Part shown: one piece after another, positions 1 to 64,000 of the stretch
Layout of the letters: the number at the start of each line of letters is the position of its first letter
Position numbering within the stretch: the stretch's first letter is position 1
Source of the DNA: Bacteroides sp. AN502(2024)
Lineage (GTDB): Bacteria > Bacteroidota > Bacteroidia > Bacteroidales > Bacteroidaceae
NCBI RefSeq assembly: GCF_041227145.1
Contig: NZ_JBGFSP010000011.1
Coordinates: 1 to 64,000 of the forward strand
DNA length: 64,000 nt
Direction: 5' to 3'
Position numbers and translations under genes: made by a program
Notes under the pieces: model-generated
Told to the model about the DNA's origin: nothing
Database searches by the model: none
What the model saw: the letters and a program-made list of their open reading frames with translations, nothing else

Positions 1-1334
1 AATATTGTCCTAAATAAATTTTGAGCATGAGCTAACTGACTATACTGTTAAGTATAGCCTCGAGAGTTCAAAATCAATCCCCCCTAATCGTTTTCGATGG
101 TTTCGGGAGGTGGTGTAAATGGTTGATCAAGCCATTTTTGGAGGTCGATTTTGGTAAATGTGTTCAGCCGGAGCGTGACCACAAGGTTAGCCAATGCCCA
201 TTTGTATCTTGCGATGTGCTTTAGCCATGTCAGAATCAGCATTGTAGTCATAGCAGTCCATATTTGGGTCTCTACGGCATTGCGGGATGTGCCGATAAAG
301 CTCTTGATGCGTAGCAGTTGCTTGAGGTTGCGAAAGAAGATTTCTATGTTCCACCGAGCCTTGTACAGAGCCGCTATGCTTGATGCTGCCAATGTGAAGT
401 TGTTTGTGAGTAACTCAATTTCAAAACCGTGTTCATCGTTCCATACTGCGATGCGACGTAAACGTTTGGGATATTTGGATTTGGCCGCCGAGAGTTCGAA
501 CTCGATTATTTCGTCAATAAGTACATTCTGAGCGTGTTTTTCAGGCAAAGGCAACTCCTCTATGGCTTTGTACCGGATATTGTCTTTATGACGCACTACA
601 AAGAACACGTTGCTGCTGTCCCAATTATTCAGCAATGAGTAGTCACAGTAGCCTCGGTCGGCTACTACAATACTATACGGATGTAACTCAATATCAAAAG
701 CAGCTTTGTTGTCGGTGGTTTTGCCATCGGTGATATTCACGAACTCCGGCAAAAGACTGTCATAGTCCAATAGCGTGTGCATCTTGACCGCCCCCTTGGT
801 GGTAGTGTAATGTGCCCAGTCATATATTGACAGAGTCAATGACACCAATGTGGAGTCGAGCAGTTTTATCGGCATCTTGAAACGGAACTTTCTTCGTTGC
901 CATAGGGCTTGCTGTCCGAAATACTGAAACAACGAGTAGAATATGCCGCGAAAAACCGAACTGTCTCGGTTGGCGTTCTGATATGCTACCGTTGACTTGG
1001 ATGGTGCACGGTTGATTCCCAAATGATTGAGGTTGCCGGTGGCTGATTTCAGCCCGTTTGAGATATCTCTGACTGAATCACATCCTGAGAATTGGCTGAA
1101 AATCATGCTAACAAACTGACTCCATGTATTGTAGCCCTTACAATGCTTGTCTGACCCCGAAGATTTTATGATTTTCCTGATATTTTCTTTCGGGAGATGT
1201 GATATTACCTGTGCGAAAAGTGTTATATTTGCCATAGGAAGTAGATGAGTTGGTGGCTCGCTACTAAGGTAGTCATTTTACCTTAGTTCTACTTCCTTTT
1301 TATTTGTTCCCCCAATTTATTTAGGACAATATTG
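1..1334 (-). mobile_element. IS4-family insertion sequence, copy A
   Basis: The right terminal inverted repeat ends with GGACAATATTG at 1334 and the left one begins at the window edge with AATATTGTCC. By comparison with copy B (5862-7197) only the first base is missing. One transposase gene fills it. The two copies differ by only a few substitutions and one base in a C-run near 1316. The right flank is ATCTTAGCC; its target duplicate would lie outside the window. Confidence 0.93.
84..1235 (-). CDS. IS4-family transposase (copy A)
   Basis: 383 aa. An N-terminal DUF4372-like helical region is followed by an RNase H-fold DDE domain. Aspartates sit in LLDSTLVSL and VVADRGYCDY, and the C-terminal glutamate lies in the YREK-type motif ARWNIEIFFRNLKQ. 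It catalyses cut-and-paste movement of the surrounding element. The reading frame is intact and the protein is identical to that of copy B, so both copies look recently active. It starts at the ATG just inside the right inverted repeat. Confidence 0.95.
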   Translation of the reverse strand: MANITLFAQVISHLPKENIRKIIKSSGSDKHCKGYNTWSQFVSMIFSQFSGCDSVRDISNGLKSATGNLNHLGINRAPSKSTVAYQNANRDSSVFRGIFYSLFQYFGQQALWQRRKFRFKMPIKLLDSTLVSLTLSIYDWAHYTTTKGAVKMHTLLDYDSLLPEFVNITDGKTTDNKAAFDIELHPYSIVVADRGYCDYSLLNNWDSSNVFFVVRHKDNIRYKAIEELPLPEKHAQNVLIDEIIEFELSAAKSKYPKRLRRIAVWNDEHGFEIELLTNNFTLAASSIAALYKARWNIEIFFRNLKQLLRIKSFIGTSRNAVETQIWTAMTTMLILTWLKHIARYKWALANLVVTLRLNTFTKIDLQKWLDQPFTPPPETIEND

Positions 1335-1418
1335 ATCTTAGCCATATCTTAGTTGGGGAATTTCCCCCGTTTGGGCCGTCAAACCTTGTTTTCGGGGGAA
1401 TACCTAAAGATACTAAAA

Positions 1419-1460
1419 AGCCAACTAATTCGCAATAATTTGTGTATGAATTAGTTGGCT
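1419..1460 (-). terminator. Hairpin, possible terminator
   Basis: A perfect 13-bp stem, AGCCAACTAATTC (1419-1431) with GAATTAGTTGGCT (1448-1460). Read on the minus strand it is followed by CTTTTTAGTA, so it could end leftward transcription from the LRR gene. The rest of 1335-1617 holds no gene. It also has a weaker TTCCCCCG/CGGGGGAA pairing around 1371-1400. Confidence 0.55.
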
Positions 1461-1549
1461 CATTTTATAATATTTAATGAATGTCCCGAAGTAACGGACG
1501 CATAAAAACTCCTGACTTTCCTATATGAGGTCTGAAGAATAACCGATTT

Positions 1550-1592
1550 AACAGCAACCTGTTCTCAACAGCAGGTTGCTGTTCTTTTTTTA
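1550..1592 (+). terminator. Rho-independent terminator
   Basis: Stem AACAGCAACCTG (1550-1561) pairs with CAGGTTGCTGTT (1572-1583), followed on the plus strand by CTTTTTTTA. It points rightward, so it probably served a gene now lost or displaced left of copy A. Confidence 0.75.
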
Positions 1593-1617
1593 GCACTATG
1601 GAATTTTTTAGAAAGTA

Positions 1618-2667
1618 CTATTTCTTATAAATCAACTTACTCGGAACTCCCTCTCCGAATAAGTTATCTCCAAGCGTTGTAATCTTATCTCCCGTAGCCA
1701 ACACATAACGGAGATTATCACATCCCATAAAAGCACCGAACTCGATAGCCGTTACACTGGCCGGTAATTCCAGCGTGCCGCAAAGATGACCGCAATTACT
1801 AAATACACGCTGTCCGATTGATTTCAGGTTATGAGGCAATTTCATACTCAATAGATACTTCTTCTGTGAGAAAGTGAAATCGGGGATAGCCGTTGCATTC
1901 GTTTGGGAGATATCGACAGATACGAGATTCGGCATATAATCACGGATAAGTTTGAAGTCGGCGTTATCCAGTTTCCCTTCAACGGTGAGGAAGTTGATGT
2001 CTTTGGGTTGCAGTCCCGCTTTCAGAATTTCTTCTTCCAGTTTACCCATTGCACCCACTTGCAGGGTAGTCTCTACCGGTTCGCCTTCGATGAAAGCAAA
2101 ATTCTGCCATCTGTTCTTATAGCGGTAAGAGTCGCTGCTGCCCAGAGGGACGAAAATGGCGGTAACGCTGTCTGCCAATGCTTCCGGCAGCAGGTTGGGA
2201 GCTGTCTTTTTCCGGATCTGACAGATTTTCAGGTTCTCACAACCTTTGAAGGCGGCATCTTCAATATTCTTCGTTTTCTCGGAAAGGATCACTTTTTCCA
2301 GTGTGGTTTTACCCTTGGTTACTCCGCCTACCACATTCGAGAAAGCATAGGCTGGGATGAAATTCGGCATATAAATGTAGAATTTTCCATTAGGGTAAGT
2401 ACCGGCTTTTCCGCTGTACATCTTGATTTCTGCATTCGAGATATCCAATATTTTCAGATGGTCGAATTCGTCACGGAGATGCCGGAAGTCCTCTGCGTTC
2501 AGTTTTCCGGTCAATGTGAGGTGGGTGACACTGTTGGCTTCCTCTTCGGTCATCATGGAAATCAGCGTACCGGGCTTACTCACATAATACGTCTTGCTCA
2601 CTTGGGCTGCGGCTTCTAATGTGTTAGCGGCCAGTAAGAAACTTATCAATAGTAGTTTAATTTTCAT
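1618..2667 (-). CDS. Secreted BspA-type leucine-rich repeat protein
   Basis: 349 aa from the ATG at 2667. A longer in-frame start at 2715 exists, but the later one begins exactly at the signal peptide (MKIKLLLISFLLAANTLEAA). The body has BspA/Treponema-type LRR units such as IPAYAFSN, LEKVILSEKTKNIEDAAFKGC and ASVTAIEFGAFMGCDNLRYV. Proteins of this family are exported and usually bind surfaces or other proteins. It is divergent from the CPBP gene with a promoter in between. No partner is evident and the ligand is unknown. Confidence 0.85.
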   Translation of the reverse strand: MKIKLLLISFLLAANTLEAAAQVSKTYYVSKPGTLISMMTEEEANSVTHLTLTGKLNAEDFRHLRDEFDHLKILDISNAEIKMYSGKAGTYPNGKFYIYMPNFIPAYAFSNVVGGVTKGKTTLEKVILSEKTKNIEDAAFKGCENLKICQIRKKTAPNLLPEALADSVTAIFVPLGSSDSYRYKNRWQNFAFIEGEPVETTLQVGAMGKLEEEILKAGLQPKDINFLTVEGKLDNADFKLIRDYMPNLVSVDISQTNATAIPDFTFSQKKYLLSMKLPHNLKSIGQRVFSNCGHLCGTLELPASVTAIEFGAFMGCDNLRYVLATGDKITTLGDNLFGEGVPSKLIYKK

Positions 2668-2688
2668 AATTTTGTAGATTTGTTCTGA

Positions 2689-2696
2689 CAAATATA
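2689..2696 (-). promoter_or_regulatory. -7 element for the LRR gene
   Basis: TATATTTG on the minus strand fits the Bacteroides TAnnTTTG consensus. It lies about 22 bases ahead of the chosen ATG at 2667, which supports that start over 2715. The -33 element is not clear. Confidence 0.55.
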
Positions 2697-2738
2697 GGAA
2701 AAATAGAGAATACATGATGCTTTTTTATGTTTTATATC

Positions 2739-2746
2739 TAATTTTG
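2739..2746 (+). promoter_or_regulatory. -7 element for the CPBP gene
   Basis: TAATTTTG matches TAnnTTTG, 24 bases upstream of the ATG at 2771. A T-rich stretch around 2721-2733 may be the -33 region. Confidence 0.5.
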
Positions 2747-2770
2747 TAGCCGGATTAACAAATTGTAAAA

Positions 2771-3667
2771 ATGGAGGCAGACAATATGGGTGGGAGGAAA
2801 GGGCCCTCAAGACTTCCTGTGTGGGCATGTATCCCACTGTTTATTGTGGTACTTTCCATCTTTATTGGATTGTATGGTACACTGGTCAGCGGATGCTTGT
2901 CGTTGGTTCTTGGGGCGGAGGCCCGTCATTCGGGAGTCGTAGGGTATATTTTCGTAGAGGTCGGTATGCTTTTGGCCGTTCTTACTGCTGCCGTAATCTT
3001 GCTTCGTCTCGAACGTCGTCCTTTTTCTGATTTGGGACTTTCCCTAAAAGGACATGCCAGTGGAGTGTGGTATGGTCTTCTGATGGCAATCTTCCTCTAT
3101 CTGCTGGGTTTCGGAATCTCTGTTGTTGGGGGAGGAATAGAAGTCATCGGTTTTCAGTTTAATCCGTTGGATTTGTGGGAGTCGTGGGTATTTTTTCTGT
3201 TAGTGGCGTTGTTTGAAGAAATTTTGATGCGCGGCTATATTCTCGGACATCTGCTTCATACTCATATGAATAAATTTCTGGCAATTTTCGCCTCGTCAGC
3301 ATTATTCGCGTTTATGCATATTTTTAATCCGGAAATAGCTTTTCTGCCGATGCTTAATCTATTACTTGCCGGTATGCTGTTGGGTACTTCTTATCTATAT
3401 ACCCGGAATCTGTGTTTCCCGATCTCCCTTCACCTTTTCTGGAATTGGATTCAAGGTCCGATTCTAGGTTATCAGGTAAGTGGAAATAATTTCACGACGA
3501 GCATGCTGACTTTGCGTATACCCGAAAAAAATATACTGAATGGAGGAGCCTTCGGTTTTGAAGGCTCACTCATTTGCACAGTACTTATGATTGTTTTTAC
3601 AATTCTGATGGTGTGGTGGGGAGAAAAAAGAGAAGCAATCAGTCTTGCGGTACTCCGATCGTGCTAA
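2771..3667 (+). CDS. CPBP-family intramembrane glutamic endopeptidase
   Basis: 298 aa with about eight hydrophobic segments. The three family motifs are all present: EEILMR (Glu149-Glu150, Arg154), FAFMH (His183) and HLFWN (His221, Asn225). The CPBP (Rce1/abortive-infection-like) family comprises membrane proteases that cleave peptides or prenylated proteins; the substrate here is unknown. The last 29 bases overlap the 3' end of tex on the opposite strand, so the two genes are convergent. Confidence 0.9.
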   Translation: MEADNMGGRKGPSRLPVWACIPLFIVVLSIFIGLYGTLVSGCLSLVLGAEARHSGVVGYIFVEVGMLLAVLTAAVILLRLERRPFSDLGLSLKGHASGVWYGLLMAIFLYLLGFGISVVGGGIEVIGFQFNPLDLWESWVFFLLVALFEEILMRGYILGHLLHTHMNKFLAIFASSALFAFMHIFNPEIAFLPMLNLLLAGMLLGTSYLYTRNLCFPISLHLFWNWIQGPILGYQVSGNNFTTSMLTLRIPEKNILNGGAFGFEGSLICTVLMIVFTILMVWWGEKREAISLAVLRSC

Positions 3668-5771
3668 GTTGAATCCGTTTCCGGTCATTATCTACATTCA
3701 TCACTTTGACCATGACGTGTTGATGGATGGATACCACTTCCGTCGGATCGGAAATGAACCGTTCCGCTAATTGAGAGAGGTGTACCAGTCCATTCTCCTT
3801 AATACCGATATCGACAAACGCTCCGAAATTGGTGATGTTACCAACGATGCCCGGAAGAATCATTCCTTCGCGCAAGTCGGCTATGGTACGTACGTTCTTG
3901 TCGAATTCGAATACTTTGATAGCCTTACGCGGGTCACGTCCCGGCTTGTCGAGTTCCTGCAGGATATCTTGTAAGGTGGGCAGGCCGACGGTAGGAGTGG
4001 TGTAGTCGGAGATGTTAATCTTCCGTCGGAGTTCCTTGTCGGCTATCAGTTCATCGATGGTACATTTTAGGTCTTTGGCCATTTGTTCTACGATGTGGTA
4101 GCTTTCCGGGTGTACGGCGGTGTTGTCCAGTGGATTCCTGGCTCCGGGAATGCGGAGGAATCCGGCACATTGTTCGAAAGCCTTGGCACCCATACGCGGG
4201 ACTTTCATCAACTCTTTCCGTGAACCGAAAGCACCGTTTTCCGCCCGGTAGTTGACGATGTTTTGAGCCAGTTGCGGTCCCAGTCCCGAGATATAAGTCA
4301 ATAGATGGCTGCTTGCTGTATTCAGGTTTACACCGACTAGGTTCACGCAATTTTCTACTGTCTGATCAAGTGCTTTTTTTAGCTTCGTCTGGTCTACATC
4401 GTGCTGGTATTGCCCTACACCGATGGATTTAGGATCTATCTTTACCAATTCTGCCAATGGGTCCATCAGGCGGCGGCCGATGGAGACTGCTCCACGTACC
4501 GTAACGTCATAATCCGGAAACTCGTCGCGGGCAATCTTCGAAGCTGAATAGATGGAAGCTCCCTGCTCACTGACTATAAACACAGGTATCTGACGGTCGA
4601 AGCTCTGGCTGTTGATGAAATCTTCTGTCTCACGGCTTGCCGTTCCGTTACCGATAGAGATGGCTTCGATCCGATAGGCCTCAATCATTTTACGGAGTCT
4701 GGAAGCCGCTTCTCTTGTCTTGTTCATCGGAGGATGAGGATAAATATTCTCATTATGCAACAGATTGCCTTGTGCGTCGAGGCAGACAACTTTACACCCT
4801 GTACGGAATCCGGGGTCGATAGCGAGTACCCGTTTTTGTCCCAATGGAGAGGCGAGAAGAAGCTGGCGAAGGTTCTCGGTGAATACCCGGATAGCTTCCT
4901 CATCAGCTTTTTCTTTGGATTGAGCGGCAAATTCTGTTTCGATGGAAGGTTTGAGCAGACGCTTGTAAGCATCGGTCGTGGCTTCTCTCACCTGTCGGCT
5001 ACACTCGTTGTTGCCACGTACGAACTGACGTTCCAGGCGTTCGATGCACGCCTCGTCATCGGGATTGATAGACACTTTCATCAGGCCTTCTGACTCTGCC
5101 CGGCGGATGGCCAGCAGGCGGTGGGACGTGCAGCGTTTCAGTGCTTCGGAGAAATCGAAATAATCCCGGTATTTCGCCGCTTCTTCCTCTTTCCCTTTCA
5201 CCACTTTGGCACTAATCTCTGCCTGGCGGCTGAACTGATTGCGTACCGTGTTGCGGGCATGCTCGTCTTCGTTCACCTGCTCTGCAAGGATATCACGGGC
5301 ACCTTTCAGGGCATCTTCCACATCTTTCACTTCTCCTTTCACAAAGGTCGCAGCCTTGGAGCTAAGGTTGTTTTCCTTTTGCAGCATCAGGAGGAGGGCA
5401 AGCGGCTCCAACCCTTTCTGACGGGCTACTTCGGCACGTGTCTTCCGCTTGGGTTTATAAGGAAGATAAATGTCTTCCAGTTCCGTCGGATTCCAAGTGT
5501 CGTTGATACGTTTTTCCAGTTCGGCAGTCAGTTTGCCCTGCTCGTTGATGGTGCCGAGAATCGTTTCTTTCCGTTTGGCTATGTCGCACAACTTATCGTG
5601 TTGCTCTTTGATTTGTTCTATCTGTACTTCATTCAGTCCGCCGGTGGCTTCTTTACGATAACGGCTGATGAAGGGAATTGTAGCACCTTCACCTAAAAGG
5701 TGGAGCGTACTGCTTATTTGTCTTTTCGGTATACCCAGCAAGCCGGAAATCATCTTGTGAAATAATTCCAT
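3639..5771 (-). CDS. tex: Tex-family RNA-binding transcription accessory protein
   Basis: 710 aa from the ATG at 5771; the frame is open 14 codons further, but MELFHKM is the usual start. Order: N-terminal Tex helical domain, YqgF/RNase H-like domain (AIDPGFRTGCKVVCLD, about 325-340), helix-hairpin-helix region (SHLLTYISGLGPQLAQNIVN), and a C-terminal S1 domain (LPGIVGNITNFGAFVDIG, about 640-705). Tex binds nucleic acid and acts with RNA polymerase and the ribosome. Its 3' end overlaps the CPBP gene. IS copy B sits 91 bp upstream and separates it from the Crp/Fnr gene that probably preceded it. Confidence 0.95.
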   Translation of the reverse strand: MELFHKMISGLLGIPKRQISSTLHLLGEGATIPFISRYRKEATGGLNEVQIEQIKEQHDKLCDIAKRKETILGTINEQGKLTAELEKRINDTWNPTELEDIYLPYKPKRKTRAEVARQKGLEPLALLLMLQKENNLSSKAATFVKGEVKDVEDALKGARDILAEQVNEDEHARNTVRNQFSRQAEISAKVVKGKEEEAAKYRDYFDFSEALKRCTSHRLLAIRRAESEGLMKVSINPDDEACIERLERQFVRGNNECSRQVREATTDAYKRLLKPSIETEFAAQSKEKADEEAIRVFTENLRQLLLASPLGQKRVLAIDPGFRTGCKVVCLDAQGNLLHNENIYPHPPMNKTREAASRLRKMIEAYRIEAISIGNGTASRETEDFINSQSFDRQIPVFIVSEQGASIYSASKIARDEFPDYDVTVRGAVSIGRRLMDPLAELVKIDPKSIGVGQYQHDVDQTKLKKALDQTVENCVNLVGVNLNTASSHLLTYISGLGPQLAQNIVNYRAENGAFGSRKELMKVPRMGAKAFEQCAGFLRIPGARNPLDNTAVHPESYHIVEQMAKDLKCTIDELIADKELRRKINISDYTTPTVGLPTLQDILQELDKPGRDPRKAIKVFEFDKNVRTIADLREGMILPGIVGNITNFGAFVDIGIKENGLVHLSQLAERFISDPTEVVSIHQHVMVKVMNVDNDRKRIQLSTIGVPQD

Positions 5772-5852
5772 AATTTGTATTTTTGAGAGTAAATAAGCGA
5801 CAAAGATAATCATATTACACCAGTATGTCTCCTAAAGAATACCGGAAAAGCC

Positions 5853-5861
5853 GCTAAAATT
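5853..5861. repeat. Left target site duplication of IS copy B
   Basis: GCTAAAATT here is repeated at 7198-7206, directly outside the two ends of copy B. A 9-bp duplication shows this copy inserted by its own transposition event. Confidence 0.93.
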
Positions 5862-7197
5862 CAATATTGTCCTAAATAAATTTTGAGCATGAGCTAACTG
5901 ACTATACTGTTAAGTATAGCCTCGAGAGTTCAAAATCAATCCCCCCTAATCGTTTTCGATGGTTTCGGGAGGTGGTGTAAATGGTTGATCAAGCCATTTT
6001 TGGAGGTCGATTTTGGTAAATGTGTTCAGCCGGAGCGTGACCACAAGGTTAGCCAATGCCCATTTGTATCTTGCGATGTGCTTTAGCCATGTCAGAATCA
6101 GCATTGTAGTCATAGCAGTCCATATTTGGGTCTCTACGGCATTGCGGGATGTGCCGATAAAGCTCTTGATGCGTAGCAGTTGCTTGAGGTTGCGAAAGAA
6201 GATTTCTATGTTCCACCGAGCCTTGTACAGAGCCGCTATGCTTGATGCTGCCAATGTGAAGTTGTTTGTGAGTAACTCAATTTCAAAACCGTGTTCATCG
6301 TTCCATACTGCGATGCGACGTAAACGTTTGGGATATTTGGATTTGGCCGCCGAGAGTTCGAACTCGATTATTTCGTCAATAAGTACATTCTGAGCGTGTT
6401 TTTCAGGCAAAGGCAACTCCTCTATGGCTTTGTACCGGATATTGTCTTTATGACGCACTACAAAGAACACGTTGCTGCTGTCCCAATTATTCAGCAATGA
6501 GTAGTCACAGTAGCCTCGGTCGGCTACTACAATACTATACGGATGTAACTCAATATCAAAAGCAGCTTTGTTGTCGGTGGTTTTGCCATCGGTGATATTC
6601 ACGAACTCCGGCAAAAGACTGTCATAGTCCAATAGCGTGTGCATCTTGACCGCCCCCTTGGTGGTAGTGTAATGTGCCCAGTCATATATTGACAGAGTCA
6701 ATGACACCAATGTGGAGTCGAGCAGTTTTATCGGCATCTTGAAACGGAACTTTCTTCGTTGCCATAGGGCTTGCTGTCCGAAATACTGAAACAACGAGTA
6801 GAATATGCCGCGAAAAACCGAACTGTCTCGGTTGGCGTTCTGATATGCTACCGTTGACTTGGATGGTGCACGGTTGATTCCCAAATGATTGAGGTTGCCG
6901 GTGGCTGATTTCAGCCCGTTTGAGATATCTCTGACTGAATCACATCCTGAGAATTGGCTGAAAATCATGCTAACAAACTGACTCCATGTATTGTAGCCCT
7001 TGCAATGCTTGTCTGACCCCGAAGATTTTATGATTTTCCTGATATTTTCTTTCGGGAGATGTGATATTACCTGTGCGAAAAGTGTTATATTTGCCATAGG
7101 AAGTAGATGAGTTGGTAGCTTGCTACTAAGGTAGTCATTTTACCTTAGTTCTACTTCCTTTTTATTTGTTCCCCCCAATTTATTTAGGACAATATTG
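5862..7197 (-). mobile_element. IS4-family insertion sequence, copy B
   Basis: 1336 bp complete element. Inverted repeats start CAATATTGTCCTAAATAAAT on the left and the complement closes the right end. It is flanked by the 9-bp duplication GCTAAAATT. It inserted between the Crp/Fnr gene and tex, one base past the regulator's stop region, without changing either protein. Confidence 0.97.
5946..7097 (-). CDS. IS4-family transposase (copy B)
   Basis: 383 aa, the same protein as in copy A. The DDE aspartates (LLDSTLVSL, VVADRGYCDY) and the YREK-type glutamate (WNIEIFFRNLKQ) are present. The intact frame and near-identical DNA point to recent spread inside this genome. Confidence 0.95.
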   Translation of the reverse strand: MANITLFAQVISHLPKENIRKIIKSSGSDKHCKGYNTWSQFVSMIFSQFSGCDSVRDISNGLKSATGNLNHLGINRAPSKSTVAYQNANRDSSVFRGIFYSLFQYFGQQALWQRRKFRFKMPIKLLDSTLVSLTLSIYDWAHYTTTKGAVKMHTLLDYDSLLPEFVNITDGKTTDNKAAFDIELHPYSIVVADRGYCDYSLLNNWDSSNVFFVVRHKDNIRYKAIEELPLPEKHAQNVLIDEIIEFELSAAKSKYPKRLRRIAVWNDEHGFEIELLTNNFTLAASSIAALYKARWNIEIFFRNLKQLLRIKSFIGTSRNAVETQIWTAMTTMLILTWLKHIARYKWALANLVVTLRLNTFTKIDLQKWLDQPFTPPPETIEND

Positions 7198-7206
7198 GCT
7201 AAAATT
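7198..7206. repeat. Right target site duplication of IS copy B
   Basis: GCTAAAATT, the second half of the 9-bp duplication. Its last two bases fall in the TAA stop codon of the Crp/Fnr gene, which was regenerated by the duplication. Confidence 0.93.
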
Positions 7207-7789
7207 ATAAAACACCGGAACGTACACGGCTTAATGTCTCCGGTGTCATTAGAAGATAGGAGGCGATGTACGCCAAAGGTGCACGTTTGATGATTTCCGG
7301 ATGTGTTTCGAACAGGAGGTTATAGCGCTCGCGGGCGGATTCAAAACGCCAGGAGTCTGCTTTAATCTGTGATACGATTAGAGAGTATTCCAGTATTTTC
7401 TGGTAGAACATATTGATCTCCCAGTTTTCTCTTGCCAATTTTTGTATCATATTACGGGGGAATAGGTAGATGATGGATGGCTCCAGGGTTTCCACTATCA
7501 GCCGCGTAGGTTCTTGTTTTAAAAAACTTTCGATACACATCACGATGCAACCTTCGTATGAGAAATGTTCGGTTATGTCTTTTCCATTTTTGTAATAATA
7601 CTGCCTTAACATACCTTTGCCCACAAAAACGAGTTCGTGAGCTACTTCTCCTTCATGCAGTGCTATTGCTCCTTTGGGAAATTCTTTACGAATCAGTATG
7701 TTTTCTATCTGTCGCCTTCCTTCTATGCTCATTTCCGGAAAGCGGGAATTAACAACAGCATTTACAGTATCTCTTAATAGTGTATCCAT
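7205..7789 (-). CDS. Crp/Fnr-family transcriptional regulator
   Basis: 194 aa from the ATG at 7789. The frame is open further upstream, but that would run into the tRNA-Glu gene, so the later ATG is right. The cyclic-nucleotide-binding-like beta barrel (KGAIALHEGEVAHELVFVGK) is followed by a short C-terminal helix-turn-helix ending in LLMTPETLSRVR, typical of Bacteroides Crp-like proteins. The effector is unknown; there is no clear cAMP-site arginine and no iron-sulfur cysteine set. The IS copy directly downstream likely cuts read-through into tex. Confidence 0.88.
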   Translation of the reverse strand: MDTLLRDTVNAVVNSRFPEMSIEGRRQIENILIRKEFPKGAIALHEGEVAHELVFVGKGMLRQYYYKNGKDITEHFSYEGCIVMCIESFLKQEPTRLIVETLEPSIIYLFPRNMIQKLARENWEINMFYQKILEYSLIVSQIKADSWRFESARERYNLLFETHPEIIKRAPLAYIASYLLMTPETLSRVRSGVL

Positions 7790-7823
7790 CTCTTTTTGTC
7801 TTGGTGTGTTGGAGGGGAGGAAG

Positions 7824-7895
7824 TAGTGGGTACGGGAATCGAACCCGTATTGCATGCGTGAGAGGCATGTGTCCTAACCGTTAGACGAACCCACC
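7824..7895 (-). tRNA. tRNA-Glu (anticodon CTC)
   Basis: 72-nt cloverleaf on the minus strand. Acceptor GGTGGGT/ACCCACT, D-arm GTCTAACGGTTAGGAC, anticodon stem CATGC/GCATG with loop CTCTCAC, and T-arm ACGGGTTCGATTCCCGT. CCA is not encoded. Confidence 0.95.
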
Positions 7896-7960
7896 GGAGT
7901 TTTAATAGATTTAAAAAGAGCCAAGTCAATCAAACTTAGCTCTTTTATTTTGATATTTTG

Positions 7961-8047
7961 CGGAAGCTGGGGGATTCGAACCCCCGGTACCCTAACGAGT
8001 ACGTCAGTTTAGCAAACTGGTGGTTTCAGCCACTCACCCAAACTTCC
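7961..8047 (-). tRNA. tRNA-Ser (anticodon GCT)
   Basis: 87 nt with the long variable arm expected for serine tRNAs. Acceptor GGAAGTT/AGCTTCC, anticodon loop TTGCTAA, T-arm GGGGGTTCGAATCCCCC. It lies 65 bp upstream of tRNA-Glu on the same strand, probably co-transcribed. Confidence 0.96.
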
Positions 8048-8346
8048 TTGAACCCGCATTCTCTCTTAAATGCGGTGCAAATATAGGGGGAACTTTTGGA
8101 CTACGCAAATCTTTTAGCAAGATTTTTTTTACCTTTTTTTGTGAAATGAGATAACCAGCTATGTTTCAAATGTTAAACGGAGGATTTTTTTCGAAAGCTT
8201 TTAATTTTGATCGATGAACGGAGGACTTGAAACATCTTGACGCTATCCGTTCATTACAGTGACGGTATATTTGACCTTGGGAAAGGACATAAAAAAGGCT
8301 ATCTATCCCAGACAGCCAATCTTTTGTTAACCTTAAATCTAATACT

Positions 8347-8421
8347 ATGAAAAACACAGTACAAATGTACGGACTTCTAGCGAATTTGCAAATAAAACAA
8401 GAAAAAAGAGGAGTTTTATAA
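8347..8421 (+). CDS. Possible short peptide (24 aa)
   Basis: Begins MKNTVQMYGLLANLQIKQ and ends in TAA. It lies about 75 bases after a TATATTTG box and 30 bases after a hairpin, an arrangement seen in leader peptides. There is no gene it would obviously control: the next one, the lipoprotein at 8820, has its own promoter. May be chance. Confidence 0.25.
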   Translation: MKNTVQMYGLLANLQIKQEKRGVL

Positions 8422-8754
8422 CATTGATTAAATATTTGATTCCTCAATTCTATTTTTATTAAGAATTTCACATAACTGGTCTCGGCACTTTTGCCTCCTA
8501 AAGAAATGGCATGCATCTTTGTCTGTTTTACTTTTGCATGTCATTTCTGTTCCACTATGGAAAAAACTGGCTTAGGAAATCTACAAGGCGGTCAAAGCTA
8601 CTTCCTGAATCGGTTATTTCAATGCACTCAATATCATCGGAGAAAGAGACAAGAATTCTTTGAAATAGATCTCATTGGGGGATTTACCTTTAGATTTAGG
8701 CAATTTCCTCCCGATAAGTAGGAGTTTTCAGGTTCATAAGGAAAATTCATTCTC

Positions 8755-8762
8755 TACTTTTG
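8755..8762 (+). promoter_or_regulatory. -7 element for the lipoprotein gene
   Basis: TACTTTTG matches TAnnTTTG, 58 bases before the ATG at 8820. The -33 element is weak. Confidence 0.45.
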
Positions 8763-8819
8763 TTTTATCGAAAGATAAATGATAGATAATAATTAGAGAA
8801 CCGTTAAAAATAAAGGAAT

Positions 8820-9263
8820 ATGAAAACGAACACATTTAAATACTTCGGTTTGGCTTTGATGGCTATATTAATGGTCAGTTTTACCTCTTGCGAAGTGGAA
8901 ATAGACAGTTTCTATGATGATGATCATAATGGTGCAGGGTACTATAACCGTTCGGCAAATTTATGTAGCCGTATCTGGGTTAGTTTCTATCGGGACATGA
9001 ACGGTAATTATTGTCGTCAGGAATTGGACTTCTTTTTAGATCGTACCGGAATTGACTATATACGGGTGGAATATCCTAACGGAGCAGTAGAGCAACATGA
9101 ATATAATTTCCGTTGGAGCTGGGAAAATTATGCACAGACTTCCATTCGTATGTCATACGGACCGAATGATGTTTCATTTTTGGATGATGTGTACATCGGT
9201 GGGAACAGGTTAAGCGGTTATCTGGACGGACGAAATAACTTTGTAGAGTTTCAGGGGAAATGA
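8820..9263 (+). CDS. Small lipoprotein of unknown function
   Basis: 147 aa. The signal peptide ends in the lipobox FTSC, with Cys24 as the predicted lipidated residue. The mature part is rich in Tyr, Asp and Asn and looks like a small beta-sheet domain (LDFFLDRTGIDYIRVEYPNG, YIGGNRLSGYLDGRNNFVEF). Similar short Bacteroides lipoproteins are mostly uncharacterised. It stands alone. No terminator is evident after it; 9264-9470 is purine-rich and empty. Confidence 0.8.
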   Translation: MKTNTFKYFGLALMAILMVSFTSCEVEIDSFYDDDHNGAGYYNRSANLCSRIWVSFYRDMNGNYCRQELDFFLDRTGIDYIRVEYPNGAVEQHEYNFRWSWENYAQTSIRMSYGPNDVSFLDDVYIGGNRLSGYLDGRNNFVEFQGK

Positions 9264-9470
9264 TGAAGATGAAAAGGAAAGAAACAGAGGGAAAAGATCG
9301 TTTGAAGGATAACAATATACAGGTGAAAAGAGGAGGATGAGGAAGTTAAGATAGAAATAGGATAGTTATTAGGAACAAAAGAATAGGTAACGAAGTAAAA
9401 GTGTAATCGATAAGATTTCAGGATATACGAATTAGAGGATCAATAGGGCGTGAAATGAAAGCTTAAAAGT

Positions 9471-9501
9471 TTTGAACCGGACTAAATAGTTTTTATCTTT
9501 G
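9471..9501 (+). promoter_or_regulatory. Promoter of the AspT-like transporter
   Basis: TTTG (9471-9474), a 19-base spacer and TATCTTTG (9494-9501) give a near-ideal Bacteroides -33/-7 promoter, 23 bases before the ATG. Confidence 0.8.
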
Positions 9502-9524
9502 CGCCCTATTAGTTTGTTATATGC

Positions 9525-11189
9525 ATGGAGTGGTTATATAGTCTATTTGTCGAACATTCTGCCTTACAGGCTGTTGTGGTACTCTCTCTGATTTCTGCTA
9601 TTGGTCTGGGCTTGGGAAGGGTGCATTTCTGGGGCATTTCTCTGGGAGTCACTTTTGTCTTTTTTGCAGGTATTCTGGCCGGACATTTCGGGTTATCGGT
9701 TGATTCGCAGATGCTGAATTACGCAGAAAGTTTCGGATTGGTTATCTTCGTTTATTCTCTCGGTTTGCAAGTGGGGCCCGGTTTTTTCAGCTCTTTCTGT
9801 AAAGGAGGAGTGACGTTGAATATGTTGGCGCTGGGAGTCGTCCTGTTAGGGACATTGTTGACAGTGATAGCCAGTTATGTTACAGGCATACCGCTTCCCG
9901 ACATGGTCGGTATACTTTGTGGAGCAACGACAAATACTCCGGCATTGGGAGCTGCACAACAAACATTGAAACAGATGGGAATGGATAGCAGTAGTCCTGC
10001 TTTGGGATGTGCTGTAACTTACCCGATGGGGGTAGTCGGTGTGATTCTGGCTATTCTGTTAATCCGTAAAATATTGGTTCGCAAGGAAGATTTGGAAATA
10101 AAAGAGAAAGACGATGCGAACAAAACCTATATTGCTGCGTTTCAAGTACACAATCCTGCTATTTTCAATAAAAGCATCAAGGATATCGCTCACATGAGTT
10201 ATCCGAAGTTTGTGATATCCCGTTTATGGCGTGACGGACATGTCAGTATTCCGACTTCGGACAAAATATTGAAAGAAGGCGACCGTTTGCTGGTGATAAC
10301 AGCAGAGAAGGATGCTTTGGCACTGACCGTACTTTTTGGTGAACAAGAGAATACAGATTGGAATAAAGAGGACATTGACTGGAATGCGATTGACAGTGAA
10401 CTGATCTCACAGCGTATCGTCGTTACCCGTCCCGAACTGAACGGGAAGAGGCTTGGTTCACTCCGGTTGAGAAACCATTACGGCATTAACATCAGTCGTG
10501 TTTATCGTTCGGGGGTACAACTGCTTGCTACTCCAGGATTAATACTTCAGTTGGGCGACCGTTTGACGGTAGTGGGAGAGGCCGCTGCCATTCAAAATGT
10601 GGAAAAAGTATTGGGAAATGCCGTGAAAAGCTTGAAAGAACCTAATCTTGTTGTCATATTTATCGGCATCGTGCTTGGTTTGGCATTAGGAGCCATCCCT
10701 TTTTCCTTTCCGGGTGTCAGCACTCCTGTGAAGCTGGGATTAGCAGGAGGGCCGATTATTGTCGGTATTCTTTTGGGCACTTTTGGACCCAGAATACATA
10801 TGATTACTTATACTACCCGTAGTGCGAACTTGATGTTGCGTGCTTTAGGACTTTCCATGTATCTCGCCTGCCTGGGACTGGATGCCGGAGCTCAATTTTT
10901 CGACACCGTATTCCGTCCCGAAGGGTTATTATGGATTGCTTTGGGAGCCGGATTGACCATTATTCCAACAGTTTTGGTTGGTTTCGTGGCTTTTAAGATG
11001 ATGAAAATAGATTTCGGCTCTGTATCCGGTATGTTGTGCGGTAGTATGGCCAATCCGATGGCATTGAGCTATGTGAACGATACCATTCCCGGTGACAATC
11101 CATCTGTAGCCTATGCGACAGTTTATCCGTTGTGTATGTTCTTGCGGGTAATTATCGCTCAAGTGTTGCTGATGTTCTTGTTGAACTGA
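9525..11189 (+). CDS. AspT/YidE-YbjL-type transporter with two TrkA-C domains
   Basis: 554 aa. Two membrane halves of about five helices each (1-180 and 375-554) carry the AspT duplication motif, seen as GATTNTPALGAAQQTL in the first half and GSMANPMALSYVND in the second. Between them lie two RCK_C/TrkA-C domains (about 205-280 and 290-365; GDRLLVIT and GDRLTVVGE). Family members are antiporters or putative transporters of small anions and amino acids. The substrate here cannot be read from sequence. Confidence 0.88.
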   Translation: MEWLYSLFVEHSALQAVVVLSLISAIGLGLGRVHFWGISLGVTFVFFAGILAGHFGLSVDSQMLNYAESFGLVIFVYSLGLQVGPGFFSSFCKGGVTLNMLALGVVLLGTLLTVIASYVTGIPLPDMVGILCGATTNTPALGAAQQTLKQMGMDSSSPALGCAVTYPMGVVGVILAILLIRKILVRKEDLEIKEKDDANKTYIAAFQVHNPAIFNKSIKDIAHMSYPKFVISRLWRDGHVSIPTSDKILKEGDRLLVITAEKDALALTVLFGEQENTDWNKEDIDWNAIDSELISQRIVVTRPELNGKRLGSLRLRNHYGINISRVYRSGVQLLATPGLILQLGDRLTVVGEAAAIQNVEKVLGNAVKSLKEPNLVVIFIGIVLGLALGAIPFSFPGVSTPVKLGLAGGPIIVGILLGTFGPRIHMITYTTRSANLMLRALGLSMYLACLGLDAGAQFFDTVFRPEGLLWIALGAGLTIIPTVLVGFVAFKMMKIDFGSVSGMLCGSMANPMALSYVNDTIPGDNPSVAYATVYPLCMFLRVIIAQVLLMFLLN

Positions 11190-11192
11190 GAG

Positions 11193-11290
11193 GAGGGTGT
11201 GTCATAATGCCTGAATATAAAGATTTACCCCTGCCACAGATAGCTATAGCAGGGGGCATTTCTTCAAAAAGGGAATTTTGACACACCCTC
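11193..11290. repeat. Nested palindromic intergenic element
   Basis: Perfect 12-bp outer arms GAGGGTGTGTCA (11193-11204) and TGACACACCCTC (11279-11290). Inside lies a second hairpin CCCCTGC/GCAGGGG (11228-11255). At 98 bp it looks like a REP-like or MITE-like unit, and it may also act as the transporter's terminator (GGAATTTTG follows the inner hairpin). Confidence 0.6.
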
Positions 11291-11352
11291 TTTGAGTTAT
11301 TAAATAGTGATTTGGCGCTAGTAAATTGTAAATAGTAAAATAAGTAAATAAA

Positions 11353-13347
11353 ATGACTGCTCAAAGTAACATAACACCTGAAAGCATCGTGGGTGATCTT
11401 CGTTATCTGCAACTGCTTTCCCGAAGTTTCCCTACCATTGCCGATGCCAGTACGGAAATAATTAATTTGGAGGCTATCCTGAATCTGCCTAAGGGGACAG
11501 AGCATTTCCTGACCGATGTACATGGTGAATATGAAGCCTTCCAGCATGTGCTGAAGAATGCTTCGGGTGCGGTAAAACGTAAAGTAAATGAAATATTCGG
11601 CAACACTCTCCGTGAAGCTGAAAAGAAAGAAATCTGTACATTGATTTACTATCCCGAAGAAAAGCTCCAATTGGTGAAAGCCCGCGAGAAGGATTTGGAC
11701 GACTGGTATCTGATAACGTTGAACCAACTGGTAAAAGTCTGTCAGAACGTATCTTCCAAATATACCCGTTCGAAGGTACGCAAATCACTGCCTGCCGAAT
11801 TCTCTTATATCATTCAGGAGTTATTGCACGAATCGTCTATCGAACCGAACAAGCATGCTTATATTAATGTAATTGTCAGTACGATTATCTCTACGAAGCG
11901 TGCCGACGATTTCATTATCGCTATGTGCAATCTGATTCAGCGTCTGACTATCGATTCTCTTCATATCGTAGGCGATATTTATGACCGTGGTCCCGGTGCA
12001 CATATCATTATGGACACATTGTGCAACTACCACAACTTCGATATCCAGTGGGGAAATCATGATATTCTCTGGATGGGGGCAGCTTCCGGTAATGATAGTT
12101 GCATTGCCAACGTGATACGTATGTCCATGCGCTACGGTAATTTGGGCACGCTTGAAGACGGGTACGGAATCAATCTGCTTCCATTGGCTACTTTTGCAAT
12201 GGATACGTATGCCGATGATCCTTGTACGATTTTCATGCCGAAAATAAACTTTGCCGATGCTCATTATAATGAGAAGACTTTGCGTCTGATTACTCAAATG
12301 CATAAAGCCATCACCATTATTCAGTTTAAGCTGGAAGCCGAAATCATCGACCGTCGTCCGGAGTTTGGAATGGCTAACCGTAAACTTCTGGAGAAGATTG
12401 ATTTTGAACGTGGCGTCTTTGTATATGAAGGAAAAGAATATGCTTTGCGCGATACCAACTTCCCGACTGTAGATCCGGCAGATCCTTACCGGCTGACTGA
12501 AGAAGAACGCGAGTTGGTAGAAAAGATTCATTATTCATTTATGAATAGTGAGAAATTGAAGAAGCACATGCGCTGTCTGTTTACCTATGGCGGCATGTAT
12601 CTGGTTTCAAATTCGAATCTTCTTTACCATGCTTCTGTTCCTCTGAATGAGGATGGTAGCTTTAAGCATGTCAAGATACGTGGAAAAGAATACTGGGGAC
12701 GTAAATTGCTGGATAAATCCGATCAACTGATCCGTACTGCTTACTTCGATGAAGAAGGAGAGGAAGATAAGGAGTTTGCTATGGATTATATTTGGTATAT
12801 GTGGTGCGGTCCGGACGCTCCCTTGTTTGATAAGGATAAGATGGCGACTTTTGAGCGTTATTTTGTAGAAGATAAAGAGTTGCATAAAGAAAAGAAAGGC
12901 TATTATTACACATTGCGTGACCGGGAAGATATTTGTGACCGGATTTTGGCGGAGTTTGGAGCTTCAGGTCCTCACTCGCATATTATCAACGGTCATGTGC
13001 CTGTGAAAACGATTCAGGGAGAACAGCCCATGAAAGCCAATGGCAAGCTTTTTGTTATTGATGGTGGTTTCTCAAAAGCCTATCAGCCGGAAACGGGAAT
13101 TGCGGGATATACGCTTGTCTATCATTCTCATGGTATGCAGCTTGTACAGCACGAACCGTTCCAGTCCCGTCAGAAAGCCATTGAAGAGGGATTGGATATC
13201 AAGTCCACCAATTTCGTTCTTGAATTTAATTCGCAACGGATGATGGTGAAAGATACCGATAAGGGAAAAGAACTGGTGACTCAAATACAGGATTTGAAGA
13301 AATTGCTTGTTGCTTATCGTACCGGTTTGATAAAAGAAAAAGTATGA
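11353..13347 (+). CDS. fbp: Class III fructose-1,6-bisphosphatase
   Basis: 664 aa, the usual length for the Firmicutes/Bacteroidetes-type enzyme. It hydrolyses fructose 1,6-bisphosphate to fructose 6-phosphate in gluconeogenesis. The calcineurin-like metal site is visible: TDVHGEYEAF, GDIYDRGPGAH and QWGNHDILWMGA, plus histidines in GPHSHIINGHVPV. It begins at MTAQSNITPESIV, 63 bp after the palindromic element. Its stop codon overlaps the start of a 46-codon frame as ATGA. Confidence 0.96.
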   Translation: MTAQSNITPESIVGDLRYLQLLSRSFPTIADASTEIINLEAILNLPKGTEHFLTDVHGEYEAFQHVLKNASGAVKRKVNEIFGNTLREAEKKEICTLIYYPEEKLQLVKAREKDLDDWYLITLNQLVKVCQNVSSKYTRSKVRKSLPAEFSYIIQELLHESSIEPNKHAYINVIVSTIISTKRADDFIIAMCNLIQRLTIDSLHIVGDIYDRGPGAHIIMDTLCNYHNFDIQWGNHDILWMGAASGNDSCIANVIRMSMRYGNLGTLEDGYGINLLPLATFAMDTYADDPCTIFMPKINFADAHYNEKTLRLITQMHKAITIIQFKLEAEIIDRRPEFGMANRKLLEKIDFERGVFVYEGKEYALRDTNFPTVDPADPYRLTEEERELVEKIHYSFMNSEKLKKHMRCLFTYGGMYLVSNSNLLYHASVPLNEDGSFKHVKIRGKEYWGRKLLDKSDQLIRTAYFDEEGEEDKEFAMDYIWYMWCGPDAPLFDKDKMATFERYFVEDKELHKEKKGYYYTLRDREDICDRILAEFGASGPHSHIINGHVPVKTIQGEQPMKANGKLFVIDGGFSKAYQPETGIAGYTLVYHSHGMQLVQHEPFQSRQKAIEEGLDIKSTNFVLEFNSQRMMVKDTDKGKELVTQIQDLKKLLVAYRTGLIKEKV

Positions 13348-13484
13348 GTAAGACAATCAAATTTGATTTTTCTATGGAGGATATGCGTATCCTTCATAGA
13401 TACATTCATTCCGAAAAATATCATTGCAGTACTTTCTGCAATCATTGGGTTAATGGTAGAAAACACTACGATGTTTGTTTCTAA
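13344..13484 (+). CDS. Small ORF coupled to fbp (46 aa)
   Basis: Starts MSKTIKFDFSMEDMRILHRY; its ATG shares bases with the fbp TGA (ATGA). The arrangement suggests translational coupling. The C-terminus runs into the 22-bp tandem repeats at 13471, so it may be the front of a longer gene truncated by repeat insertion. No family recognised. Confidence 0.4.
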   Translation: MSKTIKFDFSMEDMRILHRYIHSEKYHCSTFCNHWVNGRKHYDVCF

Positions 13485-13535
13485 TCATCCCAATGTTTGT
13501 TTTTAATCATTGAGATGTTTGTTTTAATCATCCCA
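13471..13535. repeat. 22-bp tandem repeat, three units
   Basis: Units start at 13471, 13493 and 13515 and follow the pattern ATGTTTGTTTxTAATCATxx. The first and third end in CCCA and the second in TGAG; the last unit is one base shorter. The region from here to 13646 has no gene, only a short AGGATTA/TAATCCT hairpin (13603-13621). Confidence 0.85.
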
Positions 13536-13646
13536 ATGAAAAAATAATCTATCAGCATATTTGTTTACTAGTCATAATTCCTAATTTCAGACAATGTCCT
13601 ATAGGATTAAACTGTAATCCTGTCAACTAAAACAGAATCCTTTGTT

Positions 13647-13829
13647 TCAAGATGTTTTAAGGTGCTTAATGAGTTCCAATTGCATCCGCGTATCATCATT
13701 AATATCGTTATAATCGGCTTCTTAATATTCAGAAAGTTCTCTTGCAGGGCTTAACCATTTTTCTACAGTCATGTGTTCAAAAATGGTATCTTTATATTCT
13801 CCTTTTTGATATTTTCTTTGTGCATTGTC
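13647..13829 (-). pseudogene. C-terminal gene remnant with internal stop
   Basis: Minus-strand translation gives about 60 protein-like codons, beginning DNAQRKYQKGEYKDTIFEH, then TVEKWLSPARELSEY, a TAA, then EADYNDINDDTRMQLELI and a TGA. Composition and continuity across the single stop look like a decayed gene, and no intact start is present. It ends directly at the duplicated stretch 13822-13882. Family not recognised. Confidence 0.5.
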
Positions 13830-13857
13830 TGACTATAAAATCCGATGATATGGTGAA

Positions 13858-14457
13858 CTAAATTCTGCCTACGGAAATAGTCATTCCCGATGCACACAAT
13901 GTTATTTCATGCCAGAAATCTTTTCTTTTATCCAAGTCAACTTTTGCAAGGGTTAAAGTATATTGTTGCCCCTCTTTAGACCATTGACTGTTTGGGGAGT
14001 TGCACATTAACTCTATTTTTTGGAGCAATGTATCTTCAAGCGGATGAATAAATTCAAGAATTATTTCTTCTGAGTAATCTCCATTAAAGTTTGGTGGGCA
14101 TCCCATGGAAGAAATTATTTTGTATTCCGGGATTTGAAACCCTAAGACTTTTTCAGAAGTAGAATCTGCTAATAATGGCTGAGAAGGTTTGCAGGGAATT
14201 ATTTCAAGTTCAGACCAGTGTCCCCCATACCGTTCTTTTATATCATTTTCTTTAATCTCTGCATTTATAAAAAGAAGAGTAAAAAAAAGGACTGTCAAGG
14301 AAGAGAACAACGCCGCTGCAATAAATACCGCATTTAGCCACCAACTGTGTTCTTGACAGAATTCAATAGTAACAAAAACGACAAGTGCCAAAATACCTAT
14401 GGCAACAAGTATTATTCGTCCGATTCCTTTATTTATTTTCGTTGATAGTCCTTTCAT
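13858..14457 (-). CDS. Membrane-anchored hypothetical protein
   Basis: 199 aa from the ATG at 14457, 4 bases after the stop of the upstream gene; an in-frame ATG at 14484 would overlap it. Two close hydrophobic helices near the N-terminus (IILVAIGILALVVFVTI and FIAAALFSSLTVLFFTLLF) are followed by a soluble domain of about 130 residues. No family recognised. The last eight codons (MTISVGRI) are nearly repeated at 16271-16297. It is the last gene of the minus-strand run. Confidence 0.75.
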   Translation of the reverse strand: MKGLSTKINKGIGRIILVAIGILALVVFVTIEFCQEHSWWLNAVFIAAALFSSLTVLFFTLLFINAEIKENDIKERYGGHWSELEIIPCKPSQPLLADSTSEKVLGFQIPEYKIISSMGCPPNFNGDYSEEIILEFIHPLEDTLLQKIELMCNSPNSQWSKEGQQYTLTLAKVDLDKRKDFWHEITLCASGMTISVGRI

Positions 14458-14461
14458 GATA

Positions 14462-14776
14462 TTATATTTTAAGTTGTTCTTCAAAGTTGGCTACTAATAT
14501 AGCATCAGTCATAAAAAATACTCCAAGAAAAAATATAATTCCTATAATACTAAATCCAGTAAGTATAAGTATTCTTTTAAATTTTTTCTTATTTGTCAAA
14601 GAAGCCAAAATAAAAAGAATCAATACAAGTGGATAAATAACTAAGAATAAGTAAACATTTAATTCTCCATAGGAGATTCCTGTCGTCCTGCTAACATGTG
14701 ATAAAAATTCTATTCCAAAGTTTGTAATAGCATCGCAATTGTTTTGCACATTTTGAATTAATGAATTTATTTCCAT
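14462..14776 (-). CDS. Small membrane protein
   Basis: 104 aa. A soluble N-terminus of about 40 residues precedes two transmembrane helices (YLFLVIYPLVLILFILASL and ILILTGFSIIGIIFFLGVFF). It sits 13 bases after the 36-aa gene and 4 bases before the next, so it belongs to the same operon. No family recognised. Confidence 0.7.
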   Translation of the reverse strand: MEINSLIQNVQNNCDAITNFGIEFLSHVSRTTGISYGELNVYLFLVIYPLVLILFILASLTNKKKFKRILILTGFSIIGIIFFLGVFFMTDAILVANFEEQLKI

Positions 14777-14789
14777 GTTTTTCTATTTC

Positions 14790-14900
14790 TCAAATTTCAT
14801 AAGTTAAAAAGTCGCCTTTCATTTCTTTCATATATTCATCAAGACTTTCTATATAAAGGTATGTATCACTTGGCTGATGGTAAATTGTTATTTTATTCAT
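14790..14900 (-). CDS. 36-aa protein coupled to the glycohydrolase gene
   Basis: Starts MNKITIYHQPSDTYLYIESL and ends in LTYEI. Its ATG (14898-14900) overlaps the TGA stop of the ADP-ribosylglycohydrolase gene as ATGA, and the next gene follows 13 bases on. Tight packing and protein-like composition argue it is translated. It may be a complete micro-protein or the front of a shortened gene. Confidence 0.55.
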   Translation of the reverse strand: MNKITIYHQPSDTYLYIESLDEYMKEMKGDFLTYEI

Positions 14901-16171
14901 TGTTCTACTTCCTTTTTCACAAACTTCTTGTAAAAATTTTGCATTACTTCCACAAACTCAACAGGCAATCTTTTGATAACTTCCTCTTTAATAGGTTCAG
15001 GCACACCACCATAAAAGGCTTCTGCTATTCCACCAGTAATGGCTCCCATTGTATCAGCATCACCTCCTAATGAAACAGCCAAGCGGACTGCATTTTCAAA
15101 ATCTGTACTTTCTAAAAATGCAATGATAGATTCCGGTACCGACCCTTGACAAGTAGCATCAAACTGATAGGTGGGGCGGATTTCGTCACAAGTTCGGCTT
15201 AAATTATAACCAAAAGACATTTCTATGTAGTTCTTGATTTCTTCCTTACTTTTTCCTGTTTGAGCCAAAAAAATGCAAGCAGCCGTGGCTTGCGCTCCCT
15301 TTATCCCTTCAGGGTGATTATGGGTGATTTCAGCACTTTCTTTGGCTTTTTGCAATGTTTCTTCCAAGGTGTCAAATGCCCAGCCAACAGGACTTACACG
15401 CATAGCTGAACCATTCCCAAAACTATTGTAAGGTTGTGGATTTTCGCTTCTTAGCCAACTTCTGAACATTTTTCCATATCCAGCCGATGGATAGCGGTTC
15501 CCGTAGTCTTGCATAATACCTAATAAACTATCATTGGTCAGTAACCAATCAGCATTAGCAACAGTCATTACTGTATCATCTGTAAACTTTGAGAATGGAG
15601 TGAAAAGATTGAAATTTAAGTTTTTTTTATGATACGTTTCGTAAAAAGAGCCAATCATGTCGCCAGCCACAGCTCCTAACAAAGCTGTAGTGTTTAATAT
15701 CCCTAACAATCTTAATGTATTTATATCCTTACATCCATTGAAATAGCGTTCAAGTACTTTTTGAAACAAATTGTCTTCTTCAACTTCACAAAACAAAGTC
15801 ATGCACGAATGAACTTTCATTGCATCCAAATCTCCAAAAACATCTTTGGCATTGACACCTTGCAGGTTGAGGAATGTCGTTGTTATTTCTCTTAATCTTG
15901 CTCCAAGTATTGGATGCTGCAAATAAGCTTTGGCTTCTTCCAAATCTTCAATGCCATAATAAGTGGAATTATCGCTTGTTCCCAACCCTTTCAGTTGTGG
16001 GAATATGTACCATATCCAATGTGTCAGTTTTCGTCCATTCCTCACTTCTGTTAAAGCACTCTCGTACGTTCGTTCCTGTGCATCAACAAATCGTTTCAAA
16101 GAGTACTCCTCCCTTGGTTTGTTTTGTATCTTTTGAAGGGATTTCTTTTGTTTATCAAACCATTTAAACAT
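14897..16171 (-). CDS. DUF1810-ADP-ribosylglycohydrolase fusion protein
   Basis: 424 aa. Residues about 24-155 match the DUF1810 pattern (LKRFVDAQERTYESALTEVR, HWIWYIFPQLKGLG, HSCMTLF). From about 164 to the end it is an ADP-ribosylglycohydrolase of the DraG/ARH type: GAVAGDMIGSFYE, the metal-binding FTDDT (196-200) and GGDADTMGAITGGIAE near 370. Both parts look intact, so it should remove ADP-ribose from protein, nucleic acid or small-molecule targets. It sits at the head of a four-gene, tightly packed group. Confidence 0.88.
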   Translation of the reverse strand: MFKWFDKQKKSLQKIQNKPREEYSLKRFVDAQERTYESALTEVRNGRKLTHWIWYIFPQLKGLGTSDNSTYYGIEDLEEAKAYLQHPILGARLREITTTFLNLQGVNAKDVFGDLDAMKVHSCMTLFCEVEEDNLFQKVLERYFNGCKDINTLRLLGILNTTALLGAVAGDMIGSFYETYHKKNLNFNLFTPFSKFTDDTVMTVANADWLLTNDSLLGIMQDYGNRYPSAGYGKMFRSWLRSENPQPYNSFGNGSAMRVSPVGWAFDTLEETLQKAKESAEITHNHPEGIKGAQATAACIFLAQTGKSKEEIKNYIEMSFGYNLSRTCDEIRPTYQFDATCQGSVPESIIAFLESTDFENAVRLAVSLGGDADTMGAITGGIAEAFYGGVPEPIKEEVIKRLPVEFVEVMQNFYKKFVKKEVEQ

Positions 16172-16270
16172 AATCAGAACATTTTATTAAATTCCTATAA
16201 AGATAAAGACTTTTTTAATTTTCTCCAAATACTATCCAATCTGTATTGTCCGACTATAAGATCCAATAAA

Positions 16271-16300
16271 TTAAACTCTTCCTATGGAAATAGTCAGCTT
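16271..16300 (-). pseudogene. Tail fragment of a paralogue of the 13858 gene
   Basis: Minus-strand codons read KLTISIGRV then stop, against MTISVGRI then stop in the intact gene. Similarity continues through the flanking DNA (16243-16296 with 13822-13882). A second copy of that gene or cassette once ended here. The rest of 16172-16331 shows nothing coding. Confidence 0.6.
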
Positions 16301-16331
16301 TTATTTTGAATTAACAGATTTTGCTGACGCT

Positions 16332-16514
16332 TTACATTCTCTTAAAATCCTTTCTGCATTGGTTACAATGATAAATGTCCTCTTTGTAACTTTTAAACCA
16401 TATAAGAAATAGCAATATAGGATTTTGAATATGACATGATATTCCTTTGGCTTCAAGATTCGCTTTGTATTCATCTGCCAAGATGGGATTTTCACAATGT
16501 ATTAATAATTTCAT
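16332..16514 (-). CDS. DUF2007-like small protein
   Basis: 60 aa from the ATG at 16514. MKLLIHCENPILADEYKANL followed by EAKGISC resembles the DUF2007 (putative signal-transducing protein) pattern of a short beta-alpha unit. The C-terminus has CNQCRKDF, a half zinc ribbon. It is shorter than usual for the family, so it may be truncated. It lies 13 bases after the upstream gene on the same strand. Confidence 0.45.
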   Translation of the reverse strand: MKLLIHCENPILADEYKANLEAKGISCHIQNPILLFLIWFKSYKEDIYHCNQCRKDFKRM

Positions 16515-16527
16515 AAGCACTACTTAT

Positions 16528-17130
16528 TTATCTAAATCCTTTTATTTCTATTCTATTCTTTTGCTCTTGATTTTTGCACAAGTTTGCAAATTCATCTCTC
16601 ACCTGTTTTTGGGCAATGAAAAATCCGTCAAGAATAGATTTTAAATACTCATTGTAATTAGGGATATTGCAAGCAAAATATGTTACCATTTGACAATGTG
16701 TAGCAATGAATCCTTTTTTCTTATTTATAGTATATAAGTTTGTGATTGCGCTACTTTCATTTGCTTTGTTAACGGCTTGTTTCAGATAGTCTGCATCAGG
16801 GTCATTTATGTTTATTCCTCCCCATGCAACATCATAAATCCAAATGATATGGCTATCATTACTCGCATCTATCTTAAATTCCTCTCCTTGATATTTAAAA
16901 CAGATGCTATTTTCATCGTTTATTTCATATTGGCAACCAATATCTGCTAGCGTTTTAATTAACAAATTTCTCGTCTGATTCTCTTCTTTGTTGATAGCAT
17001 CATTAACGGCTTCATTCTTTTTTTCGTAATCAGATTTCTTGTTTTTATCATTTTCAATGGCATATCCCACTCTGCCAAAGAAATAAGCGGCAAATATAAA
17101 TATAATGCCTAATACTATCCAGCTTTCCAT
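16528..17130 (-). CDS. Membrane-anchored hypothetical protein
   Basis: 200 aa. One N-terminal transmembrane helix (WIVLGIIFIFAAYFFGRVGY), a charged helical stretch to about 55, then an alpha/beta domain (LLIKTLADIGCQYEIND, ICFKYQGEEFKIDAS) reminiscent of YbjN/type III chaperone-like folds. No firm family. It sits 8 bases after the 720-aa gene and is likely co-transcribed. Confidence 0.7.
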   Translation of the reverse strand: MESWIVLGIIFIFAAYFFGRVGYAIENDKNKKSDYEKKNEAVNDAINKEENQTRNLLIKTLADIGCQYEINDENSICFKYQGEEFKIDASNDSHIIWIYDVAWGGININDPDADYLKQAVNKANESSAITNLYTINKKKGFIATHCQMVTYFACNIPNYNEYLKSILDGFFIAQKQVRDEFANLCKNQEQKNRIEIKGFR

Positions 17131-17138
17131 GTTTTGAG

Positions 17139-19301
17139 TTATAATAGGTTATAATCATAAAGGCTATCGCACTTACCTTTGACTAATTGTCCTTTCTCTG
17201 TGTTGGGATATTTATTTGCCACCATTTTAAAATTGCATAATTCGTAATGGATATTTGCAGCAACCTTATCATCTGTTACAATTTCACAAGCAAGTCTGAT
17301 TAATTGTTTTGCTCTATTCTTGGCAGCTGTTGTATACTCATCATTCTCCCAGTCTCTTTTTTTACATACCTGTCCCAAATAACTGGCACCTTTGTAATAC
17401 TGGGTAATTTCCCAACACCAATTAAATGAGTTCTGCAGTCCGATGGCATATCTCACCATGAGTTGGGCTTTATGGTTGGGTTCCGTGGTCAGGCTCATTT
17501 TTTGTTCCAAAGAGTACATTCTCCTTGCAAAATCATATCTGAAATTCGACTTTATTTTTCTCTTTTTGTGCATTACGCTAAAAGGATCATATCCCATATG
17601 GACATTGAGGTGCTTCTTATATGCCTTACTGACTGCCCCAAGATATTCTACGGCTTCGGCATACCGCATATTGCGTAGGCATAGTGTACCAATAATGTCA
17701 TTTAAATAATCAGTGCCTGTATAGCTTCGTGCATTAAGATAGCGGTCAAATTCAGACTTTGGCTTTTGCACACACTGTACATATTTAATGGCAGTGTTCA
17801 CTCCAAGGCTATCTATCATCTCAAAGAAGTGATTACTATAGTCGTAGCTATTGAAATTGTTAGAATATCGATATTCTGACATCGTATATGTTACAGGCAT
17901 ATATTCATGCTTCCCGTTTACTTCATCTAGTTCTTGTTTGTTTACAAGGTTAAGCAAGCGATTGTCTGCCATATTTGCAAGTTGTAACGCTCGGATAGTC
18001 TTGCCCGCCTTAATCATTCGAGGACATACCTCTGCCAATAATATTCTGCGCATCATGTCATTCCAATAGTAATAACTTTCACAGTAGGATAACATATAAC
18101 CTCTTGCGGTTTCAAGGCGAACATTCTCGTCGATATTCTCGGTGATTTTTAAATCAAGCCACTTTAATTGACTGAACAACTTGTTCTCATAGGCTGAATT
18201 GTATGGTTGCAGCTTCGCATCCAAATACATCCTGAACACTTGTACCGATTCGTTGATAAATTCTGAAGAACGGCTATTTTCGGCCAATTCCAATAGGTAA
18301 GATGCTTTAGTGGTCTCACCTTTAAGGTCTGCCAAAAATGCTGCTGTATAATACCACGTTGCAGGATTGTCACTTCTGCCACTTCCAGCCATTTTCAAAC
18401 AAAGAGAATATAGCTTGTTCTGTTCTGTTGTCACCTCAAATTTAGGATTCCAATCAAACTCCCCTAATGGCTCAAGCTTTCTTACATATTCTTGCAGGGT
18501 CTCTGCTATATAGTTACTGTTTGGAGCGTATTCACATACAAGTTCAAGAGCTTCCACTGTAGACAGTTTCTCTCCTGTGCGTCCTGCGCAGAAAAGCATC
18601 GATTGCACATCACCAAGCTGGGCAAAATATTCCATAGCTTTTTCAGAACGTTTTATATGGAATTCAGCACCGACTATGTAGGGATAAATAAGTTGGCGCA
18701 TAAGATTATTCTCAGAAAGTAGGGTAACTTCTGATTCCCAAAAATCAATACACTCTTCATATCTGGCCAGTGAGAACAGTGCTCTAATGCCTTGCAATAG
18801 ATATCTGTCGCGTAGTCTTGCATCATTCACAGACAATGATTTTTCTGCAATCTCTTCAAGTGTCATTCTTGCTCCAATTTTCATCGAAGGATAATACCAG
18901 CGTGAGTTACGTTTTAGACGGATGTACTCATTTGTCTTTGCTAAAAGGAGGAAATCCAAAATCGAAGTGTCTCTTTGGGTTATCCACTTTACAAATTTAT
19001 TGTTACCGGTGGTTGCTTTATTGTCATAAAGTAACTCAAACTCTTCGAGTGGCATCTCATAAACGACATGATAGATATCTTTCAATGGGATGGTATGAGA
19101 GGTCAGTTTCTGCCACTCCTTGCAGTTCCTGTTAGCACCGGGATAACATCCCTTAATTTCTAGTTCTGCCTTTGGGTGGCTATTGTGTACCCTGTACATA
19201 TAATATCCTTCTGGAGAGTACCATGGTCCCCAACAAGCCAGTGCCTCATTAGTAGCAAGTAAAATAACGAGACTAAAGAGAAAGTATCCGGTCGATTTCA
19301 T
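17139..19301 (-). CDS. Large secreted helical-repeat protein
   Basis: 720 aa with a signal peptide (MKSTGYFLFSLVILLATNEA, cleavage near ALAC). The mature N-terminus is rich in Trp, Tyr and Cys. The remainder is helical, with TPR-like pairs (ARYEECIDFWESEVTLL, SEKAMEYFAQLGDVQ, ASYLLELAENS, MRYAEAVEYLGAV). It should act in the periplasm or at the outer membrane as a scaffold. It overlaps the upstream lipoprotein gene by 29 bp, suggesting coupled translation and a joint role. Function unknown. Confidence 0.75.
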   Translation of the reverse strand: MKSTGYFLFSLVILLATNEALACWGPWYSPEGYYMYRVHNSHPKAELEIKGCYPGANRNCKEWQKLTSHTIPLKDIYHVVYEMPLEEFELLYDNKATTGNNKFVKWITQRDTSILDFLLLAKTNEYIRLKRNSRWYYPSMKIGARMTLEEIAEKSLSVNDARLRDRYLLQGIRALFSLARYEECIDFWESEVTLLSENNLMRQLIYPYIVGAEFHIKRSEKAMEYFAQLGDVQSMLFCAGRTGEKLSTVEALELVCEYAPNSNYIAETLQEYVRKLEPLGEFDWNPKFEVTTEQNKLYSLCLKMAGSGRSDNPATWYYTAAFLADLKGETTKASYLLELAENSRSSEFINESVQVFRMYLDAKLQPYNSAYENKLFSQLKWLDLKITENIDENVRLETARGYMLSYCESYYYWNDMMRRILLAEVCPRMIKAGKTIRALQLANMADNRLLNLVNKQELDEVNGKHEYMPVTYTMSEYRYSNNFNSYDYSNHFFEMIDSLGVNTAIKYVQCVQKPKSEFDRYLNARSYTGTDYLNDIIGTLCLRNMRYAEAVEYLGAVSKAYKKHLNVHMGYDPFSVMHKKRKIKSNFRYDFARRMYSLEQKMSLTTEPNHKAQLMVRYAIGLQNSFNWCWEITQYYKGASYLGQVCKKRDWENDEYTTAAKNRAKQLIRLACEIVTDDKVAANIHYELCNFKMVANKYPNTEKGQLVKGKCDSLYDYNLL

Positions 19302-20241
19302 CGTCTGTATAGTTTTTTAATTGTTTTTCATCCAAATGATAAAGTATGTTGCCTCTGTGTGGCTTCCCTAAATTTTGCTCAATAAGCCCCTTGACGTGAA
19401 AAATTTCAGATGGCGTAGGTCTTTCGTATCTGATATGTCTGTCACCAGAAGATGTCGCACTGTCCGCCGACACTATTGATACGAACTTATTGTTTTCAAA
19501 CTTTACCCCCCAACCAAAAAACGGATAAGCGAAATCGAGAGGGATCGGGTATTTTATGGGCTTGATATATGGTCTTACATCAGCAATATCCAAAATAGAG
19601 TTTTTTGTATTGGGATTCTGTAGTGCTCCTGTGTTGTAAAGCATTAGCACTCCTCCATCTGCAGTGGGGGGCATTTCTTGCAACTGATGTAACCTTACCG
19701 TTATGCTCAGCTCAATATTCTTTGGATGCAAAGAGTCCTTTATGGTTTGGCACAATCGGCTATAACTGTCTTTTGTTGATTCCGTCCAATCGCAATCGAG
19801 TTGAATTTCCCGAATCTCACCACACTCATTGTATGAACTCATGGCCAATAACCTTTCAGTAATAAGTGAGGCAAACTCTGTTTCCCTGCCACCCATTGCT
19901 CGGAGGGCATCAATTGTAATGTATGTTACTGGTATAATCTCTAAACTGTCTGGAACGGCCGACAAGAACTTGGTTGTGGCGATTGGTACAATATCAACAC
20001 TTCCTGTTTGATAGTTCTGCTCGGTAGCAACATCAAACATACGCACATAAATACGTTTGATGTTGTGCTTTCGCAGGAATGATGTCTCGATGGAGTCAAT
20101 ATCGAATACGGTTTTCCAGTGATAAATAGAATTGTGTTTTGTTACGTTGACACTCTCTTCGGTTACAGAATTGTTTTTGCGACCGCAACAGATAAAAATA
20201 ACGGTGGCGGCTAATATCAACCAAACTTTAAGTGGGTTCAT
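19273..20241 (-). CDS. Lipoprotein of unknown function
   Basis: 322 aa from the ATG at 20241, which begins the lipoprotein signal MNPLKVWLILAATVIFICCG; an open frame extends 40 codons further but would bury this signal. The mature part alternates strands and helices (IKRIYVRMFDVATEQNY, REIQLDCDWTESTKDSYSRL, LPRE-free barrel-like pattern) and could be a TIM-barrel-like domain. Paired with the 720-aa secreted protein through a 29-bp overlap. No enzyme family assigned. Confidence 0.72.
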   Translation of the reverse strand: MNPLKVWLILAATVIFICCGRKNNSVTEESVNVTKHNSIYHWKTVFDIDSIETSFLRKHNIKRIYVRMFDVATEQNYQTGSVDIVPIATTKFLSAVPDSLEIIPVTYITIDALRAMGGRETEFASLITERLLAMSSYNECGEIREIQLDCDWTESTKDSYSRLCQTIKDSLHPKNIELSITVRLHQLQEMPPTADGGVLMLYNTGALQNPNTKNSILDIADVRPYIKPIKYPIPLDFAYPFFGWGVKFENNKFVSIVSADSATSSGDRHIRYERPTPSEIFHVKGLIEQNLGKPHRGNILYHLDEKQLKNYTDDEIDRILSL

Positions 20242-20405
20242 ATCGTTATTTTTAATCAGTGTGAGCACATGTTTACCACGATTACCTATGTCTGCAAACG
20301 GGTGCGTAGTATTGGAGAATAGTAGGACAAGAGATCCCATCCCTTTCTTAATCTTATTCATAATTTTTTCTTTGCTAATCTGATTATTGACTCAAATTCT
20401 TTACA

Positions 20406-20780
20406 TCAAGCCGTTATCTTCTGATAAAGACCTGATAAGAACTGAATTGCCCCAAAGATGATGGCTCCCCATGTAACAATATATGTTCCACCCTCACGGG
20501 CTGCATTGGAATAAGTAACAGCGGTAACCAGCAATCCTCCAATACACCATAAAGCACCATATAACATATTTTTATTAGCAGCCTTGCTTTTTGCTTCTTT
20601 CATCTGTTGTTGAAGATTGGACACTATTATGTTCGCATCTTCTGCATTTAATCCTTTTTCTGCTAAGATGTTTTTCACATCTTTTATAGTCCGATGCTGT
20701 TTAAATAATAAATCGGCAGCAAAAGCATAGATTTGATTGACTAAATCTTGATTTTCTTGTTCTGTTCTTTGTTCTTTCAT
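20406..20780 (-). CDS. Small two-helix membrane protein
   Basis: 124 aa. The N-terminal 70 residues are helical and charged (NQIYAFAADLLFKQHRTIKD). Two transmembrane helices follow (MLYGALWCIGGLLVTAVTY and TYIVTWGAIIFGAIQFLSGL). It lies 7 bases after the 246-aa gene. No family recognised. Confidence 0.7.
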   Translation of the reverse strand: MKEQRTEQENQDLVNQIYAFAADLLFKQHRTIKDVKNILAEKGLNAEDANIIVSNLQQQMKEAKSKAANKNMLYGALWCIGGLLVTAVTYSNAAREGGTYIVTWGAIIFGAIQFLSGLYQKITA

Positions 20781-20787
20781 AATCTTT

Positions 20788-21528
20788 TTATTTATCTGTT
20801 ACGTTTACAATCCAAGTCCACCCAAATTGAATAACAATTAAAACAAGCCACATATGCCAACACATGTTAAAAGTCCATGATGGGAGAAAATCTGTATTTA
20901 GAAGCCAATGGTCTATAACGTAAACAGCCCAATAAAGAATTATAAAAACGTAAAGAGGAGAAGTGGACTTGTTAATCATTGCTTGATAACAATTGTGATA
21001 ATGAATATTGTATTCATCTTTAGTAGGGTATTGTTGTTTCAATTCTTTCAGATATTTTAAAGCCCCCATATATCTTTCCAATCTGAGTAAAATTGTTGAT
21101 TTAAGATTTAAAATCGCTTCATATATTTCTTTGTAATCTTCTTTGCTAATGAGGTTTATTCCTTTTCCCAAAACAGATAAAGCATCATCAATATAAGATA
21201 GTGAGTCTTTACAATATCCGTTTTCTGCAAGATTTTTTCCATATTGAAAATAGACGCCTACCAATGAGAGGACTTCATTGCGATTTTGTCCTTTTTCCAT
21301 TGAACGGATTTCCATATTATATTTTTCCAAAAACTGTTCGATTCCAATTGTTCCATCGAACAACGCTTTTGTCGCTTCTACTATATTCCAATTTCCCATC
21401 GCTTCAATTTCTATTTTACCATTATGATTTATTTCTGTACACTCAACTTTTTTGGGTATTCCATCTTGTGGTAGGCTATATGCAACCCTATAGCCAAGAG
21501 TATTCGTTATTGCACTTGATACTATCAA
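20788..21528 (-). CDS. TPR-like membrane protein
   Basis: 246 aa. The middle is helical with a TPR-like pattern (YFQYGKNLAENGYCKDSLSY, LLRLERYMGALKYLKELKQQ). Two hydrophobic helices close the protein (YVFIILYWAVYVIDHWLL and MWLVLIVIQFGWTWIV). It starts 14 bases after the PP2C gene, so it may be part of that signalling operon. Confidence 0.68.
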   Translation of the reverse strand: MIVSSAITNTLGYRVAYSLPQDGIPKKVECTEINHNGKIEIEAMGNWNIVEATKALFDGTIGIEQFLEKYNMEIRSMEKGQNRNEVLSLVGVYFQYGKNLAENGYCKDSLSYIDDALSVLGKGINLISKEDYKEIYEAILNLKSTILLRLERYMGALKYLKELKQQYPTKDEYNIHYHNCYQAMINKSTSPLYVFIILYWAVYVIDHWLLNTDFLPSWTFNMCWHMWLVLIVIQFGWTWIVNVTDK

Positions 21529-21542
21529 AGTAATAGCTGTGT

Positions 21543-23339
21543 CTATAATTCTTCTTCTACTATATCATTCATAATCTGCCTAAACACATCCCCTGCCATC
21601 AATCCACCGCTTGCAGGCAATCCTTTCTTGCGAATGGAAACGATAATGCTGTATTTCGGGCTATCGGTAGGGAAGTAACCACAAAACTCCACAGCATATT
21701 CATCATTTGGAAGGCGGACTGTTCCCGTTGCTCCTGCCACTTTGACCTTATCAGATTTGGCAGGTTTGGCTAATCCATCGGTAACGGCATATTCCAATGT
21801 CTGCTTCACACTGTCAACGGATGCGGCAGTACCTTTGGCAATGGCATTGTAGAAGGTCAGGTTCTGCAATGGAGTGGTGAGGATGCCATATCCCAGAGGA
21901 TTATAAACAAAGCTTGTGTCTTTCACTTGATAACCGTATCTGGCAAGTGTCTCCGCAAAGGCTCGTTCATCCCCAAACGCCTTTCTGACAGTTTTATAAT
22001 TGGCAATGTTGGAAGCGACTCCCACACCTTGCTCCACTGTAATTTCTCCATATCCACCCCGATGCCAATTACGGTCTAATAATGTATCTTTATCAATAAC
22101 TAAAATTCCATTTCCAACATCCACCGTATCGGATAGTTTGACTGTCTTTGTCTCCAGTGCAGCCAAAAGTGAGGCGATGCGCACCAATCCCGATTCTTGC
22201 AGGATGGAATCAGAACCGACAGAAGCTTTGATTTCACCCGTTTGAACTTCCATTACAATAACCTGACCCGATATAGCGTTAAGTTCGGACAACTTATTTT
22301 GCAGGATGGAATCAACTTTCACCTGCAATGTGCTGTCTATGGTAGAAACCGGGGCTGCACTTATCTTGGTAAACCTGTAAGCCGTAAAGACGACAAGTAA
22401 TATCAGCAAAACTCCTACCATACAAACTATAATGGTTTTCCATCCTGTCAGCCCTCCCTTAGTCCGATCATGAGGTGAGGCTTCTTTCTCAGCATGTTCA
22501 GCCACTACCGAAGCCACCATCAAATCATTCACTACGTCCTTCTCTTCTATTCCTCTCTCCACCTTATCAACCGGAATGAGAATGCAAGTATAATTATCTT
22601 TTGTCCTGCCATTGCAGATGTCCTTGATTGCTTGCAACTTTTCGGTGTCAGTAAGCTTTTTGTCTGCCAATATCGAACACAGTTCGTCATTCGTCAACTG
22701 CTCCAAAACACCGTCGCAGCAAAGGAAGAAATAATCTCCCTCTTCCACATCCGAAAAATTAAATACATCAGCTTTGGAGCGATGTGGTAAGTTGGGTTGC
22801 ATGGCACGGGTTATCACATTCTTCTGAGGGAAATTCCGTGCTTCCTCTTCCGTCAACTCACCGGCCTTCAGTAGGTCATTAACCAGCGAATGGTCGGAAG
22901 ACTGATACAAGATGCCGAGCCGGTCATTGGCTTTATCCACATACGAAGGACGGATATGGTAAATGCGGCTGTCACCAATATGGGCAACCAGATAACCACC
23001 CCGATGCAGGCAAAGGCAAACCATGGTGGTTCCCATCTTTCTCATCGCATTGTCATCCTTTTTGTCCAGTTCGTCGTATGCACGGTCCAATGCTTCTTTA
23101 AAAAGCTCCGGAGACATGAATCCATCTTTCGGATAGTGGCATTCCAAATACCGTCCCAATGCCATACATATCGTCCGGCTCGCCACTTCTCCATGCTCAT
23201 GCCCTCCCATGCCGTCACACAGAATAAAGAGACGGTTCTTGGGGTTTAATTGTTTCATAGAAGGATAGGTGCAATCCTCCTGATTGTCTTTTTGCCCTAT
23301 TTCGCTAAATCCAATTGGCTTTCTGATAGTTATATTCAT
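21543..23339 (-). CDS. PP2C phosphatase fused to an inactive transpeptidase-like domain
   Basis: 598 aa. Residues 1-260 are a PP2C (PPM) Ser/Thr phosphatase with intact metal motifs: DGMGGHEHGE (42-51), GTTMV, HIGDSRIY (120-127), CCDG (207-210) and KDNYT. One transmembrane helix (about 302-320) leads to a periplasmic penicillin-binding-protein-like transpeptidase domain (about 340-598; VIVMEVQTGEIKASV, GYGILTTPLQNLTFYNAI, GYFPTDSPKYSIIV). All three catalytic motifs are lost: SxxK reads GLVR (384-387), SxN reads ASN (442-444) and KTG reads ATG (537-539). It probably reverses the island's kinases, with the dead domain sensing a cell-wall ligand. It sits 4 bases after the FHA gene. Confidence 0.9.
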   Translation of the reverse strand: MNITIRKPIGFSEIGQKDNQEDCTYPSMKQLNPKNRLFILCDGMGGHEHGEVASRTICMALGRYLECHYPKDGFMSPELFKEALDRAYDELDKKDDNAMRKMGTTMVCLCLHRGGYLVAHIGDSRIYHIRPSYVDKANDRLGILYQSSDHSLVNDLLKAGELTEEEARNFPQKNVITRAMQPNLPHRSKADVFNFSDVEEGDYFFLCCDGVLEQLTNDELCSILADKKLTDTEKLQAIKDICNGRTKDNYTCILIPVDKVERGIEEKDVVNDLMVASVVAEHAEKEASPHDRTKGGLTGWKTIIVCMVGVLLILLVVFTAYRFTKISAAPVSTIDSTLQVKVDSILQNKLSELNAISGQVIVMEVQTGEIKASVGSDSILQESGLVRIASLLAALETKTVKLSDTVDVGNGILVIDKDTLLDRNWHRGGYGEITVEQGVGVASNIANYKTVRKAFGDERAFAETLARYGYQVKDTSFVYNPLGYGILTTPLQNLTFYNAIAKGTAASVDSVKQTLEYAVTDGLAKPAKSDKVKVAGATGTVRLPNDEYAVEFCGYFPTDSPKYSIIVSIRKKGLPASGGLMAGDVFRQIMNDIVEEEL

Positions 23340-23343
23340 ACGT

Positions 23344-23892
23344 TTATACTATTTGAGTCGCTTCTTCGTCTGTCGCCTCCAGATAGACGTCCGTCTTTCC
23401 TAAGGTTAGCTTGTCACCTAACTGTAGTTTCAAAATATCATTCCGCTGAATGGGCTTTCCATTCAGGGCAATGACATTCTTTGAATTTATCTCCACAAGG
23501 TGATGCTCAATGCCATGCACTGTTTTCACCACGTCTATCCGAAGGTGGCGACGGCTCATGTATTCGTCATGAGTAATCTGAATATCCGCATCGCTGTTTT
23601 TAGCAATGCGCCCGATGATGTTCACTCCCATTTTCAGCGGGCAATGTTGTTCTGTACCATCGACTCTTATTTGTCCGATATCAAAGTTCTGCGGCACCCT
23701 GTATCCCGGCAACTGCGTCTCCTCCTCTGCGCTTCCCAGACCGCCTTTTGCAATCGCACCGCCCTGATACACGTTGGCCTTTGCCTTGAAATGGCAAATG
23801 GGGCATTCCACTATCTTCTCCTCATAGCCGGGCGCTTCCGGAAAAGAGAGACGGGTGCGGCAATTGGGGCAAACTAAAAACATCTTTCTCAT
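23344..23892 (-). CDS. Zinc ribbon-FHA domain protein
   Basis: 182 aa, cytosolic. An N-terminal four-cysteine zinc ribbon (CPNC 8-11, CPIC 30-33) leads to a C-terminal FHA domain with GR (94-95), SRRH (113-116) and NG (144-145), the residues that bind phosphothreonine. It also carries two acidic threonine motifs, EEETQL (Thr59) and EEATQIV at the very C-terminus (Thr179, Val182 at +3), which could be phosphorylated and bound by FHA domains. It sits between the EF-hand gene and the phosphatase and is probably the island's cytosolic reader. A later ATG at codon 4 is possible. Confidence 0.88.
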   Translation of the reverse strand: MRKMFLVCPNCRTRLSFPEAPGYEEKIVECPICHFKAKANVYQGGAIAKGGLGSAEEETQLPGYRVPQNFDIGQIRVDGTEQHCPLKMGVNIIGRIAKNSDADIQITHDEYMSRRHLRIDVVKTVHGIEHHLVEINSKNVIALNGKPIQRNDILKLQLGDKLTLGKTDVYLEATDEEATQIV

Positions 23893-23905
23893 ACGATTCT
23901 ATCAC

Positions 23906-24832
23906 TCATGCCATTGAACTAATGTCTGCATCGTTCACATAATCCGGCATCCCGTCATTACAAGCAGTCATCATCCCCGGGTTTGGGCTTGAAATCATCT
24001 GTTGCAAGTCGGCAGTAGTGATACGGGCATCAGACACATCATAGATCTCATTTTCACTTATCTGTCCGTCTCGGTTTTCGTCTATCATGATTACATCCAT
24101 CATCCCGTTGTTGTCCACATCCACCAGCAGACTTTGGTTCCCCTCCACTTCCACGGCAGCCACGGTCATGGGGTTCCCTTGCTGATCCGTCACAGCCTCT
24201 ACGCCCAGTATCTTTATGCTCTCATTGGTGGCAGACTGTTCATCCACCAGTTCCGCATGGCTCTCCATCCGTGGCTTTTCCATCCCTGAGTTTGCCACAG
24301 CGGTTCTTTCCTCCGGTTCCCCAGCTATTGTCCGATAATCTATTTTAGCCTGATACTGTGCCCGTTCCTCCATAGACATACCGTTCCACTCTTCTTCATA
24401 ATACGTGCCATATACATGTCCCCGCCATTCAAACGCGCCTCCCGCACCTACCTGCCTTCGCGCATCGGCAAAGGCTTCATCAAACGAGGCGTCATCATTC
24501 ACTTGCGCAATGCGCACTCCTTCATTCGTAGCCAATAGTACATCTTCTTGGTTGGGCACGGACGCGACAACTTCTTCTTGCACCTCCGTTTGTACATTCT
24601 CGGCTGTATTTTGCGCCGTTTCCTCCACTTGCGTTTCGGCAGAAGGAACAATCTCTTCCGTTTCTGCCTGACCTGTAGCTGCAAAAGCACTACCGGTAAC
24701 ACCACTTGCCACACCGGTGGCATATCCGCCTACGGCATAAGCCATTTTCCCACCCACATTTCTTTTCTGTGGATTGTTGTTCTCTGTTTCCTCTTGGGGG
24801 TGATTCAGAATTTTAGTTTCTTCTTTATCCAT
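23906..24832 (-). CDS. Acidic EF-hand-like protein
   Basis: 308 aa. The N-terminus MDKEETKILNHPQEE carries the island's shared acidic-Thr motif (Thr6, Leu9 at +3). A glycine/alanine-rich stretch (AYAVGGYATGVASGVTGSAF) could pack in a membrane. A long Glu/Gln/Val-rich region follows, then a domain with a calcium-loop-like sequence (DENRDGQISENE, about 250-261) and a preceding DVDNNGMMD loop. Likely a kinase substrate or adaptor. The first 45 bases are copied at 33401-33450. No named family. Confidence 0.72.
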   Translation of the reverse strand: MDKEETKILNHPQEETENNNPQKRNVGGKMAYAVGGYATGVASGVTGSAFAATGQAETEEIVPSAETQVEETAQNTAENVQTEVQEEVVASVPNQEDVLLATNEGVRIAQVNDDASFDEAFADARRQVGAGGAFEWRGHVYGTYYEEEWNGMSMEERAQYQAKIDYRTIAGEPEERTAVANSGMEKPRMESHAELVDEQSATNESIKILGVEAVTDQQGNPMTVAAVEVEGNQSLLVDVDNNGMMDVIMIDENRDGQISENEIYDVSDARITTADLQQMISSPNPGMMTACNDGMPDYVNDADISSMA

Positions 24833-24893
24833 GATCTCAGAGTTTTAATCGTCACTTTACTATATATCAATATTTGTTTAAACATTTGTTTTC

Positions 24894-26504
24894 TCATCTG
24901 CTTGTAACACCTCTTACAGAGCGCCCGACATAATAGGGTGCCGTAGAATAAGCATCCACACCGCATTTGGCAATGATACAATAAACAGCCTGATGCTTAT
25001 GAGACTTATCAACCATCGCACTCCAATAATAGCCATAATTCTCAGAGAAATAGGTTTTACAACCATAACGACGTCCCGCACATGGCAAGAAAATCTTTTG
25101 CCGTGTGCTACCTGTTATGATGTAACCCGAGATAGAAGGCAATTCAACCCATTCCCAGTTACAACAAAGAATCAATTCATTCCATTGATCCGGAGTAGGA
25201 AGACACCAATCTTTTCCAAACCGATGAGTAACAATATCATATTCAGTTCCTGCAATATTGTCGGGAAAAGAACGGCCGTCCAAGTAATAACTTTCAGACA
25301 TTTCCTCACCGGAGACATCTCCCCAACAATACAATGGTCCTTTATCCGCTGTACACAGGCTACCCACATTACAACTGCCCCATTTTACACTCAATCCTAA
25401 ATCCACTGCGGTTAGTGTTCCTAAATCCTGCACCCCTAAAGATGAAAGTGAAAAACTTATTTCTTCAAAGCCTTTCTTGAAAGGATGAAGCAATAGTGTT
25501 TCTTCCCTATTGGCTATAAGAGGAACCTCAAATGGATTTTGTTCCTTTGAAAATGATGTACCGGATGTTGCATCAAAAGCATTGCAAACTCTATGCTGCT
25601 TTTCTCGGAGATTTACCAGTTCAAATAGATTCAAAAACTCTGTAATGTTTTGAGGGCGTTTCTTTCTGACTGGGTCCATCGCTTTAGCAATGGCTTTTTG
25701 CACCTTTAAACTTATACTACCACTCATCTCCGGCAATCCTTCGTTCAAAACAACACTTGCATCAGGAGGAGTTTGTCCAGTTAGCATTTTATAGAGAGTA
25801 GCTCCCAAGGCATATATGTCAGTAGTAGGAGAGAACGTACCTACTCCTCCCATGCGCAATTGCTCCAAAGGTGCATAGCCCACGCTTACTCCGACTGGAG
25901 TTGTGCTCGTCTGTTCTCCATTTGCATCGTAGCATTTAGACAACCCAAAATCTATCAATACAACTTTTCCTTCTTTATTCAGCAATATGTTGTCGGGCTT
26001 TATATCCAGATGATTCATTTGTTGTTGATGAATATAATCAAGAGCGTCGGCTATTTGCAGAACATACGAAAGTGCCTCATCTTCAGAAAGAGTCCCTTTC
26101 TCCTTGATATAGTCGCCCAACGATCCTTTGTCATGATATTCCATTACATAGTAAGCCGTATTGTTTGCTTCAAAAATGTCCACTACCTTTATTATATGTG
26201 GATGATTCAGCTTGGCTATGTTATGAGCTTCTTTTATGAACTTCTGCTTAAAGCGTTCTACCTGCTGTTTGCTACCAATGGAAGGAATCGTTACGACATC
26301 GTTTCCTTCTTCTCTGTAGCAAATTTCTTTCATAAAGAATTCTTTGATAGCCACTTTTATGTCTGTCTCTATCTTTCCGATAGAGCCTTCAATGACAACG
26401 TGTTGTGAGGCAAGATAGGTGATTCCAAAACCACCTTGACCCAATACTTTTTCTATTTTATATTTTCCTCCTTTAAGGAGCGTGTTTTTATGAAGTTGTT
26501 GCAT
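24894..26504 (-). CDS. Hanks-type Ser/Thr kinase 1 with C-terminal FISUMP-like domain
   Basis: 536 aa. Kinase domain about 14-290: glycine loop GQGGFG, Lys54 in VAIKEFF, catalytic loop HLDIKPDN (165-172), DFG (186-188) and a Thr-rich activation segment TSTTPVGVSVGYAPLEQ. The acidic-Thr motif EETLLL follows at 335-339. The C-terminus (about 366-536) is a FISUMP/DUF1566-like domain (VDLGLSVKWGSCNVG, FGKDWCLPTPDQWNELI, YIITGSTRQKIFLPCAGRR, YYWSAM). No transmembrane helix is seen between the two, unlike kinase 3. It differs from the other three kinases by an insertion after ASQHVV. Confidence 0.9.
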   Translation of the reverse strand: MQQLHKNTLLKGGKYKIEKVLGQGGFGITYLASQHVVIEGSIGKIETDIKVAIKEFFMKEICYREEGNDVVTIPSIGSKQQVERFKQKFIKEAHNIAKLNHPHIIKVVDIFEANNTAYYVMEYHDKGSLGDYIKEKGTLSEDEALSYVLQIADALDYIHQQQMNHLDIKPDNILLNKEGKVVLIDFGLSKCYDANGEQTSTTPVGVSVGYAPLEQLRMGGVGTFSPTTDIYALGATLYKMLTGQTPPDASVVLNEGLPEMSGSISLKVQKAIAKAMDPVRKKRPQNITEFLNLFELVNLREKQHRVCNAFDATSGTSFSKEQNPFEVPLIANREETLLLHPFKKGFEEISFSLSSLGVQDLGTLTAVDLGLSVKWGSCNVGSLCTADKGPLYCWGDVSGEEMSESYYLDGRSFPDNIAGTEYDIVTHRFGKDWCLPTPDQWNELILCCNWEWVELPSISGYIITGSTRQKIFLPCAGRRYGCKTYFSENYGYYWSAMVDKSHKHQAVYCIIAKCGVDAYSTAPYYVGRSVRGVTSR

Positions 26505-26506
26505 AA

Positions 26507-26878
26507 TTATATAATTTGCTTATTAACAAGTAGCTTGGTTAGTTCAGCTTCTTCTACAGGAGTTATACCAAAACCTAAATTATTAGTTTCTAAAAACTCC
26601 CATTTAAGCATATAGTTACAACCTGCATTTGTGTCTTTTTTAGTCAACAAATCATTGTATATGCTTTCCTTGATTTTATCTGAAAAATGAACTTCTTTCA
26701 ACCTGTTTTCCCTTGTGAGTGCAGCAAGTATCAAGATACGTTCTTTGTTAAAAAACAAATGTAATTTAGTTAATGGTCTTCTGATACAATATAAACTACA
26801 TAATATCAATTTTGATTGCTCGTCATACAAATCTTCGGATATTATTTTATTATTTTCGTTAATTATACGTACTATCAT
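26507..26878 (-). CDS. Hypothetical protein
   Basis: 123 aa, AT-rich, without signal peptide or membrane helix. It begins MIVRIINENNKIISEDLYDE and ends TPVEEAELTKLLVNKQII. It ends 2 bases before kinase 1, so the two are probably translated together and it could be a partner or regulator of that kinase. No family recognised. Confidence 0.65.
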   Translation of the reverse strand: MIVRIINENNKIISEDLYDEQSKLILCSLYCIRRPLTKLHLFFNKERILILAALTRENRLKEVHFSDKIKESIYNDLLTKKDTNAGCNYMLKWEFLETNNLGFGITPVEEAELTKLLVNKQII

Positions 26879-26941
26879 ATGCTTAATATTTAATCAATAA
26901 AAGAACTACCAAATTGCTACCATACTGTTTTATAAATATTT

Positions 26942-27051
26942 TTACAAATATTGAATAGCAAGGTAAGTGATACCAAAATCACCATGGCCCAATACTTTCT
27001 CTATCTTATATTTCCCCTTTGGAGGAATTTGTTTTTAGGTAATTGTTGCAT
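26942..27051 (-). pseudogene. Remnant of a fifth kinase gene (N-terminus)
   Basis: Minus-strand DNA reads MQQLPKNKFLQ, then after a frameshift KYKIEKVLG, a GHGDFGITYLA variant of the glycine loop, QYL and a stop. This matches the first 35 or so residues common to the four kinases (MQQLPINVLLQGG, KYKIEKVLGQGGFGITYLA). The rest of the gene is gone. Confidence 0.88.
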
Positions 27052-27058
27052 ATATCAC

Positions 27059-27718
27059 CTATAATTGTTGTTTATCTACTATTTCTTTAACTTTATAATC
27101 ATTTGGATAGGTATTCGCTTCTTCAATTGTTATGCATTTCCATACTTTTGCTAAACGATAAATTGGATAAGGATAACAGGTTCCATCCTCAAAATTGAAA
27201 TCTAACTCATCAAACTCTTTTTCTAAAACGAGTTGTGCTAAATCTATTTTCGTTGGTGCTATAACAATAATATCATCCGGTGAAACCTTTGAAAAATCAA
27301 AACTATTTCCTCTTATCCTCCATTCTCTCAACCATGTATAATCATGTTCGTCTAAGTCTAATTTCTCAAATCTCCACCTTAAAGAATCGTCCAATAAATT
27401 ATACTCTTTCAAATCACCATATATTACAGGACGAGCTTTATATTCTCTAATAAGCATATCTCTATCAAAACCTATGCCAAATTTAGAATACATCGGATTC
27501 CTCCAAGGATAGAATGAATACATGTAGTTAAATTGCTCTATAGAATGACTAAGCGGAGATTCTGTAAAACAGATATATTCAAGTTCATTTGATTTCAAAC
27601 ATCTTTCAGATAAGATATTTATCATTATATCTATAGGTTCTTCGATACTTGTAAAATGGAACAAATAGGGAGACAAATCAGGTTTTCTCTTTCTTATGTT
27701 TTCACTAGGATTTTTCAT
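27059..27718 (-). CDS. Hypothetical protein, AbiGi/DarT-like N-terminus
   Basis: 219 aa, soluble. The N-terminal pattern YLFHFTSIEEPIDIMINIL, then LEYICFTESPLS, resembles AbiGi-type and DarT/DUF4433-type proteins, which share an ADP-ribosyltransferase-like fold. WLREWRIRGN and IIVIAPTK lie further on. The similarity is by eye and weak; catalytic residues cannot be assigned. It lies 18 bases after kinase 2, with the kinase remnant just downstream. Confidence 0.6.
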   Translation of the reverse strand: MKNPSENIRKRKPDLSPYLFHFTSIEEPIDIMINILSERCLKSNELEYICFTESPLSHSIEQFNYMYSFYPWRNPMYSKFGIGFDRDMLIREYKARPVIYGDLKEYNLLDDSLRWRFEKLDLDEHDYTWLREWRIRGNSFDFSKVSPDDIIVIAPTKIDLAQLVLEKEFDELDFNFEDGTCYPYPIYRLAKVWKCITIEEANTYPNDYKVKEIVDKQQL

Positions 27719-27736
27719 AATACTGATAATTCTACT

Positions 27737-29734
27737 TTATAATCCGAAATAATCCAATATTTCATTTTCAATCTGATGACGACATCCGTCAGCAATCATT
27801 ACTTGACACCAATATTTTGCTTTATTTAAATTCCGATATTCCTCTTTTTTATAATATATGTTCACCAATATAGAACGAGCAGCACGTCCTTCACTAGTTT
27901 TTACATTAGCTGCTTTTTCATACCATTCAATAGCCTTGTTGTAGTCAATAACTTTACCTCTAATTACACCCCTATAATAATTTCCCAATTCTTGGTAAGC
28001 TTGTGCATAACCTTTCCCTGCTGCTTTTTGCCACCAATAAAGAGCATTTGTATCTAGCCCCTCCATAAAATAACATTCTCCCAAAAAAGTTTGTGCTTCA
28101 AGATGTCCATTAGAAGCCGCCTTTTCTAACCACCTATATCCTCTTTCTTTATCCGTAGAATTAAGAGAATGAAGTCCAATACCACCGCTAAGATACAGTC
28201 TCCCTAATTTGTACATAGCATCAAAAGAACCTTTATCTGCAGCTTTCTCCCACCACATAACTCCATTATCTTTATTTCCTCCTGCCCATGTATACCATTC
28301 TCCTAAATAATACATAGACTTCACATGCCCTTCTTTCGCTGCTTTTTCAAATAAAGGTATAGCTTTCTTTTTGATAGGTATTTGACTATTATTATATAGC
28401 CTCAATCCTTTGCTATAAAGTTCTTCTGGCGTTTCTTCTGACCGTTTCTTTTCTTCTTGTTTACGGATTTCAGCAAGTCGTGCCTGTTCTTCAATAGCAT
28501 TAATGGAATCTATTCTTTTCTTTTCAATTTCTTTCATACGAGCAGCTGCAATAGAATCATTAATTAATTGTTGCTTCATCTCTATGACCTTTGTTACATG
28601 GTCGGTTTCTTCTGATTTCTCAGAGTCATTCCAAAAATAAGAGGTAATAACAAAGACTAAGAATGGAGCTATAAACCATTTCCAAGAAAATTTTTCTTTC
28701 TGCTTTTCCGTTGGTTCAAATGAAATCGTTGGCTTTGATCTATCATCAACATATTCAGATAGTTGTTTTCTTTCCTTATTTTCTGGTTGATTCAGTATCA
28801 TTGTAGCTTCATTTTCACTCTGCTTATACTGAACCTTAACATCATCTTGAACAGTATCTGTATTTTGAGTTGAAACATTTAAGTCTTTTAAAAATTCATC
28901 AATACTATTCGGTCTATCCACCTTACGAGGCTGCATCGCTCTCTTTATGGTTTCCACAACTGATGATGAAAGGGAAGTTGGCAATGAAGGCAATCCCTCA
29001 TCCAATATATCCATAGCTTGTGGAGGAGTATTACCTGTTACCAATTTATAAAGAGTAGCACCAAGAGCATAAATATCAGTTTGCGGTGAGAAGGCACTCA
29101 CTCCACCTTGTTTATACTGTTCCATCGGAGCATAGCCATGACTGATACCAACCGGTGTGGTACTTGTCTGTCCACCTTGGGCATCATATTGTTTGGATAA
29201 ACCGAAGTCAATGAGAATCACTCTGTAATCTCCTTGACGAATCATGATATTACTCGGCTTAATATCCAAATGATTAATGTTATGTTGATGGATATACTTC
29301 AAAGCATCTGCCACCCGCTCAATATATGACACAGCTTCTTTTTCGGGCAATGCACCTCTGCGATTAACCATATCATTCAATGATTCCCCTTCCACATAGT
29401 CCATCACATAATAGGCCGTATTGTTTTCCTTGAAAATATCGTGAATCTTGATGATATTACGATGATCAAGCTGCGAGATGGTACGTGCCTCTTTGATGAA
29501 CTTGGTCATGAGGCGTTCCACCATTTCCCGGGTGCTCTGCGTGCCGAGTGTGACGTGGCTGGTGGCTTCGTCGCGTTCGCAATACTCCTTGTAAAAGAAT
29601 TCCTTGATGCAGACCTTGCGGTCCAACAACTCTTGTGAAGCAAGGTAGGTGATTCCAAAGCCCCCTTGCCCCAACACTTTCTCTATCTTGTATTTGCCGC
29701 CCTGAAGGAGGCTGTTTATCTTCAACTGTTGCAT
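27737..29734 (-). CDS. Hanks-type Ser/Thr kinase 2, membrane-anchored, Sel1 repeats
   Basis: 665 aa. Kinase domain about 14-285: GQGGFG loop, Lys44 in VCIKEFF, HLDIKPSN (155-162), DFG (176-178), activation segment TSTTPVGISHGYAPMEQ. The acidic-Thr motif ATMIL has Thr311 with Leu314 at +3. One transmembrane helix lies near 351-367 (WKWFIAPFLVFVITSYF). A charged helical linker and about five Sel1 repeats follow (MYYLGEWYTWAGGNKDNG, AMYKLGRLYLSGG, AQTFLGECYFMEG), expected in the periplasm. Catalytic residues are intact, so it should phosphorylate Ser/Thr. Confidence 0.92.
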   Translation of the reverse strand: MQQLKINSLLQGGKYKIEKVLGQGGFGITYLASQELLDRKVCIKEFFYKEYCERDEATSHVTLGTQSTREMVERLMTKFIKEARTISQLDHRNIIKIHDIFKENNTAYYVMDYVEGESLNDMVNRRGALPEKEAVSYIERVADALKYIHQHNINHLDIKPSNIMIRQGDYRVILIDFGLSKQYDAQGGQTSTTPVGISHGYAPMEQYKQGGVSAFSPQTDIYALGATLYKLVTGNTPPQAMDILDEGLPSLPTSLSSSVVETIKRAMQPRKVDRPNSIDEFLKDLNVSTQNTDTVQDDVKVQYKQSENEATMILNQPENKERKQLSEYVDDRSKPTISFEPTEKQKEKFSWKWFIAPFLVFVITSYFWNDSEKSEETDHVTKVIEMKQQLINDSIAAARMKEIEKKRIDSINAIEEQARLAEIRKQEEKKRSEETPEELYSKGLRLYNNSQIPIKKKAIPLFEKAAKEGHVKSMYYLGEWYTWAGGNKDNGVMWWEKAADKGSFDAMYKLGRLYLSGGIGLHSLNSTDKERGYRWLEKAASNGHLEAQTFLGECYFMEGLDTNALYWWQKAAGKGYAQAYQELGNYYRGVIRGKVIDYNKAIEWYEKAANVKTSEGRAARSILVNIYYKKEEYRNLNKAKYWCQVMIADGCRHQIENEILDYFGL

Positions 29735-29825
29735 CTGCTGACTTATTTGTTGTTGTTTTACGAATTATCCAAGCTATTGAATAGATGATTTGACACCTGA
29801 ATAAGTGTCTATAAAATCTTTTGTT

Positions 29826-29891
29826 TCATTTATAACTTATTCCGTACTTTTTTAATGCATCTTTCGCTTCTTCATGCCCTTGCTCGGCCGC
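29826..29891 (-). pseudogene. Sel1-repeat tail remnant
   Basis: Minus-strand codons read AAEQGHEEAKDALKKYGIS before a stop, closely matching the end of the last Sel1 unit in kinase 3 (AAEQGEELAKSNAMQLKKY). An in-frame stop precedes it. It is the tail of a lost kinase-Sel1 gene lying between kinases 2 and 3. The rest of 29735-29983 shows no gene. Confidence 0.75.
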
Positions 29892-29909
29892 TTACGTGAA
29901 CAGCAAGAA

Positions 29910-29940
29910 GCCCCCGGCAAATTTTTGAGCTGCCGAGGGC
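29910..29940. terminator. GC-rich hairpin
   Basis: GCCCCCGGCA (29910-29919) pairs with TGCCGAGGGC (29931-29940), one mismatch. On the minus strand it follows kinase 3 and is trailed by TTCTTG, so it may attenuate transcription between kinases 3 and 2. It abuts the Sel1 remnant. Confidence 0.4.
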
Positions 29941-29983
29941 TCGCAAGTGGAATATTTTACAAACATTGTTTCATTCTATATTG

Positions 29984-32407
29984 TTAATTTGAGACAGGAC
30001 GAATCGTTAATCCATATCCAAACCGAAGAAGTCTTACTTCGGTTAAATATTCTTTTCCGAATAAAAGTGCAAATGCTGAATTATCATCATTTGATGTACT
30101 ACTCCAATAATCGCCTGCATTTTTATCCCTATATGATATTTCTGTTTTACTATCACCTGCAGGTAGAAAAATGGAATTACTATTAGGACCAGTAATTATA
30201 TAACCTTTTATATTATTTTCATCAAACCATTCCCAATCGCATTTGTCTTTAAGCTCAATAAATTCAGATTTTGTAGGCATTCTCCAAGTTCCTCCCCATT
30301 TGTTATGTACTACATCAATCGATGAACCTGATATATCCATACTAGATAATTCTTTTATATTACTATAATTGATACCATATTTAGCTTTAGTTGAAGTTTC
30401 TCCCCATGAGTAATAATCACCAAAATCATATGGATAATTAGCTCCAATATTACGTGTTGCCCATTTGACACTCAATCCAATATCAACATACTCATATTTA
30501 TTTATCCTTCCCATTGAATTTTTACCATAAACCACCATATACTTTTTTAATTGCATAGCATTACTTTTTGCTAGTTCTTCTCCTTGCTCTGCGGCTTTAC
30601 TAAACCATTCAAAGGCTTTTACATAATCCTGAGATATTCCATATCCATATTCATACATAAGCCCTAAATTGCGTTGCGCAACTGCATTTCCTTGCTCAGC
30701 GGATTTTCTATACCACTCTACCGCTTTTACCAAATCTTTTTCCACACCTTCACCGTATTCATAACAATAGCCCAAATTACATTGCGCTTCTGCATTTCCT
30801 TGCTCAGCGGATTTTCTATACCACTCTACCGCTTTTACCAAATCTTTTTCCACACCTTTACCGTTATCATAGCAAACTCCCAAATTGAATTGCGCACTTG
30901 CATCTCCTTGCTCGGCGGCTTTTCTACACCATTCTACCGCTTTTACCAGATTTTTCTCCACACCTTTACCGTTATCATAGCAAACTCCCAAATTGTATTG
31001 CGCTGTTGCATCTCCTTGCTCGGCGGCTTTCCTATACCATTCAACAGCTTTTCCAGGATTCTTATCCACGCCTTCACCGTTAGCATAGCAAACTCCCAAA
31101 TTGAATTGCGCTTTTGCATGTCCTTGCTCGGCGGCTTTTCTAAACCATTCTACTGCTTTTACCGGATTCTTATCCACACCTTCACCGTAAGCATAGCAAA
31201 CTCCCAACTTGAATTGTGCACTTGCATTTCCTTTTTTGGCAGCCTTCTCAAAATAAGGAATCGCCTCTGCATAAAGTGAATTTTCATAATATTCTATTCC
31301 TTTCTGATACAAATCTTCAGCAAAAGGGCGAATAGAAAAGAATACACCTGTTATACCTAAAAGACAGACTAAAAACCAAACTTTTTTATGCTTACCGCTT
31401 TCCTTCTTCTTTGTATCAGTAATAATAGCTTGTGGTTCAGAATGAACAGTTCCTTTCACATCCTCAGCCTGAATCATTTTCGTTTCTTCTTCCTCCTCAT
31501 AGACCGTTTCCGATGATTGATGTTTCTCTTCCAAAACAGAACTGTTATGCACATCCAGCAGAGAAACAAAAGCATCCACATCTCTCGGCCGGTCTTTCTT
31601 CTTCACCTGCATGGCACATTCTATGGCATTCTTCACCCCATCGGAAAGACGGGGAGGCAATGCGGGAAGCCCTTCGTTCAACACATCGCTTGCCTGCGGA
31701 GGGGTGTCACCCGTCACCAGCTTGTAAAGCGTTGCACCTAAAGAATAGATATCCGTTTGAGGTGAGAAATTGCTTACACCGCCGACGTTGTATTGCTCCA
31801 TCGGGGCATAACCGTGGCTGATGCCTACGGGAGTCGTGCTTGTCTGGTCACCGCCAAAATCATATTGCTTGGAGAGGCCGAAATCAATGAGAATGACATG
31901 ACCGGAACAATCTACCATGATATTCCCCGGCTTGATATCCAAATGAAGGAGGTTTTTGCCGTGTATGTAACTCAGTGCATCCGCCACCTGCCTGATATAA
32001 TCCACCGCTTCCGCTTCGGATAACATGCCATCGCGGTTCACCCTTTCAGCCAAGGATTCCCCCTCAATATATTCCATCACATAATAAGCCGTATTGTTCT
32101 CCTTGAAAATATCGTGAATACGGATGATATGAGGATGGTTAAGCTGCGAGATGGTACGCGCCTCTTTGATGAACTTGGTCATAAAGCGTTCCACCACTTC
32201 CCGGTTGCTCTGTGTGCCGAGCGTGACATGACTGGTGGCTTCGTCACGTTCGCAATACTCCTTGTAAAAGAATTCCTTGATGCAGACCTTGCGATCCAAC
32301 AACTCTTGTGAGGCAAGGTAGGTGATTCCAAAACCACCTTGCCCCAACACTTTCTCTATCTTGTATTTGCCTCCTTGAAGGAGGACATTAATTGGTAATT
32401 GTTGCAT
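29984..32407 (-). CDS. Hanks-type Ser/Thr kinase 3, membrane-anchored, Sel1 repeats plus FISUMP-like domain
   Basis: 807 aa, the most complete architecture of the set. Kinase about 14-285 (Lys44, HLDIKPGN 155-162, DFG 176-178). The acidic-Thr motif EEETKMI has Thr309 with Ile312 at +3. A transmembrane helix lies at about 343-359 (VWFLVCLLGITGVFFSI). At least six Sel1 repeats of 36 residues follow (AQFNLGVCYANGEGVDKNPG type), then a FISUMP/DUF1566-like domain (VDIGLSVKWATRNIGANYP, WRMPTKSEFIELKDKC, DYWSSTSND). With the N-terminus inside, both sensor parts face the periplasm. Its start overlaps the upstream gene by 20 bp. Confidence 0.93.
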   Translation of the reverse strand: MQQLPINVLLQGGKYKIEKVLGQGGFGITYLASQELLDRKVCIKEFFYKEYCERDEATSHVTLGTQSNREVVERFMTKFIKEARTISQLNHPHIIRIHDIFKENNTAYYVMEYIEGESLAERVNRDGMLSEAEAVDYIRQVADALSYIHGKNLLHLDIKPGNIMVDCSGHVILIDFGLSKQYDFGGDQTSTTPVGISHGYAPMEQYNVGGVSNFSPQTDIYSLGATLYKLVTGDTPPQASDVLNEGLPALPPRLSDGVKNAIECAMQVKKKDRPRDVDAFVSLLDVHNSSVLEEKHQSSETVYEEEEETKMIQAEDVKGTVHSEPQAIITDTKKKESGKHKKVWFLVCLLGITGVFFSIRPFAEDLYQKGIEYYENSLYAEAIPYFEKAAKKGNASAQFKLGVCYAYGEGVDKNPVKAVEWFRKAAEQGHAKAQFNLGVCYANGEGVDKNPGKAVEWYRKAAEQGDATAQYNLGVCYDNGKGVEKNLVKAVEWCRKAAEQGDASAQFNLGVCYDNGKGVEKDLVKAVEWYRKSAEQGNAEAQCNLGYCYEYGEGVEKDLVKAVEWYRKSAEQGNAVAQRNLGLMYEYGYGISQDYVKAFEWFSKAAEQGEELAKSNAMQLKKYMVVYGKNSMGRINKYEYVDIGLSVKWATRNIGANYPYDFGDYYSWGETSTKAKYGINYSNIKELSSMDISGSSIDVVHNKWGGTWRMPTKSEFIELKDKCDWEWFDENNIKGYIITGPNSNSIFLPAGDSKTEISYRDKNAGDYWSSTSNDDNSAFALLFGKEYLTEVRLLRFGYGLTIRPVSN

Positions 32408-32822
32408 TATTACTATTTTTGAACCAACCTTTTGTTTCCCTATATTTAATGATGTATGGATTTAAAATATGACTTTTGTCTTCAAATCCATACTCACCAT
32501 AGAATTCTATGTCTATTCTTTCCGTTCTATTTTGCTTGTTTTTATTCCTTTTGTCAAGATAATAGCTCTTTGAAGCACCTGTTCCAGATCCCATTGTATT
32601 ATGTATGTTTTTTATTATATATTCATGGATTCTGAGAACTTGCAATGCAACTTTCCCTCCTTTTTTCTTCCCAAATTTATCTCTTACTTTTAACGCTAAA
32701 CTTGCTAATGCAACAATAATCTGTGCACTTGAAATTGGTCGCTTAGATTCAACCAATTCTGAAACATAGTCACTTTGTCCCTTTTGATATTGACATCTAA
32801 ACCTATTTAAACAATTATCCAT
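32388..32822 (-). CDS. Hypothetical protein
   Basis: 144 aa, basic, soluble. It begins MDNCLNRFRCQYQKGQ and has a helical middle (SSAQIIVALASLALKVRDKF) with a lysine-rich segment. Its 3' end overlaps the kinase 3 start by 20 bp, implying coupled translation. No family recognised. Confidence 0.65.
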   Translation of the reverse strand: MDNCLNRFRCQYQKGQSDYVSELVESKRPISSAQIIVALASLALKVRDKFGKKKGGKVALQVLRIHEYIIKNIHNTMGSGTGASKSYYLDKRNKNKQNRTERIDIEFYGEYGFEDKSHILNPYIIKYRETKGWFKNSNNATITN

Positions 32823-32846
32823 GTTTCCTGAGATATTTTATGTACC

Positions 32847-33347
32847 TTACAACTCTTCCATCATTACTATTCCTTGTCCCTTTGTATAAAACTTACTCTC
32901 CCTTTTTATGATTTTTGCAACCCCTTGAAATAGTCCTTCTACAGAATCTGATTTAATTTCATCAAAATTAAGGGAAGACGTTTTCCAATATTGTGTTGCT
33001 GTCTGGGCATTTATCCCATTAATCATATATACTGATGAATCAAACCATTTAACACAACCTTTTTCTATTTCTAATGTCAGAAGTATATATTGGGGGTTGC
33101 CAAACACATTAGCCCACTCTGCTTCATATTCATCTTTCATTATATCAGAAAATACAAATAAGGATGTCAATCTTGAAGGACAATCTGCAAACTGATTTAC
33201 TCGAACGTCTTCAAACAAACTCTCCAATTTCTTCTTCTTCTCAGAAAGTTTATTTATATCTCGATTTATTGCTGATGTATCAATAGCTTTGCAATTCTCA
33301 TAATACTTACAGTAATTATCGTTACTGACTACATGATATATATTCAT
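32847..33347 (-). CDS. Hypothetical protein, DUF2441-like
   Basis: 166 aa, soluble. MNIYHVVSNDNYCKYYENC, then PSRLTSLFVFSD and YILLTLEIEKGCVKWFDSS, with a late AQTATQYW, resemble DUF2441-type proteins that are thought to adopt an ADP-ribosyltransferase fold. This is a by-eye resemblance only. The gene lies between kinases 4 and 3, 24 bases before the 144-aa gene. Confidence 0.6.
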   Translation of the reverse strand: MNIYHVVSNDNYCKYYENCKAIDTSAINRDINKLSEKKKKLESLFEDVRVNQFADCPSRLTSLFVFSDIMKDEYEAEWANVFGNPQYILLTLEIEKGCVKWFDSSVYMINGINAQTATQYWKTSSLNFDEIKSDSVEGLFQGVAKIIKRESKFYTKGQGIVMMEEL

Positions 33348-33400
33348 AGTTCATTATTTAAAGTAGTGATTTCTTTTTTGTAAATTGCTATTTTCTATTC

Positions 33401-33450
33401 TTAGGGCTGATTCAGAATTTTAGTTTCTTCATTATCCATGATTTCAGAGT
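33401..33450 (-). pseudogene. Copied 5' end of the EF-hand protein gene
   Basis: The minus strand holds a 12-codon frame MDNEETKILNQP then TAA, nearly identical in DNA and protein to the start of the gene at 24832 (MDKEETKILNHP), including bases upstream of the ATG. It lies within the last codons of kinase 4, in another frame, so kinase 4 now ends inside a fragment of that gene. Confidence 0.8.
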
Positions 33451-35424
33451 TTTTTTGTTGTATCTCTTTAATGCTTCTATCGCCCTTTCATTTCCTTGAT
33501 CAGCAGACTTTTTCCACCATTCTACAGCTCTTACTATATCCTTTTTTATACCCTCGCCGTTATAATAGCAATGTCCTAAATTAAGTTGCGCATCTGCATT
33601 TCCTTGCTCAGCGGCCTTTCTATACCATTCCACCGCTTTTACCGAATCTTTTTCCACGCCTTCACCGCTATTATAACAAATTCCCAAGCAGTATTGCGCA
33701 TCTGCATCTCCTTGCTCAGCGGCCTTCCTATACCATTCCACCGCTTTTACCGAATCTTTTTCCACGCCTTCACCGCTATTATAACAAATTCCCAAGCAGC
33801 ATTGCGCATCTGCATTTCCTTGCTCAGCGGCCTTTCTATACCATTCCACCGCTTTTACCGAATCTTTTTCCACGCCTTCACCGCTATTATAACAAATTCC
33901 CAAGCAGCATTGCGCATCTGCATTTCCTTGCTCAGCGGCCTTCCTATACCATTCCACCGCTTTTACCGAATCTTTTTCCACACCGTTACCGTAATCATAG
34001 CAAACTCCCAATTTGCATTGCGCACCTGCATTTCCTTGCTCAGCGGCCTTCCTATACCATTCTACCGCTTTTACCGAATCTTTTTCCACGCCTTTACCGT
34101 AATTATAACAAATCCCCAGGCAGTATTGCGCACCTGCATTTCCTTGCTCAGCGGCCTTCCTATACCATTCCACCGCTTTTACCCAATCGCCTTCACTGAT
34201 ATTATAACACATCCCCAAGCGGTATTGCGCTTCTGCATTCCCCTGCTCAGCGGCCTTCTTATACCATTCCACCGCTTTTACCGAATCTTTTTCCACACCG
34301 TTACCGTAATCATAGCAAACTCCCAATTTGCATTGCGCAACCACATATCCTTGATTGGCAGCTTTATCCAAAAAAGGAATTGCTTCCGTATAAAGTGAAT
34401 TTTTATAATATTCCATTCCTTTCTGATATAAATCTTCAGCGGAAGAGTAAATAGATAGAGTTTGCTCCGGCTCTTTTGCATTCTCAGCCTGAATCACTTT
34501 CGTCTCCTTTTCCTCATAGGCCGTTTCCGATGATTGATGTTTCTCTTCCAAAACATAACTGTCATGCATATCCAGCAGAGAAACAAAAGCATCCACATTT
34601 TTCGGCCGGTCTTTCTTCTTCACCTGCATAGCACATTCTATGGCATTCTTCACTCCATCGGAAAGACGGGAAGGTAATACGGGAAGTCCCTCGTTCAATA
34701 CATCGCTTGCTTGCGGAGGGGTATCACCTGTCACCAGCTTGTAGAGCGTTGCCCCTAAAGAATAGATATCCGTTTGAGGTGAGAAATTGCTTACACCGCC
34801 GACGTTGTATTGCTCCATCGGGGCATAACCGTGGCTGATGCCTACGGGAGTCGTGCTTGTCTGGTCACCGCCAAAATCATATTGCTTGGAGAGGCCGAAA
34901 TCAATGAGAATGACATGACCGGAACAATCTACCATGATATTCCCCGGCTTGATATCCAAATGAAGGAGGTTTTTGCCATGTATGTAACTCAGCGCATCCG
35001 CCACCTGCCTGATATAATCCACCGCTTCCGCTTCGGACAACATGCCATCGCGGTTCACCTTTTCTGCCAAGGATTCCCCCTCGATATATTCCATCACATA
35101 ATAAGCCGTGTTGTTCTCCTTGAAGATATCGTGAATGCGGATGATATGAGGATGGTTAAGTTGCGAGATGGTGCGCGCTTCTTTGATGAACTTGGTCATA
35201 AAGCGTTCCACCACTTCCCGGTTGCTCTGTGTGCCGAGTGTGACATGACTGGTGGCTTCGTCGCGTTCGCAATACTCCTTGTAAAAGAATTCCTTGATGC
35301 AGACCTTGCGATTCAACAACTCTTGTGTGGCAAGGTAGGTGATGCCAAAGCCACCCTGTCCCAGCACTTTCTCTATTTTGTATTTGCCTCCCTGAAGGAG
35401 GGTGTTCATCTTTAATTGTCGCAT
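33412..35424 (-). CDS. Hanks-type Ser/Thr kinase 4 with Sel1 repeats, soluble
   Basis: 670 aa. The kinase domain is almost identical to kinase 3 (Lys44, HLDIKPGN 155-162, DFG 176-178). The acidic-Thr motif KETKVI has Thr308 with Ile311 at +3. The transmembrane segment present at this point in kinase 3 is absent: the sequence goes from KEPEQTLSIYSS straight to AEDLYQKG. About eight Sel1 repeats follow, several identical over long stretches, so these are probably cytosolic. The last codons come from a fragment of another gene. First kinase after the caspase gene. Confidence 0.92.
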   Translation of the reverse strand: MRQLKMNTLLQGGKYKIEKVLGQGGFGITYLATQELLNRKVCIKEFFYKEYCERDEATSHVTLGTQSNREVVERFMTKFIKEARTISQLNHPHIIRIHDIFKENNTAYYVMEYIEGESLAEKVNRDGMLSEAEAVDYIRQVADALSYIHGKNLLHLDIKPGNIMVDCSGHVILIDFGLSKQYDFGGDQTSTTPVGISHGYAPMEQYNVGGVSNFSPQTDIYSLGATLYKLVTGDTPPQASDVLNEGLPVLPSRLSDGVKNAIECAMQVKKKDRPKNVDAFVSLLDMHDSYVLEEKHQSSETAYEEKETKVIQAENAKEPEQTLSIYSSAEDLYQKGMEYYKNSLYTEAIPFLDKAANQGYVVAQCKLGVCYDYGNGVEKDSVKAVEWYKKAAEQGNAEAQYRLGMCYNISEGDWVKAVEWYRKAAEQGNAGAQYCLGICYNYGKGVEKDSVKAVEWYRKAAEQGNAGAQCKLGVCYDYGNGVEKDSVKAVEWYRKAAEQGNADAQCCLGICYNSGEGVEKDSVKAVEWYRKAAEQGNADAQCCLGICYNSGEGVEKDSVKAVEWYRKAAEQGDADAQYCLGICYNSGEGVEKDSVKAVEWYRKAAEQGNADAQLNLGHCYYNGEGIKKDIVRAVEWWKKSADQGNERAIEALKRYNKKTLKSWIMKKLKF
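33530..34350 (-). repeat. 108-bp DNA repeats encoding Sel1 units
   Basis: About eight consecutive units, several with near-identical DNA over the full 108 bases (for example those starting near 33600, 33708, 33816 and 33924); one unit is three codons short (near 34190). Such identity allows unit gain and loss by slippage or recombination. A milder array lies in kinase 3 (about 30590-31240). Confidence 0.85.
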
Positions 35425-35428
35425 CTGC

Positions 35429-35461
35429 TAATTTGTCTTTTTTACTTATCAAGACAAATTA
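35429..35461. promoter_or_regulatory. Inverted repeat upstream of kinase 4
   Basis: TAATTTGTCTT (35429-35439) and AAGACAAATTA (35451-35461) are perfect 11-bp arms around an 11-base spacer, immediately before the kinase 4 ATG. The minus-strand arm contains TTAATTTG, similar to a -7 box, with a TTTG about 20 bases further up. It could be an operator or an RNA hairpin at an internal promoter. Confidence 0.45.
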
Positions 35462-35539
35462 ATGGAGAATGAATGGAACAAACAATTTATAAACAGAATA
35501 ATGGATGAGTTGTGCGGATTAGTTGATGAAATGAAATAA
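35462..35539 (+). CDS. Possible 25-aa peptide, divergent from kinase 4
   Basis: Plus-strand frame MENEWNKQFINRIMDELCGL followed by VDEMK and TAA. It is protein-like and starts right at the inverted repeat, but it opposes all its neighbours and may be a leftover piece of a gene. Confidence 0.25.
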   Translation: MENEWNKQFINRIMDELCGLVDEMK

Positions 35540-35546
35540 GGATACG

Positions 35547-36293
35547 CTATCGTCTGTTCCAGTCGAACAGCACTGTATCATCTTCAAACTTTCCCCACAT
35601 CACGGGATGCTGCTTGCCATCGGTCTTTTCCCCAACCTTCCGGCTGACGTATCGAAACAACTCCTTAGCCGTAATTTTCCGGTTCTTGTCCGCATCGGCT
35701 CCACCACGTAACCCTCTCAAAAGATAAGTGGTGAACACCCCGTTCGCCATGAACGGGCTCTCGATGGAGGCCTCTCCGGTACGCGAAGAGAGGAACAGCA
35801 AGACATCGGGAGTATTTACAGCGTGGGAATGTATGCCGGAGGCGTTTCCCCGAATGCCGCCCGAAAAGCAAGCATCCAGGAAGAGGACTTTCCGACTTGC
35901 ACGTGACTGTTTCAAGATGCTCTGTATCTCTCGATAAGTAATCCCTTTTCCTCCTTTCGCTGGCATATCATAAGGACAAATGCCGTCCGCATAACCATGT
36001 CCGCTAAAAGCAAATACCACCATGTCGTCCTCCTTGGCACGGGAGAACTGGTCTTTCAGGCTTTTCAGCAATACAGCTTTGGTGGCATACTTGCCGGTTA
36101 TCAGAATGACATGCTTGGTCTGAAGTTTGTATAGAGCGGCTATAGCTTTCGCATCTTTCTCGGGAAGTACTAAGGAAGGAATTTCCTGATAGCCTGACAC
36201 GCCTACCACTACTACATAAACATCGCCTTTAGCCTCTCCTTCGGAACATACAAAAAGGAAAGGGAATAAGAAAAATAAAACCAGTCTGTTCAT
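35547..36293 (-). CDS. Secreted caspase-like protease (peptidase family C14)
   Basis: 248 aa from the ATG at 36293, which overlaps the upstream TGA as ATGA; an earlier in-frame start would hide the signal peptide (MNRLVLFFLFPFLFVC). Caspase/metacaspase core: VYVVVVGVSGYQEIP, catalytic His99 in FAFSGHG, catalytic Cys142 in LDACFSGG, and the late GVFTTYLLRGLRGGAD. Such proteases cut after basic or acidic residues and can trigger cell death or signalling. Export places it in the periplasm, the compartment of the kinase sensor domains. Coupled to the FHA gene. Confidence 0.9.
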   Translation of the reverse strand: MNRLVLFFLFPFLFVCSEGEAKGDVYVVVVGVSGYQEIPSLVLPEKDAKAIAALYKLQTKHVILITGKYATKAVLLKSLKDQFSRAKEDDMVVFAFSGHGYADGICPYDMPAKGGKGITYREIQSILKQSRASRKVLFLDACFSGGIRGNASGIHSHAVNTPDVLLFLSSRTGEASIESPFMANGVFTTYLLRGLRGGADADKNRKITAKELFRYVSRKVGEKTDGKQHPVMWGKFEDDTVLFDWNRR

Positions 36294-36976
36294 GTCCACT
36301 TGCATTTGCAGAAACTGCATACCGATTTGTTTGCCAATGTCTCATAAGGAACAAAGCCTAAGAAATTTCCACATTTGGGGCAGACATAATCAATCATGAA
36401 CTGCTTGTTTAGCGCCTCCATTTTTTCCGGATTCTCTTTGCTTCCTTTGTAGGATTTGGCTAAAGAATATATCAATAAAACAATGCCAGCCGTACCTACC
36501 ACAGGGGCGAAGTTACCCAGTCCCGGCAAGACGGCTGCCGTCAGGCCCACAAGTGACATCAACGTCATAGGGAGCATCCTATAAAAATTGTTTATCCCGG
36601 CTTCCTTCTGAATGGCAATTTTATCCGCAGAGTAGCGGTCGTACACAGCTTTCAGCTTGCGGAACTTTTCCTGATACTCTTTTTCAATGGAACTCAGGGT
36701 TGCTGCCTGCGATGAATGTCCCGAAGGGACAGAAACAGGAGAAGGCAACAAATCCCTTACACGGACAATGAAACTGCTGCCCAAGCGAATTTCGGTATTA
36801 ACGGTCACCTGTGTACGGACAATGCTTTTCCCATCTACAAAAGTTCCGTTGACACTCAAATTCTCCAAGGTATAAGTCCCGTCCGAATTGGAAGTTAACT
36901 TGCAATGTTCCCTGCTGACGCTTAAATCGGTAATAGCAACCGATTGTTGCCCTTTACGTCCAACAATGATTTCCAT
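36290..36976 (-). CDS. FHA-membrane-zinc ribbon protein
   Basis: 228 aa. An N-terminal FHA domain starts at once (MEIIVGRKG, SVSREHC 19-25, NGTFVDG), so the phosphothreonine pocket residues are present. A charged coiled-coil-like helix (about 95-125) leads to two hydrophobic helices (MTLMSLVGLTAAVLPGL and FAPVVGTAGIVLLIYSL). The C-terminal four-cysteine ribbon (CPKC, CSFC) ends in KCKWT. Membrane-bound reader of phosphorylated partners. Placed 2 bases after the LytTR gene and overlapping the caspase gene as ATGA, so the three are one translational unit. Confidence 0.88.
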   Translation of the reverse strand: MEIIVGRKGQQSVAITDLSVSREHCKLTSNSDGTYTLENLSVNGTFVDGKSIVRTQVTVNTEIRLGSSFIVRVRDLLPSPVSVPSGHSSQAATLSSIEKEYQEKFRKLKAVYDRYSADKIAIQKEAGINNFYRMLPMTLMSLVGLTAAVLPGLGNFAPVVGTAGIVLLIYSLAKSYKGSKENPEKMEALNKQFMIDYVCPKCGNFLGFVPYETLANKSVCSFCKCKWT

Positions 36977-36978
36977 GG

Positions 36979-37335
36979 CTATTTCTGTGTATATAAGTTT
37001 TTTAGGTTCTTCAAAGCTTCTTTTGAAACTGAAAGAGTAAACAGGTGAGGAGCTTCGAAATTGGTAAGAAGCAGTTTCTGTTTCAAAGTATTAATCTGAA
37101 AGATACATGTACTGTTGACAATATAGCGTTTTCCGATGCGGATAAAAGTCTGCGTTTGCCCTTTCAATTTTTCGTCAATCAGCGTTTCGATGTTTCCCAA
37201 ACTATATAGCAAAGTCGCTTTTGCTGCATTCGAAAATATAATGTGAGTATAATTGCCATCCGCTTCAAAATAGACGACATGGCTTAAATCCACTCTTATC
37301 AGTTCGTCCCTTGTGTTAAATAGTAGTATTTCCAT
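36979..37335 (-). CDS. Stand-alone LytTR DNA-binding protein
   Basis: 118 aa comprising only a LytTR domain (VVYFEADGNYTHIIF, TFIRIGKRYIVNSTCIFQI), without a receiver domain. Proteins of this type bind direct repeats upstream of their own or nearby operons. It is the first gene of the minus-strand island, so it is the best candidate regulator of it. How it is activated is unknown; phosphorylation by the island kinases is possible. Confidence 0.85.
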   Translation of the reverse strand: MEILLFNTRDELIRVDLSHVVYFEADGNYTHIIFSNAAKATLLYSLGNIETLIDEKLKGQTQTFIRIGKRYIVNSTCIFQINTLKQKLLLTNFEAPHLFTLSVSKEALKNLKNLYTQK

Positions 37336-37800
37336 GGCTTATGCAACGATGTACGTTTTCTCTTATAGGCTTTTACCGACAGACTCCCGGACCGGAATTT
37401 CTAAACTTTAATTAAAGGATACGCATATATAAAGAAAAAGCGCGGGAATCTGTACCTGTTACTCGTCCTGCACATCAAGGCCTTCGCATTGCCCACCATC
37501 GCTAAACGAGCAACGCAGAAGCCCACGCCGATATGTATAACAACTTGGATGTACCTTTTTAGTTTAGGCACACCAAGGACATAAACATATCCCGCAGACA
37601 CCTACTGTTGCTTTGTTTCGGCGATGGTCAAAAGTTGCGAAGTCTTGATGTGCCAAGAACAAAACGTCAAGTAAACGTCTTTCTTAATATATGTCCGTTT
37701 CCCCACCCAACCGCTTTCATAAAAACAAAGCACCGGCGTAGGAAACATCGCAAAAGTAAAAAACATTTTCCTCTAAAACAATAGTTTACCCTGAAAAAGC
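37336..37800. other. Upstream region of the signalling island
   Basis: No gene that I can support; a minus-strand frame at 37401-37601 lacks protein-like composition. A minus-strand TACTTTTG (37751-37758) with TTGTTTT about 18-20 bases upstream could be the island's promoter, giving a leader of roughly 400 nt. Confidence 0.4.
37751..37785 (-). promoter_or_regulatory. Candidate island promoter
   Basis: Minus-strand TACTTTTG fits TAnnTTTG exactly; a TTGTTTT stretch lies in the -33 position. It points toward the LytTR gene. Its long distance from that gene is the main doubt. Confidence 0.4.
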
Positions 37801-38047
37801 AGGATAGTTGTACGGCTCTTTCCATTAAAACCTGTTTTGTTTTCTCAAAAATGGTCTTATTTTATGGGCCACAGCCGACACCATGTCGATGCAGAAAGAC
37901 ATCATATCAGGAGTTCTTCTCTATGTTTGAAAGGCACAAAACATCTGCCATCTGCAACAAAATCATGCTAAATCGATGAACACAAGAGACTTATGCTGTT
38001 GCAGATACCTGTTGCAGTATGTTGCAGATAAAGTTATCTGCAACATA
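37801..38047 (+). repeat. Left arm of a long interrupted inverted repeat
   Basis: Contains, in order, AGGATAGTTG...CGGCTCTTTCCATT (37801-37826), ATCTGCCATCTGCAACA (37943-37959) and TTATGCTGTTGCAGATACCT (37991-38010). The same blocks occur in the same order on the opposite strand at 39922-40160. The inner end holds a perfect palindrome TATGTTGCAGATAA-AG-TTATCTGCAACATA (38018-38047). Confidence 0.75.
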
Positions 38048-38185
38048 CTATTCAAATACCGGATTAGTACAGTTTGCCTACACACCGCACAATGTTTATG
38101 TAGTGCAAACAAGTATTCAAACCGATAAAATGTCTTATACGGATTTAGGTTGACACCTTTTTAGAGACATAAAAAAAGAAAAATT

Positions 38186-38563
38186 ATGTCTAAATTATCT
38201 CGTAAGATTTATTCTGAGACTTTCAAATTGGAAGTTCTCCGTGATTACTTCAGTAGCGGTTTGTCAATGTTTGCTACTGCCAAGAAATGGGGTTTACCCA
38301 ACCATACTTATATTCTGCGTTGGCAAAAGTGTTATGCAATTGATTCGGATTCCTTATCTTTGTCCCCCGAACTTCTGTCAGATCTTCAAATGAAAAAGAA
38401 TCCAAAATCAAAATCTAAAGAAGAACTTCTTGAAGCGGAAAATTTGCGTCTGAGAAAGGCTTTGGAACTTGAAAAACTTCGTTCCCATGCCTTTGAAAGA
38501 CTGATTGAACTCACAGAAAGAGAAGAAGGGATTTCCATCTTAAAAAAAGATGGTGCCAAATAG
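38186..38563 (+). CDS. IS3-family transposase OrfA
   Basis: 125 aa. A helix-turn-helix (YSETFKLEVLRDYFSSGLSM, TAKKWGLPNHTYILRWQK) and a leucine-zipper-like coiled coil (LLEAENLRLRKALELEKLRS). It binds the IS ends and is made alone or as a fusion with OrfB through frameshifting near its stop. Confidence 0.93.
   Translation: MSKLSRKIYSETFKLEVLRDYFSSGLSMFATAKKWGLPNHTYILRWQKCYAIDSDSLSLSPELLSDLQMKKNPKSKSKEELLEAENLRLRKALELEKLRSHAFERLIELTEREEGISILKKDGAK
38542..38549 (+). promoter_or_regulatory. Programmed -1 frameshift site of the IS3 element
   Basis: A run of seven A followed by G, five codons before the OrfA stop. Slipping back one base enters the OrfB frame, which is open from here (RWCQIVTGLREEFPHISVKT), giving the OrfAB transposase expected for IS3. 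Confidence 0.75.
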
Positions 38564-38598
38564 TCACCGGCCTTCGTGAAGAGTTTCCTCACATCAGT

Positions 38599-39441
38599 GT
38601 GAAAACCCTTTGCGGACTGTTTGGCATGTCTTCCCAGGCCTATTACAAAAAGAAAAAAAATCTTTTGTCGCGTCATCAGATCAGAACAGCCATCTTGGAT
38701 GCCGTCTTCTTCTACCGCTCAAAGGCTCCGGGCATCGGTGGTTTGAAATTATACCATGAGCTCCGCTCCCTTTATGGAAGCGAGATAACCGGAGGGCGGG
38801 ATGCCTTCCTTCATCTGCTGCGTTCGGAACGCCTTATGCTGCCCCCGAAGAAACCCAGGCATACGACGGACTCCCACCATCTTTACAAGAAGTATCCGAA
38901 TCTGATCAAGGGGGTAACGGCACAATACCCGAACCATATCTGGGTATGTGACATCACTTACATCTGGATTGAAGGTGGCGTATGCTACCTCCATCTTGTA
39001 ACGGACATGTACTCACATGCCGTTTTAGGATGGGTGCTCTCTCCCAGTTTGCATGCCGAATATACGCTACAGGCACTGGAACAGGCCATCAATGAGGCCG
39101 GAGGTGGCAATCTTTGCGGCACAATCCACCATTCCGACCGGGGGGTACAGTATGCCTGCGATGCCTATATCGACACACTGGTCACTCATCATATACGTGT
39201 GAGCATGACTGAAGATTACAACCCGACGGACAATGCGGTAGCAGAAAGGATGAATGGCATCCTGAAAACGGAATGGATATACGGCATGTCGCTGTTCAGG
39301 GATAAAGAGATGGCACGGGAGCAGATTACGCGAATGATTGACTTCTATAATAATGGACGACCGCATATGAGCATAGGTATGAAAAAACCCATGGACGTAT
39401 ATCATGGAGAGGTGCCGGGAAAATCATTGTGGAAAAAATAA
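38599..39441 (+). CDS. IS3-family transposase OrfB
   Basis: 280 aa from a GTG, but normally made as OrfAB by the -1 frameshift at 38542. The rve/DDE domain is intact: VCDITYIWIEGG (first Asp), IHHSDRGVQYA (second Asp) and NPTDNAVAERMNGILKTEW (Glu). An HTH_21 region precedes it (YHELRSLYGSEITGGRDAFL). Confidence 0.94.
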   Translation: MKTLCGLFGMSSQAYYKKKKNLLSRHQIRTAILDAVFFYRSKAPGIGGLKLYHELRSLYGSEITGGRDAFLHLLRSERLMLPPKKPRHTTDSHHLYKKYPNLIKGVTAQYPNHIWVCDITYIWIEGGVCYLHLVTDMYSHAVLGWVLSPSLHAEYTLQALEQAINEAGGGNLCGTIHHSDRGVQYACDAYIDTLVTHHIRVSMTEDYNPTDNAVAERMNGILKTEWIYGMSLFRDKEMAREQITRMIDFYNNGRPHMSIGMKKPMDVYHGEVPGKSLWKK

Positions 39442-39718
39442 GGTTCCATATGATAAATAAATACTATATTTGCGATACCGAGAACCCGGGACATGACGGT
39501 TTAAGCCATTGTCTCACAAAAGCCAATAGGGTGTCGAACCCTATTGACTTTTACCGAGAGCCCGAGCACACTCAGATTTGTCCATTGTTTTTACGTATGA
39601 CAACTATCTTAGGAGCAAAGGGAAGAAACTAACAACTGTTTTAGTTATGAATAACAGAATGTGACAACTTATTTAGTAACTAGCCTCTAAAAGTGACAAC
39701 CATTTCTAGTATAAGTCA

Positions 39719-39830
39719 AAACAAAGTGTTCCACCGTATTGAAACAAAGTGTTCCACCGTATTGAAACAAAGTGTTCACCGTATTGAAACAAAGTGTTCA
39801 GCGCCTTGAAACAAAGTGGTTCTGAAGTAA
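39719..39830. repeat. 22-23 bp tandem repeat, five units
   Basis: Units AAACAAAGTGTTCCACCGTA plus TTG start at 39719, 39742, 39765, 39787 and 39809; the third loses a C and the last two diverge. The stretch from the IS3 end to the right repeat arm is otherwise empty. Confidence 0.9.
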
Positions 39831-39921
39831 CAACAAATACAAAATAGCAAAACATACGAGTTTACTTGTGAGATTGAAAGAGTAGTTTATCATGTTGTCA
39901 GACCATCATGAGCTAAAACAG

Positions 39922-40160
39922 ATATGTTGCAGATACTTGACCTGCAACCTATCTGCAACAGGTATCTGCAACGCCATAAGCCATTATATTTCAATTAGAT
40001 ACAACGAAATTGTTGCAGATGGCAGATAATTACCATAAATATATTCTTTTGTATAGGAATCGGATGTAGGTTCCTCCGGATTACCCGGCTCGCATTGGAC
40101 CGGATAAGGGGCAGTATGGCTATATTTTTATCTTAAATGGAAAGAGCCGTGGGATAGTTG
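39922..40160 (-). repeat. Right arm of the long interrupted inverted repeat
   Basis: The minus strand carries the same blocks as 37801-38047: CGGCTCTTTCCATT near 40136-40150, ATCTGCCATCTGCAACA near 40011-40028, and TTATGGCGTTGCAGATACCT near 39960-39979. Intervening DNA differs, so these are old copies. The outer block lies about 35 bases from the integrase start remnant. Confidence 0.75.
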
Positions 40161-40182
40161 CATTAAAATCATAAAATGTTTG

Positions 40183-40275
40183 ATAAGTTTCACTCATTCG
40201 GTTTTCCGGTTTACACACTGGTTTACACAAATGCTGTAAAACGTTATTTTTATAAAGAAAAAAGAGGATATTCAA
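40183..40275 (-). pseudogene. 5' remnant of an integrase gene with its upstream region
   Basis: The minus-strand ATG at 40197 reads MSET and then diverges, while the upstream DNA (CCGGTTTACACACTGGTTTA, then TTTATAAAGAAAAAAG) matches the region before the integrase fragment at 42181 (MSETIKVV). Only the promoter-proximal part of this second integrase is left. The rest of 40276-40390 is empty. Confidence 0.65.
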
Positions 40276-40390
40276 TATTTTGGATCCAATTTCAACACCG
40301 TCAATACGGCATCAAAAAATCCGTTTTCTTCCGGGAGTTCATATAAAAAACACTCATAATCGTAATTTTATTTGGGTGTAAATGGATGGA

Positions 40391-41635
40391 CTAAAATTGA
40401 TTGATGGAAACTATTCTGATGCTGCTATTTCTCCATATAGTCATTTCTTCTAAGTCATTAGTGATGACGAGGAGGTTGTCGCAGTGGAGTTCTTCGGCGG
40501 CTTCGACGAGGGCATCGAGTTCGCGCTTGCGGGTTTTCTCGGAGGTCATGTCGTAGCATACTTGGATCAGTTGCTCGACCTTTGTGCCGCGACGGGTCAC
40601 GAAGTCTATCTCCTTGTCGTTGCGGGTGCGGTAATAGAACAATGTGTTGCCGGGTTCATAGCCTCGGCGCATGAGTTCCACGAACACCTGGTTTTTCAAA
40701 AGGCGTCCGAGATTCTCGCTGAGATTGAATGCGGTGCTCTGCACAAATCCGTTATCCACTACATAGACCTTGCGCGGAGCTTTCTTCATCAGCTTCAGCT
40801 TTTTGTTGAAGCGTGGAAGATAGAAGAACAGATAAGACTCGGCAAGATAGTCGCAGAATTTCTTGGTGGTTGCCACACTTGACAGTCCTAACTCTACCGC
40901 AAGTTCGTTTGAGGAAATCGGGTTGCAGAAGTTGGAAAGTAGGTATATGGCAAGGTTATACAAATCGGTTGTGTTCCTTACCTTATGTCGCTTCGCAACA
41001 TCTTTCAACAATATGGAGTCAAACAATGTGGAAAGATAGTTCTTTGTAATGGCTCTCGCCTTTATGGTTTCTGGATAACCGCCGTTGCGCATATAATCAT
41101 CGGCGAGTACGGTAGCTTTGGCAAGCTGTTCCTCACGCGGCGCATGAATGTCGATGTCATTCCAGCTCATTGTTTCATCAAGGCTGAAAGGGAGCATTTC
41201 TATTTTCAGATAGCGTCCGGTCAGCGATGTCGTCATTTCACTGCTCAGGAGTTTTGCGTTGCTTCCGGTGATAACTAAATTTTTACCGCGACGATACAAT
41301 TTGCTTACCCACATATCCCAGTTGGGCAGGTTCTGCACCTCATCAAGAAGTAGATAATCATATCCGGGGTATATGTCATCAAGAGCCGACATCACCAAAT
41401 CCTCATTCCAATTCTCCAACAACTGTGCATCATCGAAATTCAGGTAGGCAAAGTTCTTTCCCTGCAACATTAGCAATGCAAACACAGATTTACCAACGCG
41501 TCGTGCCCCGGTGATCAGCTTAATCAACGGATTGGTGAGAAGCTCCTCAACATCATGTTTGGTTTGCCGTTGTTGGTACGGACGAGCCATCAGCTCATCG
41601 CGCTCAGTCTTTTGATTGAAGATTATATTTTTCAT
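40391..41635 (-). CDS. AAA_14/DUF4143 ATPase A
   Basis: 414 aa from the ATG at 41635. Walker A TGARRVGKS, Walker B YDYLLLDEVQN, sensor ITGSNAKLLSSE, and the C-terminal DUF4143 nuclease-like domain (FYYRTRNDKEIDFV with the D/E-D/K pattern). Such ATPases are common, often multicopy and linked to mobile DNA in Bacteroidetes; their targets are unknown. Its promoter overlaps an inverted repeat, suggesting autoregulation. Confidence 0.9.
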   Translation of the reverse strand: MKNIIFNQKTERDELMARPYQQRQTKHDVEELLTNPLIKLITGARRVGKSVFALLMLQGKNFAYLNFDDAQLLENWNEDLVMSALDDIYPGYDYLLLDEVQNLPNWDMWVSKLYRRGKNLVITGSNAKLLSSEMTTSLTGRYLKIEMLPFSLDETMSWNDIDIHAPREEQLAKATVLADDYMRNGGYPETIKARAITKNYLSTLFDSILLKDVAKRHKVRNTTDLYNLAIYLLSNFCNPISSNELAVELGLSSVATTKKFCDYLAESYLFFYLPRFNKKLKLMKKAPRKVYVVDNGFVQSTAFNLSENLGRLLKNQVFVELMRRGYEPGNTLFYYRTRNDKEIDFVTRRGTKVEQLIQVCYDMTSEKTRKRELDALVEAAEELHCDNLLVITNDLEEMTIWRNSSIRIVSINQF

Positions 41636-41653
41636 TGCCGTCTTATTAGAGTG

Positions 41654-41700
41654 CAAATATAGCTCTTTTTATTCAATTAAACCTCTATATTGAATAAAAA
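41654..41700 (-). promoter_or_regulatory. Promoter and operator-like repeat of ATPase A
   Basis: Minus-strand TATATTTG (41654-41661) is a good -7 box. Directly upstream, TTTTTATTCAAT (41666-41677) and ATTGAATAAAAA (41689-41700) are perfect 12-bp arms; a third half-site (TTTTATTCAAT) follows near 41710. Confidence 0.6.
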
Positions 41701-41728
41701 AGCATATATTTTATTCAATACGAAGATG

Positions 41729-42181
41729 CTATTGACTAAAAACTGAGATGTCAAGATGCTTGTTGAACTTTATAAAAGACGAATAGGACACCTCGAACAT
41801 TCCTGCATATCTGATTCTGTTCTCTTTCTGCAAGTTCCGGATATAGGTCAGATAGTATTCACCCACCGTTTTATGGGTTGTTTTGTTTGTGGCAGATTCA
41901 ATAAGAGTTGTAGCCGTAAAGTCTTTGCCTGCTATCCTCTTGTCCAAAGCGGTTTTCTGTATCTCATTGATTTTTTCGCTTATGAGAACGGCTATTCTTT
42001 CACGGTTCGGACATTTATCCTTTGGCTGGTTTGTCTTAAAGTCCCATTGTTCCGCTTTAACGGATATGCCAAGACTTTGGTACTTCTTTTTTCCGTCTTT
42101 ACAGATACGAATCATTAATGGGCTTTCCCCATTACTAAGAGTTTTGTACTTGTAACACACTACTTTTATAGTTTCACTCAT
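41729..42181 (-). pseudogene. Truncated tyrosine recombinase (integrase)
   Basis: 150 aa: only the arm-binding domain (MSETIKVVCYKYKTLSN, MIRICKDGKKKYQSLGISVK) and the start of the SAM-like core-binding domain (TVGEYYLTYIRNLQKENRIR). The catalytic domain with the R-H-R-Y residues is missing; full-length family members have about 400 aa. Marks the decayed end of an integrated element. Confidence 0.88.
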
Positions 42182-42580
42182 ACGATTTCCGGTTTAACTC
42201 TTGGTTTAACTTTGGAGTGAAAAACGTAGTATTTATAAAGAAAAAAGCAGCTATCCTATTTAGATAACTGCCTGATTTTTAAGTGATCCGCCTGGGGCTC
42301 ACCTGTGTCTTGTAATCTCCTGATATTCAGTTTCGGATTTTAATCTTCCAAATAATCTCCACCGATTTCGCAGTGTGATACTTTCTGTGTTTTGCGCACC
42401 ACTCTTTGGCTTTTGGTTGATGCAAAGGTAATACTATTTTTTGAGTAATGCACTGTTTCTACTCTAAAAATATGTGTATAGTAACGTTTTTTTTCGATTA
42501 GTTGTTTGGCATTTCAGGAAAAGGACTTAACTTTGTAATCGAAATCTCTGATGAATATCACATAATTTTCGACTACGACG
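42182..42580. other. Intergenic region between integrase remnant and ATPase B
   Basis: No gene. It holds the integrase upstream motif shared with 40200-40275, a hairpin GCAGCTATC/GATAACTGC (42247-42271, one mismatch), and the promoter of ATPase B. Confidence 0.5.
42505..42535 (+). promoter_or_regulatory. Promoter of ATPase B
   Basis: TTTG (42505-42508), a 19-base spacer and TAACTTTG (42528-42535) form a near-consensus Bacteroides promoter 45 bases before the ATG. Confidence 0.8.
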
Positions 42581-43831
42581 ATGATACAACGTAATCATTA
42601 TTTGGACGAACTTGTTTCCTTACAGGGGAACGGTATGATTAAAGTCATAACAGGAATGCGCAGATGTGGAAAGTCGTATTTGCTGTTTGATATATTTGTG
42701 TCTTATCTTGAAGGACAAGGAATAGCACCTGACCATATCATTAAGGTTGACCTTGAAGACTTTAAGAACAGGGGGCTGCGTAATCCTGATAATTTGTATT
42801 CATACGTGGAAAGCCGTATTACGGATGACCGGATGCACTATATTTTATTGGATGAGGTGCAGATGCTTGAACACTTTGAGGATGTGCTGAATGGTTTCCT
42901 AAAGATGCGGCATGTGGATGTATATGTTACAGGTAGTAATGCCAAATTTTTATCTAAGGACATCATTACGGAATTTCGGGGGCGCGGATATGAGGTGAAG
43001 ATGTATCCTTTGTGTTTTCGCGAATATATGTCGGCATACAAAGGTTCGGTTCAAGCCGGATTGAATGAATATATGCTGTATGGTGGATTGCCGCAAATAT
43101 TGTCATATACAACGGAAGAACAAAAGACAAAGTTCTTAAAAACATTGTTTGACGAGACTTACATCAAGGATATTAAAGACCGCTATGATATACGCAAGGA
43201 TGATGATTTGGAGGAACTTATCAACATTATGGCTTCTGGTATCGGTGCCTTGACCAATCCCAACAAGCTGGCAAACACTTTCCGCAGCGAAAAGAAGTCT
43301 ATAATATCATACGATACCATCAAAGATTACATTGATTATCTGTGTGATTCGTTTCTTGTGGAAAAGTCTACCCGTTACGATATAAAAGGCAAACGCTATG
43401 TTAATTCTCCCTATAAATATTATTTCATGGACTTAGGGCTGCGCAATGCTCGTATCAACTTTCGACAATATGAGAAAAGTCATCTGATGGAAAATCTTAT
43501 CTACAATGAGATGCGTGTACGGGGCTTCAATGTGGATGTCGGTACAGTGCCCACTTACACAAAGAATGAGGAAGGAAAGCCACAACGTGCCAATTTAGAA
43601 GTGGACTTCGTCTGCAATTTGGGAAGCCGTAGGTACTACATTCAATCTGCGTATAGAATGGAGTCCGAAGAAAAAATAAAGCAGGAACGGGCTTCGTTAT
43701 TAAAGGTGGAAGATTCTTTCAAGAAGATTATAGTTCTTGGTGAGGAGTGTCCGGTGACACGGGATGAACAGGGAATTACAACGATGAGTATTTTTGATTT
43801 CTTGCTGAAAGAGAATTCTTTGGAACTTTAG
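42581..43831 (+). CDS. AAA_14/DUF4143 ATPase B
   Basis: 416 aa. Walker A TGMRRCGKS, Walker B MHYILLDEVQMLEHF, VTGSNAKFLSKD sensor, and the DUF4143 C-terminus (NLEVDFVCNLGSRRYYIQSA). Same family as ATPase A but only distantly similar in sequence, and transcribed away from it across the integrase fragment. Role unknown. Confidence 0.9.
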   Translation: MIQRNHYLDELVSLQGNGMIKVITGMRRCGKSYLLFDIFVSYLEGQGIAPDHIIKVDLEDFKNRGLRNPDNLYSYVESRITDDRMHYILLDEVQMLEHFEDVLNGFLKMRHVDVYVTGSNAKFLSKDIITEFRGRGYEVKMYPLCFREYMSAYKGSVQAGLNEYMLYGGLPQILSYTTEEQKTKFLKTLFDETYIKDIKDRYDIRKDDDLEELINIMASGIGALTNPNKLANTFRSEKKSIISYDTIKDYIDYLCDSFLVEKSTRYDIKGKRYVNSPYKYYFMDLGLRNARINFRQYEKSHLMENLIYNEMRVRGFNVDVGTVPTYTKNEEGKPQRANLEVDFVCNLGSRRYYIQSAYRMESEEKIKQERASLLKVEDSFKKIIVLGEECPVTRDEQGITTMSIFDFLLKENSLEL

Positions 43832-44385
43832 TATTCTTGGAAATGACGAAACAGAAATCGAAAGCGTTGTAGGCTCTTGAGGAGGAAAATCAGAAAGGAA
43901 TACTCAAGAAATGGAAAAGTATAGAAGGAAATTTTTGTTCACCTGTTGACGGAATTAAAAGCGCTTTATATGGAACGTCATCTTATGTCCCCTGTTAGGA
44001 ATCCTTGACTGCACTTTCTTCATAGAAGCCGTTGGGACGAAGACCCTCTGCCGGATATCCGTCAAAGCCATTATCTCGTTCCTTTAACGTGACATCAAGG
44101 GTATGTGCGGTTTTCTCTACTTTTACACTTTTGAAATACTTAACCATTTCTTCTAGAACAGGCATTCTGCCAACTCTATGTAAGGGTTCTTTCCCATTGT
44201 ATTCGTTTCTTTCTGCAAAACTATAGATTTTTGAGAGATTACACAGGGTTGTTACTATGCGCCATCTTATGTCTAAATGGATGAATTTTAGGTTGCAGAA
44301 TGGAAAATCCACAATAAAACTGGTATATGAAACGAGTGCAATTACTCATTTGCATATGCCAACTCGTTATTGTTAGAAAATTTAC
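43832..44385. other. Degenerate stretch between ATPase B and the ISAon1-type IS
   Basis: Apart from the transposase fragment at 43995-44165 there is no intact gene. A plus-strand frame after 43852 reads MTKQKSKAL, a stop, then ALEEENQKGILKKW, which looks like a decayed transposase OrfA-type coiled coil. Confidence 0.45.
43995..44165 (-). pseudogene. Fragment of an ISAon1-type transposase N-terminal protein
   Basis: VLEEMVKYFKSVKVEKTAHT, LDVTLKERDN and GLRPNGFYEESAVKDS line up with LECFDIVKIENTAEMLTIHL and SKGFLPPVYIRDF of the intact protein at 44452. It is a different, older relative in the opposite orientation. Confidence 0.6.
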
Positions 44386-44451
44386 GGTTCACCGGTAAAA
44401 TCATGTGGTCTTCTTCTCTCCAATTCTTATCTTTGCCTTCAAAAAACTCTT

Positions 44452-44838
44452 ATGACTAGTTACGATACTCTTTTAGTTCTTGCTCGCTTCATACTCCCAG
44501 CTGACCTGTTGGAGTGTTTTGATATTGTTAAAATAGAGAACACCGCTGAAATGTTAACCATTCATTTAGATGAGCAAAATCTTCCTCCCTTGTCCTCTAG
44601 GGTTCACTCTTTAGAGTCCAAAGGTTTTCTTCCTCCGGTTTATATTCGTGATTTTCCTATCCGTGACCGTAAGGTAAGCTTATGTGTACGGCGTCGTAAA
44701 TGGCTCGACAAGGAAACTGGTTCTATCATCTGTAACACTTTTGAGCTTACCGCTCAGGGAACGCGACATTCAAAAGAATTCGCGTCTTTTTTAAAAGGAT
44801 TGCTTGGAGAAATACCCGATTACGGCCCGCTCTCTTGA
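44452..44838 (+). CDS. ISAon1-type transposase N-terminal region protein
   Basis: 128 aa. Begins MTSYDTLLVLARFILPADLL and contains the basic DNA-binding-like segment PIRDRKVSLCVRRRKWLD. In this family the DNA-binding part is a separate frame from the catalytic part. It overlaps the next gene by 35 bp, which lies in the +1 frame. Confidence 0.88.
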   Translation: MTSYDTLLVLARFILPADLLECFDIVKIENTAEMLTIHLDEQNLPPLSSRVHSLESKGFLPPVYIRDFPIRDRKVSLCVRRRKWLDKETGSIICNTFELTAQGTRHSKEFASFLKGLLGEIPDYGPLS

Positions 44839-45787
44839 ACGTTATTATCATATTGACGGTGATCAGTTTGAGCGGCAATATAAAGAGTATCTAAGTGACT
44901 ACTGCATGTGGGATCAACTGTCCCATGCCGCAAACTGGCTGCTGTTTTCCGAGAACCTGGGACCGTACTTGAGTATTGATGAAACTTCCCTTTCTAATGG
45001 TGAGTTATATACTATAATCATCAACAGAGAGGCACACGGTGGTAAAGGTGCTATCGTGGCTATTGTCAAGGGTACCAAGGCTGACGATGTCATAGCTGTG
45101 CTAGAACAAATCCCTGAAGAAGCACTTCGGATGGTGCGGGAGGTCACTCTTGATTTGTCAGAAAGTATGCGCAAGATCGTTCGCAGATGTTTCACCTCGG
45201 CTATCCGTGTGATAGATCGCTTCCATATTCAAAAGCTGGCGTGTGATGCTGTACAGGAAATTAGAATCGGACACCGTTGGGAAGCTATACAAGAAGAGAC
45301 TGATGTCAGGCAGGAAGCTAAAGGTCTGAAAAAGAAATATACCCCTTTTACCTTTGAGAATGGTGATACACGCAAGGAATTATTGGCAAGGAGCCGGTAT
45401 CTGCTTTTCAAATCTGCTGAAAAATGGACTGAAGCACAGAAGCTCAGAGCTACAGTCTTATTCAGAGAATATCCGGATATTAAACGGGCATATTCACTTA
45501 GTCATTCTTTAAGAATGATTTTTAATAAACGATCGATAAAGGCAGGAGCAAGAACCAATTTAGCGAAGTGGTATCAAGAAGTAGAACAATCTGGATTTGA
45601 ATCGTTTAACACAATAGCTGCTACATTATATGACAGAAGTGAGCAGATACTAAACTTCTATATTAATAGGGCATCAAATGCTGCTGCAGAATCATTTAAT
45701 GCGAAAGTTAAACAGTTCAGAGCACAACTTAGAGGGGTTATAGACATACCCTTTTTCTTGTATAGACTAACTAAAATTTATGCATAA
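44804..45787 (+). CDS. ISAon1-type transposase, catalytic part
   Basis: 327 aa from a TTG; the frame is open only from 44795, so translation must start here or enter by a +1 shift. ISL3-like DDE residues: SIDETSLSNGELY, VIDRFHIQKL and NAAAESFNAKVKQFRAQLRG. It looks intact. Confidence 0.9.
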   Translation: MEKYPITARSLERYYHIDGDQFERQYKEYLSDYCMWDQLSHAANWLLFSENLGPYLSIDETSLSNGELYTIIINREAHGGKGAIVAIVKGTKADDVIAVLEQIPEEALRMVREVTLDLSESMRKIVRRCFTSAIRVIDRFHIQKLACDAVQEIRIGHRWEAIQEETDVRQEAKGLKKKYTPFTFENGDTRKELLARSRYLLFKSAEKWTEAQKLRATVLFREYPDIKRAYSLSHSLRMIFNKRSIKAGARTNLAKWYQEVEQSGFESFNTIAATLYDRSEQILNFYINRASNAAAESFNAKVKQFRAQLRGVIDIPFFLYRLTKIYA

Positions 45788-45870
45788 AACCACAGGATTT
45801 TATCGATGACCCCACAAGACTTTACCGGTGACCCAAAAATAGCTATATAGCAGGTTTATAGTATGTAAAA

Positions 45871-45906
45871 ATGGCTTCCTTGTTCGTCCGCCGACGAGGA
45901 AGCCAT
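45871..45906 (-). terminator. Terminator of the efflux/two-component operon
   Basis: ATGGCTTCCT (45871-45880) pairs with AGGAAGCCAT (45897-45906). On the minus strand it is followed by TTTTTAC, 150 bases after the response regulator stop. The remaining 45907-46055 is empty. Confidence 0.8.
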
Positions 45907-46055
45907 TCAACACAAAAACTAAACTAGACTTAACTAAACTATTCTATTCTTGGAATTTCACAATTCCTTTTTGTTTTGCAAAGGTAGATATAAAACGGTT
46001 TTTGACAAACTATAATCGACAAAATTTACTTTTTTGTCGACAAATTTATGAATCA

Positions 46056-46754
46056 TCAGCTCCTTTCGTCAAGAAAAGTCTGAAAAGCTTGCTTGTAACT
46101 ATCGCTGATAGGAATATATGTCTTGTCAAAAACAATACGTCCGCGGTCGATTATGCGTATCTTATCTTTTTGTACAATGAATGAGCGGTGCACGCGTATG
46201 AAATGACTGGAAGGTAAGAGTTCCTCCATTGCTTTCATACTCATCAGTGATAGAATGGGTTTGGAAGTGTCTTCTGTATATATTTTAATATAATCTTTCA
46301 GTCCTTCGATATACATGATTTTCTTCAAGTCCACTTGTACCAGCTTGTAGTCACTTTTCACAAAGATACTGTCTATCTTTTCCGGCTTCTGTACAAGTTC
46401 GAACCATTGAACGGCCTTGTTGGCGGCTTGCAGGAAATCGATGTACGAGATCGGTTTCAGCAGGTAATCGAGTGCATTGACACGATAACCGTCAATGGCA
46501 TATTGTCCGAAAGCAGTAGTAAATACAATGCGGGTGTGCGGATTTACCATTTTTGAGAATTCCAAACCATTAAGCTCCGGCATCTGGATGTCCAGAAACA
46601 GGAGATCGACCTCTTCGCCCGGCAATTCTTTCATTGCCTGAACCGCACTGGAGTACTTTCCAACGAGTTGCAGGAACGGAGTTTTATTCACGTAACTCTC
46701 TAACAAACTAAGAGCTAGTGGCTCATCGTCAATCATTGCACAACGTAATACCAT
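46056..46754 (-). CDS. LytTR-family response regulator
   Basis: 232 aa. Receiver domain with phospho-acceptor Asp55 (LLFLDIQMPELNG) and conserved IDDEP; C-terminal LytTR DNA-binding domain (IMYIEGLKDYIKIYT, FIRVHRSFIVQ). Partner of the histidine kinase directly upstream. Likely controls the efflux operon it sits in. Confidence 0.94.
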   Translation of the reverse strand: MVLRCAMIDDEPLALSLLESYVNKTPFLQLVGKYSSAVQAMKELPGEEVDLLFLDIQMPELNGLEFSKMVNPHTRIVFTTAFGQYAIDGYRVNALDYLLKPISYIDFLQAANKAVQWFELVQKPEKIDSIFVKSDYKLVQVDLKKIMYIEGLKDYIKIYTEDTSKPILSLMSMKAMEELLPSSHFIRVHRSFIVQKDKIRIIDRGRIVFDKTYIPISDSYKQAFQTFLDERS

Positions 46755-46796
46755 AACTTTTATATCTAAAGTTTTTATAATTCAATCTCCTGAAAT

Positions 46797-47858
46797 TTAC
46801 TCTCTGATCTTGATACTTAATCGCGATTCATATACTTTTTCATCTTTTGAGATGCCTTTCGACCAAGTATAAGCCTCGGGATAAAGAATCTCCAACCGGC
46901 GGCTGACTTGTTCCAGTCCCACTCCCGAGCCACTTTTATCCTCTACTGTCTTTGGATGATTACTGTTGTGGATTTCGCAAATCACCTCTCTGTCATTTTC
47001 CGAAAGATGAATACGGATGAAACTCGATTCAGTAGGAGAGATGCCATGTTTGAAGGCGTTCTCTATTAACGAGATGAAGATAAGCGGGGCTATCAGTGTC
47101 TGGCTGTCCGGACGGATATCGAATTTAGTAATCACCTGTACATGGGCTGATAGGCGGATACGCATCAATTCGATGTAATTACGGATAAAATCAACCTCCT
47201 TACAAAGAGGAACGTATGTCTGCTGGTTATCATATAACACGTAACGAAGCAGTTTGCTCAACTCTTGAATTGCTTGTTGCGCCTTGTCCGAATCAAATGC
47301 AATCAGTGCATAGATATTATTCAGCGTATTCAGCAGAAAGTGAGGGTTCAGCTGATTCCGCAGATTCTTCAGTTCCGCTTCCGCACGGCTTCGTTCCGCC
47401 TCCTTGCGAGCAGCTTCGTTCTGTGCCCATCGTGCACTCATACGAATAGCGGCGCTTAGTCCGATAGTGAATACGAGGCTCAACATATCTCTAAGGAAGA
47501 ACAACCATCCCGGAGGCATACCCGGTCTTTTGGCTTTGGGTGTACATGACGGATCGAATGTCAAGCTTTGCCAGAAATGTAACAGAATGCCGATGATGCA
47601 TAAAAAGATTATGTTGTAGATGATATATCTTTTAGCCTGACTCTGAAACAGATAGCGTGGGACAAGAATGAAATAATTCACATAGAACGCAATCATGAAC
47701 GAAAGGGGGACGGCAAGATGGCGCGTATAGGCCAGCCAGTTAATGTTCCCGTTCTCACGTTCGACGAAAAAGAACGGGAAACCGAACATAATCCCCCAGC
47801 TGATAACGTGTATCAGTATCTCCAGGGGACGACGTGCAGATGTAAAGGGTTGTTTCAT
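46797..47858 (-). CDS. LytS/YehU-type sensor histidine kinase
   Basis: 353 aa from the ATG at 47858, 49 bases after the ABC permease stop. Four transmembrane helices (HVISWGIMFGFPFFFVE, LSFMIAFYVNYFILVP, IIYNIIFLCIIGILLHF, LSLVFTIGLSAAIRM), the His_kinase motif with the phosphorylated His in NQLNPHFLLNTLNNI, and a HATPase_c region (SLIENAFKHGI, GSGVGLEQVSRRL). Senses an envelope signal for the following regulator. Confidence 0.93.
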   Translation of the reverse strand: MKQPFTSARRPLEILIHVISWGIMFGFPFFFVERENGNINWLAYTRHLAVPLSFMIAFYVNYFILVPRYLFQSQAKRYIIYNIIFLCIIGILLHFWQSLTFDPSCTPKAKRPGMPPGWLFFLRDMLSLVFTIGLSAAIRMSARWAQNEAARKEAERSRAEAELKNLRNQLNPHFLLNTLNNIYALIAFDSDKAQQAIQELSKLLRYVLYDNQQTYVPLCKEVDFIRNYIELMRIRLSAHVQVITKFDIRPDSQTLIAPLIFISLIENAFKHGISPTESSFIRIHLSENDREVICEIHNSNHPKTVEDKSGSGVGLEQVSRRLEILYPEAYTWSKGISKDEKVYESRLSIKIRE

Positions 47859-47907
47859 AAAGACAAAGATAATTTTTTTGATTGACAAACCGACTGTTGT
47901 CAATCAA

Positions 47908-49128
47908 TTATTCGTATCTGATGGCTTCTATCGGATCCAAATCTGCTGCTTTCTTAGCCGGATACCATCCGAAGAAGACTCCCGTAACGGTGCATACTGC
48001 GAAGGAGAGGAATACACTCCACGGCTGGATATAGATGGGCCAATGTGCCACGCTCTTGACAATCCAGCTGGAACCGCAACCGATAATCACTCCGATGATA
48101 CCTCCCGTGATACTAATCATGATGGCCTCGATGAGGAATTGGTTTAGAATATCGACTCCACGTGCACCGACGGACATACGCAGGCCGATTTCACGGGTAC
48201 GCTCCGTAACAGATACATACATAATATTCATAATTCCGATACCACCCACCACCAGTGAAATACCTGCAATGCAAGCCAGCAAGGTTGTCATCAAGTCGGT
48301 GGTTGAGTTGAGCATCGTACTCAATTCCTGCTGGGTACGGATGGTGAAATCATCGTTATCCGAAGCTTTCAGTTTATGGTTGCGACGGAGGATTGTACTG
48401 ATTTCGTCAGTAGCGTACTCCGTCATGTCTTCGGTAAGGGCAGAAGCAAACACTCCTTGCAGATACGTAACGGCAAGTAGTCGTTTCATTACCGTGCTGT
48501 ATGGCGCAAGCACTACTGCATCCTGATCTTGTCCCATAGAGTTGTAGCCTTTGGCTTTGAGCACGCCTACCACACGAAGCGGTATTTTGTTGAAACGAAT
48601 AATCTTACCTACCGGATCACTTCCATCCGGAAAAAGATTGTCTACTATTGTCTTTCCGATTACACACACTTTGGCTGAACTCTGTATGTCGGCTTCTGTA
48701 AACATCTCTCCGTTTTCAATAGTCAGTTGTCGGATGTCGAGGTATTCTGTTCCGACACCGTTCACAGAAGCCGGGTAGTTGTTGTTGCCGGCAATGAGTT
48801 GCCCCGATGCTGAAACATTGGGACTGATGGCGGACAGGAAACTTGTCTCGTCGCGTAAGGCTTTGTAGTCGGAAAGCTTCAGAGTCTGCATGGCAGACGG
48901 GTCCTGCCGGACACCTCCACGCATATCGGCTCCCGGATGAATCATAATCATGTTCGAACCCATCTCGGAAATCTGCTGCCGGATACTTTTCTTCGAACCT
49001 TGTCCGATAGCCAGCATCGTGATGACGGAAGCTACGCCAATAATGATACCGAGCATAGTTAGAAAAGCACGCAGCTTATTGTTCGCCAATGCACGGAGAG
49101 CTATCTTAAATAAATTTGTTCCATTCAT
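47908..49128 (-). CDS. MacB-type ABC transporter permease
   Basis: 406 aa. N-terminal helix (NNKLRAFLTMLGIIIGVASV), a large periplasmic MacB_PCD domain, and three C-terminal helices of the FtsX domain (VVGGIGIMNIMYVSVTERTR). Works with the ATPase and adaptor of this operon to drive export through the TolC-like channel; substrate unknown. Confidence 0.94.
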   Translation of the reverse strand: MNGTNLFKIALRALANNKLRAFLTMLGIIIGVASVITMLAIGQGSKKSIRQQISEMGSNMIMIHPGADMRGGVRQDPSAMQTLKLSDYKALRDETSFLSAISPNVSASGQLIAGNNNYPASVNGVGTEYLDIRQLTIENGEMFTEADIQSSAKVCVIGKTIVDNLFPDGSDPVGKIIRFNKIPLRVVGVLKAKGYNSMGQDQDAVVLAPYSTVMKRLLAVTYLQGVFASALTEDMTEYATDEISTILRRNHKLKASDNDDFTIRTQQELSTMLNSTTDLMTTLLACIAGISLVVGGIGIMNIMYVSVTERTREIGLRMSVGARGVDILNQFLIEAIMISITGGIIGVIIGCGSSWIVKSVAHWPIYIQPWSVFLSFAVCTVTGVFFGWYPAKKAADLDPIEAIRYE

Positions 49129-49186
49129 AATTGATAATTATTAACTGAATTATTCGTGCAGAAAAACAGCATATCCGAAACTCGAT

Positions 49187-49936
49187 TTATGAATCCTCGT
49201 CGTTTTTCGGCAAAGCAGCCAGTGCTTCGGCAGCCGAAAGAATCTTCGGATTGGTCGTGTCTTCTATCACATGACCGTCACGCAGGCGGATATTCCGGCT
49301 GCTATATTGCGAAAGTTCAGGATTATGTGTCACAAAGATAATCGTTCGTCCCTCGGCATGGAGCTTTTGAAACAAGACAAGTATCTCGAAAGAGGTACGG
49401 CTGTCAAGGTTTCCGGTCGCTTCATCGGCAAGAATCACTGCCGGATTGTTGACCAATGCGCGTGCAATGGCAACGCGTTGCATTTGTCCGCCGGACATCT
49501 GGTTGGATTTATGTTCCAGACGGTCCCCCAATCCTACGGCCTGTAAAGATTCGATGGCACGGTGGCGACGTTCGGCAGCACTGACGGCAGAGTTGTACAT
49601 AAGCGGTAGTTCCACATTTTCCACTGCTGTCGTTTTAGGCAACAGGTTGTAATTTTGGAACACGAAGCCGATCTTCCGGTTTCTTAGTATCGCACGTTGA
49701 GACTTGCTCATCGTACGTACGGGAATATCGTCGAGCAAATACTCTCCACTGGTCGGGGTATCCAGGCAACCTAATATATTGAGGAGCGTGGATTTTCCTG
49801 AACCGGAAGTTCCCATGATAGTGACAAACTCTCCTTCATTGATATTGAACGAGACGCCACGCAATGCATGGACCGTTTCGTCGCCTACCTGAAAGTTGCG
49901 TTTGATATTTTGTATTTCAATTACTTTTTTCATCAT
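49187..49936 (-). CDS. MacB/LolD-type ABC transporter ATPase
   Basis: 249 aa from the first of two adjacent ATGs (49936 or 49933); a longer frame would overlap the adaptor gene. Walker A GTSGSGKST, Q-loop FVFQNYNLLP, signature MSGGQMQRVAIARAL, Walker B VILADEATGNLD, switch His in FVTHNPE. Powers the MacAB-like exporter encoded around it. Confidence 0.95.
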   Translation of the reverse strand: MMKKVIEIQNIKRNFQVGDETVHALRGVSFNINEGEFVTIMGTSGSGKSTLLNILGCLDTPTSGEYLLDDIPVRTMSKSQRAILRNRKIGFVFQNYNLLPKTTAVENVELPLMYNSAVSAAERRHRAIESLQAVGLGDRLEHKSNQMSGGQMQRVAIARALVNNPAVILADEATGNLDSRTSFEILVLFQKLHAEGRTIIFVTHNPELSQYSSRNIRLRDGHVIEDTTNPKILSAAEALAALPKNDEDS

Positions 49937-49946
49937 AAATAATGTA

Positions 49947-51167
49947 CTATTTTTTCTTCTTACTTCCCGGAGGGCCGGGCATGAACGGACTTCTTTCTCC
50001 ACCACTTCCCCGATCTCCTTCTGCAGCCATATTTTCACCGGGTATTGTTCCTACGGTAGCTTCGGTCACTACCTTTGTTCCCTCGGAAATACCGCTGATA
50101 ATCTCTGTGGATATGCCGTTACTGATTCCTATTTCTACCGGATGAGCGGTGAATGTGGTTCCTTCACGGGTCCAGAGTTTATGTTCTCCTTCGGAGTCTT
50201 TCACGATGTCATTATTACCGATTAACGGCTTTTCCGGTGTGAACCGTAATGCCCTGTTCGGAACGGACAACACATTCTTTTTATCAAGAATATAGATTGT
50301 GACGTTGGCTGTCAAACGAGGTTTTAATTTCAGCTCAGGGTTGGGGGCGGAGATGACAACTTCATAAGTAACCACGGTAGTGTTGGTGCTCGTGCTGCTC
50401 GTACTGCTGGTGTCTCCCAAACGAATCTGTGTAACTACCCCTTCGAATACGTCATTCGGGTAAGCATCTACCGTGAAGCTGGCACGCTGGCCTTCTGCTA
50501 CACCGCCTATATCGGCTTCGTCCACATCGGCTACCACTTGCATCTGTGTCAGGTCGGCAGCAATGGTGAACAATGTCGGGGTCTCGAATCCGGAAGCAAC
50601 GGTTTGTCCTGCTTCCACATCACGGCTGATGACTACTCCGTCAATCGGTGAGGTGATGGTTGCATAAGACAGGTTACGTTCCGCTTTTGTGAGTGATGCT
50701 TTACTGCTGTCATAGCTACTTTTCGCTTTCTGATAGTTATAGAGAGCCTGTTCGAAATCCGTATCACTAATCAGTGATTTTTCATGCAAGCCTTTGCTAC
50801 GTTCATAATTTTTTTTCTGATATTCATATTCGGCTTTTGCACCGTCGTAAGTTGCCTGTTGTGATGCCAGTTCACTTTGCAATGTGGCACGGTCCATTTC
50901 GGCAATCAACTGTCCCTTGGTTACTACCGAGTTATAATCTACGTAAATCTTGTCGATGATACCGGAAACTTGCGTACCGACTTCTACTTCCGTCACCGGT
51001 TCGATGGTTCCGGTAGCAGTCACCGAACTTGAAATATCGCCTTTGCTGACGTTGGCAGTGGCATAGGTGACTTTATGCTTGGAAGGTGAGCCTGCAAAGA
51101 AACGGATTCCTGCACCTGCTACCACAACGATTGCCACAGCGATTAAGATAATCTTTTTTGTTTTCAT
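49947..51167 (-). CDS. HlyD/MacA-type periplasmic adaptor
   Basis: 406 aa. N-terminal membrane anchor (IILIAVAIVVVAGAGIRFFA), biotinyl-lipoyl-like halves (GTIEPVTEVEVGTQVSGIID), a coiled-coil hairpin (ELASQQATYDGAKAEYEYQK) and beta-barrel domains. Links the ABC transporter to the outer-membrane channel. The C-terminus is Gly/Arg/Pro/Lys-rich. It ends 10 bases before the ATPase start. Confidence 0.94.
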   Translation of the reverse strand: MKTKKIILIAVAIVVVAGAGIRFFAGSPSKHKVTYATANVSKGDISSSVTATGTIEPVTEVEVGTQVSGIIDKIYVDYNSVVTKGQLIAEMDRATLQSELASQQATYDGAKAEYEYQKKNYERSKGLHEKSLISDTDFEQALYNYQKAKSSYDSSKASLTKAERNLSYATITSPIDGVVISRDVEAGQTVASGFETPTLFTIAADLTQMQVVADVDEADIGGVAEGQRASFTVDAYPNDVFEGVVTQIRLGDTSSTSSTSTNTTVVTYEVVISAPNPELKLKPRLTANVTIYILDKKNVLSVPNRALRFTPEKPLIGNNDIVKDSEGEHKLWTREGTTFTAHPVEIGISNGISTEIISGISEGTKVVTEATVGTIPGENMAAEGDRGSGGERSPFMPGPPGSKKKK

Positions 51168-51183
51168 TCGTTTATTCTGTTTT

Positions 51184-52581
51184 TTAAATTGCTAATTGAT
51201 CTCCCTGATAGAACTTCAGCAGCTGCATATTCAGTATGGTCATATATTTAGCTTGGAGTTGTTCCTGCTGTGCTTGCAGCAAGTTGTTCTTTTCTGTAAG
51301 GAGCTCTACGGTATTCTTCATTCCCAGATTGAACTGTTCGCTGATCAACTCATAGCTGATTTGTGTACTCTTTAGTTTCTCATTTGCTGCCGCATAACGT
51401 TGTTGTGCGCTGTTGGCATCCAGCCAGAGTCCTTCAATGGTCTTATACAGTTTTTTTTGTTCGTCCAGCAAAGATAACATACTCGTTTCGTATTGTAATT
51501 TCGCTTTCTGTACGGCACTTTTTGTTTGACGGTTGTTGAAGATAGGTATACTGACAGACAATCCGATAGAATTGTTCCATCCGTTTTTCACTTGCTCTCC
51601 GAAAGTGAAGTCGCTGCCACTGGTATGGTTGGTGCCGATTCCAGCACTAAGGCTGATCGTGGGAAAATAACTCGATTTGGCAATATCGATTCCCAGGTTG
51701 GAAGCTTCTACATTAAGTTTGCTTGCTTCAATCTCCGGACGAAGACTCAACGCGCTGATGTACACATCTTTCTTGGCAGGCAACGGAGCCAGTATATTTT
51801 CATCGGACAAGGCGGGGAGATAGATGTTCATTTCATTCTCTCCATCCAGTTCGAGCAGTTGTTTCAGTTGTAATTTGTAATCTTCAAGAGTGGCTTGCGC
51901 TGTAACAAGTTGGTATCGGTCATTGCTCACCTGTGCTTCCAGTTGGGCGAAGTCACTTTGAGCGATACTTCCGGCGTTCAGAAGTGCCTGTCCGCGGTCA
52001 CGCTGTGCAATGGAGACTTGCAACGTGTTTTTGTTTACCTTGACAGACTCAGCTGCATAAAGAATTTGGATATAAATCCGGGCGATAGACTCCTGAATGT
52101 TATTTTCGGAAGTTGCCACATCCAGTTCGGCAACCCGGTTGTTCAACTTTTCCTGTTGGATGGTTTTCAGCCTTTTATTACCATTATAGAGAGTCCACGA
52201 CGCATTCAGTCCATAATTGCCATTGTAGCTTGTTTTACTGTTACTACTGATAATTTCGCTGCCGCTCACCCTGCTACTCGTCTCCTGATACGGACGGTTC
52301 ACCACCTGCTGGCCGGTAGAGAATGAAAGACTGGGAAACAAGGCAGCCTTAGCTGTCTTCACATCAATTTGCGTGCCGGCCGCAGTGATCCGGTTCTTGC
52401 GAATCGTGATGTTCTGTTCTTTTGCGTAGTCGATGCATGACTGCAAATCCCATTGAGCCGGAATTTTCGTTTCTTTCTGCGTACCGACTTGCTGTGGAGT
52501 AACTTGAGCGGATATGTCGGACAGCATACCTGCTCCAAGAAACGTCATCACTGTCAATCTTCTTACATTGATCATATTCAT
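51184..52581 (-). CDS. TolC-family outer membrane efflux protein
   Basis: 465 aa with a signal peptide (cleaved near DISAQ) and the duplicated coiled-coil OEP repeats (AELDVATSENNIQESIARIY, SMLSLLDEQKKLYKTIEGL). Forms the outer-membrane tunnel of the exporter. First gene of the six-gene operon; the start may be the ATG two codons later. Confidence 0.94.
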   Translation of the reverse strand: MNMINVRRLTVMTFLGAGMLSDISAQVTPQQVGTQKETKIPAQWDLQSCIDYAKEQNITIRKNRITAAGTQIDVKTAKAALFPSLSFSTGQQVVNRPYQETSSRVSGSEIISSNSKTSYNGNYGLNASWTLYNGNKRLKTIQQEKLNNRVAELDVATSENNIQESIARIYIQILYAAESVKVNKNTLQVSIAQRDRGQALLNAGSIAQSDFAQLEAQVSNDRYQLVTAQATLEDYKLQLKQLLELDGENEMNIYLPALSDENILAPLPAKKDVYISALSLRPEIEASKLNVEASNLGIDIAKSSYFPTISLSAGIGTNHTSGSDFTFGEQVKNGWNNSIGLSVSIPIFNNRQTKSAVQKAKLQYETSMLSLLDEQKKLYKTIEGLWLDANSAQQRYAAANEKLKSTQISYELISEQFNLGMKNTVELLTEKNNLLQAQQEQLQAKYMTILNMQLLKFYQGDQLAI

Positions 52582-52602
52582 ACTTCTATTGATTTACTGA
52601 TG

Positions 52603-52635
52603 CGAAGGTATGTACATATTATATATGACGCAAAA
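52603..52635 (-). promoter_or_regulatory. Promoter of the efflux operon
   Basis: On the minus strand TTTG, a 20-base spacer, then TACCTTCG, one mismatch from TAnnTTTG, about 20 bases before the TolC-like start. It faces the cytochrome bd promoter. Confidence 0.6.
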
Positions 52636-52762
52636 ACGATAGACGGATAACATGTTTTCATCGTTAAATGATTTTTTTCTGTCGATAGGTTGTTTTTTGA
52701 AGAAAAACATAATAAATCACACAACTTTTTTGACTAGTTGCTTGTTTTAATTATAAAAAATG

Positions 52763-52770
52763 TATATTTG
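52763..52770 (+). promoter_or_regulatory. -7 element of the cytochrome bd operon
   Basis: TATATTTG matches the consensus, 28 bases before the DUF4492 ATG. The -33 element is unclear in an AT-rich stretch. Confidence 0.6.
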
Positions 52771-52798
52771 TACTCATTACAAATTATAACGTCAATAT

Positions 52799-53035
52799 AT
52801 GAAGAATACACTACTTACGATCTGGAACTTCTATTTGGAGGGCTTCCGTAGTATGACCTTGGGACGTACCCTTTGGGTAATCATTCTGCTGAAATTATTC
52901 GTCATGTTCTTCATCCTCAAAATGTTCTTTTTCCCTGATTTCCTCCGTGATCATCCTACGGATGATGACAAGGGAACATACGTGGGAAATGAACTGATAG
53001 AACGTGCTATCCCCGGTAAATCCACAGATTTTTAA
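52799..53035 (+). CDS. DUF4492 protein, cytochrome bd accessory
   Basis: 78 aa with one membrane helix (LWVIILLKLFVMFFILKMFF). DUF4492 proteins are encoded just before cydA in Bacteroidetes and are probably small accessory subunits comparable to CydX. 20 bases before cydA. Confidence 0.88.
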   Translation: MKNTLLTIWNFYLEGFRSMTLGRTLWVIILLKLFVMFFILKMFFFPDFLRDHPTDDDKGTYVGNELIERAIPGKSTDF

Positions 53036-53055
53036 CTTTTAAACTACATAGGATT

Positions 53056-54600
53056 ATGATTGAAAGTATTGACACCTCACTGATCGATTGGTCGAGAGCC
53101 CAATTTGCGATGACAGCCATGTACCACTGGATTTTTGTTCCTCTTACACTGGGACTGGCAGTGGTGATGGGCATTATGGAGACATTGTATTATAAAACAG
53201 GCAATGATTTTTGGAAAAAGGCTGCCCAGTTTTGGATGAAACTCTTTGGGATTAACTTTGCCATTGGGGTGGCAACCGGTTTGATTCTGGAGTTTGAGTT
53301 CGGTACGAACTGGAGCAATTATTCGTGGTTTGTAGGGGATATCTTCGGTGCTCCGCTGGCTATTGAAGGAATTTTGGCATTCTTTATGGAGGCCACATTT
53401 ATCGCTGTCATGTTCTTTGGATGGGGAAAAGTAAGCAAACGTTTCCACTTGGCTTCCACTTGGCTGACAGGATTGGGGGCTACGATTTCCGCTTGGTGGA
53501 TTCTCGTTGCCAATGCGTGGATGCAGCACCCGGTGGGCATGGAATTCAATCCTGATACGGTTCGTAATGAGATGGTAGATTTTTGGGCAGTGGCTACGTC
53601 ACCCGTAGCGGTCAATAAATTCTTCCATACGGTATTGTCTGGCTGGGTGTTGGGCGGCGTTTTTGTTGTCGGTGTCAGCTGTTGGTATCTGTTGAAGAAA
53701 CGCAATCGTGAGTTTGCACTTGCCAGCATTAAGATTGGTGCGATTTTCGGATTAGTGGCGTCGTTACTTTCAGCTTGGACAGGTGACGGTTCCGGTTATC
53801 AGATAGCTCAGACACAGCCGATGAAACTGGCTGCTGTGGAAGGCTTGTATGAAGGTGGTACCCATGTAGGCCTGGTTGGAATCGGAGTGTTGAACCCTGA
53901 AAAGAAGACTTACGATGATGGGAAAGCTCCTTTCCTCTTCCGTTTGGAAATCCCCAGCATGCTTTCTTTCCTTGCAGAACGTGATGTGGACGGGTACGTT
54001 CCGGGTATCAAGAATATCATCGAGGGGGGCTATCAACAGAAAGACGGATCAACGGCTCTCTCTGCCGCCGAGAAGATAGAACGTGGAAAAAAGGCTATCA
54101 CTGCATTGGCTGCCTATCGTGCAGCAAAGAGTGCCGGACACGAGGAAGACGCTCAAGTTGCATATAAAGTCTTGCAGGAAAATATTCCATACTTCGGTTA
54201 CGGGTATATTAAAGATGTGAACCAACTGGTTCCGAATGTTCCTCTGAACTTCTATGCATTCCGTATAATGGTCATCTTGGGCGGATATTTCATCTTGTTC
54301 TTTATTCTTGTTCTCTTCTTTATCTATAAGAAAGATTTGAGCCGGATGCGTTGGATGCACTGGATTGCTCTGCTGACGATTCCTTTGGGATACATCGCCG
54401 GACAAGCCGGATGGGTGGTTGCCGAGTGTGGCCGTCAACCGTGGGCGATCCGTGATATGCTGCCAACAATGGCTGCCATCTCCAAACTGGATGTAAGTTC
54501 TGTACAAACGACTTTCTTTATCTTCCTGTTCCTGTTTACAGTGATGCTGATTGCAGGTGTCGGGATTATGGTAAAGGCTATTAAAAAAGGACCATTTTAA
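53056..54600 (+). CDS. cydA: Cytochrome bd quinol oxidase subunit I
   Basis: 514 aa, nine or so membrane helices. Heme-ligand and quinol regions are recognisable (AMTAMYHWIFVPLTLGLAVV, QPMKLAAVEGLYEG, GWVVAECGRQPWAI). With CydB it reduces oxygen to water at high affinity, letting Bacteroides respire trace oxygen and lower local oxygen. First large gene of the operon. Confidence 0.97.
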   Translation: MIESIDTSLIDWSRAQFAMTAMYHWIFVPLTLGLAVVMGIMETLYYKTGNDFWKKAAQFWMKLFGINFAIGVATGLILEFEFGTNWSNYSWFVGDIFGAPLAIEGILAFFMEATFIAVMFFGWGKVSKRFHLASTWLTGLGATISAWWILVANAWMQHPVGMEFNPDTVRNEMVDFWAVATSPVAVNKFFHTVLSGWVLGGVFVVGVSCWYLLKKRNREFALASIKIGAIFGLVASLLSAWTGDGSGYQIAQTQPMKLAAVEGLYEGGTHVGLVGIGVLNPEKKTYDDGKAPFLFRLEIPSMLSFLAERDVDGYVPGIKNIIEGGYQQKDGSTALSAAEKIERGKKAITALAAYRAAKSAGHEEDAQVAYKVLQENIPYFGYGYIKDVNQLVPNVPLNFYAFRIMVILGGYFILFFILVLFFIYKKDLSRMRWMHWIALLTIPLGYIAGQAGWVVAECGRQPWAIRDMLPTMAAISKLDVSSVQTTFFIFLFLFTVMLIAGVGIMVKAIKKGPF

Positions 54601-54670
54601 GTGTTAAGTATTCTAATACTTAATACTTATCACTTAAGACTTATTTCTTATTACTTAATATTTTAGCTAT

Positions 54671-55813
54671 ATGTATATATTTTTACAACAATATTGGTGG
54701 CTTGTCGTTTCCTTGTTAGGGGCCATACTCGTGTTTTTATTGTTTGTACAAGGTGGTAATTCATTGTTGTTCTGTCTGGGTAAAAACGAAGAGCATCGTA
54801 AGATGATGGTGAATTCTACCGGACGTAAGTGGGAGTTTACGTTTACCACATTGGTTACGTTTGGAGGAGCTTTCTTTGCTTCTTTTCCGTTGTTTTATAG
54901 TACCAGTTTCGGTGGTGCATATTGGCTTTGGATGATTATACTTTTCAGTTTTGTATTGCAGGCTGTCAGTTATGAGTTTCAGAGTAAAGCCGGAAATCTG
55001 TTAGGCAAAAAGACATATCAGACTTTTTTGGTGATTAATGGAGTGGTAGGTCCTGTGTTACTGGGTGGGGCAGTGGCAACATTCTTTACCGGTTCCGATT
55101 TCTACATCAATAAGGCCAATATGACAGAAACTATTATGCCGGTAATCAGTCATTGGGGAAATGGGTGGCACGGATTGGATGCGCTGACCAACATTTGGAA
55201 TGTAATTCTTGGATTGGCTGTCTTCTTCCTTGCACGTGTGTTGGGATCTCTTTATTTCATTAACAATATTGATGATGAAGAGTTGACCGATAAATGTCGT
55301 CGTGCAGCACGTAATAATACGGTTTTGTTCCTTGTATTCTTTTTGGCATTTGTCATTCGTACATTGGTATCCGATGGCTTTGCCGTCAATCCGGATACAC
55401 AGGAAATCTATATGCAACCATATAAGTATCTCACTAACTTTATCGAAATGCCGGTGGTGCTGGCTTTATTCCTGATGGGTGTGGTACTGGTTCTTTTCGG
55501 CATAGGAAAGACATTGCTTAAAAAAACGTTTGACAAAGGAATCTGGTTTACGGGAATCGGTACAGTACTGACAGTTTTATCTTTATTGCTGGTAGCAGGG
55601 TACAACAATACTGCTTATTATCCGTCATATACAGACCCGCAAAGTTCGTTGACTTTAGCCAATAGCTGTTCCAGTGAATTTACACTAAAGACAATGGCGT
55701 ATGTCTCGGTTCTTGTTCCGTTTGTAATTGCCTATATTTTCTATGCTTGGCGTAGTATCGATTGTCATAAGATTACCGAGAAAGAAATGGATGAAGGAGG
55801 ACACTCATATTAA
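54671..55813 (+). CDS. cydB: Cytochrome bd quinol oxidase subunit II
   Basis: 380 aa, about eight membrane helices, CydB family (WKFTF-like WEFTFTTLVTFGGAFFASFP, WHGLDALTNIWNVILGLAVF). Forms the oxidase with CydA. The 70-bp gap to cydA contains AT-rich repeats of ACTTAATAC type. A strong terminator follows. Confidence 0.96.
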   Translation: MYIFLQQYWWLVVSLLGAILVFLLFVQGGNSLLFCLGKNEEHRKMMVNSTGRKWEFTFTTLVTFGGAFFASFPLFYSTSFGGAYWLWMIILFSFVLQAVSYEFQSKAGNLLGKKTYQTFLVINGVVGPVLLGGAVATFFTGSDFYINKANMTETIMPVISHWGNGWHGLDALTNIWNVILGLAVFFLARVLGSLYFINNIDDEELTDKCRRAARNNTVLFLVFFLAFVIRTLVSDGFAVNPDTQEIYMQPYKYLTNFIEMPVVLALFLMGVVLVLFGIGKTLLKKTFDKGIWFTGIGTVLTVLSLLLVAGYNNTAYYPSYTDPQSSLTLANSCSSEFTLKTMAYVSVLVPFVIAYIFYAWRSIDCHKITEKEMDEGGHSY

Positions 55814-55878
55814 AACTTTGTCCGACTCATCTGTTGTCCGTATGGAATTTCAACATTGAGATTCTTGCAGGAACAAAT

Positions 55879-55937
55879 AAACTCCCCTTATTTAATTCGC
55901 TATGTCATGATAGAGAAGTTAAATGAGGGGAGTTTTT
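55879..55937 (+). terminator. Terminator after cydB
   Basis: A 17-bp stem with one mismatch: AAACTCCCC... (55879-55895) with ...GGGGAGTTT (55919-55935), followed by a T-run. Bidirectional in form, it also serves the convergent dehydrogenase gene. Confidence 0.88.
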
Positions 55938-55964
55938 GATGTATAAACCTTTTTAGAGCGCTTT

Positions 55965-56921
55965 TTATTTATTGACTATATTCTCAGGTTTTCCGGCAAT
56001 GTAAGCCTGAAGGTTACTGATTGCAATATTCATCAGACGTTCACGAGCCTCGATGGTTGCCCAGGCAATGTGCGGAGTGATGTAGCAGTTCTTTGCAGTT
56101 AGCAACGGATTGTTGGCACAAGGCGGTTCGGTGGAAAGTACATCTACTCCGGCTGCATAAATCTTACCACTGTTTAAAGCGTCTGCAAGGTCTTGTTCGT
56201 TGATAAGTGGTCCGCGACCGGTATTGATTAAGATAGCTGTCGGCTTCATCATAGAGAGACGGCGTGCATTTACCATTTCGCGTGTTTCCGGAGTAAGCGG
56301 GCAGTGCAAACTGATAATATCACATTCGCTGAACAACTGATCCAAATCCACCTTCTTGATTTCCGGTGGCAGCTGGAAGTGAGATTTAGAAGTCAATGCA
56401 TACACTTGCATGCCGAAACCGATTGCAACACGCGCTGTGGTATATCCGGTATGTCCCAGTCCTACCAGACCGATTTTCTTTTCCCGCAGTTCCATCAACG
56501 GAGTATTCCAAAAACAGAAATCCTTATTGTTGGTCCAACGACCTTTATGCACTTCTTCAGAGTGATGTTGCACTTGTTGAGTGATGTTCAGGATATGCGC
56601 AAATACCATTTGAGCAACGGAAGCGGTGCTGTATGAAGGAATATTGGTAACAACGATTCCCCGTTCTTTTGCAGCAGCTGTATCTACCACGTTGTATCCG
56701 GTAGCCAACACACCTATATATTTCAATTCGGGCAGTGCAGCCATGTGGTCTGCATTGATGATTACTTTGTTAGTCAGAATTGCTTCTGCACCGGCTGCAC
56801 GTTCTAATACCTCTTCCGGAGTTGTACGATCATAAATAGTACATTCTCCAAGCACTTTCATACCTTCCCAGGATAAATCTCCGGGATTGGCGGCATAGCC
56901 ATCTAAAACTACAATCTTCAT
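55965..56921 (-). CDS. D-2-hydroxyacid dehydrogenase (glycerate/hydroxypyruvate type)
   Basis: 318 aa from the ATG at 56921 (MKIVVLDGYAANPGDLSW). NAD-binding GLVGLGHTGYTTARVAIGFG, catalytic Arg in INTGRGPLINE-type position, Glu in VDVLSTEPP, His in YITPHIAWAT. Reduces a 2-keto acid such as hydroxypyruvate with NADH; exact substrate not proven. The start two lines upstream (56951) is less likely. Confidence 0.92.
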   Translation of the reverse strand: MKIVVLDGYAANPGDLSWEGMKVLGECTIYDRTTPEEVLERAAGAEAILTNKVIINADHMAALPELKYIGVLATGYNVVDTAAAKERGIVVTNIPSYSTASVAQMVFAHILNITQQVQHHSEEVHKGRWTNNKDFCFWNTPLMELREKKIGLVGLGHTGYTTARVAIGFGMQVYALTSKSHFQLPPEIKKVDLDQLFSECDIISLHCPLTPETREMVNARRLSMMKPTAILINTGRGPLINEQDLADALNSGKIYAAGVDVLSTEPPCANNPLLTAKNCYITPHIAWATIEARERLMNIAISNLQAYIAGKPENIVNK

Positions 56922-57021
56922 ATATTTAAAGTATTTAGTATTAAGTATCAATGTTTTTTTAGTCTTACAATTGTGGCTGTCAGTGATTTGAGTATTTATG
57001 TATATACTTTATACTTGTTTC

Positions 57022-58293
57022 TTATTTCTTAAATTTGTCTCCCCACAACTGTATCATTCTCTCGGCATGCTTCTGTTCTGCCGGATTGTTTTGCGGTTGC
57101 CATATCCGTTTGTCTTTCAGCTCATCCGGAAGAAACTGTTGTTTGACAAAGTTACCCTCATAGTTGTGCGCATATTTATATTCCTGTCCGTATCCCAACT
57201 GTTTCATCAGTTGGGTCGGAGCATTGCGCAGATGCAAGGGGACAGGCAGATTACCGGTTGCCCTGACTAACTCTAATGCATTGTTAATTGCACTGTATGC
57301 CGAATTACTTTTAGGACTGGTAGCCAGATAAATCGTTGTTTCAGCCAAAGGAATCCGTCCTTCGGGCCAGCCGATTTTCATTAATGTATCAAAGCACGCA
57401 TTGGCGAGAAGCAATGCATTGGGGTTCGCCAAACCAATATCCTCGGAAGCTGAAATCACGAGCCGGCGGGCGATAAAAGCAGGATCTTCGCCTCCTTCCA
57501 CCATACGCGCCAGCCAGTAGATTGCTCCGTCAGGATCACTGCCGCGGATAGACTTAATGAAGGCTGAGATAATGTCATAATGCATCTCCCCATCTTTGTC
57601 ATACGCCAGTGGATTTTGTTGTAAACGTTCGGTCACCATTTCATCGGTGATGACAACAGTTTCCTCCGCCTCCGATTGTACGACAAGTTCCAATATATTC
57701 AGTAGTTTACGGGCATCGCCACCGGAGAAGCGTAGCATGGCTGTTGTTTCTTTCAACTCAATTTTTCGTTCCTTCAGTACGGCATCTGCAGTGATGGCAC
57801 GTTGCAGGAGTTCCAGCAGATCTTCCTTTTCCAAGGATTTGAGTACATAAAGCTGGCAACGGGACAGGAGAGGGCGGATGACTTCGAACGACGGGTTTTC
57901 CGTTGTTGCACCAATCAGTGTGACTGTTCCATTCTCTACCGCACCCAACAGTGAATCCTGCTGTGACTTGCTGAACCGATGGATTTCATCGATAAACAGA
58001 ATCGGGCTGGATTGCGAAAAGAAACGATTGCTCTTGGCACGGTCTATCACTTCACGTACATCCTTTACACCGGAAGTCACAGCGCTCAATGTATAGAAAG
58101 GTGTCTCCAGTTTGTTGGCAATAATTCGTGCCAAAGTCGTTTTACCTACTCCGGGAGGTCCCCAGAGAATAAAGGAAGAGATGCGTCCTGCGTCAATCAT
58201 TTTCCGCAAGATGGCTCCCGGTCCCACTAAATGTTTCTGACCGATATATTCATCCAAAGTTTGAGGCCGTAACCGTTCTGCTAAAGGTTGCAT
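57022..58293 (-). CDS. rarA: Replication-associated recombination protein A
   Basis: 423 aa. AAA+ domain with Walker A GPPGVGKTTLA, Walker B ILFIDEIHRFSKSQQD, sensor 1 GATTENPSFEV, and the C-terminal MgsA tetramerisation region (WLARMVEGGEDPAFIARRLV, ALELVRATGNLPVPLHLRNA). Acts at stalled forks and single-strand gaps. Four bases after the DUF5686 gene's stop. Confidence 0.96.
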   Translation of the reverse strand: MQPLAERLRPQTLDEYIGQKHLVGPGAILRKMIDAGRISSFILWGPPGVGKTTLARIIANKLETPFYTLSAVTSGVKDVREVIDRAKSNRFFSQSSPILFIDEIHRFSKSQQDSLLGAVENGTVTLIGATTENPSFEVIRPLLSRCQLYVLKSLEKEDLLELLQRAITADAVLKERKIELKETTAMLRFSGGDARKLLNILELVVQSEAEETVVITDEMVTERLQQNPLAYDKDGEMHYDIISAFIKSIRGSDPDGAIYWLARMVEGGEDPAFIARRLVISASEDIGLANPNALLLANACFDTLMKIGWPEGRIPLAETTIYLATSPKSNSAYSAINNALELVRATGNLPVPLHLRNAPTQLMKQLGYGQEYKYAHNYEGNFVKQQFLPDELKDKRIWQPQNNPAEQKHAERMIQLWGDKFKK

Positions 58294-58297
58294 AATG

Positions 58298-60874
58298 TTA
58301 GAATACCATTAATACCATGAAACGAATACCGTTTTTGTTGATACCCGGATTGTCACGGTAAGTGAAACGATGTACATATTCAATGTGCAGCAACTTGAAA
58401 ATGTTGTAGATACCTACACTTCCTTCGATATACGGCACTTTCGGGTCCATTACGAAACTGGTGAACTTACCGTCGCGTGTCGGGAAACGGAACAGATCGG
58501 GATTGTTGCTCTTAAACGGATTATTCTTATCCGTCAATGTTCCCCACAAAGCACGGAAACGGAACATTTCCCTCCATTTCAAGCTCTTGATGAGAGGAAT
58601 ACGGTTGAATAGTTTTCCATTCATATCATAAGATAGTGATAGGGAAGCGTAACGGTCGTTCAGGAATTCCATGTTATTAATCAAGTTGAACGTTTCGCGC
58701 TGGGTGATGTAGGATAAATTAGCTTCCGGCAAGATCAGCAATGGGAAAGGAACCGTGTTCCATTCAGCGCCTGCTTTCAAGCTGCAATCAATCTTTCCCC
58801 AGGAAGAGGGAAGCCAGAAACGTTTCCACACACTTGCTTCCGTACGGTTAAAACTGTAATCTCCGCCTAGTACTCCTTTGAAACCCATGGCATGAGTCAA
58901 CGTAAAGATAGGGGCATCCAGGGATACGGGTACGCGGCGTTGTTTGGAGTTGACAAATGATTCGCCCGGAGCATAACGCAGCGTCAAGCTTGCTTCCGAA
59001 GTCGTGATATCATGTACACGGGTTTGTGCGGCATCATTACGCAGATATTCCAGTTTGCCGGCAGGCTCGTCGTTACGGTGGCGCAGCATGGCTTTCACTC
59101 CGAATCCTGTCAGTGTTTCGAGCTCATAATTAATGGTGGCGTCGCGCATGTATGACATTTGGTCTACTGTGGTTGTTTTTACTGACAGGAAGATGTTATC
59201 TTTATCCGTGAACAGGAATTTATCCATCGGAGACATTACGTCATAGCTGTACGTAGCCGAAAGATAATGTTTCGGGAATTCCCAAACTACATAATCGCGT
59301 TTGTTGAATGAATAAGTCACCGTACCGCTATATTTCCACCGTTCGTCTTTCAGGCCGTAAGCCCCATATCCCTTCAAGAACCAGTGCTTGTTGAAATGAG
59401 CCGTTGTCATGCCGCTCAGCCGGAAACGTGTACCATCAATGTAGTTGCTTGAAATCATGGTGTTGATAGGGCCGATATCCACTTTGCTCGGATGGCCCTT
59501 ACTTCCTGTTTCCACAAAGTTTTCGATCAGCGCTTTCGCTCCAAAGATGATGTACTTGAATCCCGGTATCTGTTCGAGGCGGTTGACGAATACATCCATC
59601 GAGCTTTCTTTCTTTGTCAGCGGTACTTGACGGACATTTGCCCAATACTCATCGCTTTTCGAAAGCATATCCGCTTCTTTGATCACGCTGCCTTTCAACC
59701 GGAACAGGCGTTGTTCGATAGGGTCGAACTTATAATTACTATATTTCGTGGTTCGTTCCACCTGCAGTCCACTTGCTGTCTTGTTGGAGTTCCAGGACAA
59801 GTCTACAGTCATGTCATCATCCGCCAACACCCAGTTGCCGTTAGGAAGTTGTTCATATTGTTGGACGATGTCCATGCGGTTGACGAAGTTTACACCTGTC
59901 TTTTTAGGCAGGTTCATCGTGCATTTCTGAACGGCATAAGTAGAGTCGTTCAATACGTAAAGATGTCCGGTGAATCCGAAATCCTGCGAGTTTTGCGGAA
60001 CAAATGTGAGGTGTATACATTCGCGTTTGTTCACCATCAACGTGTCCATCAGATAATATTTATAGAATGAGATGGCATTATTACCGATAGGGCTCACGAA
60101 GCGCTGTTGGAGCAATCGGATCTCATCGTCGTAGATATTGATATCAGCAAATACGTCTTTCAGTACAGTGCCGAGCATCTCTCCTGTGGAGAAGAATTCT
60201 TCTATACCATTGGAATTCTTGCCTTTGATGATCGTTTTCTTGTTTTCGGGATTTTTGCGATAGATGGTTTGTGAAGCCGTCTCCTGTACGGAAATCGGTA
60301 GAATCAATTTATGGGTTGTTTCCGACACTTCCACCCGATCTTTTAGGAATGAATATTTCTTGTAGATTCCCTTTTCCAGTTTTTCCGGCGTGAGGTCGTT
60401 GATAGACATCTTCATTTTCTCGTACTTGTCGTACTGATAGTATTCATTCACTTCAAGGACTTGTGCCCTTTTGTGTTCGATTACTTTCTTCATGAATTCG
60501 ACTGCCGGGTTGTTTTTACGGGAGTATTTCTCCTTTTGAGGTTTCACGACAATTTCATTCAGGACCACATTATCCGGAGCCAGCTTAACGTTTACCGTCT
60601 GATTATTGGAACCGACCCGAACCGTTTGACTGATATAACCTACAGCGGAAAACACAAGAGTTCCTCCGTTTCTTCGGGCATCAAGGCTATATTCTCCGTT
60701 AATATTGGTGATGGTACCCATATCCCTCTTTTCCTGATAGAAAACAGAGATATACATCAATGGCTCGTGGGTAACAGAATCAGTGACTACCCCTTTTATT
60801 TGCTGCGCAAAAGCATTTGAAGCAGCCAATACGAGTAAGAACAGTATAAATATTTTGCTATATCGTTGTTTCAT
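58298..60874 (-). CDS. DUF5686 outer-membrane protein with carboxypeptidase-like plug
   Basis: 858 aa from the ATG at 60874, which starts the signal peptide (MKQRYSKIFILFLLVLAASN). A CarboxypepD_reg-like beta-sandwich (IKGVVTDSVTHEPLMYISVF) precedes the DUF5686 region, rich in amphipathic strands toward the C-terminus (RFRALWGTLTDKNNPFKSNN) and ending in a hydrophobic strand MVLMVF, as in outer-membrane barrels. Function unknown but conserved in Bacteroidetes. Confidence 0.92.
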   Translation of the reverse strand: MKQRYSKIFILFLLVLAASNAFAQQIKGVVTDSVTHEPLMYISVFYQEKRDMGTITNINGEYSLDARRNGGTLVFSAVGYISQTVRVGSNNQTVNVKLAPDNVVLNEIVVKPQKEKYSRKNNPAVEFMKKVIEHKRAQVLEVNEYYQYDKYEKMKMSINDLTPEKLEKGIYKKYSFLKDRVEVSETTHKLILPISVQETASQTIYRKNPENKKTIIKGKNSNGIEEFFSTGEMLGTVLKDVFADINIYDDEIRLLQQRFVSPIGNNAISFYKYYLMDTLMVNKRECIHLTFVPQNSQDFGFTGHLYVLNDSTYAVQKCTMNLPKKTGVNFVNRMDIVQQYEQLPNGNWVLADDDMTVDLSWNSNKTASGLQVERTTKYSNYKFDPIEQRLFRLKGSVIKEADMLSKSDEYWANVRQVPLTKKESSMDVFVNRLEQIPGFKYIIFGAKALIENFVETGSKGHPSKVDIGPINTMISSNYIDGTRFRLSGMTTAHFNKHWFLKGYGAYGLKDERWKYSGTVTYSFNKRDYVVWEFPKHYLSATYSYDVMSPMDKFLFTDKDNIFLSVKTTTVDQMSYMRDATINYELETLTGFGVKAMLRHRNDEPAGKLEYLRNDAAQTRVHDITTSEASLTLRYAPGESFVNSKQRRVPVSLDAPIFTLTHAMGFKGVLGGDYSFNRTEASVWKRFWLPSSWGKIDCSLKAGAEWNTVPFPLLILPEANLSYITQRETFNLINNMEFLNDRYASLSLSYDMNGKLFNRIPLIKSLKWREMFRFRALWGTLTDKNNPFKSNNPDLFRFPTRDGKFTSFVMDPKVPYIEGSVGIYNIFKLLHIEYVHRFTYRDNPGINKNGIRFMVLMVF

Positions 60875-61149
60875 AATGTACGTAGTAACGTGCAAAGTTA
60901 ACAAATAACTCTAAGGATAACAGAATATATAACTTTTTTTACCCATCGTTTTTGGTTGTTTACAAGCCTGGGTTGTCTGTCGATGAAAGGGAATAGAGAG
61001 CAATTCACCTTTCGATAAATTGGTTTCCCGCGTAGATCACGATTGTTTCTCTATAGGAAACTGTCGTTCCCCTTACGGGATAAATAAAGTATTCCGGCAT
61101 GAAATGGAAAGTAACGTGCCGGAAGACGAAAGGTATCTCTATAGCAATA
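60875..61149. other. Intergenic region
   Basis: No gene. An 8-bp perfect hairpin TTCCGGCA/TGCCGGAA (61092-61124) lies 25 bases downstream of the wecB-like stop on the minus strand, without a T-run. Confidence 0.4.
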
Positions 61150-62238
61150 CTATTTTTTATCAGTCAATATCTGCACGATACGTTCTGCTGTCCGTCCGTC
61201 CCAACGCTCGGGAAGCTCACCTCGTTTCCATTCACCTTGCATCAGGGTATCCATTACTTTGGCAAGCAGGACGGGGTCTTCCCCGACAAGTTCGTTGGTT
61301 CCCATACGCCATGTCTCCGGATGTTCGGAATATGTGTTAAGCGTGATACATGGAATACCCATAAAGGTCGCTTCTTCGGCCACATTGCCCGAATCCGTAA
61401 TGATTCCTTTCGCCTTGCTTATCAGATAGCCGAAGAACAAGTAATTTTGCGGAGGCATTATGTGGAGGTTCGGAGCTTCGATGCCTGATTCTTTGATGGC
61501 ATTTCGTACGTATGTATGTAGTGGTGCTACGATAGGCATGCCGGCAGATTTTTCAATGATTGTTTTCAGCAGCTGACGCAGATTCTCTTTGTTGTTTAAC
61601 AATACACGGCGGTTGAGGGTGAGCAGGAGATAATTTCCCTCTTGCAGTCCCAGTACGGAGAACCATATCGGTTTGAGCAAACGGTTCCGGTTGTAACGAA
61701 CGGTATCTATGAGAATGTTACCTACATAATATACATTTTCACTTTCCGTTCCTGTTTGGTTCAGATTGCGGTTGGCAACCATGCCGGCAGTAAACAGATA
61801 GTCGGATATTCCGTCTGTAATCATACGGTTGACCTCTTTCGGCATCTTCATGTCGAAAGAACGGGTGCCGGCTACGAGATGCGCTACCTTGATTCCTTGT
61901 TTCTTGGCTACGATGGCACAGCTCATGGTGGCAGTCAGATCGTCTACCACGAGAACCACGTGTGCCGGGTTTTCCGTCAGCTCCTGTTCGAAGGCTATCA
62001 TGATTCCGGCTGTCAAATTCGTTGGATTACTGCTTTCCACTCCCAGATAGACATCGGGAGCTTTCATATCAAGGTCCGAAAAGAGAGAAGCATCCAGACT
62101 TGCATCTTCTTTCTTTCCTGTATATACCAGTCGGTAAGAGATACTTTTACCTTGCATCCGTGCGGCTTCAATAGCGCGTGTGATGGGAGCTATCTTCATA
62201 AAATTGGGGCGTGCCCCCGCAACAATTGTTATTTTCAT
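61150..62238 (-). CDS. wecB: UDP-N-acetylglucosamine 2-epimerase (non-hydrolysing)
   Basis: 362 aa. ITIVAGARPNFMKIAPITRA at the N-terminus and GIITDSGNVAEEATFMGIPC near 270 are the family hallmarks. Converts UDP-GlcNAc to UDP-ManNAc for surface polysaccharide. It stands alone, not in a capsule cluster. Confidence 0.94.
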   Translation of the reverse strand: MKITIVAGARPNFMKIAPITRAIEAARMQGKSISYRLVYTGKKEDASLDASLFSDLDMKAPDVYLGVESSNPTNLTAGIMIAFEQELTENPAHVVLVVDDLTATMSCAIVAKKQGIKVAHLVAGTRSFDMKMPKEVNRMITDGISDYLFTAGMVANRNLNQTGTESENVYYVGNILIDTVRYNRNRLLKPIWFSVLGLQEGNYLLLTLNRRVLLNNKENLRQLLKTIIEKSAGMPIVAPLHTYVRNAIKESGIEAPNLHIMPPQNYLFFGYLISKAKGIITDSGNVAEEATFMGIPCITLNTYSEHPETWRMGTNELVGEDPVLLAKVMDTLMQGEWKRGELPERWDGRTAERIVQILTDKK

Positions 62239-62303
62239 CTTGTTTCTATCTTATTCGGTTTAATTCGTGAAGCAAAAGTACGTTTTCTTACGGAATTTAT
62301 TTG

Positions 62304-62311
62304 TTACTTTG
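62304..62311 (+). promoter_or_regulatory. -7 element of the TRIC-like gene
   Basis: TTACTTTG, one base from TAnnTTTG, 20 bases before the ATG at 62331. Confidence 0.45.
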
Positions 62312-62330
62312 CACACAAAATAACAAATAT

Positions 62331-62954
62331 ATGCCCACATTCGTTCAAATTCTTGATTTTATAGGCACATTTGCCTTTGCTATTAGTGGTATCCGGCTAG
62401 CCTCGGCGAAACGTTTCGACTGGTTCGGAGCTTATGTGGTAGGACTTGCTACGGCTATCGGTGGCGGTACTATCCGTGATGTCCTGCTCGATGTGACACC
62501 GGGATGGATGACCGATCCCATATATCTGATTTGTACGGGACTGGCTTTGTTGTGGGTAATCTGTTTCGGACGTTCGCTCATCCGGCTCAATAATACTTTC
62601 TTTATTTTTGATACTATCGGGCTGGCATTGTTTACCGTAGTAGGGGCAGGCAAGAGTATTGCTTTGGGCTATCCTTTTTGGGTGGCGATTATTATGGGTA
62701 GTATTACAGGAGCAGCCGGTGGGGTGATTCGTGACGTTTTTATCAATGAAATACCTCTTATCTTCCGAAAGGAAATTTATGCAATGGCTTGTGTTGTTGG
62801 CGGTATTGCATACTGGATTTGTGACGTTGCAGGATTGGAATCATACGCCTGTCAGTTGATTGGCGGACTAGCGGTATTCCTAACCCGCATCTTAGCTGTC
62901 AAATACCACATCTGCCTACCTATATTAAAAGGTAGCGAAGAGCTGAAAGAATAA
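62331..62954 (+). CDS. TRIC/UPF0126-family membrane channel
   Basis: 207 aa from the ATG at 62331. Two repeats of three helices each carry the family motif (FDWFGAYVVGLATAIGGGTI, RDVLLD and AIIMGSITGAAGGVIRDVFI). Relatives are trimeric cation channels or, as YicG, proposed glycine transporters. Convergent with the DUF4251 gene, 7 bases apart. Confidence 0.92.
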   Translation: MPTFVQILDFIGTFAFAISGIRLASAKRFDWFGAYVVGLATAIGGGTIRDVLLDVTPGWMTDPIYLICTGLALLWVICFGRSLIRLNNTFFIFDTIGLALFTVVGAGKSIALGYPFWVAIIMGSITGAAGGVIRDVFINEIPLIFRKEIYAMACVVGGIAYWICDVAGLESYACQLIGGLAVFLTRILAVKYHICLPILKGSEELKE

Positions 62955-62961
62955 GAAGGCA

Positions 62962-63459
62962 TTACTTTTCCTCCTTTATATCCAGTTCTCCCAGAAAACT
63001 GATGGACTGGCGGTTTTGCATATTGACATCGATACTTGCCGAACCGTTAGGGAATACTTTGGCCCTGAATTCATACCTGTCTTCAGAATTACGTACGATA
63101 AATTTAACAATGATATTCCCTTTCTTATCTGTTTCCACATTATATTCTTTGAGAATCGCCTTGAAATCAAGTCCGTTACCTCCGCCATAGGGGATGCTAT
63201 AAGCCCGTCCGTAATAAGGTAAATAAGAGATAACCGAATCATTTCTGATTTCCAGTGAGTAGGAAGACATCAAAGGAATAGAGCGTCCGCGCATCGGCAT
63301 GGCAGTGTTGACATCTATCTTGTAGTTTTCCGATTCGATCAGTTTCTTTACCGCTTCTTTTTTCTGTTCCTTCTTTTCCTTTTTACTTTGAGCCGAAAGG
63401 GTAGAGGCGCCTAGCAGTAAAGCCAGTAACAGCATAAATATTTGTTTCTTCGTTTTCAT
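62962..63459 (-). CDS. DUF4251 secreted protein
   Basis: 165 aa, signal peptide MKTKKQIFMLLLALLLGAST ending at LSAQ, a lysine/glutamate-rich spacer (KKEKKEQKKEAVKKLIES), then the DUF4251 beta domain (SYSLEIRNDSVISYLPYYGR, AKVFPNGSASIDVN). Periplasmic; function unknown. Confidence 0.9.
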   Translation of the reverse strand: MKTKKQIFMLLLALLLGASTLSAQSKKEKKEQKKEAVKKLIESENYKIDVNTAMPMRGRSIPLMSSYSLEIRNDSVISYLPYYGRAYSIPYGGGNGLDFKAILKEYNVETDKKGNIIVKFIVRNSEDRYEFRAKVFPNGSASIDVNMQNRQSISFLGELDIKEEK

Positions 63460-63778
63460 ATCAGTGGTATTTAGGTTGATATATATGTATAATGATCAAA
63501 TATACGAAAAGACTGGGATACTTCTGTCACTTTTTATATAAATTAAACAGAAATCTCTGTTATTTATAGGTTTAGCCCTATTGGTGTCTTTTAACCAAAA
63601 GATAGAGGATGTTTTTTCATCCATCATCACCTGAAAACTATCAGAAAGCACCTAAAATCTATTATTTGATAGAATTACCCCTAAAAAATGACGAATTATC
63701 CCCTGTTGGCTACACAAAATAACGCTAAACTTGCAAAGGTTGAGAAAAACGAAATATTAACCATAAAACCAGTAAAGT
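63460..63778. other. Upstream region of the sigma factor gene
   Basis: No gene. TAAACTTG at 63726-63733 (one mismatch to TAnnTTTG) with TTGG 16 bases upstream is the likely promoter of the sigma factor gene, 46 bases before its ATG. Hairpins in the AT-rich left part are weak. Confidence 0.45.
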
Positions 63779-64000
63779 ATGAAGAGTTTAAGTTTCAGAG
63801 AAGAATTAATTGGAGTACAGGAGGAGTTGTTTCGCTTTGCTTATAAATTAACGGCCAACCGTGAAGAAGCAAATGATTTGTTGCAGGAAACATCTTTAAA
63901 AGCATTAGTTAATGAGGAGAAATATGTCTCGGACACAAATTTCAAAGGATGGATGTACACAATTATGCGCAACATCTTTATTAATAACTACCGCAAAATA
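63779..64000 (+). CDS. ECF sigma factor (partial, runs off the window)
   Basis: First 74 codons only. MKSLSFREELIGVQEELFRF then LTANREEANDLLQETSLKAL is sigma region 2 (core binding), and FKGWMYTIMRNIFINNYRKI is the -10-binding helix. It resembles the EcfP-type factors of Bacteroides. The frame is intact to the last base. Confidence 0.93.
   Translation, partial: MKSLSFREELIGVQEELFRFAYKLTANREEANDLLQETSLKALVNEEKYVSDTNFKGWMYTIMRNIFINNYRKI

Follow-up and report, generated by a model that had tools for sequence, protein, structure and literature searches.

A conserved gene block of Bacteroides sp. AN502(2024) that seems to connect sensor kinases to an exported caspase through a common phosphothreonine tag

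A conserved and apparently undescribed block of about 16 genes in the gut-type bacterium Bacteroides sp. AN502(2024) seems to connect sensor kinases, via a common phosphothreonine tag, to an exported caspase. The block lies in the window, i.e., the whole stretch of 64,000 nucleotides that was analysed. Judging from sequence comparison, we consider it fairly probable that the block encodes one trans-envelope phosphothreonine signalling module with exchangeable sensors. The first-pass annotation of this DNA had proposed one envelope-facing write-read-erase circuit, and this proposal is well supported by co-occurrence, gene order, common strand, an FHA-type threonine motif, the helix and ectodomain of the phosphatase, and gene fusions. 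It had also stated that the combination with a caspase was not known to it as a described system; among the matches listed in searches of open-licence literature, no paper describing the gene set was found. The module offers a wiring scheme that can be tested, with a single motif, several kinases, two readers, and one eraser; it has a cell-wall-like sensor carried by the phosphatase rather than by a kinase, and ties phosphosignalling genetically to an exported bacterial caspase.

The LytTR, FHA, caspase, kinase, zinc ribbon-FHA (ZnFHA), and PP2C genes named by the first-pass annotation were all found on the minus strand within a 16-ORF block, where coordinates and Pfam matches agreed with its description. 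The several overlaps or gaps under 15 bases that it had mentioned account for 8 of the 15 intervals (2, -31, -20, 2, 13, 4, 14, and 7 bases), and the remaining seven measure 18 to 249 bases. The block also includes four small ORFs without clear family and two small membrane ORFs. The features are as follows.

36979..37335, minus: LytTR DNA-binding regulator, 118 aa (PF04397, E 1.3e-10)
36290..36976, minus: FHA_TM, N-terminal FHA and two hydrophobic segments at residues 135-173 (PF00498, E 5.8e-14; hydrophobicity)
35547..36320, minus: caspase-like protease with N-terminal hydrophobic export-like segment (PF00656, Peptidase_C14, E 1.2e-18)
33412..35424, minus: Hanks kinase, Sel1 repeats, no TM called (Pfam, hydrophobicity)
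34492..34509, minus: KETKVI, Thr308, after the kinase domain of 33412..35424 (not matched by the regular expression)
32847..33347, minus: small ORF, weak DUF2441 match (E 0.001, below cut-off)
32388..32822, minus: small ORF, no family (Pfam)
29984..32407, minus: Hanks kinase, TM at residue 345, Sel1 repeats, C-terminal Lcl_C/FISUMP-like domain
31472..31489, minus: EETKMI, Thr309, between kinase domain and TM (pattern match)
27737..29734, minus: Hanks kinase, TM at residue 349, Sel1 repeats (Pfam, hydrophobicity)
28793..28810, minus: EATMIL, Thr311, between kinase domain and TM (pattern match)
27059..27718, minus: 219-aa ORF with a counterpart between kinases in locus L092 (score 372, 74.8% DNA)
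26507..26878, minus: small ORF, no convincing family (Pfam)
24894..26504, minus: Hanks kinase, C-terminal FISUMP-like domain, no TM called (Pfam, hydrophobicity)
25488..25505, minus: EETLLL, Thr336, after the kinase domain of 24894..26504 (pattern match)
23906..24832, minus: EF protein with N-terminal motif, Gly-rich segment, modules at residues 107-170 and 206-281, and acidic C-terminus (alignment, AF2)
24806..24823, minus: EETKIL, Thr6, N-terminus of the EF protein (pattern match)
23344..23892, minus: ZnFHA, zinc-ribbon-like N-terminus and FHA (PF00498, E 1.2e-9; zinc ribbon below cut-off)
23707..23724, minus: EETQLP, Thr59, ZnFHA linker (pattern match)
23347..23364, minus: EATQIV, Thr179, final six residues of ZnFHA (pattern match)
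22566..23339, minus: PP2C phosphatase domain, residues 1-258 (PP2C_2, E 1.2e-12; Stp1 2pk0, E 6.8e-27; Foldseek, E 3.7e-18)
22380..22436, minus: predicted transmembrane helix of the PP2C protein, residues 302-320 (hydrophobicity; model helix 303-324, low confidence)
21558..22352, minus: extracytoplasmic pseudo-transpeptidase domain (PF00905, E 1.3e-12; Foldseek to PBP3, E 1.4e-13)
20788..21528, minus: TPR-like ORF with two hydrophobic segments, candidate member of the system (Pfam, hydrophobicity)
20406..20780, minus: small ORF with two hydrophobic segments, candidate member of the system (Pfam, hydrophobicity)

Across the 4.8-Mb genome, Pkinase has no match at E ≤ 0.001 besides the four kinases, and FHA has three matches, two of them within the block. 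Two close relatives carry other genes in place of the island, with transposase-like ORFs, judged by eye, at the replaced segment. ZnFHA was found in 45 of 399 genomes of the family, counting this genome and stand-alone relatives. The sequence TTTG-N18-22-TANNTTTG, which we take to be the Bacteroides promoter pattern, had seven matches in the window and none between 13.8 and 38 kb; since the pattern is very strict, this absence carries little weight.

The first-pass annotation had proposed a search for co-occurrence across genomes and regarded its absence as counting against a single circuit. Co-occurrence was found: 26 Bacteroidota loci had four or more of the core gene classes, a count that leaves out L051 and L040 (the same places as L093 and L094) and L103 (a near-copy of L109). 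The core genes lay on a single strand in all 26 loci in a largely conserved order, and the caspase gene was inside the block on the same strand in 18. ZnFHA adjoined PP2C in 22 of the 26, and LytTR immediately preceded FHA_TM in 18 of the 26 core-gene maps. Because these maps take the longest ORFs and filter out overlapping ones, some genes are missing from them (FHA_TM in L048 and ZnFHA in L092 and L101, which were present on other inspection). Caspase and EF genes were not found in the fetched stretches L113, L114, L115, and L119, indicating that neither is obligatory. Furthermore, in two islands from different genera with 95-99% DNA identity, one kinase was replaced as a whole and a second differed only in its ectodomain. 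Such recent exchange between islands that are otherwise nearly the same points to recombination as a source of sensor diversity.

The Pkinase matches of the four kinases had E values of about 1e-42 to 1e-43, and the kinase domain of 33412..35424 shared 94.5% DNA identity with that of 29984..32407. The C-terminal parts were varied, with Sel1 repeats in three kinases and a FISUMP-like domain in two (98.5 bits at residues 406-534 of 24894..26504); a TM was called in only two of the four. In the Pfam scan of 64 kinases, the best 25 of 34 families were considered. The NF033483 model gave 164 and 175 bits on the two kinases scanned, against a cut-off of 450.

A short acidic-Thr-x-aliphatic motif, resembling an FHA ligand, follows the kinase domain and recurs in the EF protein and ZnFHA. 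One of the four window kinases, with KETKVI, lacks one of the acidic residues that the strict pattern requires. With identical proteins counted once, the motif was present in 45 of 61 kinase linkers (shuffled mean 6.0, maximum 13), 16 of 24 EF N-termini (1.7 shuffled), 14 of 35 ZnFHA C-termini (1.3), and 10 of 35 ZnFHA linkers (1.6), and it was at or under chance in all other regions scored; the pattern had been chosen after viewing the same sequences and widened from an earlier version. The sole held-out set consisted of loci found with profiles built on the first set, in which the motif occurred in 8 of 12 kinase linkers (0.7 expected by shuffling), 5 of 17 ZnFHA linkers (0.6), 3 of 9 EF proteins (0.5), and none of 17 ZnFHA C-termini. 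Only 1 of 26 non-island kinases had it; these include L165, near a weak Zn-FHA match, and four of the original 30 were left out (L168 and L179, near PP2C; L176 and L180, with short linkers). Kinase matches at residues 238-270 were discounted because they lie inside the kinase domain. The residue class at the +3 position was correlated between kinases and EF protein of one locus (r 0.93, n = 18), an agreement that comes in part from shared ancestry, includes both near-copies L103 and L109, and was seen in only three of four held-out cases.

Regarding the putative readers, the C-terminus of FHA_TM has zinc-ribbon-like CxxC pairs, judged by eye, and the protein matched the VI_FHA model weakly (E 4.6e-5). 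No receiver domain was found in the 118-aa LytTR regulator. A LytTR box was sought by eye, and no repeat was common to the upstream regions of 22 LytTR genes, including that of the window. As for the acidic EF-hand-like protein of the first-pass annotation, the gene stands, whereas the EF-hand label is weak (E 0.016, below cut-off). Its AF2 model had a mean pLDDT of 66.5 with the two modules mostly above 90, and the fold had no PDB match at E ≤ 0.001. Membrane insertion was weakly predicted for the EF protein, with none called for the window copy.

The best-matching family model for the PP2C domain was NF033484 (E 8.1e-47, 159.7 bits, below the cut-off of 230). Its ectodomain resembles class B penicillin-binding proteins (PBPs) of FtsI type in fold and shows 39-41% identity across the domain to six Bacteroides PBPs. 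Unlike active class B PBPs with SxxK, SxN, and KTG, all three catalytic motifs are broken in the alignment (GSTFK to GLVR, SSN to ASN, and KTG to ATG), and the catalytic serine and lysine columns are occupied by G and R. The pseudo-domain also differs from class B PBPs in being either tethered to a phosphatase, in two cases only (the window copy and P0001), or untethered, in proteins resembling lipoproteins. Descent of the transpeptidase half from a BlaR1-like protein was rejected: the relatives P0002, P0016, P0053, and P0075 consist of a lipoprotein-like leader followed by the domain, with no space for an M56 part. The dead ectodomain may act as a non-cleaving binder of cell-wall peptides.

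To our knowledge, the control of exported bacterial caspases is an open question. The window caspase keeps the catalytic His and Cys motifs (SGHG and DACFSG), and both SGHG and DAC were present in 21 of 21 relatives (16 by regular expression and 5 by inspection). The DAC motif points to a preference for basic P1, for which reason the idea of a caspase cleavage site at the EF C-terminus (NDAD tail) was dropped. According to the available part of PMC6426788, prokaryotic orthocaspases cut after positively charged residues. The island caspase shares their His-Cys motifs and differs from them in its export-like N-terminus and, in some lineages, its fusion to PP2C; it had no match among PDB sequences at E ≤ 0.1. 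PP2C and caspase formed one polypeptide in at least 12 among 120 listed homologues of a distant version, and in all 12 fusions a basic-flanked hydrophobic, signal-anchor-like segment joined the two domains.

The gene set, its order, the motifs, the broken PBP motifs, the fusions, and the ectodomain swaps are read directly from the sequence, and from them we infer phosphorylation, docking, a ligand, and outputs. Several Hanks kinases with a near-constant catalytic domain would sense different cues through exchangeable C-terminal domains, many of them past a membrane helix. Active kinases would phosphorylate the threonine of an acidic-acidic-T-x-aliphatic tag in their own linker, the EF N-terminus, and ZnFHA. 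Both readers, FHA_TM and ZnFHA, would dock on this single tag through their FHA domains, collecting the parts at the membrane, and PP2C would erase it, tuned by its own ectodomain, here the dead penicillin-binding domain. The likeliest outputs would be LytTR-controlled transcription via FHA_TM and control of the exported caspase, which is fused to PP2C in other lineages. A more specific reading, which we offer tentatively, is a trans-membrane switch for death or remodelling, in which exchangeable sensor kinases would write the tag inside the cell, FHA readers would assemble on it, and PP2C would turn the tag state into proteolysis outside; the outer half of PP2C would be a caspase in the fused lineages or a dead PBP here, and the sensors would be swapped like cassettes between strains.

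In the mycobacterial PknB circuit, the PP2C phosphatase PstP serves as the eraser. In the available part of PMC6180346, the juxtamembrane region of PknB recruits the FHA reader FhaA, with a link to the cell wall. The island resembles PknB-PstP-FhaA/GarA in having a transmembrane Hanks kinase, a PP2C eraser, an FHA reader acting via the juxtamembrane region, and a cell-wall link, and could, like PrkC/PrpC or PknB/PstP, simply regulate the response to envelope or cell-wall stress, with LytTR transcription as the sole output and the caspase as an unlinked maturation or quality-control protease. The recruitment of FhaA, the PBP-like ectodomain of PP2C, and the islands lacking a caspase are consistent with this reading, which we nevertheless consider unlikely given the PP2C-caspase fusions, the presence of a same-strand caspase gene inside 18 of the 26 blocks, and the lack of PASTA matches at E ≤ 0.1 in the four window kinases (Pfam). 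Unlike in the mycobacterial circuit, one tag is common to several kinases, a reader, and a third protein, the PBP-like sensor is on the phosphatase, and a caspase is attached; unlike in PASTA kinase/PP2C pairs, the PP2C falls below the curated NF033484 cut-off. A secretion control like PpkA-PppA-Fha of type VI secretion, in which, as the excerpt of PMC3953482 describes, Fha binds its membrane partner TssL at phosphorylated Thr14, would share the identical triad of kinase, PP2C, and FHA, and FHA_TM weakly matches VI_FHA (23.4 bits, cut-off 120.25). The island has instead a kinase array, a caspase, and LytTR, with no secretion family among its 16 ORFs (Pfam), and PF05943 had no match in the genome, a search whose control matches were in E. 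coli only and which may miss Bacteroidales systems; we regard secretion control as very improbable.

The first-pass annotation had further suggested that the circuit might serve defence, competition, or regulated death, and none of these roles is specifically supported. An anti-phage or toxin-antitoxin type of defence would have toxic kinases restrained by PP2C and the caspase as a death effector freed when a phage inhibits PP2C. The precedent is the KKP prophage module, whose kinases with variable C-termini adjoin PP2C in the available part of PMC11341870, as those of the island lie near PP2C. The patchy spread of ZnFHA, the recent inter-genus transfer, the replaced segment with transposase-like ORFs, and strong kinase matches to the PADLOC mad6 and PD-T4-6 profiles all accord with defence. 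However, the best stretches of the PADLOC matches shown (mad6, PD-T4-6, and caspase) cover generic kinase or caspase domains only (best 25 of 34 and best 25 of 38 families for two kinases), with no match in the seven other proteins scanned. Moreover, the ectodomains, export segment, and dead PBP suggest an outward orientation, unlike that of a cytoplasmic phage sensor. KKP has a PfkA-like kinase fused to a cold-shock domain, and its PP2C is directly followed by two kinases, whereas the window PP2C lies downstream of all four, with EF and ZnFHA between; the window kinases have no cold-shock domain (PF00313, E ≤ 0.1), and the island adds two FHA readers, a caspase, LytTR, and extracytoplasmic domains. 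We therefore rate defence as quite doubtful. A chance grouping of unrelated genes, which the accessory position and several small ORFs without assigned role might suggest, is hardly credible against a single strand in every locus, recurring adjacency such as ZnFHA-PP2C, the common motif, and the fusions.

The signalling module with exchangeable sensors also recalls polymorphic toxin systems, which the available part of PMC3482391 describes as a constant N-terminal module with exchangeable C-terminal cassettes. The island kinases likewise have a constant N-terminal and a swapped C-terminal part; unlike in those systems, the part kept constant is a signalling kinase, and the part exchanged resembles a sensor rather than a toxin.

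The island consists of 16 ORFs running from 37335 down to 20406, all on the minus strand of the window; the first-pass annotation had likewise put the genes it named on one strand. Pfam searches confirmed LytTR, a membrane FHA protein (FHA_TM), a caspase, four Hanks kinases, a zinc-ribbon-like FHA protein (Zn-FHA), and a PP2C phosphatase. The close spacing also described there was seen: 8 of the 15 intervals are overlaps or gaps of less than 15 bases, and the others are wider. At E ≤ 0.001, the island kinases were the only Pkinase matches in the whole genome. The genome has three FHA matches, two within the island and the third in a stand-alone Zn-FHA relative. A 219-aa protein at 27059-27718, function unassigned, has a counterpart between kinases in locus L092 with 74.8% DNA identity, above that of the flanking kinases.

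Within the family, 45 of 399 genomes from 15 of 30 genera had a Zn-FHA match at E ≤ 1e-8, and within the order the figure was 9 of 393; both figures count the genome of the window itself as well as relatives that stand alone, outside any such cluster. The profile of the acidic EF-hand-like protein (EF) matched in 5 of 395 phylum genomes, own genome counted, and strong matches to the PP2C half (E ≤ 1e-40) occurred in 7 of 59 genomes of the same genus. The first 32 neighbourhoods anchored on Zn-FHA, some of which end early at contig ends, contained PP2C in 20 cases, kinases in 19, FHA_TM in 16, LytTR in 15, EF in 14, and caspase in 12, and none of these in 9. Of 20 Zn-FHA loci gathered later, 13 had one or more other core genes and 7 had only Zn-FHA. 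Co-occurrence across genomes, proposed earlier as a check, was borne out: in 26 loci with at least four core classes, mutually related, picked by Zn-FHA, PP2C, or EF matches, and with three duplicates or near-duplicates left out, all core genes lay on the same strand (26/26). Zn-FHA preceded PP2C in 22, LytTR preceded FHA_TM in 18, caspase was present in 18, and EF preceded caspase in 10. Caspase and EF were truly missing from the stretches examined at four loci (L113, L114, L115, and L119). These counts indicate that the module is real and patchy in distribution.

FHA domains recognise phosphothreonine with a preference at the +3 position. An acidic-acidic-T-x-aliphatic motif is repeated across the window kinases, EF, and Zn-FHA, as follows.

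After the four kinase domains: EETLLL, EATMIL, EETKMI, and the less strict KETKVI
N-terminus of EF: EETKIL
Zn-FHA: EETQLP in the linker, and EATQIV as the last residues

With one pattern used throughout, the motif was present in 45 of 61 kinase linkers (shuffled mean 6.0, maximum 13 in 500), 16 of 24 EF N-termini (1.7), 14 of 35 Zn-FHA C-termini (1.3), and 10 of 35 Zn-FHA linkers (1.6). It was not above chance in PP2C linkers (2/35), PP2C domains (8/34), FHA_TM (0/22), the Zn-FHA domain (0/34), LytTR (1/21), caspase (3/20), or the remainder of EF (5/23). Since the pattern was chosen after inspection of the sequences scored, kinases outside the islands and held-out loci weigh more. Of 26 same-class kinases outside islands, one had the motif (1.3 expected from shuffling). 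In 20 held-out loci, it occurred in 8 of 12 kinase linkers (0.7 expected) and 5 of 17 Zn-FHA linkers (0.6), each reached by none of 500 shuffles, and in 3 of 9 EF proteins (0.5; reached by 5 of 500); PP2C linkers (0/12) and Zn-FHA C-termini (0/17) lacked it, the latter showing the C-terminal copy to be lineage-limited. In the distant loci L145-L149, the motif was clear in some and not in others. The +3 residue has two flavours, aliphatic and other, and kinases and EF agreed within a locus (r 0.93, 18 loci, 0 of 5000 permutations), which is not an independent-sample test because the loci are related to one another and two of them, L103 and L109, are near-copies; agreement in held-out loci was 3 of 4. 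Many aligned EF proteins also share a conserved acidic C-terminal tail, D.PDY.NDAD. The motif was not seen in the genome's stand-alone Zn-FHA relative (L182; genome G000, contig C4, 244939-245166), a zinc-ribbon FHA protein that has no adjoining kinases either; similar proteins occur at L122-L125 and L127-L129.

The 64 island kinases (4 of the window and 60 of relatives) have a common catalytic domain with an HLDxKP consensus, and some carry C-terminal Sel1 (7), FGE-sulfatase (7), Lcl_C (5), PEGA (3), TonB_C (2), FKBP_C (1), or other domains, in a tally listing 25 of 34 families. Two window kinases showed 94.5% DNA identity across the catalytic domain and a steep fall beyond it. The clearest apparent case of sensor exchange is the pair L103 and L109, which come from two genera and have orthologous blocks with 95-99% DNA identity. 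Per 40 columns, PP2C, caspase, and FHA_TM were 95-100% identical. The kinase adjoining FHA_TM was a different one in each. In the second kinase, columns 1-240 are 95-97% identical; over the following 40 columns identity is 77%, and beyond them it is at most 27%. A TIID tag is kept in both versions, one of which falls outside the strict pattern.

The window PP2C has one strong hydrophobic helix (residues 302-320, by hydrophobicity) followed by a dead TRANSPEPTIDASE half, which belongs to the penicillin-binding transpeptidase family (PF00905, E 1.3e-12). In an alignment with six Bacteroides PBPs, its catalytic Ser and Lys columns are G and R, SSN is ASN, and KTG is ATG. Among 14 non-PBP relatives, Ser was missing in all and Lys in 13, the exception being the protein P0001; SSN is retained in some and KTG in the L009 copy. 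An AF2 model (mean pLDDT 76, lower over the transpeptidase half) matched PP2C (E 3.7e-18) and PBP3 (E 1.4e-13) structures in the PDB. P0001 is one further full-length relative with PP2C and a transpeptidase-like domain, 42% identical in that half. The window domain shares 73-77% identity with its lipoprotein-like counterparts in Bacteroides cellulosilyticus and Phocaeicola (L035, L038, L039, and L043) and 39-41% with the PBPs; we infer past movement of the domain between lipoprotein-like genes and phosphatases.

About 9986-10861 of the locus in L035-L039 and L043 (1140-2000 in L036): region of the stand-alone, lipoprotein-like dead-PBP gene (psTP)

In each of these six, the gene that follows it is conserved and also lipoprotein-like (MRRLLFII..., 209-250 aa), and small secreted-looking ORFs surround the two in B. 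cellulosilyticus and Phocaeicola. Window 14897-16171 is a DUF1810 and ADP-ribosylglycohydrolase fusion (Pfam), matched by an ORF at 12381-12812 of L043, 1.5 kb away from the dead-PBP gene. By eye, window 19273-20361 shares an N-terminal NTT..FADIGNRG with a 97-aa ORF near that gene in L036-L039, as if both had the same cassette array as source.

In locus L147, PP2C and caspase form a single 521-aa ORF.

6372-7937 of L147, and proteins P0121-P0132: PP2C-caspase fusion proteins

Among the best 120 of 258 protein matches to this fusion, 12 had both domains, with 99-100% query coverage and 49-93% identity. They fall into 12 separate 90%-identity clusters, so that the fusion is not one sequencing error. 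All 12 carry a signal-anchor-like hydrophobic stretch preceded by basic residues between the domains, from which PP2C is predicted to lie inside and caspase outside, the same topology as that of the window PP2C and its pseudo-transpeptidase. PP2Cs with WG repeats (PF14903) were also among the listed matches.

On these observed genetic and structural steps, we infer phosphorylation, docking, ligands, and substrates as follows: the kinase sensors would set the level of a single phosphothreonine tag, FHA_TM and Zn-FHA would gather on it, and PP2C, with its own outward-facing domain, would remove it. The gene pairing fits best with two outputs, transcription through LytTR and the exported caspase. 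A defence role for the island seems unlikely, and nothing specific was found in its support. The nearest precedents are recruitment of FhaA via the PknB juxtamembrane region (PMC6180346), binding of Fha to phospho-TssL (PMC3953482), and KKP (PMC11341870); no earlier description of this gene set was found among the open-licence papers listed.

The relatives G012 and G001 (L150 and L151) have fbp and a response-regulator gene 12-14 kb apart, separated by housekeeping-looking genes, by eye sugar-phosphate and nucleotide-sugar enzymes.

11353-13347 of the window: fbp

At that site, window segment 13347-45856 instead holds the island and transposase-like ORFs. Transposase-like ORFs at 84-1235 and 5946-7097 are of equal length and identical in their first 90 residues (by eye), and an IS3-like pair (by eye) at 38186-39441 adjoins the LytTR end of the island.
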